64,000 bases of DNA from Bolinopsis microptera (lineage: Eukaryota; Ctenophora; Tentaculata; Lobata; Bolinopsidae): assembly GCF_026151205.1 (NCBI RefSeq), contig NC_087074.1, forward strand, positions 7,247,726 through 7,311,725, written 5' to 3'. The position numbers were made by a program, and so were the translations under genes. The notes beneath the pieces are model-generated. The model made no database searches. It had not been told where the DNA came from and saw nothing but the letters and a program-made list of their open reading frames with translations. Below, piece after piece: positions 1 to 64,000 of this stretch (positions within the stretch are counted from its first letter, which is position 1; each line of letters starts with the position of its first letter).

Positions 1-85
1 CCTCCTCCTCCTCCTCCTCCTCCTCCTCCTCCTCCTCCTCCTCCTCCTCCTCCTCCTCCTCCTCCTCCTCCTCCTCCTCCTCCTC
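1..85. repeat. (CCT)n microsatellite
   Basis: About 28 uninterrupted CCT triplets open the window and end at CTCTTCAG. The true left boundary lies outside. On the minus strand it reads as AGG repeats directly after the possible stop codon of the leftmost gene. Confidence 0.97.
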
Positions 86-86
86 T

Positions 87-187
87 TCAGGGTGTTTCGA
101 GACTCGTGTCCAAATTTAAAAGGAGGAAGATGTCAAGAGAAACGTTGACGGCACCATTCGGCATTCGGCCCGAGGGTTTACGATACA
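87..187 (-). CDS. possible last exon of the leftmost minus-strand gene
   Basis: Read on the minus strand, an acceptor ending GTAGGCAG is followed by TG and 32 sense codons, then TGA. The phase (one base carried in) matches the donor at 1081. The encoded text begins YRKPSGRMPNG and ends SLETP. No domain is recognised and the pyrimidine tract is weak, so this is only a candidate; the real 3' exons may lie outside the window. Confidence 0.25.
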
Positions 188-1080
188 CTGCCTACACAAA
201 GTGCCTACACAACCTTCTTACAAATGTGCTCTTTAAGGTTTTGTGGCAAGGGGAGGAAATATGTTTTGCCATCATGTGTAGTGAAACGAATCAGAAATTT
301 CTACCCATCCCCGACCGGAAAATACAGAGACTTCTTACCGGGAACAATTAACTCGCGGATTTAGTGCGTTTTAATGGATGTTTTATGGTTTTAAAGTCTG
401 TTTTTTGTCAAATACCGATGTAAAACTTTCTCATACAATTGTTCAATAATAATTTAACGATCCAAACGTTACAAAAATGAAATATTGAGCATTCTAACGA
501 ACGGAAAAAAGAAGGCAAACAACACATAACCACTGTACTGAGAGGGAACAACATTCCAAACTAGGAACGTTCTGCGTGCAGCGATAAATTTAGTGCGTGT
601 GATATCTCCATTTATGTGGAAGCTAGAAATTCCGTTCTTTGATCATATTAGAGTATGCGAGGCCTAGGTTAACGTAAGTGGCATCACAAAATCTTTGCCA
701 AAAGTGAAAAACTCATTTACGTCATCCTTTAATTGCATCATGTAATAGAATTGAGCATAAAAAGATTAAAAGATAATATTTATAAATGTTTTTTAACGCT
801 CCTTATCAAATGCTCAATATCCAGTTCTAAGATGTTTGTAGTAATGTAGGAAATGTACAACGTACGTAGGTACTTTATAGCAAAAGTATAACTTGGAACT
901 TGTACGGAACCACGCTTTAAGTTTCATAATGCAGGAACCTTATCCAAAAATATCATAGTCACCGGGATAAAATGTGAACGTGTAAAACTATCTGCAGGTT
1001 TTAACAGTGGTAATTACTAATTACTAAAATTAAATTACAAAAATTAGTATAATGAAATGTGCAGTGTGTCTTCCACTCAC
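188..1080 (-). other. presumed intron of the leftmost gene
   Basis: AT-rich sequence with no open frame that carries coding character on either strand. It lies between the supported exon ending at 1081 and the tentative last exon. I see no repeat or RNA gene in it. Confidence 0.4.
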
Positions 1081-1223
1081 GGTAAGTATTAAAGACGTCA
1101 CGTTGTAACTCAGTGCCCCCTAACTTCAGCAGCTCCCTTGTCTGTGAGGGCTGCTTCTCCCTCAGCATCTCCACACACGAGGTAACACTTCCGTCAGCTT
1201 TAACTCTCGCTATATTCCCACAC
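1081..1223 (-). CDS. unknown protein, exon 4 (about residues 134-181)
   Basis: Minus-strand exon between acceptor ATCTGCCAG and donor C|GTGAGT. One base completes a Trp codon begun in the previous exon, then 47 codons follow (WCGNIARVKADG ... QRDVFNTY). Length and phase fit the neighbouring exons exactly. Hydrophilic and helix-prone, with no motif I recognise. Confidence 0.6.
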
Positions 1224-2147
1224 CTGGCAGATCAGAGGTAGCCAAATAATATGTTGGAATATATAAAGTATTATATAACTTTGAGTTGCAATTATAATCA
1301 TCAGATTGGCAGCAAAGTATTCATATTTTTCCTCTCTCTCTCTACCCAGAACAAATGATTATTTCACTAACCAGAGAGCTATTTTCCCGTTTAGTTCCCG
1401 ATCAACAGAGAAGTGTTTGGCTACTTTGATCTCCTCAGCATGGTCCACTTTACCACTCCAGTCTTCCTCACTTGGACCTGAGTTATGAGAGGTTATGATC
1501 AGTTAGTTTAAACCAGTTAGATTAAATCAGGAACTAATGGCTCTAGTTTAAATACTTTCAACACTACTATATAATATAACAAATAATTTGAGATCATGAA
1601 TTAGATAATTAGCAGACTAGTATTAACTAACCTTGTTCACTAACATCACCCTTGTCAGATAGAGTGTCCAGACTGCGTTCCAGAGAAGGTACAGAGTTAT
1701 CCTCAGCATCAAGACACACAGCGTCCAACAATCTGTTATCAAGCTCATGGATTATCAGGGACTCAGTCACTATCGTGTTCCTTATTACTGTACTATCTAC
1801 ACTGTCTGTAATATTGTAATTTACAGGGATGTGAAAATGTGTGTTCTTGATAGATTGTCCAACTGTCCTGTTTTTCATGACTAATAATGTATGATAAAAT
1901 GAGGCAAAGTAAGGTAAGATGGCTGCTGTGTTTACAATTTACATGCCCATTATCATGTTGAAGTAACAATATACAAGTTTTAGAGAGGTGTACTTTAAAT
2001 GATGAAATGGTGAAAACATGATTTACCATCAAGTTTGAGGCTGGATTGAAGGGAGTTCGGGGCAGAGGGGAGTGTTCCCCAACAGTTGATATCCTGAACA
2101 CTGATAGTCTCATCAGGAGTACCTAAAGGTTCACGTCTACTCTCCAT
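1081..2147 (-). CDS. unrecognised protein, 5' part of gene (exons 1-4)
   Basis: Four minus-strand exons (2147-2027, 1805-1632, 1477-1372, 1223-1081) splice with matching phases (1, 1, 2, 1) at GT-AG sites. They give at least 181 residues from an ATG at 2147. The product is acidic and hydrophilic: it begins MESRREPLGTPDE, runs through a Ser/Asp/Glu-rich middle (SLERSLDTLSDKGD) and reaches a possibly folded part (KVAKHFSVDRELNGKIALWC). There is no signal peptide or membrane segment. The gene is divergent from the CUT gene, with tRNA-Phe between the two starts. I do not recognise the family. The consistent exon phases are the main evidence that it is real. Confidence 0.6.
1372..1477 (-). CDS. 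unknown protein, exon 3 (residues 99-133)
   Basis: Minus-strand exon after acceptor CATAACTCAG, ending at donor TG|GTTAGT. It encodes GPSEEDWSGKVDHAEEIK and continues to NGKIAL. If the donor is ignored the frame meets TAA within five codons, so an unspliced form would end here with a short alternative tail. Confidence 0.6.
1632..1805 (-). CDS. unknown protein, exon 2 (residues 41-98)
   Basis: Minus-strand exon between acceptor AATATTACAG and donor AACAAG|GTTAGT, open throughout. It encodes an acidic stretch starting DSVDSTVIRNTIV and ending KGDVSEQ. The length is 2+171+1 bases, phase 1 on both sides. Confidence 0.62.
2027..2147 (-). CDS. unknown protein, exon 1 with start codon
   Basis: Minus-strand ATG at 2147-2145 followed by 40 codons (MESRREPLGTPDETISVQD ... 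LKLD) to donor GATG|GTAAAT. The donor phase joins exactly to exon 2. I chose this ATG because it is the first Met in the open part of this exon. It lies about 480 bases from the tRNA gene. Confidence 0.6.
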
Positions 2148-2626
2148 CACTCTGTCTCACCTTCACTGTGCATTACACTGAGCCAAGTCAGACATTACTT
2201 GACCTAGGTTATATACATGACCTAGGATGGATATTTAATAGGTCGTAGGGTTAACGAGAATTTTTATAAGATGTTAAGTCTTATGTAATATGTATGCTTC
2301 ATCCAGCAATTTGAAATCAAGTCCGAAAAGAGAACAAGACTTTTCAGCAGTTGTCAAGAATTATGGGGGATTCAGAGATGCAAATTTCACAGAGGAATTC
2401 TACTGTAGAAATGAAGCAAACCTGATCGCTTTAAAAGCAACAATATTTCCGTCTTACTAAATTTTCGTTTTTCACTAAAACAGAGAAATCTACTCATCAG
2501 TGTGGAAAATGGCATTTTGAAATAACGCTTACGAGATCCCTCATTCGGTCTTCCATTCAATCGATCGATGATAACGCCGCACATGTGGTTTAAAATCTAG
2601 GTCATGCCCGCCCCGTTCAACCTACA
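2148..2626. other. intergenic, upstream of the unknown gene and tRNA-Phe
   Basis: AT-rich, with no convincing coding frame and no repeat array. It probably holds the promoter of the minus-strand gene and any external tRNA promoter elements, but no specific motif stands out. Confidence 0.4.
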
Positions 2627-2699
2627 GCCGAAATAGCTCAGTTGGGAGAGCGTTAGACTGAAGTTCTAAATGTCCCTGGTTCGATCCCGGGTTTCGGCA
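2627..2699 (+). tRNA. tRNA-Phe (anticodon GAA)
   Basis: A 73-nt cloverleaf. Acceptor stem GCCGAAA pairs with TTTCGGC, with discriminator A. D-arm GCTC/GAGC, anticodon stem TTAGA/TCTAA around loop CTGAAGT (GAA anticodon), and T-arm containing TTCGATC. Internal A and B box sequences are present, and TTTT at 2702-2705 can end RNA polymerase III transcription. No intron and no encoded CCA, as expected for a nuclear eukaryotic tRNA. It differs from the usual animal sequence, as I know it, by about two bases (loop position 38 and the variable region). Confidence 0.96.
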
Positions 2700-4027
2700 A
2701 GCTTTTGTCCAAAAATATATTGGTTTTGTTGACCAGGACGATATAATTAATGATTATACCACTCACAACTGATTGACTGGCTGATATTCAGAATTAACAA
2801 AATGCTGCTCAAAGTGAACAAATTGCAGTTCATTTCATAAAATTACTTAAAATGAGTAAAAGAGATCTGAGATCTCCATTCAGTTCACTCTTGGTGACAT
2901 GTTACCACTTCGGAATATTTTCCTGTTTAAAGAGGTGACGATGAACTGCATTTGTGCACAACTCCTGATGGCTTAGTTCATTCCATCACTGAGGTAAACG
3001 ACTTTGAAAAGATCGTGAAACGTTCATTCCGAAAGAATTTCACATTCATTCTTAAATGGAGAATGGAGGATCCGACAACCCGTATATCAATAACAAAATA
3101 AATCCGTAAACTAACTGATGATTAAAAGTAACCTAGTCCAAGGCGGGATCTGAAACAAATCTTTAATGAATAAGGAAATGAAAATACTTTAGCGTTGAGC
3201 GATAGCGCTCGATTCACGCGCGCTCGATTATTTCTGGCATAAAAATTGCGCGGCGTAAAATACACGAAATTACAAATAGGAATGGGAAATGAAATTGTCG
3301 ATTTCATTTTTAATCCTATCCGTCCTACAACATTTTTGTTTTAAGAATATAATAAAAAAATTTCTGTACGAAAAGTAATATTCCAGTCTAATATGTAGCA
3401 AATTTTTAATATACTGTTGTGCAAGTTGTAAAAGTAATATTGTATTAAATAAATAAATTGTCAAGACCCTATACAAAGTTGCTACAATAATTTTATTCCG
3501 CGTCACTAGTTCATTCAAAATTTAAATAAACAATATCTATATCAGTTTGCTATGCATAGCTTATGCTAATTGCTATCAAGACATAAATATGTCCTATCAT
3601 ACACAATTATGTTTTATATTGAATGACATCCATGATCGGATTACATAAAAATAGTTAAATACAAGACTTTCAAATGGTTTCATACATTCTAGAGTGTTGG
3701 ATTTTATAAATAAAGATCTTGATGCACGAAATAGTGAAGTAAAGATTTCAAAAGTATATGAAGTGCACTATCGATGATTGATAATACATTAAAATAAACG
3801 TAACTAATATATATATATATATATATATATAATGTAATGTCCTCATATATGATATATGTCGACGAAACTTCCATGCGCGCCGCGCATTCAAATTCTGACC
3901 CTTCGATCAAACGAGCTATTCAGATTTACTCCGCAAACCAAAAGCACGCGCTAGTCTTAAATAGTCCTAACTAATTACGCCAACCAATTGCCAGGGTTGC
4001 TTGAACGATAAGGTTGTTTGACATCTC
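2700..4027. other. upstream region of the CUT gene
   Basis: AT-rich and without coding exons that I can support. It contains an (AT)n tract at about 3806-3832. An in-frame TGA at 4019-4021 lies two codons before the CUT gene ATG. The promoter and 5' UTR of that gene should lie here; no TATA or initiator can be assigned with confidence. Confidence 0.45.
3806..3832. repeat. (AT)n microsatellite
   Basis: Thirteen or so AT dinucleotides, about 200 bases before the first coding exon of the CUT gene. Confidence 0.9.
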
Positions 4028-4427
4028 ATGGTTTTTTCCCAATCAACTCTGATCCGCTCTTCCAAAACGTCTCCTATTACGGGTTATGAAAAGTTCCAGA
4101 AAGGTATATTCGACGTGTCTGAGTTGAAGTCTACCTTTTATATGCATTCTCCTGACAAGTCTTCTCCAGAGAAATCGGAAAGATCGTCACCAAGCTACAG
4201 CAACGGAAACACTCTAAAACACAGCAGCGAAAGCAAAAGCAGCTCAACCCAGCCGCCCAAAGTAGAGAGCAAGTCCCCGAGTTCGACCTCTACTTCTGTC
4301 GAGAACGGTTCACCCCGAAGCTCCTCCAACCCGCTCCAGAACTTCGTACCTAGATTTGCATTCGGCGGCGAGGAAGTCTCTGATTTTTCACCGGTTTCTT
4401 CATTTCCAGAATTCAACCTTCCCTCAG
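4028..4427 (+). CDS. CUT gene exon 1: start and Ser/Pro-rich N-terminus
   Basis: ATG at 4028 is the first Met after an in-frame TGA at 4019-4021, which fixes the start unless an upstream intron exists. It encodes residues 1-133, rich in Ser, Pro and charged residues (SPDKSSPEKSERSSPS), typical of a disordered transcription-factor N-terminus. The donor CCCTCAG|GTTTGA is phase 1 and joins exon 2 to give PSG-DDLDT. Without splicing the frame stops at 4444. Confidence 0.85.
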
Positions 4428-7400
4428 GTTTGACACTGTCATAAGTTTTCTCTTGTTTTAATAGCACTTGTTCTGGTAATTCAGAATACGTGTTTTGGTA
4501 GCACTTGTTTCCAGTTCTGGGGTGTTTGTCGCACTTTATTAACCACCGTATCACGTAAGAGATATTTCAAACCCTCTATATCAGTGCCCATACTTTACAA
4601 TATTCTATCCCAACTTAAACGTATGTTTCAAAATGTGTCGTGTTACGTAGGAAACCAAATATAAGTAGAGCGACGGCTGGGAGCGTTTAAATAACCCCTC
4701 AATATCATTAAGCAGCAACCTGCAACAATTATGTTTGCTGAATCTATAGCTTCCTTGTAGACAACTGGTTTACTGGCCTGCATATATCGCCTGTTTGGGA
4801 TATTCCTCCTTTTAGCTCGCATTCTCAATGATTTATTGGCTCAGTTCATAGAATTAGAAAACCTCTTTTTATTATGTTTCGACTCAAAGTTATTATCAGA
4901 TAGTTTTCAATAATATTACCTATTTCTAATTTTGAGAGTGTTTCCGGTTCCCGTCGTTTTTCAAAGAATACGAATATAAGTGGCCTATTTTACTAGTTAT
5001 CGTTTAGTTTAACATTTTGCTCAACATCGAAAACATCTTTAAAGTGAAGTTATCACGGGATTCTCAATCTTCCAAACTTTCAAGCTTTCTATTGATAAAT
5101 TTAATTTAAGGCAATATTTGAGGGCAAACTATAGCTTATTCCCACTAAATGAGTATGTCACGTAAGCAATATTTTATAACTTTCTCCCCAAGTACCAAGT
5201 TAAATTAACAGTTGGTTTGCACTGGTAAGTGCACTGAACTTCTTTGACTTTCTCTGCGATCTGATTATTATTTCCCAATTTTGAAGTAGCCTTTTCATTT
5301 GTGTTTTTCAACATTGCAACTTTTTAGCTGTTTTATATTTACCATCCCAATCCGGTATAATCGTACACTGTTTTCAGCTTCTCAACTAAAATCACGCTAC
5401 TATGGCATCTGTCCCCACATCGCTAGCACTTTCTGTTCGAAGATTTCAAATTCTCTTTGTTTTTGTCCCAGATTTCGTTGATTCTTTTATTATACCGGCT
5501 ATTGTTAAAGTTAGTCACGTGTCATAGATTTTACGATTTTACGAGCATCACCATGACAACCATTCTTCACATCCTTTGTTGAAAATCGTGAAATGTCTGC
5601 CAAAATCGAGCTCTAAAATTTTCAGTGAGATTGTTTTATTACCGAAAACTTTAGATTTATAGTTAGCCCCTTTCAAGTCTCACTCTATCTATTTCAGTCT
5701 TTGTCTATCTTGCTCAACCCAAAAATTTCTCTGATTTTTCGAACAGGTTAAAATCAATTTGACATTTAAAAAATCCGAAATCCAGTTTTTACATTCGCCA
5801 GTAGTGATTGCTTTGTATGCGACAGGAAACATCGCTGGATCTGCACACGGCTGTCTACCGTTACCATGACAACTATAATACTAGACCCTCATCATGTTGT
5901 CTTATCTATCAGACTGTTAAAGTCTGATGACAACTATAATATTTGATAGATTCAGGGCAAAAAGCCAGCGTTATCAGCCCCCAATGGTGGTTAACTTCCC
6001 CGGGTGCATGCTGTTTAAAATTTGAAGTCCTAGTAGTAGCTGCCTGACAATGATTTTAGTGGTAAGAGAATAGTTGCTATCTGTAGCTGTTCCGTCCGTT
6101 ATCTGTAGCAGCTGAAAGGACAGTCGTTATTCAGGGTACTCATGTCAGATAAGAGCAGTTACCATGGCAACTAGACTATTATACATGTCAGATAAGCGCG
6201 GCCCCTTCTATTCATAGTTCCTATTTAATAGACAGTGCACCCGTACTATATACTAGTATATATATATCTCCCCTCAGTCTAGTTACCGTGACAACCCATA
6301 CACCCTTGACATAGGTAATTATCCTTCTGACTGCCTCAATTGCTCCACCGGGACGCTCTCGCTCTTATTCAAGAAGCCTCCCAAATGCCGCCATGCCAAG
6401 GGGGTATTAATTCGAAAATCACAGCAGTTACAATTATCAATTGACTCGCAATTAGCGGCCATTAGCGCCTGGTGAGTAGGGCGCTGTTGGGAGGTTTACT
6501 CCCAGTTTACTAGCTCCTCAACAAATCATCTTATCTTAGTGTTACATCTCGCTGCGTTTGTTATCTGCCTTTGTATCTCTTCTTAAGAGCTGTTTTCTCA
6601 GCTCGCTGGTTTTCCGGCCTTGTCGAGGTTTGGATTTCGGTTCGGTTCGTTTCGTTGGGTTTTCATTCGAGGCGTTTGGACGGTAGTAGCTTGGTAGTCT
6701 AGTTGTCATGGTAACTGTAGACTTGTTCGATAGACCGTACAAATAGTTGCAATTAGTTCACAAAGAGAAGGGTCTAGACGCCACAAGTACTCGAGCTCAC
6801 TCAACTGTGAAGGACGCGTTGTCATGGCAACAACTAATTGGTGCCTTTTGTTTTAGTTGCCCGGTTTCTGTAGTACTGCTGCTTTTCAGAAAACTTACTA
6901 CTGATTCCCCCTCTAGACCTGATAGCCTTGTCAAATCTGGACTGAGCACTTTACCATTCCAGTGCACTTAGCACGCGTTACTCGCCATTACTCGCCACTG
7001 CTACTCTCGCACTTCTAGTTGTGGTTTTCTAACTCGCTCTAAGACCTGACTTTATCTATACCTTTATTCGACACTACTACCTTTTACTTATAAGATGTGG
7101 TGCCCTGATCAATACTATTGTTTGGGCTGAATTTTGGATTTGTATTTCAATTTATCTAAATTATTTTTCATGCTCAATTTCATATCCTACTCAAAATTAT
7201 TTGATTTGTGGTATTCCAAATTCCACCCTCCAGTCCAGGGTTTAAAATTGGTTTAAATTCTAAATGCAAACATTCAAAAAGAATCTGTTTAGTTCACATT
7301 TTGCATCTTTTAGTTTTAGGAAGAATCGGCTGATCCAAAATTTACCATTTCCTTTAAAAACATGTTCCAAAGAAATCTTCAGAACAAGAATGTGCTGTGT

Positions 7401-10400
7401 GTTTTTAAAAGATATTTTGCCAATGAGCAGTCCATTAAGCCTCTATTACGTGATACCCTTTTAACTTTAAAAACCTCCACACTCTGGTCTCTGTTTGTGT
7501 GCGGCTATAAGTACCTCTTGAAGGGGTCTTTGTCAATGAGTAATGTGTTTTTTCACCGTAAACTGTAGACATATTATGATAGATCGATCTAACTCCACTT
7601 TTTAAAGCTTGTCATTTTATTTTACTTGTGTTTTTACTCGTGTGAGTTTGGCAGTATATTTATTTTTCTCAGTTGAAAACTTTTCCTGAAGTTAGAGAGA
7701 AAGTTGGCGAGGTATAAAACCAGGCAGTGATTAATCAGTTAGTAATAAAGTCATTGTTCTGGTTATACCACTCTTTTCACCCTCTGGGTCAATCCGCACC
7801 AAATAACCGCTATTCTAAAGAAACAAACTTATTACTGCCGCAATATCTGCTCTGTTTCCATGGTTACAGCTGAAATTGTGGCAGTGTTTGGTCTAAACCA
7901 TTGACACTAGCCGTTCAGTAACTTTCCCTGCCATTCGAAAACAGCACACGACACTACCACGTGACACTGTTTCCTGGCTTGTTATTGGTTGAAAGGGATG
8001 AGCAACACCCCATAATAGATGATGTGTCTAGACCCACCAACACTCTTGTAGGACTTCACTAAGTTGGAATATTGATTTGGGAAGGGAGCGTGTTGTTCCT
8101 CTTATTATAGAGCTGATCATCTCTTTATTCCATTATCTCCTCCTTCTCTTCCTTAGTCTCTTCATTATCAGCTCCTCTGTGTTTAAATACGTGTTAATAG
8201 ACAAATACTAATAGTTTTATCTGACATTTTTATGAACATAGATAATTTGGGCATTTTAAAAAGAGTAGTTTAAAAGTGTTTAAATCATTTCAATCAACAG
8301 CTATCGGTTTCACGGACACATGGATGAAGTCTTATATACATTTGTGGTTACATGAATAATATCTAACATGTTACCATGGTTACAGGGGATGATCTAGATA
8401 CGATATCGATAGTAAATTCTCTGAAGCAGAGGATGAAATACGAAGGATTGTCTCAGACGAAAGTAGCGAGATCTCTTGGTAAAGGACAAGCGACAGTTTC
8501 CCAGATTTTAAACGTGAGTTCCCATCTCTTTACATAGTAGCCTGTTGGAATTGGCCCCTGAGATGGATAAATAGTAATATCAGTTCCATTCAGTGAAATC
8601 AGAGGCCGATTTGATCAGACAAACCTTTATTATATAAATATTTAATCTCTGTCTATTTCAACTTTAATTATGATTAACTGCTTAACAGCTTCTTAGATTT
8701 GTGTATTATTTACCGATATTTGGGTAACTTAGATTTACTTAAACTTAAATTTACAACATTTACTATCAACTGCGGCTTACCATTTAACCACAAATAATGG
8801 TACAAGTATGCAGCACTATTTATAACTAATAATTTAGGTTAGCATAGATTACAATTGCGGTATTATTATTTATTAAATGTGAGGTATGTGGCGTGGTATC
8901 CATCTGTTTAAGAAATATTCCTGTCACCTAACAACCAGACCCCTGAAATCGTGAATAAAACTCCGGTAAAATGAAAATTGCATATGGTTTATGCATACTT
9001 CTCTCGGCGACCCGACATGCTTGCATAAATTAGAATAATTCATTGGAGCGTATAATTCAGCGTATGAATTGACGTTAGCTAGCTAGCGGGTGGGTCACGT
9101 GACCGGCGTTATAACACCCCCCTTACAATAATAGCATGTCTCTCCCTCACCAACTCTGAACTTTGTAAGTTTCCCTCTAATTCCTGCCTCCCCCTCTGAT
9201 TTACAAGCACGCAAGCACAATGTGAACTATTTTGCCTTTAACTTCTCGCTCTCTCTCTCCACCTCCTCACCAAGTGTCAAATATCGCACCTATAACGCTC
9301 CCGCCAATCAGACAGCCGGATTGGAGTCACGTGGTGTCACGTGAGCGCCCACGTGCACAGTCTCCCCTATAGAAACTGTAAACAGTTGATATTTGGCAAG
9401 TGAGGGGCTGTTCGAGTTGTGCTGATCAATCGTAAGCATAACGTATCACTTGACAACGCGTATAGGAGTCATCCTGCCTCCTCGTCCTCTTCTTCTGCTA
9501 TAGTGTTATCGGTGTAGCAGCTCTACATGTTACACTACTTCTAGTTTACTTTTAGATTCCGCGCTCTTATTTCTCGTTATTGTTATTTTCACTGTCTGGG
9601 TTCCTCTCACTTTGCTTCCCTCGTATCTACTTTCTCTTGCCAGGTTCGTTTTTAGCTCTCAGCTCTTCAAACATTTGTTGTTTACTCGCACATATAATTA
9701 TACGGCTAACTTGTTTGTTCGATCCATATCTTTTTCATATGAAAAACAGAGGCGATGATATCTTACCAGTTATCGATATTATAATATGGAAAATAGTGCT
9801 GTAAATGTGAGAATATCAGTTCTATTCCCGTTCTATTGGTTTGACTAGTTTTGAACACTTCTCATTTTCTCACTTTCCTTCTAGTTATGTGTTTGCGACG
9901 ACAGAGTTTTAAGTTCTAATTTAAAATTACAATCGTATCTTTGTAAGCTTGCAAAACTCTCCGTTCAATAACCCAGCCCACACGTTTCCATGGTAACCAC
10001 ATAATCACGTGACGTTGTCATGGGTACAATGGCAGCAGCTCTAAACCACAGATATCCTTCATAACAATCAGATAGATAAACAGATAGTCTGAGTATTTAG
10101 ATATTTAGTTAGTAAAAGTGTACTGTATTGTTACTCTTACCACAGTTTTACTAAAACATAGTAATTCTCACCAATATTTGTGAAAATACCCAAAACCATG
10201 AGACTATTTGTTAATACTCCGCCTACACGCTAGTGAATAAAATTTCACTAATCGCACTTTATAGGGTAAAGATTTTTCAGTAAAAGTTAAGAAAACATTG
10301 AGATTTAATTGAAGTTTTATCAATAGCTGAACAACGCCCCAGTTAAGTTAAGTGCAAATTTCGGTCCATTTTTACAGTAAATAAAACACATTCCGTTTTA

Positions 10401-13400
10401 CAGTTCTCTCACGGCTACTGTAAACAGGTATTTGCAATAATTATTGCTTAAACTCACAATTAAACAGCTTATCCATCAGCTCTGTTACCCGAACAAGCCA
10501 ATCAGCCCGCTCCGTGCCCTCTCTCCTCCAATAAAAACACAATAAAATACCACGTGATGTTTAGTCGAGATGGGGGCTGCTCAGGGCAGTCAGCCCGACT
10601 GTTCACTGAGACCCGGCTTCCTCTAGCTTCATGCTTGGGTAGCTCCCCCCACTCAATATTATTGCAGATAATTAATATACCTGGTGACCAATAACGCACC
10701 AATAGACCCGGGGAACACCTGTAAAGTTTAGTAAAGTGGGGTGTAGTGTGGAGCTAACAGACCAGAAATAATTAAACACGGTTTAGATAGTGTGATTAAC
10801 TGTAAGGTTTCAACTAGTTGCCTGTGATCCAGTTAGCTCGTTACCATGGTTACAGTTAACAGGTCAGTTAGCCGGTGTGGAGCCCCACTCAATTAACTTT
10901 CCACCGTATCAGGAACCAGGTCTCCATGGTGATATCACCTGGTTTCCATGGTGATGGCAGGAACATAATGAACTGATATGCGTCATGGTACCAGAAACTA
11001 AGTGATATTTACTAGGACCAAATCTTAGTAACAAAGTAAAAACAATTCCTCTTTAAACGGATTGTCACATCCTCTTGTAAGAATAGCATTAAATTCAAAT
11101 TAAGTGTTCTATCCGGGCCGGGGTAACTTGCCTGGGTTCCCTCTCTCCGTCAGGCATCTCTCACTCTGAGACACAGCCTAACTGACTTTTACTTTCTCCT
11201 CTTAGTAGTACTACCACTCTTGTCACTGTTTTGTGTATTATTCAGCTCATGGTATTTATAAACAGATCTTCCTCCTTCGCCGTGAGTATTATCTTCTTTC
11301 TTCCTTTTTTCTTATTTTTATCAGCGCCTTTCTTGTCAGCATTCTGCTTTGTGGTACACGTTCTTCTCCTCCCTTTCGATTCACAATATTTGTTTAATTT
11401 TCGTCAAGTTTAAACTCCCTAAAATTCTGCCAGTCTCGACTTAAAGTCTATCATATAAGTCGTATATTTAAATATTAAATTCTAGATTTAGCACTGTAAA
11501 AGATGAGCATATTCCAGTTTATTTCGATATAGCCCTGTAAATTGGCCACTAGAAACAAACCACAGCTCAGGATAGGTCGGTTAATTGGGCGGTAGATTTG
11601 ACAGAATGCCATTAAATAAATCACTTTAAACTTAACCGAAACTAGCAGTGAAAAAGCCTGATTAAACGCTTGTTAAAGATCCGGATTAACATTGTTTAAC
11701 GAGGGGAATTTGCATAATTAGAAAGTTTAATTTGGGGTATAACTAATTAATAAGCGGCTCCTTAGTCCGCATTAGATCGGGTCATGGTACAAGAGCACGC
11801 TTAAACCTCCTAATAAGGTCATCACGTGATGCCACGTCACATATTATGCCCTAATACGGTCATGTGGATTAGGCCGGTACGGTACAGCAGAGGACGGGCT
11901 TGAGAGGATTACTTGATGATCCAATGGCCGGCCGATACTGCTGCTTGCCATGCTCTCATACGAGCTAAGCTAATCCTGCTTTCTAACGGTCTGACTGGGG
12001 AAGCTGCCAATAAACTTCGCCTAGCATACAAGATTAAATCATTATAACGAGACTTGCCAAGGAGGGAGTGTAATACTGCCAAAAGATAAGAATTAAATAA
12101 AATACGAGAAATAAAATAGAAAATTAGGAGACCTTGAGACTGGGAGTAGGAGACTAGGAGAGGACTAAAAGGAGGAGATTGAGATAGGAGTAGGAGACTA
12201 GGAGAGGACTAAAAGGAGGAGATTGAGATAGGAGTAGGAGACTAGGAGAGGACTAAAAGGAGGAGATTGAGATAGGAGTAGGAGACTAGGAGAGGACTAA
12301 AAGGAGGAGATTGAGATAGGAGTAGGAGACTAGGAGAGGACTAAAAGGAGGAGATTGAGATAGGAGTAGGAGACTAGGAGAGGACTAAAAGGAGGAGATT
12401 GAGATAGGAGTAGGAGACTAGGAGAGGACTAAAAGGAGGAGATTGAGACTAGGAGTAGGAGACTAGGAGAGGACTAAAAGGAGGAGATTGAGACTGGGAG
12501 TAGGAGACTAGGAGAGGACTAAAAGGAGGAGATTGAGACTGGGAGTAGGAGACTAGGAGAGGACTAAAAGGAGGAGATTGAGATATGAGGAGGAGACTAG
12601 GAGAGGACTAAAAGGAGGAGATTGAGATATGAGGAGGAGACTAGGAGAGGACTAAAAGGAGGAGATTGAGATATGAGGAGGAGACTAGGAGAGGACTAAA
12701 AGGAGGAGATTGAGACTGGGAGTAGGAGACTAGGAGAGGACTAAAAGGAGGAGATTGAGACTGGGAGTAGGAGACTAGGAGAGGACTAAAAGGAGGAGAT
12801 TGAGACTGGGAGTAGGAGACTAGGAGAGGACTAAAAGGAGGAGATTGAGATATGAGGAGGAGACTAGGAGAGGACTAAAAGGAGGAGATTGAGATATGAG
12901 GAGGAGACTAGGAGAGGACTAAAAGGAGGAGATTGAGATATGAGGAGGAGACTAGGAGAGGACTAAAAGGAGGAGATTGAGATAGGAGGAGGAGACTAGG
13001 AGAGGACTAAAAGGAGGAGATTGAGATATGAGGAGGAGACTAGGAGAGGACTAAAAGGAGGAGATAGAGATAGGAGGAGGAGACTAGGAGAGGACTAAAA
13101 GGAGGAGATTGAGATAGGAGGAGGAGACTAGGAGAGGACTAAAAGGAGGAGATTGAGATAGGAGGAGGAGAGAAAAGGAGAGGAGTTTTAAGAGCGAGTG
13201 TTAGTGAGCACAGTGTAAGTTCCTGATGTTGAGAGCTTGTTATTTATAAAACATTGTACGTCACACTGCACATGTTACACAAACTGCTGACCATACTGTA
13301 CTCCTACTACCACCCTGACATGATAATATGCTATCAAGATAGAGTTTATTGAGGTATTAGCTAGAAGTCGTATAATTATTGGGTACCGGCAAGGAAGACA

Positions 13401-16400
13401 AATTGTCGGTTTTGCAACTAAGTGTTATGTTTACCCCTCCTGCTTTCTTCCTAAGTGTGGTATTCTGGCGTTATAAAATATTACGGACGTTTTTTCACAG
13501 TAATATTAAAATATATAAGAGGAGTAATATTAAAAGTGCGCAATAGTAACACTTATAATATCATATTATTCGACTATCTTATTTTATTCTTATATTATTA
13601 TCTTACAATGTTATTATTTAATAATCAATATAATTAGTTATCAATATAATTAATAATCAGTGATAATTAGTAATAATTAGCAATCAGTCGGACGTTAGTG
13701 AACGTTATAATAAACCACATCATAGTATAACCTTCAGAATCCCAAGCCTTGGGCTATGCTGACAGAGAGAGGTAAAGACACCTACAGACTACTCAAACTT
13801 TGGCTAGATCAACAAAGTGAGTCAACATAATATGTAGAGGGATATTTTAGTGACTTGTTATGTTTTTAAGTATTCGAAACATTTGACTTTTTGTAATTTT
13901 TAACTGACAGTTATTGATAAAATTGTATAAAACATTCTTTAAAAATACTTCGGCTAGATCAACATCATGTTCTGTTTTATAACCTTTGTTTTTGTTGCAG
14001 TGTTGAGTGAAGGAGAAGAAGGTAAAACCGCATCTTACGACGAACGTTTACAAAAACTAGCTTCCGTAACCGGACTACCCATTGACCAGGTCAGAAACCA
14101 ACTTGTCGCCCTTCTAGCTAACTACTTTCACTTTTAGCTAACTACTCTCACTCACGTACTTACTTAACCACCAATCACAGTCTCACTCACAACTATCTCC
14201 AGTCTCTCAGACTCACTCAGATCTATTCCTCGTCACATGACCCGGTCCTGATCACATGACTCAGTCACCAGTCACCCGACTTGCTTTGTAGTGTCTACTA
14301 GCGGGAGAGAGACGTCAGATTATTTCTGCGACACTCTTCTTCCCTCTCTCTCACATTGTCAGCACCGTCTGTCACTCACCTGACATGCCCTTATTTGGAC
14401 ATCATGTGACCTGACGTCACACCAATTGTTTTTGCGTCAAACTATTCGCTCTAATTACTTCAATAGGCAACTAGTTTCACAAAACGAGTAAACTTGTCTC
14501 TACCAACTAGAAGTAGACGTCTCTTTAAATTTAGTAACTCAGCCAAACAATGTTATATTCTCTTGAAACAGTTGACTAACTCAGTCATTTCAAAAGTAGC
14601 CAAATAATCCATTGTCCTAAAACGTTTTACTAACTGCAGTATTCTCCTGAAACTAACATTCCCTTACATTCCCTCGGCTCTCCCTTCGAAACCAATGAAT
14701 AATATTAGATCTTTAAGTTAGATCTGTCATTACATTATAGTCCCATCATATCACTGTTGTTGGTCGGGCCATGTACCGGATATATTATGTGATACCCTCA
14801 AAAGTGTCCTGAGAAAATGGGGGTGATCCTCTACTGTATGGCCCCCCCCGGCCTCCTTAACTCCACAACTTCCTAACACTTGTCCCATCCTCAGGTACAG
14901 AAGTGGTTATCGTTCCATTCTCAAGACGTTACATCACCCCACAACGGTAACGCTAGTCTCTGCGACAGCTTCAACATGAAGCCTGATATTGAGAACCATA
15001 CCTCACCTCTTTTTAGAGACTCTCCAAAGAACGACATGTTGCTGGATCTTACTCGCATTCGCCTCAAAGGTTTGTTGAACTCTTTCTAATCATTTTTTGG
15101 GATATATTTCTTTTTAGTGTGATAACTTGTTTGACACAAAATTTAATCCATTTTATTTGCTTATCGGCAAACGATGACCGAGTCTTCTGAAATAAAACCG
15201 GCTATTAATATAACCGTTAAGTCGTTATCAGTGATATGATAGCGTTATCGAAATTAAAACTAAAATAACGGCCATGTACAATTATTTTATATGAATTGCT
15301 ACATATTATAGAAATTTAATTCAGTTACCAAATCTGAGAAAACATGCAAATTACACATTATAAACTGGTAGTACAAGATCTATGTCAATTGATTGGATAT
15401 ATATACATATATACAATTCTTTTTTGTGGTTTGGAGACAATATTTCAGAAGTTAAACCTTATATAAAAGGTTCAACTTCTGGAATATTGTCTCCAAACCA
15501 CAATCTCACTATAATAAACTGTTATCCCACATCTCATCTTGTCTCATCTTGTGTCTGGGTGTCTAGAGGGTGTCTCTGTAAAGTTAGCACCCAGTACCTG
15601 GTACTGTATCTGAATCTAATAAGTTCAAGTAGGTTGGAATTAGTTCAAGTATTCCACCTCAGTACTCCCAGTAACTACACCCCTGCCCCATTTCACCTGC
15701 CCCTCCAGTATTTCATTAGTGAAGCTCCCACCATAAAATTAACCTCTGATACTATTGACCGATTAGATTGACGAGGATTTAACATTACATTAGGGTGCAG
15801 CATTCAGTCCTTCTTTATTCGTTTATGTTTCACCCCAATCCTAACCTTCAAAACGCATTATAGACCATACTGTCCACCCCACAGACCTGCCCACGTGTTC
15901 TTATCTCAACCACTCAGAGCTGCGCACACGCGTCACATGACTCGTTAACATGCCCACGTGACATGAAGTCGGTAGAGTTGGGGCACCTCCCCGACTACCC
16001 TCACAACGTCACACTCCATTGACTCTCACTTCGCTCCATTGCGAGGTTGAAATGATTGTAATTCTGGGTAACTAGATTTTCCAGTAGTTGGTTGGGCACG
16101 TTAAAACAGCTGGGCAGTGAGGTGTCCCCGGCCTAATCAGATCTGCCAATTGTAGGTCCCATTAGTAGACCAGGAGGGGGCCTGTGATTGGTCAGCAGTG
16201 CAAATACACGTGGTATTAGGGTCACGTGACATGTATCTGAGAGTGGAATATTACTAGGATTCTGTGCTTGAGAGATAGTTAAAGCGGTGTAAACAATAGA
16301 GTAGTAGTCGCACTGTCTGCCTAATCTAACACTTAATCTAACACTTGACGACTTGTGAATATTACAAGACTGCTACAGGTGGAGGCAAAAGGTGTTGTAA

Positions 16401-19400
16401 TGGTAAAATCTAGTGGTAATGGTAAAATCTAGTGGTATCACAAATAATCCACTTGCAGCAGTGGAGCATGTCATGTGACAATCAGTGGAGAGTGCTGAAC
16501 CACATGTTTTAGTTGATAGGACTCGTTACCATAGTGATATTATCTTGTTGCTACGGGAATGTAGTGAGATGAGCACTCCTCTCTCTGACAGCAAAATGCC
16601 TCGCTTTTCTACCCAAGTTCATCTTCTTGCACCTTACTCGATACAGAAAACGGTTGACGGCCTCAGGGCATAATAGATAGCTCAAAGACTTCCCCCTCTG
16701 TATTTCAAGGCTCACAAAGACTTCCTCCTCCTTTGTATCTGTATTTACAAGGCTCACTAATTCTCTAAGATTAACATCCCCCTACCCGTGGGAACTACTA
16801 CATAAACCCTCCAGAGGAGAATATATCTGTTAATTGAACGGGTCCGGAAACCTTTACCAGTGTCAATACCCGAACACAGTGATAACAATAGATTAGAGGA
16901 CCACAAAGCCGGCTACTAGAACACCTCTAGTATTTGAATAAAACCCTCCTGAATCAAACAATACGAGTACCCGGATACGGCTTTGTATTGTTTACTGGAA
17001 ATGAAGCCCTCCCATTGGTTCTTATCTGCCGTTCTGGGCTCTGATTGGTTTAGCAGAGCTGGGCAGTGTGTTTAGACTTTAGTTAGAAGAGTTTTTAAAG
17101 AGTGCAAGACATGAAAACAATGATATTAATAATAGTGAAAGTTTAAATGCCAGTAACGATGACCTTTCTTTTTGTATGTTTCATCACAAAAGAAATAGCG
17201 GATGAAATTTAGGTTTCAACTTTTTTTGTAAGTTTTTATTCAATGTAACTGTTCTCAGTTTTCATTAATTCATCTCAGGTAATTATAAAAAAAAGAGTTA
17301 AATGTAAACTTAACTGTAATTTACTAACTAATTACTAACCACCGTTTGCATTTCAGAAGAAGATATATTGGACCTGTTCAAAAGAGCTCCCGACTGCGAA
17401 GGTTCTTACAACTTTACACAATTTACATCAATTCACATTATATATAAAACAATCTAGCCTCCTCCAAATCTGAAACAATTTCCCCCAAATCATCCCTGTA
17501 AAAACAGTCCGGTGTCTGGACCTAACTCTAACTTTACTCCTGGTAAAAATGTATTTCTCCCCCTCATAAATCCAGCATATTAATCTGGGACGGGAAGGGA
17601 GGTTGGGAGGTTGATTTGATATTATTAGAACAGACTATAACGTAAGATAGTGTAATCGGACCATACCTCCCTCCTCTTATCATCTGATAATCAGAACCAG
17701 CCGATCACTTAAACTAATTGCACTAAATGTTACTACGGCTGGTAATATGAAGGAGCACTCATGATTTGTGGGTACGCTTGGTGAGGGTAGATGGTGGGGT
17801 TGGTGGTGGTTACAACTATGGTATATCGCAGATGGTTGATTTGTAACAGAGAGGTTGTTACTTTTCAGGGCCCCTAATCCTACCTCCCTCAATATGTCAA
17901 TAGTGTGCTTTATAGTCTGGGGTAATTCAGGGTTGTGAGCAGTAGCGATATCAAAACTCTTGTCCTTCTAATCAGAAGATAATCCGTCGGTAATTACGTG
18001 ATTACCCAATAATTAGCTAATTACTTTGTGGAACTATACGGGGGTTTTACGGTAGACAGAACTGAGGTCCACAGAATGAGCCGCCTCATCTCAAATAATG
18101 GTTTGAGCAGTTAAAACCCTGTCCCTTTTTACTCCTTCATCAAACGGTCTGCTACCTATCACTCCTGTTACTGTTAATTCACAGGCGATATCAGGATTAT
18201 CAATGATATTCAATAGTAATAAGACTTTTTATCGTATAACGATATCGGAGGATGAGCTAAGAGGGATTAATTCCTGGTAAACAGTAGCAAGTTTTCCCGC
18301 AGTAGACAAATTAAAACCTAGTTTGGACCATGGTGTTAACCAATAAGCTCGCTCTTATCGCTTTACAAGTCACGTGCCGCCCACGTGCAATGTCACGACG
18401 TGGCCCCAGACTAATTCCCACGCTGGCCTCAACTCTAATCAATAATTTATTACTAATATTGGGGGAATTTACCTGTGGTGTGGGACATGTTTTGATAAAA
18501 CTTGCATGTGAATATTTCCTGAAAAATACGCAGAGTTCCGCCTCATTGGCGTGGAAGCTAAGCAACCGTTAAAAACTTTATTAAAGCGAATGAAGTGTGC
18601 TTATTTTAAATTTATGTGTTATTAAACTGTATCCATGTTAAAGGAAAATCATGCTCATATTCTTAGATTGATATTTTTTAAGTGAGCGAAATCTCTGAAA
18701 ATAATTAATTGAATAAACTCTTCCAGTTAAATCTGAGCGTTTTTCATTTAATTATTTAAATAGAGCATTAATTATTAAACCAGGTTTTACTGTCCACGTC
18801 GACAAGCGACATTAGTGAAGTTACCTGACTGGAATCTAAATTAAGAATCTTAAAGTTGAGCTTTTTAATGGCCAAATGGACTTCCTCATTCCTCAAGGTT
18901 AAATTTCTGCTGCATAGTTTGCAGATGGTACTTCCAAATATTAATAACCTGGTTTCTTTACAGCAACAGAGATCTGCACCCAGTACGCTGAACGAGTTAA
19001 CTTGTGGATAGCACGTGGGCAACTTCCTCTCGACAGAGGAGATCAGCGGGGAAGTGAGGAGGGAGATCGAGAAACATTCCATCTCACAGGGAATGTTCAG
19101 TCAGAAAATATTGAGGAGAAAACAGGCTACTTTGTCAGGTTCGTCTAAAGTTTTGAAACACCCTGTAGTTGTATGTGGTTTGTGGTTATACCATCACCAG
19201 GTTTAACTGTTCATCCACTTAGTTTTAGCTTGACGTTATATTTAAGGATTAAAGTTGTAAAAGTGAATATTGATTGCGGCTAATCAGGGATAAACTGTTC
19301 GGAAATTTCACTTGGGAAATATTTTGTTCCTAGCATATCTTCACCGTGTTTGGACAACAGTAGATATTTGATTGTCTTGCATCGCTGACCATACCAACCA

Positions 19401-22400
19401 GATAGATTGTATCAAGGTGGTTCTGATTTAGTTTCTGTTAATCCGTTAGGGTGGGGTCTGGAAGCTGTTAGGGACACTAACTTTCTGTGTTAGTTCCACT
19501 TGAGCGCCCCTCAAAAACAAACTGCACTTGCAATTCACTTCACACCACGTGCAGTACACTTCACACCACGTGCAGTACACTTACCACCTGCAGTACACTT
19601 CACACCACGTGCAGTACACTTCACACCACGTGCAGTACACTTACCACCTGCAGTACACTTCACACCACGTGCAGTACACTTCACACCACGTGCAGTGCAC
19701 TTCACACCACGTGCAGTACACTTCACACCACGTGTTCTATTCCCCCTACTTAACGTCATGGTTGGCTTGGCCCCAGGGGAGATCTCAGATGGCCTGTCAT
19801 TGGATTAGGAAACCCTAGATCTCATCCTGATACAATGTATCACCCTCGTCTAATTAAGAGAGTGCTGGTGCTGATAGTATCTATATCTCATTACTGTTAC
19901 AAGTGGGACACGGTGCACGGAGTTAGTCATCCTAAAAACTATTAGACTAGGTGTGACTGTAACTCTGTATCGGGTTTCTAGCAGAGGGTGAGAGATATCT
20001 AACAGGAACTGTGGCCTGTGATCCCGTCCCGATATATTAATTGAGTTTCAGTTTTCTTATTGGTAAGTTAGTGGTTCCATTACCGACCCCTGAAATAGTT
20101 ATTTTCTCATCTCATTTACTGGTTTCTAATCGGTAAAAGACAGGGGGAGGGGGATTACATGGCTGTAAGTGTGGGATGGTTATTATCGGCGGTACCTCAT
20201 AGTATTGGGAAAGGAACTGAGAGATTTAGGGTAGAGATCATCTGCTGAGAGCTGTTTTCAGTTCTCAGGACCTTAAAGGTCAATATGATAGTTATTCATT
20301 ATTACTATTAGTGGGATAGTTTAGTTGTCGATGCCATGGCATTTATAAAAGTGGTAAAATGATTATCAACGACTTTGACAGAAAATGGAAATACGTGAAT
20401 ATGGTTTAAAGTCAGAAGGTACCAAATTGTACGCTGCTAAAATCTGATGTACCCATTCTGACAGCTGAAGTTGAGTGGAATAGTCAATATTTGGCTCCAC
20501 CCAACTTCCGCAATCCTCAAATATTCCTAATATTGTCCGGTGATAACGGTAGCAGCTCCTCAAGTCTGAACTCGATTTAAAGTTCATTTAAAGTTGTCAC
20601 AACAACAAAAACCCTAATCATATTTCCCTGGCCAGACTGAATATTTCTTATCGGCCGGCCGCTCCGAAATTCACTTATAGAAAATCAATTTATTTCCAAT
20701 GGCCGGAAAGCCCGGTTAACTCCTTCAGAAATATATTCATCTATCGATTATCTTTTTATCAGTTTTCAAACCGTCGAGACTCTCCAGTAACCTGATGTAC
20801 TTATTACATTAGTACACCATAATTTGTAATCGTCTGTTGAGAGCCGTGTAAATTTACCCGTATTTCATCACACCTTTCTGAGAACTTCTCAGTATTTACC
20901 ATGAAATAAACTTCACAAGTACTAAAGGTTCAGCTGGCTCTACTTTGTACAGGAACAAGCTTTATTTCGTAGTTTCAGTGTTTACATTTGAAATTACCCT
21001 CGCTGGAGAGAAAGAATGAGGCAGCACGAGCAGCGATGATTAGTGCAATTACTCGCTAGCAAGTAAACTGTGATGTTTACTAACTATTTTATTGGTTCCT
21101 AAGTGTTATTAAGTGTTAGTCAGTAACAACACGATAATGATTCCTACTTCATACCCCCTTACAACAACATCCTCACATTCAATACCAGAAATACTGCAGA
21201 ACTACTTTTATTCTTTTAATGATAACCCTCGGCTCTCAAAGATAATAATATCTGAGCCACCCCAAAGTCTCTGTTGGCGACGACTACAACCATCAACTTA
21301 AGTTTTATTGATAATCTACTGATTTTATAAAGAAAAATATTCTCGCAGAGTTATCTGAGCCGGCTCAGTTGGCGACCCATTATAACTAGTAACTATTAAC
21401 CTGGCGCTCTGCCAATCAGAAGACTCTATTCTACTCGCTGATCTCTGCAAACAGTCTAGCATTTGTTAACTGGGTATAACATTGTGTACTATATAATTTA
21501 GCATTAAATAAGTCGATCAGGTTGGGATTATTAGCGCATAATAATCGGATTATCAAGTAGAATTAGTAATGTAACATATTATTCTGATATTCTGAAACAA
21601 ACCGTTCAGTCACATGACTCAACTTGTAGTCTTGATCGGACCTGATAATTAACACGTGTTTTCATCGGACCTGATAATTCGTGTGTTACACGATTACCGG
21701 CATCATTTGGGACTTCCTGTTCTTCATATACGAAACTGATGCATAACTAGGTCACGTGACTAATGATTGGTCACGTGCCGATTGCTCATTCCCAACTGGC
21801 CGATTGCTTAGAATACTGTGCTCTGATTGAACGATCGGTAAAAATACTGTCCTGTTATTGGCTGATCGGGTAGAATACAGCGCTCTGATTGGCTGATCGG
21901 GTAGAATACAGCGCTCTGATTGGCTGATCGGGTAGAATACAGCGCTCTGATTGGCTCCACCCCACCAATAATGAGATTACAGGTCTATGTCTGAGCAGTG
22001 AATGTCTTGTGATGCAGACGTCACGGAATGAGGTTAGTTTGCGAATTTGAGCACCGAGACTGACTTGAGATAACACCTCCCCTTCTTCATTGTTTCTTAA
22101 CTTATCAAACATTTTATTAAGAATTTAAACGAGTTTCGAGGATATATTTGAGTCAGAAATAAGACAATAATTGTTGCATTCTCCATCCTGATAATATGGT
22201 ATGACTGTTAAGCAGTATGGTGTCTGTGATAAGACAGGTTATTTAGAGTTTTATAGTCTTCTAATATTTATTAATGCAATAACATGCACAGCTAAGTAAT
22301 CGATCAACATTTATCATGGGAACCTTGTGGTCAACATTTAACACACAAAATATTAAGCTCCTTCATAAATCATATTGGACTCATTATTTACTCAATAATA

Positions 22401-25400
22401 TCACAGCAACAGTACTTCTTACTAAGTTACTATAATGTTTAATAATAATAGTGGAATATCGAAGGAAACGTGTTTAAATTGACGTCCTGTAAGTGGATGA
22501 TACTAATATGTTAATATCGCGTAATCTGTGAGAAGACATCAGAATCAGGATATTTGAAAACATTACCTCATTAAATTATTTGTTTTCGTGGGATTCTCGT
22601 TAAAGTTGTAAAGTTGAACACGTGATGCAAAGTGCAGTTACATAATAAGATTGGAACATGTGAACAGAAAGAGAGCGTGCTGGAATGGAACCAAGTTTAT
22701 CTCATGTGTTATTATAGCAGAATAATAACTGTGAGGCCGGTGTGGTTAAGATTACGATAGTCAATGGCATTTAGGGGTCACATGTTAAAAACATCTCTTA
22801 AGGGGGCCGGGGGGGGGGGGTCTTCATCAAAATTCTCTCGAAATCGACTTAATAGTTGTTTCTGATAGAGGGGAGTGATATCTATCAGATGCTTTTGGTC
22901 CCATGGAAAAATATTGTTCCTAGCCGAAATTATCGCCTGTCTAAGGTCAGCGCTTATGTGTAATTGTATTGCGCGAGCGATTTTCAATCGCAAATTCTGA
23001 AAATCGAGTATAAAAATCTATCTTCTCTCACATTTTTTGAGCAATCACCCTGAAACTTTCAGGATATGTTCTAGGGACCATTTAGAAGAGAATGATCATA
23101 CAAAATTTTGAGATAGGCCTTTAAAAATTTTTTATTCAATTTTGAAAATCTTGGACCTCAAAAAATCGTAAAAAAACGAGGTCCAAGATTTTCAAAATTG
23201 AATAAAAAATTTTTAAAGGCCTATCTCAAAATTTTGTATGATCATTCTCTTCTAAATGGTCCCTAGAACATATCCTGAAAGTTTCGGGGTGATTGCTCAA
23301 AAAATGTGGGAGAAGATAGATTTTTAGACTCGATTTTCAGAATTTGCGATTGAAAATCGCTCGCGCAATACAATTACACATAAGCACTGACCTTAGACCA
23401 GCGATAATTTCGGCTAGGAACAGTATTTTTCCATGGGATCAAAAGCATCTGATAGATATCACTCCCCTCTATCAGAAACAACTATAAAGTCGATTTCGAG
23501 ATAATTTTGATGAAGACCCCCCCGGCCCCCTTAACTGTGCCAAATTTCTCCACAAAAAGGGGCCTCTTCTGAGGTGGAAGGTTTGTTGAGTCTTCTACTT
23601 TCTTACCCTGAAAAGGACACAAGGATTCACTAGAATTTATAATTTGTTTTTGTTACCCTGACATCACTTTTAGTGACATAGCCAGAATGCAGCTATCAAT
23701 GACGAGTTTCTAACAAAATGAACCGCTTGAGCTCTCTAACCAAGTTACCATGGCAATCAATCCTTGAAGACCGCCCCAACCACCCTTCAGTTAGGTACCA
23801 TTTTATAACCTGTATTTGAAAGGAGGACCAAGTAGTGAGTAGTGAGTAGTGAGTAGTGAGTAGTGAGTAGTGAGTAGCGAGTAGACTCATTTTACGGTTG
23901 TACGGTTATCTGTTCAGAACTAAAACGATCTACGCCGCCCCGTTTATTTCATTAACCCCCACATTGATCAACTCATGTCTGGTCAATCAATGAACTTAGC
24001 CAGCTAACCTCTGCTGTCTGAACCTATTCTAGTTCTAGAGGGAGAGTGACAGCTGGTTCTACATCTCTCTGTTTTTATTGGCGGGTTATAACCCCTGTTA
24101 TTCCACATGAGATGGTCTCTGCGATAGTTGCCATGGTTACCATCACCTTTATCATAGTTATCTGGTTTTAGGGACATTAAAACTCAAATTATAACTGTAT
24201 ATTTGGTAGCTTGATCACAATGTCGCTTTGTCATGAACTGAAATATTGCTTTTCAAATAATCCACTGTGTCTTATAATGGTGGTTATACGGTGGTATACA
24301 GTGGTTACCAGGTCCGTCTAAATTGTTCCTCTGAGGGGGCACGTGGGCAGAATACCCTCCTCTGATTGGTCCGCCAGTTCTGACAACACCCCTCGTTGGT
24401 TACCATCGGAACCGGCCTGTTCGCGTCGTGAATTCCTCTAATTATAATCAGTAGTTGAATTACCGCACGTGCGAACTACAAAGATAGTTGATAGTCAGCG
24501 CACTTCACACTTTCAGTACTTCAGTACATCTTCACATGTGAGAGTGTCCGCTCAAAGAGCGTGGAGTGTCCCGCTCAAAGGGGCCAGGAAGGGGGCCCGG
24601 AGTCTAATATTATTGCAAATATGCTAATTAAGGACTCGTTAATTAGACCACTCTTATCACTTGCTTGTTTTAATTACACCCCCTTTAGACCGCCTCCTTT
24701 ACCAAACACGGCCTGGTCAGTTTTAATCTGGGAACTATCGGGCTTTAAAATAGTGGCAAACAGGGCTTCCTGCCTCAACTGAAGGTCACCAGTGGTTATT
24801 GCCTCGACTGAAGGTCACCAGTGGTTCTTGCCACAACTGATGGTCACCAGTAGTTCTTGCCTCAACTGAAGGTCACCAGTGGTTCTTGCCTCAACTGAAG
24901 GTTACCAGTAGTTCTTGTCACAACTGAAGGTCACCAGTGGTTCTTGCCTCAACTGAAGGTCACCAGTGGTTCTTGTCACAACTGAAGGTCACCAGTGGTT
25001 CTTGCCTCAACTGAAGGTCACCAGTGGTTCTTGCCTCAACTGAAGGTCACCAGTGGTTCTTACCACAACTGATGGTCACCAGTGGTTCTTGCCTTAACTG
25101 AAGGTCACCCCATATCGGTTATTCTTCCCTTGTGATAGAAGGCCAGATGCCAGTGGTTCCTGCTTCATGATTGAAGGCCAGATGCTGGCCACCCGCGAAG
25201 AAGATTCTGGATCTTAATCATAGCTATTGGCCTTCTTGCAGTTACTACTCTCTATCAAATAATCACTTGGTCGGTTAGCTCGGATCTATCATAAACTGCC
25301 TCTCAATCAGAGACTGAACTTTAATGAACTATAACATGCGCTTTTACGTGGATTAGTGTCGACCCACATTTTTAGTCCATTTTATTATAATGGCCTGTTT

Positions 25401-28400
25401 AGTGGTTAACTATCACGTGAAGGTCCCTCTGTTGAAACTACAATCACCATGGTAACCATAACATCCATGGTAACCACAACCTGGCGGCGCTTGTCAGACT
25501 ACTATGGGGCACTCCAAATCAACGACTTTTTTATTCCGCGTCACTCAAACGAGCTTTTGGATCGGATAACGGGGTAACCATGGTAATCATGGCAACCATA
25601 CGAGCCTGCGATAGTTCTTCAGGGGACGGTATACAGAATAGTAGCTCAGACGGCTGTAGCAGTATATATATAGTATACGGCTGCAACTATCCGATCAATT
25701 TATTGCTCAGTCTCAGACATGTCACTATTACTTCCTCGTCATATATCGACACGGGCAACCATCATTATTAGGAACCATCACTATTAGGTACCATTACTAT
25801 TAGGAACCATCACCACTGGTAACCATCATTACAGGCAACAGTTAGTGGCTACAATCACTACTGTGAACCATCACCGTACTTCACCGTACTTCACCGTACT
25901 TCACCAGCCTCCCCCAGTTCAGTGTTTCACCCTACTTCACCAGCCTCCCCCAGTTCAGTGTTTCACCCTACTTCACCACATCCCCCAGTTCAGTGTTCCA
26001 CCCTACTTCACCAGCCTCCCCCAGTTCAGTGTTTCACCCTACTTCACCAGCCTCCCCCAGTTCAGTGTTTCACCCTACTTCACCAGCCTCCCCCAGTTCA
26101 GTGTTTCACTGTACTTCACCAGCCTCCCCCAGTTCAGTGTTTCACCCTACTTCACCAGCCTCCCCCAGTTCAGTGTTTCACCCTACTTCACCAGCCTCCC
26201 CCAGTTCAGTGTTTCACCCTACTTCACCAGCCTCCCCCAGTTCAGTGTTTCACCCTACTTCACCAGCCTCCCCCAGTTCAGTGTTTCACCCTACTTCACC
26301 AGCCTCCCCCAGTTCAGTGTTTCACCCTACTTCACCAGCTTCCCCCAGTTCAGTGTTTCACCCTACTTCACCAGCCTCCCCCAGTTCAGTGTTTCACCGT
26401 ACTTCACCAGCCTCCCCCAGTTCAGTGTTTCACCCTACTTCACCAGCCTCCCCCAGTTCAGTGTTTCACCCTACTTCACCAGCCTCCCCCAGTTCAGTGT
26501 TTCACCCTACTTCACCAGCCTCCCCCAGTTCAGTGTTTCACCCTACTTCACCAGCCTCCCCCAGTTCAGTGTTTCACCCTACTTCACCAGCCTCCCCCAG
26601 TTCAGTGTTTCACCCTACTTCACCACATCCCCCAGTTCAGTGTTTCACCCTACTTCACCAGCCTCCCCCAGTTCAGTGTTTCACCCTACTTCACCAGCCT
26701 CCCCCAGTTCAGTGTTTCACCCTACTTCACCAGCCTCCCCCAGTTCAGTGTTTCACCCTACTTCACCACATCCCTGCACACGCACTATACCTACTCACTG
26801 ATATATCAACTGGGAGAGTCCACTCTCTGGACCAATCAGCGCTCAGCACTACTCTCCTTCCTCCAATCACAGAGCAGACCAGGTCACGTGACAGGTCACA
26901 AATGGAGTCTGAGCTCGCGGGTCACACCCGATACGGGTCTCGTTGGGAGGCTAGCGTGCACTTACAGGATTTTAGGGGTCCTTATAGATAAGTAGCAATA
27001 GTATTATATAAGTAGTGTGAGCTAAATATTGGTAGCTTCTTACTGTTACTCTATTAGTGCAGAATATATCTGTTAACATAGCATGTCAATAACATAACAA
27101 GAGAGATACCCCACATTGTTAGCTACCCAACCTGTGTTAAATCACTCGGATTAAAGAGTTTCCAGTCGAGAGATCCAGTTCAGAGCAAATATTAAACTGT
27201 TTAGTATTTAGTAACGTGTAATGGGTATATATGAGTATTTATGATACTGTGTATGATCTAAAACATGTATCTAAAACATTGGTTAAAGAGCTCCCTACAA
27301 CTTCTGTTAAATTCAGTGATACTGACAGGTTGTGGAACTGACGTTTAGAGGTTGTTTTTATAACTATTTTGGAAGCGCATACTGTGATCTGTGCTTTAGG
27401 GTATTGGTATGAGTTTAAGTAGATACGTGGTATAACAGACTATCATCATGCAATCAGAATGCAATCATTCATATCCTCAAGGTGGATAGGTCCACAAGAA
27501 ACGGGGTAAATTCATCTTTAAATTCGGGAGATAAATTTTAGTTAGTTGAATATGTTCAATTTCCCAACCCTTTTACTGGCTACCAACCCGCATAAACCCC
27601 CCATATATAGCCGATATTTATCAGTCCAAAGATTATATCTGTGGACCGGAAGTCTCCACCTAGATTTTTTCAAGTAAAATGAACAATTTAGGGAGACTCA
27701 ATAAGTCAATATAGTTGCGGTTATGTGTTGGGAGGAATAGTGTTAGTAAAAGTAATTGCTATCATGGTAACAAGGCCAGTTACCTAGGTAAAAGTAATTG
27801 CTATCATGGTAACGCTGATAAAATTCTCTCACGATACACCGCTGCAACTTCCGATATACGAGAGTTAAGTTCGGTGGCAGCTGATTTATTATTAATAAAA
27901 CTAATTAGATTTAGTATTATCTATTGTATTGTTTGAGAGCGTGTCAATTATCTGTCAATTAGTGAGGGAGGGAAACTTCACCGCATATTCCGGCTATCTT
28001 CTGACCCTGTTCCGGGGTTGCCCGCCCCGTCTAAAATACAATCTCTCTGCTGCGACTACGTCTTTTCAAGGTGGGACCTGGTATTATAAAGGAGTCGTGG
28101 TTAAGTAAAGGGGTGTCTAACACGTGTTTTAAGTTAGGATTTAGTAAAAGTAGCGATTGTAACGTTAGCCCCCAGAGAGGAGTGGTATAAGTTAATCTAA
28201 CTATTTAAGTATTCTAGATTTACGTGCCCTATACAGTATAACCACTATTTAAAAACACACATTTCTTAGAATTGTACCACATCTCCAAGATCCAGTTACG
28301 TTGGTGAAGCTAAAAACTTTTAAATTGTTTTAAACATGCAAGTTAGTCTAGGTCTTGCCATAAATTGTAGAATCCCCAAATCTCTAAAATTTAACTTGCT

Positions 28401-31400
28401 CCTTTTATTTTGGCCTCTCCGTAAGCATCGAGATTTAACGTTCTTTTGTCTGTAGATTCTCCCTGGTGCCCGATATAGACGAGCCCTGATCAGTGCTCCT
28501 TCATAAAACACATTGTTAAAAGTAAAGAGTCCAATTATGCTAATAACTGGGTCGGCTCATTGCTAATTCCATTATCAACAGGCCCATCACTCCCCTTCAT
28601 ACCGACTGCCGTTCAACCATTGAACTCCTTCATAAAACACATTGTTAATAACAAATAATTACACTTAATTACAGTAAGTTAATTAACCGAGAGAGTGGAA
28701 GAATTTGCATCTTGTTAATATTCATGTTTTTGGTGAATAAGTGGGACAAACAAGTTGTGGTGTGTCCTTTGTGGAGCGGGGAGGAGGGGAGGGGGACTAC
28801 ACTCCTTCATAAAACACATTGTTAATAACAAATAACTACACATACACACCACAACAGAACCCTTATATCTCACTTACATACCTACACATCTACTACTGAG
28901 ACCGGCTTATCATTATTTAATATATTCAGTCTAAACTGACCTGCAACTGTCATTATATTGACTATTAGACTAAAAGCTGCGTTGTTCCTTAATTATTTTA
29001 TTATTGGGGTGGTGATTATCGTTTATTGAGGGTGGGTTAAACTGTACAGACGATAGAATTGAGCAGGACAATAACTCCCTCATATGAGCCCTGTCAGGGG
29101 TAGTGTACAAACTACTGCTAACTATAACAGCATGTAGGCCACCCGCCACAGGGACAGGGGGAGGGGGTAGAGGATACGGCGAGCAAGAGGGGGGAGAAGG
29201 AGAGGAGGAGGGGAGGTGGAACTTGTACCAGAATTAACATATTGTTGGTATTATTATGGAACAAGTAGTCTCATTGTCCTTTAATTGCAGTATCTACTAG
29301 CTGCCTTGTTATTGTTATAAGCGATTGTTAGCAGGTTGTTGAGATTCCTTTCTGAGAGTAGGATATTATTCAGGGGCACCACTGCAGATCCTCTTATCAG
29401 AGATAACATAGAACCAGAGACAAACCAGATAATATTGTTATATCATAATTACTAAATAGTCGGTAGTGTAAGTGACCGTTATTGGGGAGGGGAATTTGCA
29501 AGTCTATTCCGACTACACAATCAGTGAGGGAGGCAGTGGTATTTCTCAAGTCTGCAATTATATTGGGCTGTTTGGCTGTTTCTCTGAGTCTGGATTACTC
29601 TGAACAGTTGGCATTGATCTCTGCTAGCCATAACTATGAAACTTGGAGATCAGGGTCAATATAAACTAAATGTGGTGGAAAATAAAGATTTTATGAATTT
29701 GATAGTGGGGAGTTTCTAAAGAAGTGTTTTAAGATTAGTTTCCTGAACATTGTATCAGTGTTGGTGTCTTCCTGCCTTTATATTTACCAACTTGGAGAAC
29801 GATCAGCCCAAAAATTACCCCTTTATGTAACTTCAGATTTAAATGGAAATTTTCATTAATAATGAGCATTTTCAGATATGAATTTTACCCTAGAGTAGGA
29901 GATAAACTATTTGGTATATTTGAGTGTAGCGGAATTCGAGAACTGGTCACGAGGGTAGAAGTCACGAGGGCGAAGGACTCGAGTGCATCATTAGTTGGAG
30001 ATTTTACCTAATTTATAATTATTTCACATTCCAGGGATCACACACGGTTTTGAATTTTCATTAAATTCCCCTCAAAACAAGTTTCAAATACGAATTTGAT
30101 CCCAGAGTAGAACTTGGTGGGCCAGATACACGATAGATTGGGAATTTAAATTATACACTCAAGTACCTAACGGCCAGAATAACCCTTACTTTACCCCTAA
30201 AATGTGAAATATCAAAATAGTTCCTAATTTGTACTACATATTTTGAATCACGAATGGCTGTCAGGCTCCAATCTAACCAATATCATTAAAACTCCTCCAC
30301 CATCTCCGTAGACAGGATGGTTTTCTTCAGAACGTCCTAACCGTCCTCTGAGTAGAACTGACCTCTAGTTCTGCTAACTGTTAGTTTCTTCACCTACTCT
30401 TCTCCCGGCGTTTCTGCTACACTTCAGACAAACACAGAGTATTTTATAAAGGAGCATGTCTTTTTTATGGCGTTTGGTTGAGCCGCGCATCTTGAGGATT
30501 GAGTTGTGAAGTGAGGGTCAATTAGTTTAAGACTTCGTAAAACTTGGTAATGAGACATCAGGGTCACGTCATGTGACTGCTAATCACTAGTTTTAGGTTT
30601 ATTTCAAATTTATCAGTACTATGTAATATGTGTCACAATGTGGTCTTATCAAACATTAAAACTATTCAAATATTCGTGCATATCGGCACACCTTATCATA
30701 GCTAGGACACGTTATCGTCTTATCAGTAATAAAATTTGATAAAGCTGACATATATCTCATGATATATTGTGATCCGAAAAGAAATATCTCGAACATAACA
30801 CATTCTTCACCAAGCCTCTTTTTGGTAGGGACAAACAACAATTTTACTAAATTTCCTCCTCCAGTTTTTGAAGTAAGCTCCCAGACTCTACAGCTATCTC
30901 TTATTAAGTTCTCTGTTCATCTGATATTGTAACAAATGTAAGTTAACCACTAAGTACTACAGCTGCATCTTGTTAGAATATTATAGATTACCATTCTCCT
31001 CCTCCTTATCGGCCACTCAGCTCCAATTATAAATCATATCACCTGTCTTTCTCTCTGTAAATATCATTTAATCTTCTTGGGTCCGTCTGTTTGAAGTCTC
31101 GCGCAGCCATTTCTGCACGTGCACATTCATGGTACTTTCTGCACGTGCACATTCACGGTACTTAATGCACGTGCACATTCACGGTTTTTTCTGCGGACTT
31201 TACCGCACACAAGATAGGTCAAAGTAAAAGGTCCTAAAATGGAGACCACTTCAAATTGAACTATAAATTGTCTCCTATCAGCTAAGAAGTGAGATCTGCA
31301 GAGTCTTCCTTTAATCAGCACGTGTACCACAGAACAGGCACATAAACAGTTGAAACAAGTAATATCTGAGACCGATGGTACTGCTCACCACGTGACTGTA

Positions 31401-34400
31401 TAAGTGTTACCCGGTGGTTGTTCTGGTCGAGTGAACGATGCGTCCTGATCATCACCCTGGTTACTGTTAGTAACCACTAGTAACCACTAGTAACCACTGG
31501 TAACCATTTACCTACCACAACTACTTTGGAATGATATATAATTCTATGATTGGAAGATGAAATTAATTGTCGGGTATCTACCCGCACCTGTAATTCTAAG
31601 TGCTGGCTCGTTAAATAGTTCCAGGCTGTTAGAAGTTGTTCCGCAGATAATGAAGGTCAGGAGGGCGATCGTATTGATTTGGTCCTAGTAGCAGCTGATC
31701 TAAGGAGACTAAGTGACATATAAGGGATGAGTTTTGCACTTGAGGATGATCTTTAACCATTATAATAATTGAGCTCAGTGATTCCAGAAAGCGTCTATAA
31801 GTTCAGCACGGAGTTGTTACAATCACGGAGTGTGTCTGAAACATGACTCTAACTCTCCGGCAATAATGTTAGAACAATATGTAACATACTTCTACCACCA
31901 GCATCTCCCGATAATGTGATATCTGTAACTATTATTATTATATGCTGGTGATTGACAGGAGGGATCTGGTAATAATATCGGCACTCTCACCGCCTCCCTC
32001 CAGTTAGAGTTAACCATGTGTTCAGTAGAGCACAGTGAACACCCCTCTTCTTTTTACCGACCAGCCCCCCACAATACACACTTGGTACTGTCAGCCCTCC
32101 TAAACTGCCCTGTCATTCTAATTCAAATTTGATAATAGTTCTAATTTTCGGATCCAGATGTTTTGTATAATCGGATTTATCCACGATACAACTAGCCTAA
32201 TCGGTCCTTTGACCTGAAAAGGTCAGCTGATCTCGTAACAATCACGTGACGAAGAGATCTCCCCACTAAGTGGCAGGATTGTGAAATGAAGCCCGCTGAT
32301 TGGCTGAGCAGTGAGCAGGAGGGGAGGTCTGTGAAACTCTAGGTATAGTCGTAGTACCGGGCTCCTGTCACAAACTTCACCTTGTATCACCACGCGGTGG
32401 TGGTGGTATCCCTGCTAAATGCTAACTACTAACTAGGGGGGGGGGGGGGGGGGGGGGCTGTTCTAATCACCACCACACATTATTCTGACTAACTAGAGGA
32501 TTGTTCTAATTAGAATTGAAGGAGATGTGTGCTGCCCTAAAATCAGTGATAAGGGACGTGTATTACAATCGAATAGTGGATGTCTGAAATTGATAACTGT
32601 TTTGAATAACAAACTGTCTCTGGTTCGGGGCCCTTGTCTAAATTGTTGTGTAACTGCTGATTAACCTACATTACATTATCACGACTACCATTATCTAATA
32701 GTAAATGAAGATTACTGCAATCTTTATTCTCGGGATTAGTTTCGTAATGGTGGCCACTGTAGACCACGTCACATCACGTGTCATGACGTCACATCACGTG
32801 TCATGACGTCACATCACGTGTCATGACGTCACATCACGTGTAATGACGTCACATCACGTGTCATGACGTCACATCTTTTGAAATGACGTCACATCATTTG
32901 ACATGACGTCAAACTATATTCCAAAGCGTTGTAAAACCTAACCCGTACATCCTTTCAGAGGCACTATGCCACCCCAAGCCGTGGGGACGACTATCAGACC
33001 GAGGAAAGCTGATCTACTGTTTCATGAAGCTGTGGTTGCTTCTCCCGGACGAGCGAAGACTTGCTCCTTTCAAGGAGGAATCTCTCCAGAGATTCAGACA
33101 GATCCCAACTCAGGTTAGTGGATTTCAATAATCTCAATTCTCATTGAACCACCATCCAAATTACTTTCTTATGAAAATCCTTTTTCTCATTCACAGTATT
33201 ACTTCACGTGGCATGACCTGATCACGTGACGATACTATCACCTGATGATGAGTTCCTCCTCCAATACGATACCCCGGCCTCATTACAATACAACTACTCG
33301 GAAGCGGGATTATTATTTGGCCTACCGACTACCGTTTAACTACTAATTCGGCCTATGACCGCTGAGAAACACTACTCACAATTCCGCGTCTCTCAGTTAA
33401 TTGATAATATTATTAAAACGATTTAACCTTGAAATGGCGGAAATCAATTCTCAAGCTGCTCACCGGATTATTATTGATCGATTTTATTGCTCATTTGATA
33501 TTTAAAGATGAACATGTTGTGCAGATGAAACCATTTCAACCATAAATCCAATCTAAACTGTAAATCCAGTAAAGCTATATTTCCCTACTACCTAAGGGGT
33601 TACGGAGTTTAGTTCGTTGAACTTTCCTATCTGATGGGAATATCCTCTCTTTGATCTAGATTGCAACACGTTCACTTCGTTACATAATTCTACAGGCAAA
33701 CCACTACTAACAGCTTATCCTGCTGAACTGATGTTCCTGTATTATATAAAACCTTTTGGGAGATATTTGTTGAGTTTAACAAAATGCCTGCTGCTCTGCT
33801 TAACCAGGCATTAAAATGTACGAACTTATCTGTTCCAGTAAGACTGTTGAAGTGTAACGAATTATTAATAACAAGTATTTTTACAGTATAAAGTAACACG
33901 TGTTAAGTTGCTTCTCTACCCACGATACAGTACACGTGTATCAACTCACACCGACCTAGAAACAGTGTGGGTAACCATAGTAACACTGCTCACCTCCAAC
34001 TAGAAACTAACACTACCCTAATCTGCTCCAGCTCTTCGCATCAATAAACACTACTTAAGCAGGGGTAGTCTAATCGTTATCCTCCCTCGTAGTAGACTAG
34101 AACTGTGAGTGAAGGTAGTGTATCCAGACTAGAACTGTGAGTGAAGGTAGTGTAGCAAGTGTCTCCCACTCTCGACAAGTACCCTATAGTAGTCAGGAGC
34201 TACTTTAGATAGCTTTGTAAACCCCAACCCGATACTCACCCTGCAATTAGCGTCTCTTTCAGCAGCTCTGGTATCGCCAGTATTTATTGGTGATATTGTA
34301 ACTAGCTGACTCCGGGCGAGTCTGCGCTTGGCCGTGGTGATTGTTGCGTGGCGCGTTTCTAGGTCCGTTACTAGGCAATGGATGCGCTTGATAGCTCTGA

Positions 34401-37400
34401 GGACTCTTTCAAAAGGATATCTTCATTCTAGAGAAAATTTAATCTACAAGTATAAGCTGGGTATTCACCAGAATCTGCAATATTATTTAGCAAATTGTGC
34501 GATGTTTCCATTCCTCGGTTGCAACATTGCCAGACGTCACGGATTTTATATCAGAACCTGTTTTCATATCAAATAAGTGTTAACGTGGTCTAGACTCTTC
34601 ATTAGATCACATGGGCTGTGATCCTCTCTCTGATTGGTCCACAGCAGGAATACTGCGCTGTGATTGGCCGAGAGGGGGACTATTGGTTGGAAGGTCGGTG
34701 AAGTGAATGAGAATGATTTGCTCAACACTTCACCGTTCATTGTAATCTAATTACTTGAAATATTCGCCACTCGACTGTGTCCTGTGTTGCAGGCTATCAC
34801 GACAGTGCGAATTGCGAGAGGACCAGTAACTGACCAGTAACTGGTAGTGACCAGTGATCTGGTTTAGTTGATGGGCTAATCGTTATCAGGATGTGTATTT
34901 GTATAGACCCCTCTCCATTATCACCCTCCCTCACTCCTGCGTCTGTAAACTACTCCGCCCACCAATAAACACTCTTAACACTGTTAACTCCACCAATATT
35001 ATACTGTATCGAGTATCCGCGTGTGAAAATTGGTAAATAAAACACCACGTGACAGTTGATAAAGTCCCACGTGTGTGTCTTGATAAACTGACCATGTCTG
35101 AAACAATGCTATTTCTAACTCAGTTCTGGTTCTAACATCCTGATAATGGAATGAGTGGGGTATGTATTTCATATGGGAGCCTGTCTGGTATGGGTTCAGT
35201 AATACCACGTGATATCAGAAACAGTATGAGTTGTGCGTTATCACGCGGGCGAGATCACATGACCGACTCGTTAGGGCCAGACTGACAATGCGTTAATAGT
35301 TTAAATCTATTATATCTCCCACTTTGTATTACTTTTATCACTACCATCAAGTCCAGCGAGCCTTGTCAACCCCGTCTGAGGGGAACAGAACATGAAGTGA
35401 GAGTGTCCGGATAAATCAGACCTACTGTCAGAGCAGATGTACTTCATCTTATTTATGCTATTTACATGTGAATTTTGAAACCAGGAATCAGGAATCGGGA
35501 TACCACCAACCATCACATTTTTAGTTATAGGATCATCCCTCATTAAACTCACCAGCTCATAACGATAGCACTATAACTCCATAATATTGTTCTTTATTAA
35601 CTAAGATAACACTAGACTAACTCAGATAACACTATATTAAGTCAGATAGTAAACCAATAAAGCTCACTAAAACTAGTCTGATAAACCAGCCTCTATCAGC
35701 CCCTCTAACCAGTCTGTTAACATCAGTATACTAACCATCCTCTCTCTCTCTGCAGGCTATACCAGTCTTAGAGCACGAGTTTAAACTCTACAAAGGAGCA
35801 CCCCCCAAGATGGTCAAGGAAAAGCTTGCGGAGGATCTAGGCTTGGAGTACTGCACTGTAACCAATTTCTTTTCTCACTGCCCTTCATCCAACTCTCTCT
35901 TTAAAAACGATGGTTAGTTAGTTTAAAGTTAAAAGTTATATTATAGTGGCGTTCCTTGATTAATTGTTTGCCTCGACAGATTCTGTGATAGCTTAACCGC
36001 TGCTGTATTCATAGATTTTCGGGCGAAGGTTTGTCTTTAAAAGTCAGAATTAGTACCACAGTCGACAGATATCTGATAGTTCATGTCAAGTTTCCTTAAT
36101 TGAGTTACACATAAACTGGGGGTTGAATGGAGTAACTATCAGCAATGCCAACCTCAAATGATTCGGCTTCACAGAGCTTTAAAAGTCCTTTCCTCTAAAG
36201 TGACAATACACAAAGTAAGTAACAGATAATAGAGCCAGAAATAGAGACTCTGATAACTCCTCACCTACCGTCCTATCACTCTCGTCATACCTTTTGTAGC
36301 ATTGTCCTCCTCAATTCCTCATCAACTAGTCAATACCTTCCCCTCCTGCTGGTAAAATATAGCTTACCTCATCAACTAGTCAATACTCTCCCCCCCCCCC
36401 CCTAAAATATAGCTTATGTGCACACTGGTAAAGCTATGCAGCGCTTATCTGACCTTCACCGATACTCCAAATAACACCGAAAATCAGCGTTAACATTTTG
36501 GTATGCAGAGTTTGTTAGTGGATAAAAGTTAATAAAAGGAATGTATCTTGACTCGGCGGTTATTTTAAATATGCGTGGTCACTCGATAACGTAAACATTT
36601 AAACCTAACCTTTGATTCGTTAGAAAGTGCTAAGTAAACCACCATGACCTGTTCGACCCAATTCAGACTTTTGAATTAAACATATACAATGAGGTCTGAT
36701 CTTCTTGCAGCTTGACTCGCCAGTAATTTGAAATGTGCGTGATAACTAAGGTTAAGTTATAAGTGATAGAACGTACTGTTCACTAACCTCCACAGTGCAG
36801 AACTACAGACCAGCTAACGAACTAATAGTAATCCCCGACCTGAAAATATGTTCTCATTTCTTGTAAAAACAAATGTTAACACCAGGTATTTCGAGATCTG
36901 TTTGAGTCTGCGCCACCCCTATCATAGCATCATAAACATCCCTACTCCTTTATAATAGTGTTGATTGGCAGTCTGTTGACTGTGTACCGCCCATTAGCTA
37001 CTAAAGGTCGGCGCCCACGTGATAACGCGCAACTCCACCGATAATAACATTACCTAGCTACTAAAATCATTATCCACATAACAGTAAGAATACAGTGTTA
37101 TACAGTGAATAGCACGTTATTATCCATAATGTGGTGGTTTTATCAGAGGATCTGAAACCGTAAATCTGATTGACGTGGAACAGTTTACAGTTCGTAAGAA
37201 AACTGCTATTGTTACCAGGTTAAGTCTCAGTATGGAGACTAGTAACCACGTTAATCAGGGTGAAACATTACAGACAGTATCAAGGTTATGAGTATATTAG
37301 AAATACTGTAAAAAACAGTATTAAAACTATAAATCTAATCGTCCTCTTTATTTCAGTGACATACAGTTCGTGCCTGCCCACCATGGTGAAGTACCCCTCC

Positions 37401-40400
37401 CCAATGGACACCCTGCACAGCTTCAAACCTGACTTCCACCCCCAACTACCCCCTCTGAGCCCAATGGGCCGGGTACCGGGGCTCAGTCCTCTACACACTC
37501 TCACTGCTCTTCATAGCCAGGAGCTACAGGTACGTTACTCCAGATAACTTCCTCAGAGGGGGGCTATCTGTGGGGCTTGGTGCTCACAGATTAGCGCTTA
37601 TAAATAATACATAGCGTAAACAACATAATCGGTTAATTCCTCCTCAACAATCTTTCTCTTTTACTCTTTTAGAACCTGCCAAAACGTTTTCACAAAATTA
37701 AACTCCACTTTGCCAGATTATAGCTTTGTCCCAGTCCCAGATGTTTATACCCTCCCACTATCTAAATACTCAGCAGGCAGCACCTATCTAGATTCCTAGA
37801 CCCTACTTAGTAGACCCCTAAAGTTCCATTAAATTTCAGAACGGCTTACTTGGACGATCCAAATCGTTCTTATTAGACGCAAACAAAGAACTGGACACAC
37901 TGAAGATTGTCGCTGCTCTCAAGAACAGACTAAGACTATTAAACATCTCCCTACACACCTTTATTGACAGCGTTCTGTTGAGGAAACACAATGGCACCAT
38001 GGTGAGTTACACAGTGGGTAATCTAGTGGGTAATCTATTGAGTAATACTCACTACTCACTACTCACTACTCGCACACTCTCTGAGGTCTGAGTATGTAAT
38101 GGTAGATGATGCTTTACTAAAACAAGAGTGAGATATGGATGAACTCTTCAAACCTCGTTACTACCAAACAAGCACCCCTTATTGGAAATAGTTTTGAACA
38201 CCACATTCTGGATAACACGATCAAATAGATAAGAATAAGTTTGTTATCTCTACTTAAAATGATACATATACTTGTACGTGAGCTACAACCAGGACGGACA
38301 CTAATAACGCACTATCCCCTGCAGGTGACCCTGAACGATCTGCTGCTTCACCCCCGACCCTACATTACACTAAACCCGCACCAGAAGGAAGTGTTCCTCA
38401 CCATCAACCACTGGCTGGATAGACAACCGGCTGAACAACTCGCTTCTATCTCAGCTTTCAAGCCTTTCGGTGAGGATTCTTTTGTCTTCTCTGCAACTTT
38501 AATCTCTATCATATACTTGGACTTATTGAGCAATCTGAAGTCTGAATAATCCTGACATGTTCTACAAATACCACTCTGACATTACCTCCCTGTTCCTCCA
38601 CTTAATATTACATATATTTCAGACTCGTTGTTGTTCAGCAGCATGGAGATGACAGAGATTCAGAACATCATCTCCGAGACTCACAAGTTTCTGAAGCAGT
38701 ATAATCTATCACAGGTATCCACCAATAAACTCAGCTCTTCATAAGCTTGACCCTCATTCGTCGTACCTTATTGGTCCGAAATAAGTTTTCATTCTCTCAA
38801 CTTTTATTGCGAACTTTCAATTGCTGAGCGAGAGAACGAATAAGATGAATGAAAACGTACCTATCAATGATCGAATAATTTGCAAAGATTTCATTTTTGA
38901 ATAAATCTATTTTTTTAATAAATTCCCTGGCTTCTTATAAAGCTTCGAAATGTTTGAAAACGAAAGTTAAATCTAACGAATGATACGTAGATTCATTTTC
39001 TCACTAATTTATCTACCCCCTGTTTCACTTTCACTAACCCTCTTTCTCTCCCCAGGACAGGTTTGCTACCAGAGTACTCTCAGTCAGACCGGAGGTGTTG
39101 CAGGACCTTTTCAACTCAGCTCCCCGGACCTGGACCCAGCTGACTCACGAGCAGAGGAACATCTGCCACATCCTGAGGGAGTGGATTAATGACAAGGACA
39201 AGTTCGCTCTCTTCCTCGACAGCCAGGAGAGGTGAGAGAGAGAGAGAGAGCACACTTTACTTTTCAATATTCAGTAATATTCAGGATAACTTTCACTGAC
39301 TGTTTTATCGCTTCTTTTACGTGGAAAACCTTTCATAAAACTTCTAAATTCTGCAAGTTTCAATGGGCCTTATCGGCCAATGACCTTATCGGCTAGATCA
39401 GCATAAAATATCTTAATATTGTAACATTCAGCAGTGCATTAAAAGTGTTATATTTACCCCCTTGATCTCACAATGGTAGATTAAGCTACTGTGAAGATTC
39501 AGGCATTTTAAAACTGCTAATTGAGATAATAAGGGCGTTTATTGGCCTTATTGAGAAAGAGCAGTGGACCATTATCTGGGTAGACTACTCGACTGGATAG
39601 AAGGGCCGTGATAAGGTTCATTTAATGGGAGACGGACAAATTCCACCGTAAAAAGCACGGTAGTAGCGCGGCAGGTCCCTTGTATTGAGGGTGTTATTGG
39701 TAATAAGAGGATTATGTGAGGGGTTTTAACAGTCTCTTTTCTCCCTTATCAGCAGCACGCCTAACTGTTCCGATAGTAACGCAACAAATCTAATTACCCG
39801 GATTATTGCAATTTTAATTCGGGGTATTTAGAATAGGGCTCAACGGTTATCATCACTTTCCAATAAGATGGTTCGTGATAAGAGGGTAAAGTGAGCGGTT
39901 CCGTGATTTTTAACACTGCACACAGCTGCATTGTTCTTCGGAACTGAACACGTGCGCTGAATTCATGGTCGTCACGGTACTGTTCACTACTGTATCCGTG
40001 ACATCTAGCCTCCACGTGAAGGGCAAGCCGATAAAACAATCCGTGAACTTGACGATAACAACCGATAAGCAGGTTTAAACCAACCAGTCACCTGTTTACC
40101 TGGTCACTTACTAACATTATGTGTTTCAGCAAGTCTCCTAAAGTGTCCAGAACGTCTCCCTTGCCCAGTGGTAGTAGAACCGGGAGTGCAGCTAACCCCT
40201 TTATCTTCCCCAACACTTCAATGGTGAGTTTAACAACTAAATATTTCCGATCTACTTCATGTACAGTTTACAACTGGTTTCTGGTCCGTCCAGGTTCAGA
40301 CACGGAGTTGTGGAGCTTCTGGTGAGGCCCAGGAACTGGTAGCGGTCTGGTAGAGGGAATCCTCCCCCCCCCCAGTCTCCTGTCACGTGTTAACCACGTG

Positions 40401-43400
40401 ATAATAAGGTCACGTGATGTCCAATAACCGGTCGCAGGGTTGACTCATAACGGCGCGCGCATGGTCCTCCTTTATTGGAATTACGCTCAGAATGATTGAA
40501 AATCCCTCCCACATCTTTGCGTCTTAAACAAAACATATATACAGTTCTCGGAGTTGAAATTGTGATTATAATTTTAACAGAGTCTTTTGAAATCCCAACA
40601 AATAACGAATGTCCTGCCCCAGGTAAAAACGACACTACCAGTGATAACATCCAGCCTGCCTCTTAGTTTGAGCAGTGGAGTCTGTCTTAACAGTGGAGTC
40701 AGTACTCCCTCCGTCCGCAGTCCACCTACAACTATCATCCAGACTCTCGCTACATCCTCCACCAGGTATGTTTTTACCACTTTTACCACTTTTACCACTT
40801 TAGCTACTGCTTACTGGGTTGTATTTGCCACTTAATACCACAGTCACCCACATTTCACGACACGATAGCTATTTCAAAAGATCTTTAGAACTTCTGGTAT
40901 GCGACAGTAACAGTTACTAAATACATTACTTCTATTAGCTGAACTGCAAATCTAGCCAACAATAAGGGTCGGAACTGTACTGCTAAGTTTTCAGCCCGCT
41001 TACTATTTGGCATATCTATCACCCTATCCCAGTATACATTTCACATGGCCCCTTTCCCTGCTCCGAATCTCCATATTCGCATTAATAATACAGCAATGAC
41101 ACCTACCTAACGGCTCCCTCCCAAATATTGACAAATACAGTGCTTATAGTTCTATTAAATCTATACCTGTACCTCTGATTCGCTGCCGGTGGTCCCCGAG
41201 TTTGACGAATTGTTGGCTATTTAGAGTAGAGCACGGCTGGAGAGTAGTGAAAAGGAGAAACATTAACAGTTGCTACATTAAATGTCAGTAGTGCTAATCT
41301 TACCTGCAATTAAATTAGCATCAATTGGAGGTATACATTAAGACAGCCAGAGACTGTGTCACCACGTCGCACCCCCTATTTTACAGTGCCTAATTGGGTT
41401 ACTAGATATATCTATATTTTGTTGTGGCCCCACGGGGCTCAGACGCGTGCACTGCTCCCCGCAGATAGGCACTACTAATTAATTTAATGGACACACTTAC
41501 TACTACTAGATTAAATAGGGGACTTGTAAGGCTTTCAGTATGGAAGCTTTCTAACGACAACTTGGGGCTAATGAAGATTGACTTTTCATCCGCCGATATT
41601 AAGTCCTGAAAACGTTTTGACCACTGATTTTAACCACAAATTTAATAAAAGGATTAGGTAAGGATCCGGGTTAGCGTTTTGTTAAAACAAGACGTGTCTA
41701 ATAATCATGAATATTAAGCAGGGGTGTAGGAATAATACCCCTGATATTAAGGGCTTGGTACTTTGGGCTAAGTTGTAGCTCACATTGGAGCGGTAAAAGC
41801 CGAAGCTCCTCACTTATTTGTGGTAGGATCTGCAAAATAAAGTAGATAATTCTCAGCTAGATAATGTGGTAATACCAGTATTATATCCACAGCATATATC
41901 CACATACACAGTTAGCATTATATCCACATGGTAGTCCTATTACTTTAGTGATATAAATACGGTGCTGATACTTTTAGCAAGTTTTCTCTCCTATTGTCCT
42001 GCCTTATAATATAACCCGCTGCTTAGTCTCAAATACTGGCGAGAACTGCGAAGAAGAATAATCCCAGATACTGTGTGCAGAGGTAGACAATACTCCTTCC
42101 ATCCCATGATTGCATTAAGAGTGCAGATAGTTTACTGTACTAGCTTACTAGCTATTATACTGCAAGGCTACTAGCTGCGTATTAAGTGCGTGGTTACTTG
42201 CTGCGACCTGTGAATTGTGATGAGTAGTTGCCACAAACTTCTCGTGAGGCTAGTGAGTTGTAATTGTCTTATTATCCTGTCTGCAACGTGTAGATTTAGT
42301 ATACAGCATGTGGTAAATAACACGTGTCTTATTTTGACGTTGCAAATAAAATCTGTGACGTCACGCGACGTGAAGTGTGACGTCTCCCGTCACGCCACGT
42401 GACGTCATAAGATGTTCGAGAATACTCCGTGTTTTTTTTTGCATCCTGGCTCGTGCCTCCAAGAAATGGGCCGAATGTGAAGACTGCACATGCGCCAACT
42501 GCGATCTGAAGTCCTTACAATAAATAACTAAATTAGACCCTTACGTTCGATTGTTAAACCTGATTCTTGAAAATTCTGTTAGATTTGACGAGATTAACAA
42601 AAGAAGGAGGCTTGTTAACAGGATGTTAATCAAGTGTAGAGAATTAAAGGAATCAAATTAATGAAAATACTCTGATTTTCCGGCCATCATCAGGTGTTTG
42701 TGACTGACCACGTGACACAGTACTTCTTCCTGATTGGAGGGCCAGACTCGGCTGTGGTCGCTGATTGGCTAACTGTGGTTTCTATCAGACAGTGTCTAAC
42801 TTGATTCCATAAAACAAGAAAACACCTAGCCACTGAAAATCTGGGTATTGTTTAGCTTTTACTCGAGTACTATTCCCTGAGAGCAGCCTCTACTTTATAA
42901 GTGTAGTGAGGACAGGATTAATTTTAGGAACAAATTATGAGAATAAATCAATCAGTTGTAAAACTCTATCCCTCATCTGATTACCGTGGTTATTATTATC
43001 ATTACCATTGTTAAAAAGAGAATCTCACCCACACCCTTCTCAGAGAGGGAGAGAGAGAGAGAGAGAGAGATGTTTTTACAAGTTTACAGTGTCTTCGTTA
43101 GAGCGTGAAATGTAATTATGGTTGAAAGTTTGGATCTATCTTTGGTGGCTTATTCTGTTCGTGTAACCATTACAGGTGGAAAGTGTTATAGAGCGCTGTA
43201 GAGCCTGAGATACGTGCTTAACCACTGGCAAACGCCCCTACAATACTCGAACACATATTCTTCCAATACTTGCAACACTTACACATATACTTCCAGTACT
43301 TACAACACTGATAAATACTTACAATACTTCCAATACTGATAAATACTCGGGGGGATTGTACGAGGTTTGACCCTCCCCTCTTGGCTTTTGTTAAGATGTT

Positions 43401-45728
43401 TTAGCAATCCAGATAAAATCGTAGACTCCATCTCCCATCTCTATTATGAAATCTATTAAACTGCCTCACCAATACGCTAGTATCTGTTTAGCTACCTACT
43501 GTTTAGCTACTTACTGTTTTAAGAGCATCACATCTTCCAATATTAATCAAATTTCACGGACCAGTAAACCGATTACCTAACAGTGAGACGCTATTTTAGC
43601 AGAATCAACTCAGCCAACTGAATCTTATGTTAGAATTTATCAACCATATTACTGACTAACCCATCACTATCTTCATAATCTGCTTCTTTATCAATCTTTA
43701 TCATCTTCATAATTGTTATACTCCGTTATCAATAAGTCAAGAGCTATAGCCATAGCACATACATAGTCAGCTTATATAAGCTGTATCAAACAGAAAGAAC
43801 ACTAGTTTAGCAATATTCTATAAAGTTATTGCTCTCTTGCAAAATATGCGAGATTGTGCGTAGTTATCTTGAATAGTGACACTGTACGTTGATGTCTAAT
43901 ATCCGAATATTACATAGTTATCTTATAGTTTGTGGACGATATATAAATCAAAATAGTAAGTTAACAGTGTCCCAACTTCAGTGTACCTGCGTTTAAACTG
44001 GGAGAAGAAGGAAGAGAAGAAGGAGGTTCCACGTCTCCCTCTAACGGCACTGTAAAGTGCGAGCAGGGCAGCTCACCTATGGAGACCTCTCCCAGCAAGA
44101 TCAACAGCTGTCCTAGGGACTTCTCTCCTAAGGTAAGACTTGGGTTCTCTTTGGGGTTAAGTCTCGCAGTAAAGCCAACTGTAGTCACTACCTTCTATTT
44201 CCATTTTTCCCTTTATTAATAAAGTTATGAACCTCAAAATCTGCCTCTAAACCACTACCTCCCTGTTATAGTCCCCAATATAACGTATATCCCCTTTAGT
44301 CGGACAAGTCAGATGGAGGAGGATCAGTATCCTATCCCAGCTACACGGAGCAGACGAGAAGTGTAGGTTCCCAGAAGTACCCAAGGCAGGAGTGTTGTCA
44401 TGAAGCTTTCCACGTAATGTTACAGCACGTCCGCGAAACCAGCTCCAAGAATCTCATGCTTTGCAATCGTGAGTATTGTTTTTCAACTGGTTTAGTTTTG
44501 TTTTGTAACGGTTACTTTGGTGATGATGTTAGGGGCCCACTTCCCCAGACAGGGCCCAGAGAAAATTTGATTTCAAAATTCTTCCTGATACTGGGTTCCT
44601 TTTTAATTGTCGTCTCAATTATCGGAATCATCCGTCGGGATAAGGAAACAAAATTTTTAATAAAATCAGAGTTTGCAAATTTGAAATATGCGTTATAATT
44701 CGCTCTTAGTTTAATTAATGCATTATATGAGTTATTTGAAATGTAAGTTATGTAGCACGTCACTCTCTCGTGCTCATTGTTTATTACAATCGTGGCCCAG
44801 GATTTCCGTCGAACAAATGTCGATTAAATGACAAGAATGACTTGTATTCGACGCGCTGGAATCCAGCCAATTAATTCCTCCATTAGCTCAAAGTTCATAG
44901 CACATAGCTGCTTGTCACGAAATATTCTTTAGACGTGATTAAATGGGACTGATAATCAAAATATTGCAAATATGTTTCGATAAGATGAACTGCTCGGCGA
45001 GCTTGTCGCGTATTCAGTAACAATGGAATTCCTGCACGCCAAAAGTAAACAAAAATCCGCTAGTTTTGTGAACTGTTAAGTATTGAGTATTGATTTTTAC
45101 TCTGCATTTCTCGGGCAGCATGCCAAGTTAACGAACTTACGCGTCACGTGATTGCACGTGGGCTGTTTTTCGCGTGCACACTGTTTTCCGATAGATAAAA
45201 TGATTTGTTACGATTATCAGACGTTTTAACTTTCAATTCGAATAAAACCTGCGACCTGTCAGAAGGTTCTAAAATACTAGTGGAGTTCATATTTTATATG
45301 ACGTTAGTAATTAAAACAATTGATATTAATTTGACAAATTGATTGAACAAAATAACTAATCAATAATAATTTCAGACCTGGAGCAGATTTATAAACATTT
45401 AGCGCCCGTCAAAAGAGATCGGACATGGACTTCCCCAAATACTGGTAAGTTGAAAACTATTTAAGTTTCAGTATTAATATTTTTAAATAATCTGCATAAA
45501 CATTACCCTTAATATTACCCTTGAATTTCAAGTCCATCTAAAACAGGACCATAGAAGGACTGATAAGCAGAAGGGCTATTGAATAACCAACTATATTTGC
45601 CACCTATTTAAAAAATGCCTCTATAAGAACTAATAAGCGTAAGTAGTAGTGAATAACCAGCTACCTTTACAGAGACTGACCTGGACAACCCAATGAAGAG
45701 AATCAGGATGTCGTCCCCTAACAGCTGA
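4028..45728 (+). CDS. four-CUT-domain nuclear protein (whole gene, 20 coding exons, 919 aa)
   Basis: Twenty exons with GT-AG borders join without a phase conflict into 919 codons plus TGA. Order: Ser/Pro-rich N-terminus (1-133); CUT1 (135-202) with DLDT, GQATVSQ and NPKPW; a homeodomain-like half (about 211-243); CUT2 (306-372) with KQATLS and HPKPW; a degenerate homeodomain (392-434); CUT3 (518-590) and CUT4 (612-685), both diverged; a Ser/Thr/Pro-rich region (693-850); and a basic KRIR near the end (910-913). CUT domains bind DNA in Onecut, CUX and SATB proteins, usually with a homeodomain. Here neither homeodomain-like part keeps the WFxNRR helix. A role as a nuclear DNA-binding regulator is inferred from CUT1/CUT2. 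The architecture matches no CUT class I know (CUX three CUT plus homeodomain, SATB two, Onecut one). Some exons could be missed or alternative. Confidence 0.88.
4428..8385 (+). other. CUT gene intron 1
   Basis: A 3.96-kb intron with no coding exon that I can support. It carries a group of X-box-like palindromes: GTTACCATGACAAC near 5860, GTTACCATGGCAAC near 6160, GTTGTCATGGTAAC near 6705 and GTTGTCATGGCAAC near 6821. It ends in TTACCATGGTTACAG, so one such motif overlaps the 3' splice site. Confidence 0.6.
8386..8513 (+). CDS. CUT gene exon 2: CUT1, first part
   Basis: Encodes residues 134-176: DDLDTISIVNSLKQ, GLSQTKVARSLG and KGQATVSQILN. This matches the CUT helices 1-3, including the Gln of the recognition helix (GQATVSQ). 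The acceptor is GGTTACAG and the donor AAC|GTGAGT, phase 0. Confidence 0.93.
8514..13737 (+). other. CUT gene intron 2
   Basis: A 5.2-kb intron that splits CUT1 just before NPKPW. Apart from the 44-bp purine-rich minisatellite (12134-13178) it holds a group of CACGTG sites near 9095-9355, further ones at 10005, 10550 and 11823, and several CCATGG-centred palindromes (9986, 10845, 10921-10950). No coding exon is visible. Confidence 0.6.
12134..13178. repeat. 44-45 bp purine-rich minisatellite, about 23 copies
   Basis: The plus strand is almost pure A/G. Units contain GGAGACTAGGAGAGGACTAA followed by AAGGAGGAGATTGAGA. Three variants at the GAGATAGGAGTAGG, GAGACTGGGAGTAGG and GAGATATGAGGAGG position occur in blocks rather than at random, showing stepwise local amplification. 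It lies in intron 2 of the CUT gene. Confidence 0.97.
13738..13816 (+). CDS. CUT gene exon 3: CUT1, second part
   Basis: Encodes residues 177-202, NPKPWAMLTERGKDTY then RLLKLWLDQQ, completing CUT1 with the diagnostic NPKPW turn and the last two helices. The acceptor is ACCTTCAG and the donor AACAAA|GTGAGT, phase 1. Confidence 0.93.
14001..14089 (+). CDS. CUT gene exon 4: start of homeodomain-like segment
   Basis: Encodes residues 203-232, including SYDERLQKLASVTGLPIDQ, which fits homeodomain helix 2 and the turn. The acceptor is TTTGTTGCAG and the donor GACCAG|GTCAGA, phase 0. A full helix 1 is missing: only about ten residues separate CUT1 from this segment. Confidence 0.85.
14090..14894 (+). 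other. CUT gene intron 4
   Basis: About 800 bases with no coding content. A short GGCCCCCCCCGGCCTCCTTAAC at about 14841-14862 resembles the end of the palindromic element at 22798-23534 and could be a fragment of the same family. This is weak. Confidence 0.5.
14895..15069 (+). CDS. CUT gene exon 5: end of homeodomain-like segment and linker
   Basis: Residues 233-290. It begins VQKWLSFHSQD, in the place of homeodomain helix 3 but without the WFxNRR motif, followed by a polar linker (NHTSPLFRDSPKND) and LLDLTRIRLK. The acceptor is CATCCTCAG and the donor CAAAG|GTTTGT, phase 1. Confidence 0.87.
15070..17356 (+). other. CUT gene intron 5
   Basis: A 2.3-kb intron containing the near-perfect 80-nt hairpin at 15424-15503, plus CACGTG sites at about 15893, 15953, 16207 and 16221. 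No further coding exon is visible. Confidence 0.6.
15424..15503. ncRNA. near-perfect 37-bp hairpin, candidate microRNA precursor
   Basis: The arms at 15424-15460 and 15467-15503 are complementary over 37 positions, with one G-U and one A-C pair, closed by a loop of six bases (ATATAA). Size and shape suit a microRNA or small-RNA precursor, and it sits inside an intron of a plus-strand gene. A small inverted-repeat insertion is the alternative. The hairpin is seen directly; any processing is inference. Confidence 0.5.
17357..17401 (+). CDS. CUT gene exon 6: short linker exon
   Basis: Forty-five bases, residues 291-305 (EEDILDLFKRAPDCE), between acceptor TTGCATTTCAG and donor GAAG|GTTCTT. Phase 1 on both sides joins exons 5 and 7 exactly. 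It could be an optional exon because its length is a multiple of three. Confidence 0.75.
17402..19036 (+). other. CUT gene intron 6
   Basis: A 1.6-kb intron with CACGTG at about 18370 and 18380 and no coding exon. The last part contains a second, unusable AG at 18963, after which all frames fail before CUT2. The accepted 3' site is CTTCCTCTCGACAG at 19036. Confidence 0.55.
19037..19138 (+). CDS. CUT gene exon 7: CUT2, first part
   Basis: Residues 306-339: EEISGEVRREIEKHSISQG then MFSQKILRRKQATLS, a clear CUT helix 1-3 segment close to Onecut-type CUT sequence. Phase 1 on both sides. The open frame runs about 70 bases past the donor CAG|GTTCGT but loses similarity there, which supports the donor. 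Confidence 0.9.
19536..19734. repeat. 21/18-bp minisatellite with CACGTG in the long unit
   Basis: Ten units: eight of 21 bp (CACTTCACACCACGTGCAGT plus A) and two of 18 bp (CACTTACCACCTGCAGTA). The order is 21,21,18,21,21,18,21,21,21,21, a partial 60-bp higher-order repeat. Only the 21-bp units carry CACGTG. Open frames seen across it on both strands are repeat artefacts. Confidence 0.95.
21857..21957. repeat. 31-bp tandem repeat carrying inverted CCAAT boxes
   Basis: Three copies of GATTGGCTGATCGGGTAGAA plus TACAGCGCTCT, each with ATTGG (inverted CCAAT). A degenerate fourth copy lies just upstream. Confidence 0.9.
22798..23534. mobile_element. 737-bp full-length palindromic element flanked by TTAA (MITE-like)
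   Basis: The left arm 22798-23159 and right arm 23178-23534 are near-complete reverse complements over about 360 bases, separated by 18 bases (AAAAAATCGTAAAAAAAC). The ends read TTAAGGGGGCCGGGG and CCCCCGGCCCCCTTAA, so TTAA can be a target-site duplication, as used by piggyBac-type transposons. There is no coding capacity. Few mismatches between the arms suggest recent insertion or conversion. It is in CUT gene intron 7, so transcription would give a long double-stranded hairpin. Assignment to piggyBac is inference from TTAA only. Confidence 0.8.
23831..23886. repeat. 7-bp tandem repeat (AGTAGTG)n
   Basis: About eight copies of AGTAGTG, the last with one change. The reverse complement of the same 7-mer occurs as a short array at 38040-38068 in intron 11. 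Confidence 0.9.
24771..25109. repeat. 29-bp minisatellite, about 11.7 copies
   Basis: The unit is TGCCTCAACTGAAGGTCACC then AGTGGTTCT, with scattered substitutions such as TGTCACAACTG. In intron 7 of the CUT gene. Confidence 0.95.
25869..26774. repeat. 36-bp minisatellite, about 24 copies
   Basis: The unit is TTCACCAGCCTCCCCCAGTT then CAGTGTTTCACCCTAC, preceded by three copies of the 11-mer TTCACCGTACT. A three-base-shorter variant (CACCACATCCCCCAG) occurs near both ends of the array. Because 36 is a multiple of three and the unit has no stop, all three plus frames are open for more than 300 codons. These are not genes. Confidence 0.97.
31111..31192. repeat. 26-bp tandem repeat with GCACGTGC
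   Basis: Three copies of TTCTGCACGTGCACATTCAT plus GGTACT. Each holds the palindrome TGCACGTGCA. Confidence 0.92.
31468..31507. repeat. 10-bp tandem repeat (AGTAACCACT)n
   Basis: Four copies. The unit differs by one base from the 10-bp unit (GTTACCACTA) of the array at 60481-60782. Confidence 0.85.
32436..32457. repeat. 22-base poly-G run
   Basis: An uninterrupted G run in intron 7, able to form a G-quadruplex and prone to length variation or sequencing error. Confidence 0.9.
32765..32911 (+). promoter_or_regulatory. 20-bp tandem array of CRE (TGACGTCA) and E-box (CACGTG)
   Basis: About seven copies of TGACGTCACATCACGTGTCA. Seven perfect TGACGTCA sites occur exactly 20 bp apart from 32784 to 32904, with five CACGTG between them; the last two units lose the E-box (CATCTTTTG, CATCATTTG). 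TGACGTCA is the CREB/ATF site and CACGTG a bHLH-ZIP site in animals. The array ends 48 bases before exon 8. It is a candidate intronic enhancer or internal promoter; function is inferred. Confidence 0.6.
32959..33113 (+). CDS. CUT gene exon 8: CUT2, second part
   Basis: Residues 340-391: EALCHPKPWGRLSDRGK, then LIYCFMKLWLLLPDERR, then a linker ending RQIPTQ. It completes CUT2 with the HPKPW turn. The acceptor is CATCCTTTCAG and the donor ACTCAG|GTTAGT, phase 0. Confidence 0.93.
33114..35755 (+). other. CUT gene intron 8
   Basis: A 2.6-kb intron with CACGTG sites near 33205, 33222, 33896, 33932, 35044, 35068 and 35206, and a 32-bp tandem duplication at about 34093-34155 (AGACTAGAACTGTGAGTGAA). 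It ends with a strong CT tract. No coding exon is visible. Confidence 0.55.
35756..35912 (+). CDS. CUT gene exon 9: degenerate homeodomain
   Basis: Residues 392-443: AIPVLEHEFKLYKGAPPK, MVKEKLAEDLGLEY and CTVTNFFSHCPSS. The spacing fits homeodomain helices 1-3, and LGLEYCTVTNFF is close to the Onecut helix 3 entry (LGLELSTVSNFF). The basic NARRR part is replaced by SHCPSS, so specific DNA contact by this helix is doubtful. Acceptor CTCTCTGCAG, donor GATG|GTTAGT. Confidence 0.9.
35913..37356 (+). other. CUT gene intron 9
   Basis: A 1.4-kb intron with no coding exon. A tandem duplication at about 36318-36416 repeats TCATCAACTAGTCAATAC and TAAAATATAGCTTA, the second copy with a 13-base C run. 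One CACGTG lies near 37016. Confidence 0.55.
37357..37529 (+). CDS. CUT gene exon 10: Pro/His-rich linker
   Basis: Residues 444-501 (VTYSSCLPTMVKYPSP ... PLSPMGRVPGLSPLHTL ... SQELQ), a low-complexity Pro/Leu/Ser linker between the homeodomain-like part and CUT3. Acceptor TTTATTTCAG, donor CTACAG|GTACGT, phase 0 out. Confidence 0.85.
37840..38001 (+). CDS. CUT gene exon 11: CUT3, first part
   Basis: Residues 502-555, including ELDTLKIVAALKNRLRLLN then ISLHTFIDSVLLRKHNGTM. The CUT helix 1 pattern (ELDT..I) is clear, but the recognition-helix QGT is replaced by HNGT. Acceptor AAATTTCAG, donor CCATG|GTGAGT, phase 0 on both sides. Confidence 0.9.
38002..38324 (+). other. CUT gene intron 11
   Basis: Contains a short ACTCACT array at about 38040-38068, the reverse complement of the 7-mer repeat at 23831-23886. 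No coding content. Confidence 0.5.
38325..38469 (+). CDS. CUT gene exon 12: CUT3, second part
   Basis: Residues 556-603: VTLNDLLLHPRPYITLNP then HQKEVFLTINHWLDRQPAEQ. HPRPY stands where NPKPW is usual, followed by the terminal helices. Acceptor CCCCTGCAG, donor TTTCG|GTGAGG, phase 1. Confidence 0.9.
38623..38714 (+). CDS. CUT gene exon 13: CUT4, first part
   Basis: Residues 604-634, DSLLFSSMEMTEIQNII then SETHKFLKQYNLSQ. This matches CUT helices 1-2 (TEIQNIISETHKFLKQYNLSQ aligns with the usual T..I...I...L....I.Q). Acceptor ATATATTTCAG, donor TCACAG|GTATCC, phase 0. Confidence 0.85.
38715..39055 (+). other. CUT gene intron 13
   Basis: A 341-base AT-rich intron that ends in a long pyrimidine tract (TCTTTCTCTCCCCAG). 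Nothing else seen. Confidence 0.5.
39056..39231 (+). CDS. CUT gene exon 14: CUT4, second part
   Basis: Residues 635-692: DRFATRVLSVRPEVLQDLF, NSAPRTWTQLTHEQRN, ICHILREWINDKDKF. APRTW occupies the NPKPW position, and the recognition helix lacks the Q-G/A-T motif. CUT4 is the most diverged repeat, yet hydrophobic spacing is kept. The donor GAGAG|GTGAGA runs into a (GA)n tract at 39229-39250. Confidence 0.88.
39232..40129 (+). other. CUT gene intron 14
   Basis: Begins with a (GA)n tract and otherwise shows only single CACGTG sites near 39948 and 40012. No coding content. Confidence 0.5.
40130..40223 (+). CDS. CUT gene exon 15: Ser-rich linker
   Basis: Residues 693-724 (SKSPKVSRTSPLPSGSRTG ... 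IFPNTSM). Several SP pairs could be phosphorylation sites; this is inference. Acceptor GTGTTTCAG, donor CAATG|GTGAGT. Confidence 0.82.
40224..40622 (+). other. CUT gene intron 15
   Basis: Carries three CACGTG sites within about 30 bases (40384, 40396, 40409). No coding content. Confidence 0.5.
40623..40765 (+). CDS. CUT gene exon 16: Ser/Thr-rich region
   Basis: Residues 725-771 (VKTTLPVITSSLPLSLSSG ... TPSVRSPPTTIIQTLA ... SSTR), low complexity. Acceptor GTCCTGCCCCAG, donor CACCAG|GTATGT, phase 2. Confidence 0.82.
40766..43981 (+). other. CUT gene intron 16
   Basis: A 3.2-kb intron with (TTTTACCAC)n at the start, GA repeats at about 43041-43070, short AATACTTCC/AATACTTAC repeats at 43245-43345, and a CG-rich stretch with CGTGACGTC and CACGTG at 42355-42405. 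No coding exon is visible. Confidence 0.55.
43982..44132 (+). CDS. CUT gene exon 17: acidic and Ser-rich region
   Basis: Residues 772-822 (VPAFKLGEEGREEGGSTSP ... SPMETSPSKINSCPRDFSPK). Acceptor CCAACTTCAG, donor CTAAG|GTAAGA, phase 0. Confidence 0.83.
44300..44468 (+). CDS. CUT gene exon 18: C-terminal region
   Basis: Residues 823-878 (SDKSDGGGSVSYPSYTEQ ... ECCHEAFHVMLQHVRETSS, KNLMLCN). The second half looks helical and may belong to a small C-terminal fold continued in exon 19; I do not recognise it. Donor AATC|GTGAGT, phase 1. The frame stays open to 44698 if the intron is kept. Confidence 0.85.
44469..45375 (+). other. CUT gene intron 18
   Basis: A 907-base intron. Its first 230 bases are in frame with exon 18 and would add a tail with a hydrophobic stretch, probably by chance. 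CACGTG occurs at about 45145 and 45155. Confidence 0.5.
45376..45444 (+). CDS. CUT gene exon 19
   Basis: Residues 879-901 (HLEQIYKHLAPVKRDRTWT, SPNT). Acceptor AATAATTTCAG, donor ATACTG|GTAAGT. Phase 1 on both sides. Confidence 0.82.
45673..45728 (+). CDS. CUT gene exon 20: end of protein
   Basis: Residues 902-919 (ETDLDNPMKRIRMSSPNS) and TGA at 45726-45728. KRIR may act in nuclear localisation. The acceptor is CTACCTTTACAG. Confidence 0.84.
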
Positions 45729-48022
45729 AGAAAACAACACTGCAACATGTAGACATTCTACCCCTGGAACTAACCAGCTGATGACATCACATGATCTGAA
45801 TTGATGACATCATCATCACGACGTGATCTGGACAATATGACAGCTTTTTAAGACTGTAATATGAACTGAGAAGTGAGAAACTCTGAAAATACGAAGAAGA
45901 AACTTTGCGCGCGAAATTCTTTGTTGTATTATACAGTAGTGTGATAAGAGAGATAACGTTAAGTTATTGTTGTTGTGAAGTATATTGGCTGGACTATACG
46001 TATATTGTAGGGGGTTGTCATGGTGCCCCCCCCCCCTATATTGCGGGGGTTGTCATGGTAACCCCCTAAATTGCCCACTTTATCACATCTTAACGGTGGT
46101 CTTCTTTGCTCAATGAGCATTTTGTATACCTCGTCCTTACCGGTCACAGTAGATTTACTCAAAATCATCGCTATCATATTGGAATTATCACTGAACGATT
46201 TGGCTCCCAAAACATGGTTAATTTATGACACTCTGAAATGCGATGATACTCCACGTGTGAGCGATGATTTTGTTAATTTAGATTGGGTAAAACACTCGTT
46301 CTAAATGCTGTAAAGGGCCATTCGGACGGGGTCTAAGTTCATAAATATTGGGCTCATATTTTGAATAACTGTTTTATTAATATGTTTACATCCTTGTTTT
46401 GTTAGAGCTTACCATATTTGGAGTGGTAACATGACCATATAAGGACTTATAGCATAGCACCCATATAAGGAGCGACATTTTATCTGAAAGTTTGACAAGT
46501 CACGGTACTGACTGTGTATCACGTGATATTTTGACATTTTCTGTAGTGTTGATTGTAGTGTTGTATCAGGATTTGCTTATAGTCAGTTATATCTTAATGA
46601 CCATGTAAGGAATATTTGTTGACCATTTATGGAGTGAGCTGTGACTTTCTTCATACTTACGATATGCAGGTTTAGGCTAGTTTTTGACGTCTCTTTTATA
46701 ATAATAATAATATTGTCATTATTTATTTATTTAACATTTATCGTAGAGATGATTTGCAAGAGCATTCTGGTGTAGAAGTGAACACAGTTTATTATATTTA
46801 TCAATTTATTTATCATAGATGAAATTACTTTTTCCAGAAAATGTGAGATTGTTGATAATTTGCCAGGGGGTTATAGATATATTTGTTATCCGCATTTGGA
46901 CTTGTAACATGACCATATTAGGACTGATAGTGATAACCAAGGAATTCTAGATATATTTGCAGTGTAGTAGTACATAGTGTTGCTTGACGAATTTTTACGG
47001 CAGTTTTGAACTTCTAGAATATTCGGTTAATTTTCCGCGAGAATTTTGAATTTTTAAATTTGTAAGACACGACAGGTCTATATGGTTTATTATTTGACAC
47101 AATATTGCAATTATTTTAACGAAGCTGTACAGTTGACCATATGCAGCTAGGTGAAGGGTTGTTTAGAATCTGACAAGGTCCAATCATTAACTACAGCACT
47201 TCTGGTTCACCCTAACTACCGGGCTCTGTTGTCATAACAACCGTGCCTTTAAGCCGAACTATGCTATTAATTAATTAATTGGATAATTAACATGCTGATG
47301 ATTATTTAATATATGCGTGTTTGTACGCTGTATCATTGATTTTCAGAAATTTAATTTCTGAGTTTTTCTTGGTAGTAAACAGTACACTTCTAAGTTTATT
47401 ATATAAAAAACGATCTGAAAATCTATCAAACGATCTGGAAAATCCGGAAAATATAACCGTTTTCAGACTTTTTCGAAGAAAAAATAACCACAAATCAAAA
47501 ATGTTGTCAATTTATGAGCTATAAAGAGACTTCTAAATTTTCTCTCCTCCTGGAGTAAACTCACATTTTTTCATAAATAACTTTCACTAAATTCTCGAAC
47601 GTTTCTTATAAAATAAACTGAGTGTTAAACAAAGCCTTTAGGGACCACCCATTAATGGGTTCACCCCTAACAGTATTAGTAGGACTGTTTAGTTTGTTGA
47701 AAATTATCATCCTGCTTTCTCCCCTGTAAAATCCTGCTTTCTCCCCTGTAAAATCCAGAACATTATTTATAAGTCGCATGGTTTAAATGTTTCTTGGGTA
47801 GAATTTGTACTGATCCCGTTTGATGCGACAAGGAGAAGGCTCTTATCAGGAAAGGAATTATTCTTCTTAGTATGCTAATTTCTCCCGGTGAAACTTTTAT
47901 CTGTACGAAAGTTCTGATGCTTTGAGAAGACATACAGTGATAGTGATCAGCTGACTGTTGAGTTTGCTTACAAACTCAAATTCCTGGTAAATTGCGTGTG
48001 TCATGTGATTTGACAGTGCTGC
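45729..48022 (+). other. 3' flank of the CUT gene
   Basis: Probable 3' UTR followed by intergenic DNA. I see no AATAAA close to the stop; the first clear one is in TTATAAAATAAACTGAG near 47610, so the poly(A) site is uncertain. A 41-bp imperfect duplication with C runs (GGGGTTGTCATGGT) is at 46010-46070. A 68-codon open stretch at 46100-46304 is discussed among rejected items. Confidence 0.4.
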
Positions 48023-48147
48023 CCTTACATGGTCTTTGTCAACCACGTGACATGACGCGAATGCCCTTATATAGCTATCGTGAACCACGTGACGTAATAT
48101 GACAAGTATGCCTTTATATGGCTATTGTCTACCACGTGACTTGACCA
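48023..48147. repeat. about 43-bp degenerate tandem repeat with CArG-like and E-box motifs
   Basis: Three copies, each a CCTTATATGG-like sequence followed about 10 bases later by ACCACGTGAC. The CArG-like parts read CCTTACATGG, CCTTATATAG and CTTTATATGG, each close to the SRF consensus. Position 2.3 kb downstream of the CUT gene stop allows an enhancer role, by inference only. Confidence 0.6.
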
Positions 48148-48867
48148 CGATAACTTGAGGAAGATCACGCCGCAACTTCTCATGTTCCATTATCCGACCC
48201 TTCACGTGGTCCCGCACTGTTGGTTAAATATTTAACTGAAAAATGTAATATCCTTGACGGTGATATTAATGGAAAATATTCACGACAATTCAAATCTTGG
48301 TAAGTAGGATTAGAAAGCCCGTGTTAAATGCTCTGCTGAAAAGGGGGACTCTCCAAGTTTGTAGCGAGGTGTTAGAAAGTCCGTCAACAACTTATCACTC
48401 GCAGATTTACCGGCCATACTCTCCTCCTTTCCTCCCATTGGTCGCCCTGTTACGTCCTGCTCTCTGATTGGTCAGCCTCTTGTCACGTGGTCCAGCCCTG
48501 CCAATCACACAGCAGCAGAGCAGCAGAGCATAGCATATAAACGATAATGCGAGGGATTCCCAATGCTTGTTGGGCTCGATTGAACTGGGATAGTCGAGAG
48601 TAGGGAGCCCTGCCCCCCTCCTGCCCCCTCCTGCCCCTGCACTGATTGGGCCTCTTATCCTGCTTGCCAGAAGCTACTAATGTTATCTTCTCTTTTCCTT
48701 CTTTTTCTCAGGGGAAATCGTGAAACCAATGTACAGTTGTCATAACAAAAACTTTACAGGTCCCTGCTGGTAGGCTAGTTCGATTACTGGAGAAGCAAGT
48801 AGTGGTGGCCAGTTACCAGGAAGATTACAATTCCCCAGTCTTTTATTGGTGAGTTGGTGTGTGGTGG

Positions 48868-49250
48868 CCAGTTACCAATTACCAGTTATTTAATTATCAG
48901 TTACCAGTTATTAAATTACCAGTTACCAGTTATTTAATTACCAGTTACCAGTTATTTAATTACCAGTTACCAGTTATTTAATTACCAGTTCCCAGTTATT
49001 TAATTACCAGTTACCCGTTACCAGTTATTTAATTACCAGTTATTTAATTACCAGTTACCAGTTAGTTACTTACCAGTTACCAGTTACCAGTTACCAGTTA
49101 TTAAATTACCAGTTATTCAATTACCAGTTACCAGTTAGTTACTTACCAGTTACCAGTTACCAGTTATTAAATTACCAGTTACCAGTTATTTAATTGCCAG
49201 TTACCAGTTAATTAATTACCAGTTACCAGTTAGGTAATTACCAGTTACTT
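48868..49250. repeat. TTACCAGTT / ATTTAATT minisatellite
   Basis: Irregular tandem array of ACCAGTT 7-mers mixed with ATTTAATT spacers, commonly TTACCAGTTATTTAATTACC. Confidence 0.92.
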
Positions 49251-51258
49251 CTCAGTAACTTACTGGGAAGTAAAAGAGCTAATACAACTGTATCCAACTT
49301 CCTAATTAATTAAATACAGTATATTTAATCCCTATCTATTCGAGGGGATATCTATCTAAAGAAAAATACTTGCATTAATGAGACTTTGTGCTATTAAAAT
49401 CATACCAGTTATGAGTTATGATTCAGACTATAAAAATAAATATTTCTACAGAAGGATGGTTTCCACAGAAACTATCAGAAGATATTTGCGGGCAAGGGCT
49501 ATGGCCACGTTGCGAAGAAAACACAAATATACCAGTATATTTTGTAGATAGCTGCTGTAAGAAAACACCAATATCTGGTATCTGTAGGTATTATATATAT
49601 ATATAAGCTGCTGTAATAATGGTTATTGCAGGTAGATGATACGCCTGACCTAGCAGCTAGGGTGCCATAAAACACCTCCATTCAACATCAGCCGAGGTAG
49701 AAACAGTAATTCGTTAACCATTGATAGTCAAGGGGAGGTTGCGTCACTGGCCTGTCACGTGATATCTAACAGTCACATGGGCCGCCCACGTGCACTTTCA
49801 AAACTATACGTGACATACTCTAAAGATCACGTGACACGCTGGTTTCTTAACTCCACTTTCTGATACCGTCCAGCCGTTTGTTTGACTTGCATTATGCAGC
49901 AGTCTCAATAAAAGTTGCCAATTGGAATTGAAGCTGAGTATCATGACCTGTAGATATAGGTGCTACTGCTTTACTCACTTACCGAGGGTATTTAATGACA
50001 TTCTATAAAAAACAATGCAGCTCCGGCCCTTTATAGTTCCCAGCACTTCTGTCACACTGCTCAATTGGGTGGTTTGGAAAACTGCACGTCTCCGAAGAGA
50101 GAAGGTATAATAGAGGGGGGTGTGTTTCACTGTTGTGTCATTAGTTCCTCAGTAGCCACAACTTGAGCAGTTCTCTTAATGGCCACCTACTGTTACAGCG
50201 TTATGAATCATTTTATTAGGGATTTGCAGGTTTTTAAGTTTAGTTGGAGGACCAATAAAGTTTACATGCTGATCAGTATAAAGAACACCCAGTGTAAACA
50301 CTCACTAACAAACAGTGTAAACACTCACTATCAGATTATAGTAAAGAACTCACGGTATTTTATGCCCGATACTCCAGAAACTCTGGATTTAATTTACATG
50401 GCGTAATTTTTACCGTAGCATCGAATAAAAGAGGTCCGGTTAAAGTTGATCTGATTTTTAATTAATTTTTAAATGGCTGACCTTAATGAGAATCTAAAAC
50501 CACCAATTCTAAATCAGAACATTATATCAGTGTTACAAAACCTCCACCAGTTAAATCTACCACCGGAATCTCGTCAAGTAGTTGACACTAGGACTCTGAT
50601 TCACCGCCTAAAAATCGTCAAGTAGTTGACAGGAGACAGCATTGTTGCGCTCAAATCACATCAATACTGCTTTGAGTTAAGCACGCTAAACTAAACACAT
50701 TCCATCACTCTTTCCAACTGATACACCACTCGTTCTAGCATGGTTCTGGTTGCAGTCTGGTATAGTTACAATGTGGTTACAGTACGGTCAGAGTCAAAAG
50801 TACGGGGTTTTGTATGGACTGTGGAGGAGTATAGAGCGTGGTGGGTTATTGGTCACCACAGTGTGGTCACATATAGTCACATATAGTCACATATAGTGAC
50901 ATACAGTCACATATTGTCTGTTATTGTTGAAACGATAGAGGTACTAGCATTAGTAAATTGAGTAACAGCTGCCAACATTAAACCGCTGCGGTAAATACCG
51001 GAAAGATAATAGTCCGAGATGAATGGCTTTTTACTCAGCAGATAAATCATTTCGTCAGACACTAATACTTACTGAGAGAGACTATCGGGGCTGAGAGATT
51101 GTTAACAGCTTATGAATATAAATGAGGGTGGTTCGCAGACCCAATATTAGATAAAGTGTCTATTGATAATGTTAATTCCACAGCGAGGATTGGACAGAGT
51201 CTGCGTCCAGGAACTATCTTTAATGGGCTCCATTACTGAGCCCTGTTATTACAATAAC
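49251..51258. other. intergenic
   Basis: No supportable gene. It contains short repeats (TA)n at 49590-49605 and four copies of TCACATATAG-like 10-mers at about 50865-50915. CACGTG sites occur at 49755, 49786 and 49828. Confidence 0.5.
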
Positions 51259-51396
51259 ATAAACCCGCCACGCAAAGGGTTTATATAACAGATCATCCCG
51301 CGCTAGCGGGATGATCTGATAAACACATACGAGTGCGCGCAGCGCACGAGTTTTGTGTTAATATGTAATCCCGAAGCGCCAGCTGAGGGATTACAT
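51259..51396. other. cluster of four consecutive hairpins
   Basis: Stems in order: ATAAACCC/GGGTTTAT (51259-51284); CAGATCATCCCGC/GCGGGATGATCTG with loop GCTA (51289-51318); AACACA/TGTGTT enclosing GTGCGC/GCGCAC (51322-51359); and ATGTAATCCC/GGGATTACAT (51363-51396). Their back-to-back order in about 140 bases suggests a structured RNA or the end of a mobile element. No coding frame spans it. Confidence 0.6.
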
Positions 51397-52104
51397 TTAT
51401 TTAGCCCTGAGCGTGAAGTGTTTATGGATTATAATTATCTCCGGCGATTTCGACAAGGGATTTATACTTTAGAAGAGAGTGATAAAATAGTTTAAACCGA
51501 TCTGTCATAGTGGAGCAATAGCTTGAACGTTAGCAGGAACAAGAGCTGGAAGGAGAGCAAGCAAAACAATACTATTTTTAGGGCACGGACAAGGGTAGCT
51601 GGCTAGTCGCCAACTTCTCACGCCACGCGTTGGAGAAATTCCAAGAATTAGCTGCGTTAGTAACGTTCCCAGGAATTTGCGTGTAAAAGAAGTGGACGGT
51701 TACGATGTTTCATATCACGTGGTGCGCTTTCGTGTCACGTGGTATAGACTCGGCGTATGCTATTGGTGGCACGTGGTACGCACGTGACGCGCCCACGTGA
51801 TCGCGCGTCTAACTGTTCTACTATTATCGAGTTCTAATCAGCAGTATCATTGATTATTGTAAGTCGGAGAATTGAATGATAAACATCAGTTACGACTAAA
51901 AAGCGGGCCGGGTTTATACAAATTTCCGGGGCGGGATGATATCACCTTGAGATGTTTATCTAACAGCGGGCCGGGCTGAGTGATAATATGATCCCGCGTC
52001 GAAATCCCGGAGATATTTATATACTACTGCAACTTACATTCATTACTGGAGGTATTGGCCCTGGGACTTTATTAATATTCATAACTCTTTATCAAGCTAT
52101 CAAC
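51397..52104. other. intergenic, CG-rich patch
   Basis: More CG-rich than its surroundings. It holds the E-box cluster at 51715-51800 and a sequence GTCGAAATCCCGGAGATA at about 51999-52016 that is nearly the reverse complement of 51438-51457. This may mark the two ends of one element beginning near 51260. Confidence 0.45.
51715..51800. promoter_or_regulatory. cluster of five CACGTG sites
   Basis: Five CACGTG hexamers in about 85 bases (near 51716, 51735, 51769, 51780 and 51793), with CG-rich flanks, in an otherwise gene-poor region 6 kb from the CUT gene stop and 8 kb from the next gene. A regulatory role is inferred from motif density only. Confidence 0.4.
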
Positions 52105-52345
52105 CTTTTTAGGGGTCCTTACTGCTCCTGATATAGGTTGAGAGTGTAAGATACTTTTTAGGGATCCTTACTACCCCTGATATAGGTTGTAAGTGTAGGA
52201 TACTTTTAAGGGGTCCTTACTACCCCTGATATAGGTTGTGAGTGTAAGATACTTTTTAGGGATCCTTATTACTCCAGATATAGGTTGTGAGTGTAGGATA
52301 CTTTTTAGGGGTCCTTACTACCCCTGATATAGGTTGTGAGTATTA
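52105..52345. repeat. 49-bp tandem repeat, about five copies
   Basis: The unit contains TTTTTAGGGGTCCTTACTAC and CCCTGATATAGGTTGTGAGT, with minor changes. Confidence 0.93.
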
Positions 52346-53655
52346 AGGACCCACTATCCATCCCATCTTGCTAGAATTAGAGTTTATATATCTGGTTAAC
52401 AAATCATACTTCCTCTAATAAATAGCTCAGAATACATTCTGGGGGTGGGGGTTATATTGTCATGTCGTGTCTATTTCTTATCACCTACGTATGGGCCATG
52501 GGCGTCCATGTCCAATAACTTCCTGGCCAATTTTATAAAACTAGGACGGCCTCATTTTCATGCTAAATCCACGTAAGGATAATAATCCAGACTTATTAAT
52601 CTGATTAATTATAACATAATTGACATAAAAGGGAGGATGCAAGGCCTGGCAAGGCACCTGATATTTGGCACAAGGGGTCCCGGGCCGGGCCGACAAGGTG
52701 TGTTTTTGTGCGATATTCCTGAATATCTTAATCAGTAAAGTGACCTTTAACAAGCGGTTATTATTGTCCAGGATAGCATAAATCAGTTAAAATAGCATTA
52801 ATTAACTTCTGCCGTGTCCTTTAGAACAATATTAATTAAAACATGAACTTTTAGCAGATTAAATGGTTAAATACATAACTTTTATTAGATGATACTTTGT
52901 CATTGATATGTGAGTAGGCTAAACCATTGCCTGGTCCGGTTTTTAGCCGCCATTAACCTCCCCCATACCCCTTATCCTAGTGCTTGTTTGAGTCTGATAA
53001 TATACTTGCCACTGGCAACCGTATTGTGAGCCGTGGACCATCTCTAATAGCCCGCTAATGGGCAGCTCCTTCATCAATATATTCATAAGTTCAGATTAAC
53101 CCAGTCAAGTATTGGAAGGCCTGCACTCGTAAAAAGCTGGGGATGCCGGCTTCTGATTAGTCGAGAGAGCGCTCAGGATGACGTCTCATTGGACCAGCTC
53201 TTGTCTACGGTGGAAGAACAATGTAGTTAATTTCAATAACCGATCATTACGGCTGGTTGAGCGGCTATTGTTTGAGCCTGACATCAAATTGAGGGGTTTG
53301 TCTCTGGTTTTGAGGGGAGAGGAGGGTTTAAGTGAGATTGAGAACAGCGTCCTCTGTCATGCTAATATCGCTAGGTACACTTCTAAATGTAATGCCAGGC
53401 TTTGTTTTGGGGGGGGAGTCCATTGATTTACATTACAAGAATCCCTGTTGTTATGCTAATGATGTGATTATTACAATCTCCAAAGTTACCTTAGTTACCT
53501 ACTTAGAAACAATGTTATGCTCTTTTACAATCTCCCTTAATATCTGGAAACTAGCTCGGTCACACTACCCAGTGCCCAGTACTAAACAAGCTGCAATATA
53601 CTTACAATCTTATAGCAGGATCAAACTTCAAATAGAATATTCCGCCTTACAAGCC
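52346..53655. other. intergenic
   Basis: No supportable gene; short open frames here have no coding character. Confidence 0.5.
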
Positions 53656-54448
53656 AACATAGCAACATTCCCCGTTACATAGCAACCTACCCCGTTACAT
53701 AGCAACAAACCCCGTTAAATAGCAACCTACCCCGTTACATAGCAACATACTCCGTTACATAGCAACATACCCCGTTACATAGCAACACACCCCGTTACAT
53801 AGCAACCCACCCCGTTACATAGCAACACACCCCGTTACATAGCAACCTACCCCGTTACATAGCAACATACCCCGTTACATAGCAACCCACCCCGTTACAT
53901 AGCAACAAACCCCGTTACATAGCAACATACCCCGTTACATAGCAACACACCCCGTTACATAGCAACCCACCCCGTTACATAGCAACAAACCCCGTTACAT
54001 AGCAAGTAGCAACATACCCCGTTACATAGCAACACACCCCGTTACATAGCAACCCACCCCGTTACATAGCAACAAACCCCGTTACATATCAACCTACCCC
54101 GTTACATAGTAACAAACCCCGTTACATAGCAACATACCCCGTTACAAAGCAACCCACCCTGTTACATAGCAACCCACCCCGTTACATAGCAACCCACCCC
54201 GTTACATAGCAACACACCCCGTTACATAGCAACACACTCTGTTACATAGCAACGTACCCTGTTACATAGCAAAATACCCCGTTACATAGCAACACACCCC
54301 GTTACATAGCAACACACCCCGTTACATAGCAACATACCCCGTTACATAGCAACACACCCCGTTACATAGCAACGTACCCTGTTACATAACAACCCGACCT
54401 GTTACATAGCAACACACCCCGTTACATAGCAACGTACCCTGTTACATA
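53656..54448. repeat. 20-bp minisatellite, about 39 copies, X-box-like
   Basis: The unit is ATAGCAACATACCCCGTTAC. Substitutions concentrate at the three bases after AGCAAC, while GTTACATAGCAAC across the unit junction is kept in most copies. That junction resembles an RFX X-box (GTTRCC-spacer-RGYAAC) with one mismatch. Confidence 0.96.
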
Positions 54449-55490
54449 TTTATGTTTATGTTTATGTTTAATTCCGTTTAATTCCATAGCAACCAGCAAC
54501 CTACCTTGTTGGCTGTAGAAACGCCGCACAGCGACATGTTTTAGAAGTAATGCTGAACAAAAGCTAGCCAGTATTGGTCATGACAATGCAGTCTATCCTG
54601 TCAATCCCTGAATTTAGTGCAATAGCGCGGTTCATTGTGGGGTTCTCATTGTTTGTGACTAAATGATGACGATAACCAAGCAGCTAATCAGGTATGATCC
54701 CCCAATACCGTCCTCTCATTCCCTTCTCTGCTAGCCATCCTGCCGCACCAACCAAACTAGTCTGCTCATAATAGTAATTTCAGTCGACCAGAGAGATTTA
54801 GCCATTGAGAGGTCCTCCTGTGGTCCACAAGTGAGCCCGGAACTTGGCATGATCTGTGAAATAGGGAACTCTCAAAACAATACCTGAGTAGGAATTGTGG
54901 GGTTAGAGTGGCACATTATAATCAGAATTATAGAATAATTATACCGGATAGTTGGAATTATAGAAGTTAACAAATTAACCCCAACCTCCCGACTATCACT
55001 ACAGATTACAGGCCTGAATTAGGAGAATTAAACTTCTTAATGATAGGCCTGCACGGTTAGCATGGTATTTAGTTTATACTAAATCTACCTCATTAATTCA
55101 ATGTAATACAAGTAATTCGGAGCGAGTCTATAACTCCAATATAAGAGGAGGAGGTAAGGAAGAGGGAGGTTGAGGACCAGGGTTGCCAGGACAACCCTGA
55201 TAGTCCGTGCCTGGCAACCCTGTGCGCTACCTGGCGACCTGGCCTGCTGGTTAGTGACCACTGGTTACTGGGTAACCGTCATCCGGCTACCTACTGATCG
55301 TTTCATCCTACAATCAGACTCTAATGCAGCAGTAATGAATACTGTATTGACTGGCTACGTCCGTTTAATTTTGCCATATTTACGACTAGTTGTGCCGGAT
55401 TATAGGAAATTGTTGAAATTATTGAAATTATTGAACTCGTCTAAATTTGTGTAATGGGGAGTAAAGGATTCATCAGACGGGAGATTTTAC
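54449..55490. other. intergenic
   Basis: TTTATG 6-mers next to the array, then unique sequence without a supportable gene. TTGAAATTA is repeated near 55412-55435. Confidence 0.5.
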
Positions 55491-56395
55491 TTGGAATTCA
55501 GGAGTTGTAGTGGGTACTGGAATTCAGGAGTTGTAGTGGGTACTGGAATTCAGGAGTTGTAGTGGGTACTGGAATTCAGGAGTTGTAGTGGGTACTGGAA
55601 TTCAGGAGTTGAAGTGGGTATTTGAATTTAGGAGTTGAAGTGGGTATTTGAATTCAGGAGTTGTAGTGGGTACTGGAATTCAGGAGTTGTAGTGGGTACT
55701 GGAATTCAGGAGTTGTAGTGGGTACTGGAATTCAGGAGTTGTAGTGGGTACTGAAATTCAGGAGTTGTAGTGGGTACTGGAATTCAGGAGTTGTAGTGGG
55801 TACTGGAATTCAGGAGTTGTAGTGGGTACTGGAATTCAGGAGTTGTAGTGGGTACTGGAATTCAGGAGTTGTAGTGAGTATTTGAATTCAGGAGTTGTAG
55901 TGGGTACTGGAATTCAGGAGTTGTAGTGGGTACTGGAATTCAGGAGTTGTAGTGGGTACTGGAATTCAGGAGTTGAAGTGGGTATTTGAATTTAGGAGTT
56001 GAAGTGGGTATTTGAATTCAGGAGTTGTAGTGGGTTACAGGAAATCAGGAGTTGTAGTGGGTACTGGAAATCAGGAGTTGTAGTGAGTATTTGAATTCAG
56101 GAGTTGTAGTGGGTACTGGAATCAGGAGTTGTAGTGGGTACTGGAATTCAGGAGTTGTAGTGGGTACTGGAATTCAGGAGTTGAAGTGGGTATTTGAATT
56201 TAGGAGTTGAAGTGGGTATTTGAATTCAGGAGTTGTAGTGGGTACTGGAATTCAGGAGTTGTAGTGGGTACTGGAATTCAGGAGTTGTAGTGGGTACTGG
56301 AATTCAGGAGTTGTAGTGGGTACTGGAATTCAGGAGTTGTAGTGGGTACTGGAATTCAGGAGTTGTAGTGGGTACTGGAATTAAGGAATAGAAAT
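55491..56395. repeat. 26-bp minisatellite, about 35 copies with higher-order structure
   Basis: The unit is GGAATTCAGGAGTTGTAGTG then GGTACT. A variant block (GAAGTGGGTATTTGAATTTA) recurs three times, near 55612, 55976 and 56182, and a GTAGTGAGTATTTG variant twice, showing duplication of blocks of units. Confidence 0.96.
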
Positions 56396-59300
56396 ACCTG
56401 CCCGTATGAAGTGATATTTTCTATTCTTGCGCAATCTTGGTTAAAGAAATGGCGGACCAAGACCCGGTAACTTCCCCATAATTTCACACGCGGCTCAGAA
56501 ATGCCACCTTAAACTGCTCTTGCTCCTTCATAAAATCATTGTGCTTAGTGCTAACCCCGGTCCTTCCCTTCATAATCGTAACGAAGTTGATGGTTGCAAC
56601 TACAAAACCACTGCGTTTGCCAATTAAAGACCATTAGCTCTGACATGCTTGTAATAACCGTCCCAATAACCCCCTCTCCACTATTGCTCCATAATAATCT
56701 CTACTCCTAACACCTGAGTGGTAGCTCAAGAGCAATTCTCCGCTCTGAGAGCACTCTGACAACACAGCTCAATCAGTTAAACCACTGGGAGGGGGGGGGG
56801 GGAGCTGTCAAATAATGTCAAATACTGTTTCAATGATCATTCCTAGTGGGTAACAGTAATTACTCTGAGAGACATATCGAGATTTGGAGATCTCCATCAC
56901 CACGATACTGCTCCATCTCACGTTCCAGTATTTCAGCAGTGCTCTCTCCCTGACAGAAGCCCCGAATCAACATGACAGTTCCAATACCTACTCACTAATT
57001 TAGTGGTTACTTCCCCGCTCCGCTCCCTGATTGGCTAACCCCAAATCCTTCTGGCCGCTGATTGGCCACACAAAATTCGTGATTCTAGGATTTAATCAAC
57101 AGCTTTTAAATCCATTACAGTTTTGCTAGTGTCACTTATTAGCTGTACTGGACAATAAACCACAGCTATTTAAGCTAAATTCTAGTCCTAAACTGCGTTC
57201 AGGGAATACCAAAGGCCAAGGGAGTTAATTTGTGCTTTTAAAACAGTTCTACTGTTTTGTATTGAAATACTACGTAAGATTATGGTCAATATACTATAAT
57301 ATCTCAGTTCTCGTATTGGATATATAGAGGTGTTCACCCGCACCATCATGGTGATAGTGGTTTGATGATCTGAAATTCACTAACAAGGTTTAATCTTCTT
57401 ATTAATAAAGTTATGTCTCGTTTTCTGCACCTTGTTTGGAAAGTAAACGCAGTAAACACACCTAATATTGACTGATTGCATCACCAAGTTTGCACGGGTT
57501 TTAAGGTTTCAAAGATGAGTCACTGTTCATGTGTGATCAAACTATTTGAGGGGGTCAGTAGAAAGATACACGTGGGCAGCGACCAGACAGGTCAAATTAA
57601 TCTGCTCAATTTACTAATAAATTGTGGTATTTGAAAACAAGGGCGCATGCAGATCCACTAATACCATTGGTTACCAAAAAAGCTATAACTTTAACATAAA
57701 CCATCAGATCAGGCGTCGCGAGTTTCATCTAGAAAATTAAAAAGTTTGATCGATTAAATTGGACCGCTATTACTTGGTCTAAACGTGCAATATTTGAACT
57801 TCTTAGGGAACTTAACGACCCTACAGTCTCCGAATTACGGAGATTAATTAAAGAATAGTAGGATCGCTGGCTAGGGACCCCCAAACCACAGGGGCTATAA
57901 ACACAGTATCACTCTCTTTACAGTGGTGTTGTTGAAAGAATATTGTAACAACAGCAGTGCTGAAACACAAGAGTTTATTGCAATTCAGATGGTGTTTTCT
58001 AACAGCTAGAAACGTAGACTGACACAATAACAACAATGGGGTGTTTCTCTAACAATGTAAGCTCTTCTGCCCGGGTAATCAAATGAGTTAATCTATATTC
58101 TTTAATCAGGAGATTGAGCTCCTGTTTTATTACAAAGAACAAGGTGAGCTGGATTGTGAGTATTTGTTTTTGTAAAGGAGCACGTGTGTTGACACGGGAA
58201 GTACTGTAATACAGTGGCCGGACATAAAATGCCCGGAGAAAATAAAAGGTGTAGCTTTAATTTCAACTAATTTCAATGACGGATCCCCATGCAAACAATG
58301 AAATTCTGAGACGGTTGTGAAACTGAATTGAAAATAGGTAAAATTTTTTCAAGTTTTGTAACAGCCGAAACAAAAGAAAACTGTCGAAAAAGATAAAGCT
58401 ATTTATTGTTAAATGATTAAAATTAACTTCTTCGCTTAATTATTGGTCTAAAAAGAATCGCAATGCCCAGCGAACTTGACCAGTTTTCAAATCGCTGACT
58501 TGAACTTGTCTGTCACATGCTATAAACAAGTGTGCCAAAGACTCGGTCACATAACCTTGTAATCTCAACTTTACGTCGCGCGCGATAAGATTTAGGTAAC
58601 AAAAGTCTACACATCTCTATCCACAATAACTTCAATTGGCTGGTAACGCGCGCGCGTCTACGACACAGCAAAACTTCGTCTAGTTATAAAGTTAGAAGAT
58701 GATTTAAATCAATATATATTATGCAGTAAAAATCTTGCTTAAAAATTTGATATGGATAAATCAGTATGAAAGTAAATACAGAAGCTTTAAAAATCTTCAT
58801 ATATATACGAAGATATATAGTATAAAACTTCAAACAAGTGTGAAAAAGCGATTTATAGTAAATACGATTACAAATCCGAAATTGTTTACTTCATATAAAA
58901 AACAATATAAATACCAACCTAAATTCGCAGTCCAGGAGAAGTGACCAACTCTGAATTAACTCAGACTGGATCTCTTTTAAACTCATCCAACGGTTCAGAA
59001 TGTCACCAGATGTTCTTTTGAAAATATATTTAAACTCATTTTTGGACGCAATAAAATGGTGTATCGGGAAACAGTATACTTGATCAACTATCTAGTTAAT
59101 ACCGAGTTTCAGAATTTAGCCATAAAGGAATCTAATCACGATCATATTTGTTGAATACTAACTACGTTACTATGGCCGTAATCAGGTTATACTTACTAAC
59201 AACCCAAGATTTTCTAAAAACAACATCTTCGACTGGTGCTGGCTGGAGACCAGATTACTTCAGGTCATTTTCAGAAAGAGGGACAGATTGAGAAGTAACT

Positions 59301-59458
59301 ATTACACTAACAGTACTGCATACCCGTCTACACTCTACATGCTACAGGCTATATTAACTAGTGGTACAAATGAAATATCTGAGTTAGGTATTTGCGGTGA
59401 TTTTGAAATAGTTTTGATTTGTGTTTGTTGAAATATATTGAACCTGGTCCCCCCATTT
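56396..59458. other. intergenic or 3' flank of the minus-strand gene
   Basis: No supportable gene. It contains a G run near 56790-56800 and otherwise AT-rich DNA. If the donor at 59506 is used, further minus-strand exons should lie here, but I could not find one. Confidence 0.4.
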
Positions 59459-59703
59459 TTAATACCAACCCCACTTGCCACTATTTGCAGTGCGAACTGT
59501 ACTACCTGGCCTCGAGCAGCTAGGATTCTTTACAAAAGTAAACTCTTTCTCCGCTGTGCAGATCACTTTACTGCTACCTTTGTTGAGGGCTACTGAATCA
59601 GAACAGGTCACCTCAACCACCGCTCCTGGTACTACTGGGAAGTCTGATAACGGGGTAATCGTACTTGTCCACTCAGCCTTCAGTCCAGTGCAGTCAACTA
59701 GAA
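59459..59703 (-). CDS. mosaic extracellular protein: sushi-like exon, possibly last
   Basis: The minus-strand exon starts after acceptor CTTTTTACCGGCAG in phase 1, fitting the upstream exon. It encodes VLVDCTGLKAEWTSTITP ... VVEVTCSDSVALNKG ... KVICTAEKEFTFVKNPSC, with the Cys and Gly spacing of a short sushi (CCP) type module. Either it ends at TAA (59461-59459), or donor CCAG|GTAGTA at 59506 is used, giving a symmetric 198-base phase-1 exon. The second choice would need more exons to the left, which I did not find. Confidence 0.65.
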
Positions 59704-62700
59704 CTGCCGGTAAAAAGCTTGTTGGTAATAATTGGAGCTGACTTGAAGTAACCATCACATTAGGTTTGTAACATGCAAAGTGAATCTAGATCTGACAGAG
59801 ATATTTACCATATTATTTAGTTTACTATGGAATAAAGATTGAATGTAGGTAAACACTAAACATACCACATTCAGTTTTTCCAGTGTTGGCTTCTTTTCCA
59901 GTTTCACAAGGAACACAGGAACCAGCACCAGTTGAACTGATGGTACTTCCAACACACTTCTCACATGTGATTTTATCTCCTGACCTGTAACTCCCTGCTG
60001 CACATGAAACTGAAATAAAACGAATATCACTCCGAATTATTTTAAAGACGTATGTTATATTGGTTAATTAAGTTCCCATTACGCTCAGAATTAGCTTACA
60101 ATAATATAATTAGATCGACTAAGAGTTAGTACAAATTACTATACCGCAAGAAGTCTGAGCGTCATTAGAAACGTGTCCAGGGCCACAAGAAGTACAGAAT
60201 GAAGCCCCGTCCTGTTCAGCAACATAGTTCACTTTGCACTTAGTGCAGATGGTGAGAGTGTCGTCTCTATACGTCCCGGTCATACAATTATCTGAGACGT
60301 TTTGAGTAACAGTAAAAATATAAAGTAACTGGTAACAGTAGATCGTGAAAATACCCGTGAGTAAAACACCGGATTTCACACGATCTCCCAGGTTTACAGA
60401 ATTTGGGCGCGAATTAGTTTTCATTCTATGTTATTTTACGATTGTTCGTGGCTTTATGAGATAATAAGACTTATTGTCCAGTTACCACTAGTTACCACTA
60501 GTTACCACTAGTTATCACTAGTTACCACTAGTTATCACTAGTTACCACTAGTTACCACTAGTTACCACTAGTTACCACTAGTTACCACTAGTTACCACTA
60601 GTCACCACTAGTTACCACTAGTTGTCACTAGTTGCCACTAGTTAGGTACCACTAGTTATTACTAGTTACCACTAGTTGCCGCTAGTTACCACTAGTTACC
60701 ACTAGTTACCACTAGTTACCACTAGTTACCACTAGTTACCACTAGTTGCCACTAGTTACCACTAGTTACCACTAGTTACCACATTGGAATGCCTCACTAC
60801 AGTAATGGAGTCATGCACAATATAACTTAGAGTTAAGATAACAATTCAAAAACCTTCGAATAATTTACAAAATAATAAGTCAATGCAGGGAAGCATCAGC
60901 TTTTTGGGCTAATAAAAATACCTCATTCAGTTTTTCCAGCGTTTGCTTCTTTTCCAGTTTTATATCACACAGTGCATCTTAACAATTTTGTAATTTATAC
61001 TTACAACCTGGATCATTTGATACATTTGGCCGTGTTTACAAATTAAGCTGGTTATGCTCTTAGTGTTACCGTCACTACTTTAACGAGATCTCTTAGCGTT
61101 ATCAATTTACAGCAATAGGACACAGCAGTTTTAAGACTTATTAGTGCATTTTTGTTTGATAAGTAGTGCTAGCCACTGCTTATCAGCTTTACCAAAGTGT
61201 TTAGTTTGTTTCATACTATACTATAATTTTCCATCCATAATTACTTAGATGCTACGAATTTTGACTGATTAAATTTTGCCTGCCATTTTTTACGCTTGAG
61301 TTAATGAACTATGATGATTGTATATGAATTTTACTTGATAGAGTGCTTATCTTAAAGTTAAATGTTGTTACAGGCTCTAATGATGTAGTTTTACGAAGAT
61401 TTCAAGCCTTACGTTGTGTGTTTCCCTTCGTGTCCAAAAGCTTTATATCTATATATAGATATAATCATCTCAGCTCGGTTCTTGTTAACAATTCTTACCA
61501 CATTTTGTTCTCCCTGAGTTTCGTTCGTGGCCAAGTTCACAAGTTGTACACAAGGCTGCTCCTTCTGAACTGATCGTGTTATCAGGACATTCTTCACATG
61601 TGTTCATCGCAATGTTCTTGTAGCTTCCAGCTGGACATGGCTCTGAAGAATTAGAAAATCTTTAAACAGCAATTCGTTTGAACTACCTTATTAAGAAGTT
61701 ATTGTGAGTACCAATATCCTCGGTTTTCATTCTATAGCACAGTTAATTCAAATTTAAAATATAACCATAATATCAAATATAAGCTTTAGAGTTATCTTAC
61801 CACAGGCTGTTTTGTCAGAGTTTGGTGTCAATCCAGCGTCACATGTCTCACAGCTTGTCATAGCATCATTCCGATATGTTCCTTCTCCACACGGCTCTGG
61901 AATTATAACGTTACAACTAACAACTGGCAAATCGTAGTGGAAGATAAGAAAATCGTTATTATATAATTAGTACTTAAGTACACTTCAGATGTGTTAATAT
62001 AACATTAGATTTAAAACAATATGTGACAAATTAAATATCCACACAACCACGATTTTTTAATAGAATTATTACCACCCAGATTCTTACGGTTCTTGTCTTT
62101 TCGTATCACAAATTTGCCTTCTTGCATCTAAGCCCTATCTGGCGCCTTATCCTTATCCCGTTTTAACCATTAGCCTATCTTTGCCCATTTACATATAGAT
62201 ATAATCATCTCAGCTCGGTTCTTGTTAAAAATTCTTACCACATTTTGTTCTCCCTGAGTTTCGTTCCTGGCCAAGTTCACAAGTTGTACACAAGGCTGCT
62301 CCTTCTGAACTGATCGTGTTATCAGGACATTCTTCACATGTGTTCATTTCAATGTTCTTGTAGCTTCCAGCTGGACATGGCTCTGAAGAATTAGGAAATC
62401 TTTAAACAGCAATTCGTTTGGACTACCTTATTAAGAAGTTATTGTGAGTACCAATATCCTCAGTTTTCATTCTACAGTTTTCATAGCACAGTTAATTCAA
62501 ATTTAAAACACAATATGCGAAAAATTAAGTATTCACATAATCCACGGTTTTTCGAGGAAATGATTGCTACCCAGACTCTTGCGGTTCATGTCTTTTCGTA
62601 CCACGAATTTTCCTTCTTGATTCTAAGCTCAATACTAATTCAAATTGTTATCAGTCATTAGAGTTAACGTTAAAAATTCGCCTCATCAACAAACTATGAA

Positions 62701-63916
62701 GCACAATGCACATTGTACAATGTACAATGCACATACTGTGTAAACTCTGCAAAATAAATATTGAACCAAAACAGTTTTGAGTTTGTTTGGTAAAATAACT
62801 TTATACTGCTTATGTTCAAAATATTTTGTAAAAACGTCAGTTTTCGATTAATAATTGTTTCAACCTTTAGTAGCTGAAAATGGCTTGTCTCTATGATGTC
62901 TACTACAAAATATGCAATATTTCTAAATTATAGTTAGCTATTTTGCAATCCGCTATACCAATATTAATATAACTCTGCCTTCAATGAAAGAATTGGATTT
63001 TATCTCATTCAGAGGACAGATAAAATTATGACCACTTTATTAAGTTACTAGAGAACCCGTGGTCGCAGGGAGGAAGCTAATAGTATTTTTTGTTAGTAAG
63101 TTTAAATCGCGTCAAAAAATATACTACACAACCGAAGATACAGCCGATTAAAATGTTGCTCGCACTAAACACAACGTAATATCAACAAAACTGATAAAAA
63201 TGCCCTTCTAACAATCTTTGCACGTGCACGTGCGTGTTAAACCCTCGTTACCATGGTTACTTTGCAACCTTAAGCTTTTTACCTAAAGCAAAGTAATTTG
63301 CACGTGGGTGGTTTACAGACAGACATTCTACAAAAAGAATCTTTTGAATTATAATATTGATAAATAACAATATGCTAACTATCCTAAATCCCATATCCTA
63401 TACCTCTATACTATATATGTAATGTGTTATATTATGTTAAATAACACACTTGAAATTTAGACATAAAAACACGTAATCACGAGCTTACGAGAGAATCAGC
63501 AAGGTGGTTTATTCATAAATTAGAGTTATTGTTACTTTGTTAAACCAATGCTTGTTGTTATTAGTCACCTGGTTGTGCTCTGTAGTAATCAGGTGCTGTG
63601 GAAGTTAACTTTATCTTGCTACGTCTTTACTCCAGTACGTGCTCCAACTACCGTCTATACACGTTGTGTCTGAGAACAGGATGTTGAGCACCTCCACCTC
63701 GTTACAGTGTATCACTAGTCGGACACCTGCAGTTCTGGTTAGAGTGATGCGCCAAACCTTGTCAGTAGGAGAGGGGGGATTAACAGGGAAGTTAGTGTAG
63801 GATTCGTCGCACCAGTTGAGACGGTAGTTTAGACTTTTAGAGTAGTGGAGAAGTTGAGGTCGACTATTCCTACATACCTTAGTTCCCAAAAATTTGTGTG
63901 CCATTATATTGAGCAC
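59459..63916 (-). CDS. mosaic cysteine-rich secreted or surface protein (partial gene)
   Basis: Minus-strand exons in transcript order: 63569-63916 (Trp/Cys domain, frameshifted), 62239-62382, 61801-61896, 61499-61642, 60145-60291, 59866-60009, 59459-59703. From the second on, all internal borders are phase 1, the pattern of shuffled extracellular modules. The 144- and 147-base exons each encode one GCC2/GCC3 (ephrin-receptor-like) module of about 48 residues with six or so Cys; the last is sushi-like. Such mosaics in animals are secreted or form receptor ectodomains, with disulfides formed in the secretory pathway. No signal peptide or membrane segment is visible; the true start may lie beyond 64000. 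The frameshift may make this copy non-functional. Confidence 0.7.
59866..60009 (-). CDS. GCC2/GCC3 module exon
   Basis: Acceptor GTTTTATTTCAG, donor GAATGTG|GTATGT, 144 bases, phase 1 on both sides. Encodes VSCAAGSYRSGDKITCEKC, then VGSTISSTGAGSCVPC and ETGKEANTGKTECG. Cys spacing and GSY..GD...C..C fit the family. Confidence 0.85.
60145..60291 (-). CDS. GCC2/GCC3 module exon
   Basis: Acceptor AAAACGTCTCAG, donor TTGCG|GTATAG, 147 bases, phase 1 on both sides. Encodes DNCMTGTYRDDTLTICTKC, then KVNYVAEQDGASFCTSC and GPGHVSNDAQTSCG. Confidence 0.85.
60481..60782. repeat. 10-bp minisatellite (GTTACCACTA)n, about 30 copies
   Basis: A regular 10-bp period with a few substitutions (GTTATCACTA, GTTGCCACTA) and one irregular segment near 60645. 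Unit junctions create ACTAGT sites. Confidence 0.96.
60922..60960 (-). pseudogene. relic of a GCC2/GCC3 module exon (3' end only)
   Basis: The minus strand reads CTGGAAAAGAAGCAAACGCT then GGAAAAACTGAATGAGGTAT, matching the end of the exon at 59866-60009 including its donor. The final Cys codon TGT has become TGA and the 5' part of the module is missing. Confidence 0.7.
61499..61642 (-). CDS. GCC2/GCC3 module exon (duplicate copy 1)
   Basis: Acceptor AATTCTTCAG, donor AATGTG|GTAAGA, 144 bases, phase 1 on both sides. Encodes EPCPAGSYKNIAMNTCEEC, then PDNTISSEGAALCTTC and ELGHERNSGRTKCG. Nearly identical to the exon at 62239-62382. Confidence 0.87.
61801..61896 (-). CDS. shortened GCC2/GCC3 module exon
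   Basis: Acceptor ATAATTCCAG, donor CTGTG|GTAAGA, 96 bases, phase 1 on both sides. Encodes EPCGEGTYRNDAMTSCETC then DAGLTPNSDKTACG. It lacks the middle third of a normal module (the TISSEGAALC part), an internal deletion that keeps the frame. Confidence 0.82.
61897..62238 (-). other. intron inside the duplicated region
   Basis: The part at about 62017-62133 is similar to 62508-62624 (shared CTTGTCTTTTCGTA-type sequence), showing that intron DNA was copied with the exons. Confidence 0.6.
62239..62382 (-). CDS. GCC2/GCC3 module exon (duplicate copy 2)
   Basis: 144 bases, phase 1 on both sides, same splice sites as the exon at 61499-61642. The protein differs at only two positions by my reading (NIEMN for NIAMN, GQER for GHER). 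Flanking intron sequence is also nearly identical on both sides, so the duplication is recent or was homogenised. Confidence 0.87.
62383..63568 (-). other. intron between the N-terminal domain and the modules
   Basis: AT-rich, no exon recognised. It contains the small palindromic stretch GCACATTGTACAATGTACAA near 62708 and GTTACCATGGTTAC at about 63247, with GCACGTGCACGTGC at 63221. Confidence 0.5.
63569..63916 (-). pseudogene. N-terminal Trp/Cys domain exon, apparently frameshifted
   Basis: The minus-strand frame gives YSKSLNYRLNWCDESYTNFP, then KVWRITLTRTAGVRLVIHC, then NEVEVLNILFSDTTC and WSTYWSKDV, and stops at TAA (63611-63613). The adjacent frame continues KIKLTSTAPDYYRAQPG to donor CCAG|GTGACT at 63569 in phase 1, fitting the next exon. 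One base therefore appears to be missing near 63615-63622. I believe I have seen this domain type in cnidarian proteins but cannot name it. The left (5') exon limit is uncertain; an ATG is at about 63904. Sequencing error is the simplest alternative. Confidence 0.6.
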
Positions 63917-64000
63917 AATTTATTTGAGCCCGAAAAATTTGGGCAGAAAATTTGAACTCATTTGGGCGACCGAAAATTTGGGCACAAATTCTTCGAAAAA
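63880..64000. repeat. short AAAATTTGGGC-type repeats at the window end
   Basis: GAAAAATTTGGGCA, CATTTGGGCGACC and GAAAATTTGGGCACA recur at about 20-30 base spacing up to the window edge. The right boundary is outside. Confidence 0.6.

Follow-up and report, generated by a model that had tools for sequence, protein, structure and literature searches.

CUT-class proteins and their reported distribution in early-branching animals

Several families of CUT-class proteins have been described. According to the available text of PMC10515288, proteins of the CUX family contain three CUT domains and a homeodomain, and those of the ONECUT family contain one CUT domain and a homeodomain with phenylalanine at position 48 (F48). 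SATB proteins are composed of a ubiquitin-like CMP domain, a CUT-like domain, two CUT domains and an F48 homeodomain. The same source places in the CUT class the COMPASS proteins, which have a CMP domain, no CUT domain and two divergent homeodomains with a 10-residue insertion, and it mentions the amphioxus gene Acut as a CUT-class gene with a unique domain structure.

The distribution of the class among early-branching animals has been reported in homeobox surveys. In the available text of a 2010 survey (PMC2959044), no CUT class is recorded in the ctenophore Mnemiopsis. The genes of that survey were retrieved by TBLASTN with bilaterian homeodomains, together with earlier PCR finds, and its table also gives a minus for the CUT class in the sponge Amphimedon, in Nematostella and in Trichoplax. 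One putative CUT gene of Nematostella is listed in another study (PMC1779571). A domain-based reconstruction (PMC5560861), as far as its available text goes, names CUT as one of the homeobox families found in novel animal transcription factors.

The DNA segment of the ctenophore Bolinopsis microptera analysed in this study (64,000 nucleotides, hereafter the window) carries, on its plus strand, a split gene extending from position 4,028 to approximately 45,728 (the CUT gene). The order of units originally predicted for its product, i.e. CUT, half homeodomain, CUT, homeodomain, CUT, CUT, was found again in our analysis and matches none of the CUX, ONECUT, SATB or COMPASS layouts given in the available text of PMC10515288. 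The four CUT domains are designated CUT1 to CUT4, and the two homeodomain-like pieces HD1 (between CUT1 and CUT2) and HD2 (between CUT2 and CUT3). Judged by its CUT domains, the gene is a member of the CUT class, while its layout places it in none of the named families CUX, ONECUT, SATB and COMPASS.

Structure of the gene

The main part of the gene model comprises 13 exons (4028-39231; 677 codons), joined by 12 junctions, all of which are in phase and have GT/AG borders. Seven of the 13 (exons 2, 3, 7, 8, 9, 11 and 13) were the first-ranked splice candidates of their stretch, exon 4 was the second-ranked and exon 5 the fourth-ranked, and we fixed the borders of exons 1, 6, 10 and 12 manually. 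Since several borders were picked with the frame in view, the agreement of phases supports the model but does not amount to a clean statistical test. The splice-site weights were generic, i.e. untrained on the Bolinopsis genome. A codon-usage score, for which three glutamate-receptor ORFs served as the training set, gave a weak separation of the exons (0.06 to 0.28 bits per codon), and the gene model therefore rests on splice borders, phase and domain matches.

Exon 1 (4028..4427) opens with a start codon at 4028 and encodes a Ser/Pro-rich N-terminus. Its open frame ends in phase with exon 2, at a weak donor (score 1.0). A comparison with Pfam revealed no recognised domain in this exon, the sole listed match being DUF908 at E 0.4.

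The part of the gene located downstream of exon 13 is represented by four likely exons, all on the plus strand. The first of these (40583..40765) is Ser/Thr/Pro-rich and has a strong donor and a poor acceptor (score -3.5); its start was set by hand in order to hold the frame, as position 40581 scores better but breaks it. The second (43982..44132) is in phase with the first as placed and has a strong donor. The third (45376..45444) has an open frame and a strong donor, and needs a small unplaced exon ahead of it to hold the frame. The likely last exon (45673..45728), which is in phase with the third, ends with ...DNPMKRIRMSSPNS and a stop codon; this is also the stop at which the earlier model ended. 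A dynamic-programming model of the tail, consisting of ten small exons, was judged unreliable, and only 43982-44132, 45376-45444 and 45673-45728 were retained from it as likely.

The original prediction of 20 exons and 919 residues was not reproduced. Our analysis supports 13 exons (677 aa), to which four likely exons of the tail are added, and one or more small exons of the tail have yet to be placed. The position of CUT1 (residues 135-202) is the same in both models, whereas CUT2, CUT3 and CUT4 now occupy residues 291-357, 502-575 and approximately 597-668, instead of 306-372, 518-590 and 612-685. This shift of about 15 residues, seen from CUT2 onward, originates at the exon 5/6 junction, and its likely source is that exon 6 began at 19012 in the earlier model. 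Position 19012 is a poor acceptor (score -0.25, with about 19 equally good sites per kb), and the acceptor at 19037 is much better. An in-frame TAG (19009-19011) is located directly upstream of a coding-like stretch, NFLST, that runs into CUT2, and the exon border (19012 or 19037) is ambiguous.

The four CUT domains

All four predicted CUT domains were identified, in order, on the plus strand. In the spliced protein, CUT1, CUT2, CUT3 and CUT4 score 58.4, 62.8, 40.6 and 37.3 bits, respectively, against PF02376 (gathering score 24.4). The last two values answer the question that had been left to an HMM search, namely whether CUT3 and CUT4 are to be denied CUT identity: both lie above the gathering score.

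Each domain is encoded by two exons, and seven of the eight half-domain exons match PF02376 even when unspliced, over complementary ranges of the profile. CUT1 is composed of a first half with the LDT motif and the recognition helix GQATVS (exon 2, 8386..8513; profile positions 4-45, E 4.7e-5) and a second half with NPKPW...KLWLDQ (exon 3, 13738..13816; positions 46-69, E 2.7e-5), the latter being matched also in a genome-wide scan. The first half of CUT2 is encoded by exon 6 (19037..19138, 19037 being the preferred start and 19012 a possible one; 19012-19137 alone matches positions 4-41, E 1.9e-7), and the second half, with a linker, by exon 7 (32959..33113; positions 44-76, E 1.3e-5). CUT2 is interrupted by an intron of 13.8 kb, and its two halves therefore link the left-hand and right-hand portions of the locus with each other up to HD2. 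CUT3 is divided between exon 10 (37840..38001; positions 3-35, a weak match at E 0.035), with extra recognition-helix residues at its end, and exon 11 (38325..38469; positions 39-76, E 4e-5). The first part of CUT4 lies in exon 12 (38623..38714), of which 38625-38714 alone gives no PF02376 match, and the bulk of the domain in exon 13 (39056..39231; positions 28-71, E 1.1e-4).

A chance origin of the CUT matches was ruled out by a dinucleotide-shuffle control, for which an HMM was built from eight CUT sequences of solved structures and 40 dinucleotide-shuffled windows were used (89,130 ORFs in all). Six of the 2,062 ORFs of the window, scoring from 29.6 to 15.6 bits, exceeded the best shuffled ORF (12.5 bits). 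These six ORFs are the exons of CUT1a, CUT1b, CUT2a, CUT2b, CUT3b and CUT4b (a and b denoting the first and second halves); the exons of CUT3a and CUT4a, taken alone, did not rise above the ORFs of the shuffled windows.

Among solved structures, the nearest to both CUT1 (E 4.5e-10) and CUT3 (E 5.4e-4) is Cux-2. The natural CUT domains matched by CUT4, those of ONECUT2/HNF6, were found at about E 0.1 and ranked under designed repeat proteins (E 1.4e-5 to 1.4e-3).

We also inspected four columns of the alignment: a Q ahead of helix 2, a basic residue (K or R), the Q of the recognition helix and the S that follows it. From structural work on CUT1 of SATB1, we take these to be base-reading DNA contacts. 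All four are kept in CUT1 and CUT2. In CUT3 the R is kept, L and H replace the glutamines and N replaces the serine, and four extra residues are inserted. In CUT4 the first Q alone is retained, the other three columns being occupied by V, P and Q.

Homeodomain-like pieces HD1 and HD2

The presence of two homeodomain-like remnants, as originally proposed, was borne out, within limits, for HD2, while in the case of HD1 only a fragment comprising helix 2 and helix 3 could be recognised. HD2 is encoded by exon 8 (35756..35912) and scores 20.1 bits against PF00046 when spliced (E 5.8e-4) and 20.8 bits when the exon is taken alone (E 3.4e-4), with a cut-off of 22.9. It is a weak, ONECUT-like homeodomain that reads VTNFF and has F at position 48; the homeodomain numbering of HD1 and HD2 was obtained by alignment, with the help of homeodomain landmarks, on the 13-exon model. 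A single phmmer alignment (E 2.3e-14) spans CUT2 together with HD2 on one side and the CUT domain plus homeodomain of ONECUT2 on the other. A single-sequence AlphaFold2 model of HD2 contains three helices (mean pLDDT 67.6, i.e. low confidence). In a Foldseek search with this model, ONECUT2 and HNF6 hold three of the top four places, at E values of 0.56 to 0.91 that are not significant, and a match of the predicted fold to ONECUT2/HNF6 is suggestive at most.

HD1 is encoded by exon 4 (14001..14089), which contains a homeodomain-like helix 2, agrees in phase and has a strong acceptor, and by the start of exon 5 (14895..15069), which contains helix 3 (VQKWLSFHSQ) and a linker and also agrees in phase. 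Neither exon has a Pfam match when taken alone, PF00046 does not match the two exons spliced or singly, and no clear helix 1 could be discerned in exons 3-5. When exon 4 and the start of exon 5 were compared with the PDB at E up to 10, the eight chains listed were all homeodomain proteins (E 0.54 to 1.2). With no PF00046 match, a best PDB match at E 0.54 and an unseen helix 1, HD1 may well be a chance helix-turn-helix-like stretch rather than a remnant of a homeodomain, although we consider this somewhat the less probable origin. It is placed where a homeodomain follows a CUT domain, and all of the PDB chains matched, weak as these matches are, belong to homeodomain proteins. The split between exons 4 and 5 also argues against chance, since, by our numbering, it falls at the 44/45 intron position of homeodomains.

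The positions W48, F49, N51 and R53 have described roles in homeodomains, and N51 and R53 are presented as conserved and critical in the available text of PMC11832328. N51 is replaced in both pieces, by F in HD1 and by H in HD2, and R53 is replaced by S in HD1 and by P in HD2. These replacements suggest that normal homeodomain function has been lost in both, in line with the loss initially proposed, but contact with DNA may persist in a homeodomain that is devoid of N51, and HD2 may retain some of it.

A homeodomain that reaches the curated cut-off and is located after a CUT domain, as expected in the CUT class, was found in neither place. As HD2 scores under the PF00046 cut-off, N51 and R53 are replaced and HD1 is without a homeodomain match, the gene is filed as a CUT-class variant with homeodomain remnants.

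Comparison with the CUT families

The ONECUT proteins (HNF6, ONECUT2) resemble the CUT gene in the succession of CUT2 and HD2, which are aligned with ONECUT2 in one run, and in the F48 residue directly downstream of a CUT domain. They differ from it in having one CUT domain, whereas four are present here (when the locus is read as one gene); moreover, HD2 is devoid of N51 and R53 and is followed by two further CUT domains. With the CUX proteins (Cux-2, Drosophila cut) the gene shares tandem CUT repeats, and CUT1 and CUT3 are best matched by Cux-2 among solved structures, but the repeats number four, the homeodomain-like pieces lie between them and no terminal homeodomain was seen.

The likeness to SATB consists of more than one CUT domain and a divergent F48 homeodomain (PMC10515288). 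In contrast, for each of CUT1-CUT4 the three SATB repeats rank at the bottom of the eight solved CUT sequences by score. An N-terminal CMP domain of the SATB type was not found in exon 1 (the region upstream of 4028 may hold more exons), and the order of domains differs. COMPASS proteins share with the CUT gene their placement in the CUT class and two divergent homeodomains, but they lack a CUT domain, of which the gene described here has four.

A tree of CUT repeats grouped CUT1 with CUX and CUT2 with ONECUT and SATB, the latter with weak support (82/85) and therefore drawn as open, and placed CUT3 and CUT4 on long branches; the tree has 12 rows, eight of them from solved vertebrate structures, and is too small to settle descent. 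The growth of the gene by duplication of a CUT-homeodomain unit, as originally proposed, is unproven: CUT1 is nearest to CUX and CUT2 is nearest to ONECUT (with weak tree support), which is unlike what a recent duplication of a single unit would give.

These affinities could be read in another way, namely that the gene is a highly divergent representative of one of the named families (e.g. an ancestral CUX or ONECUT ortholog) and not a separate lineage of CUT proteins. CUT1 is indeed nearest to Cux-2, and CUT2 with HD2 is nearest to ONECUT2, with F48 as in ONECUT. However, different repeats point to different families, the tree leaves their grouping open, and none of the families has this number and order of domains, so that we regard such membership as rather improbable.

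One gene or two

We consider it reasonably probable that the locus is one ctenophore gene, whose product is a nuclear DNA-binding protein that combines four CUT folds with two decayed homeodomain pieces and acts in the manner proposed below. The two parts of the gene are joined in the model by exon 9 (37357..37529), which encodes a Pro-rich linker and is in phase with exons 8 and 10, with a strong acceptor and donor. The locus could also be divided into two adjacent genes, the first (CUT1-HD1-CUT2-HD2) ending just past HD2 and the second (CUT3-CUT4) starting at an in-frame ATG within exon 9 (37383). This ATG has a good context and lies within CCCACCATGG; read-through from exon 8 reaches an in-frame stop at 35915-35917; an AATAAA is present at 36531, with none in 45728-47200, past the stop of our model; and no domain bridges the interval between HD2 and CUT3. 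Two genes nevertheless appear unlikely, if by no means negligible as an explanation, because the acceptor of exon 9, located 26 bases ahead of the ATG, is among the strongest in the window (0.14 sites of equal quality per kb), and because the exon is in phase with the donor of exon 8, as befits an internal exon.

The divergence of HD1, HD2, CUT3 and CUT4 might alternatively reflect relaxed selection on the whole locus, which would then be a pseudogene or a gene losing its function. The typical contact residues are gone from four of the six domain units, and the TAG at 19009-19011 lies in frame just upstream of the first half of CUT2. This stop is, however, bypassed by the good acceptor at 19037, the 13 joined exons run without a stop or frame break and with GT/AG at all 12 introns, and CUT1 and CUT2 are still well conserved. 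A decayed gene is accordingly a very improbable explanation.

If the locus is a single functional gene, CUT1 and CUT2 would together bind DNA sequence-specifically, as both keep the base-reading residues of known CUT domains while CUT3 and CUT4 do not. The latter two, whose recognition helices are without most of the base-reading residues, and HD2 would serve mainly as structural or protein-contact modules, and HD1 would likewise be a structural or protein-contact unit. We infer this division, with CUT1-CUT2 as the DNA-binding part and the other four units in structural or protein-contact roles, from sequence comparisons. The protein would then regulate transcription via tandem CUT repeats, and not by the grip of a CUT domain plus homeodomain that is used by ONECUT.

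CUT genes in the Bolinopsis genome and in ctenophores

The search for CUT loci was extended to the whole assembly, which has 264.65 Mb in 232 contigs. All four scored candidates of a family scan and all 12 matches of a protein query are located inside the CUT gene, and no CUT match was found elsewhere in the assembly at the sensitivity of these searches, the family scan having also missed CUT3 and CUT4. It looks as though this is the only CUT gene of the assembly. A search of the whole genome for homeodomains (150 of 161 candidates scored) yielded 149 matches (E up to 1), all of them outside the CUT gene; 148 are located on contigs C1 to C13 and one on C27. Since the gene is missed by a homeodomain search here, a CUT gene with decayed homeodomains would likewise escape a homeodomain-based survey.

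In a literature search for CUT or Onecut in ctenophores, which covered few subscription papers, no title or abstract opening among the matches listed named a ctenophore CUT gene. The same was true of the matches listed in a search for four CUT domains, in which the phrase "4 CUT domains" occurs in a CUX1 study. The whole words CUT and Onecut are absent from the main text of the Beroe genome paper (PMC11184263), CUT, Onecut and Cux are absent from PMC7535936, and the available text of PMC7935009 mentions onecut for vertebrates only.

The gene is of greater interest because it was found in a group reported to be without the CUT class. The reported absence of the class from Mnemiopsis and Amphimedon forms part of a homeobox catalogue used for the early branching of animals, as set out in the available text of PMC2959044. 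Confirmation of the gene in several ctenophores would push the CUT domain back to the root of the animals, on the view that ctenophores are the sister group, and would call for a revised list of missing classes. The listing of CUT in the available text of PMC5560861 reduces the surprise of such a date, but not that of the four-CUT architecture.

A broader interpretation, which we advance only tentatively and with less than even confidence, is that the gene is the sole CUT-class gene of ctenophores and derives from a CUT gene in the last common ancestor of animals. Its product might have become a homeodomain-independent DNA reader, in which two CUT domains bind DNA and two became protein-contact modules. 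It would then represent a fifth kind of CUT protein, hidden by homeodomain-based surveys. The gene offers a natural test of specific DNA binding by CUT domains without a homeodomain partner.

Other features of the window and the genome

Several further features were observed in the course of the analysis. The introns of the CUT gene contain two tandem repeats, one at 12134-13171 (44-bp unit, 23.4 copies) and the other at 25890-26768 (36-bp unit, 24.5 copies, 97%). The latter gives rise to long but spurious open frames in each of the three plus frames, and the long ORFs at 25788-26995, which overlie it, were rejected as coding sequences. Within the large intron, a similar reading frame (LDFQNLRLKIARAIQLHIS...) occurs twice in inverted orientation, at 22781-23017 (minus strand) and 23320-23484 (plus strand). 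Neither copy has a Pfam match; the pair is perhaps a mobile element. A tRNA-Phe gene (gaa) is located upstream of the CUT gene, at 2627-2699. A Cys-rich frame at 60122-60430 (minus strand), which scores 23.0 bits against Ephrin_rec_like (cut-off 23.1), is probably part of another gene.

Elsewhere in the genome, five homeodomain frames with identical scores were found within 15 kb (G000:C9:1549413-1563968), likely a recent tandem array. There are also 32 matches to the ligand-binding domain of glutamate receptors, with groups on contigs C12, C6, C8 and C3, which suggests an expanded family. For one glutamate-receptor locus the best solved relative is a glutamate receptor of Mnemiopsis, a fragment of which, compared with the genome, gave matches of up to 80% identity; a second such locus gave no match in the PDB at a limit of 1e-60. 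A search for nuclear receptors by their zf-C4 domain yielded no match, as did its control. The genome also contains 18 matches to innexins.
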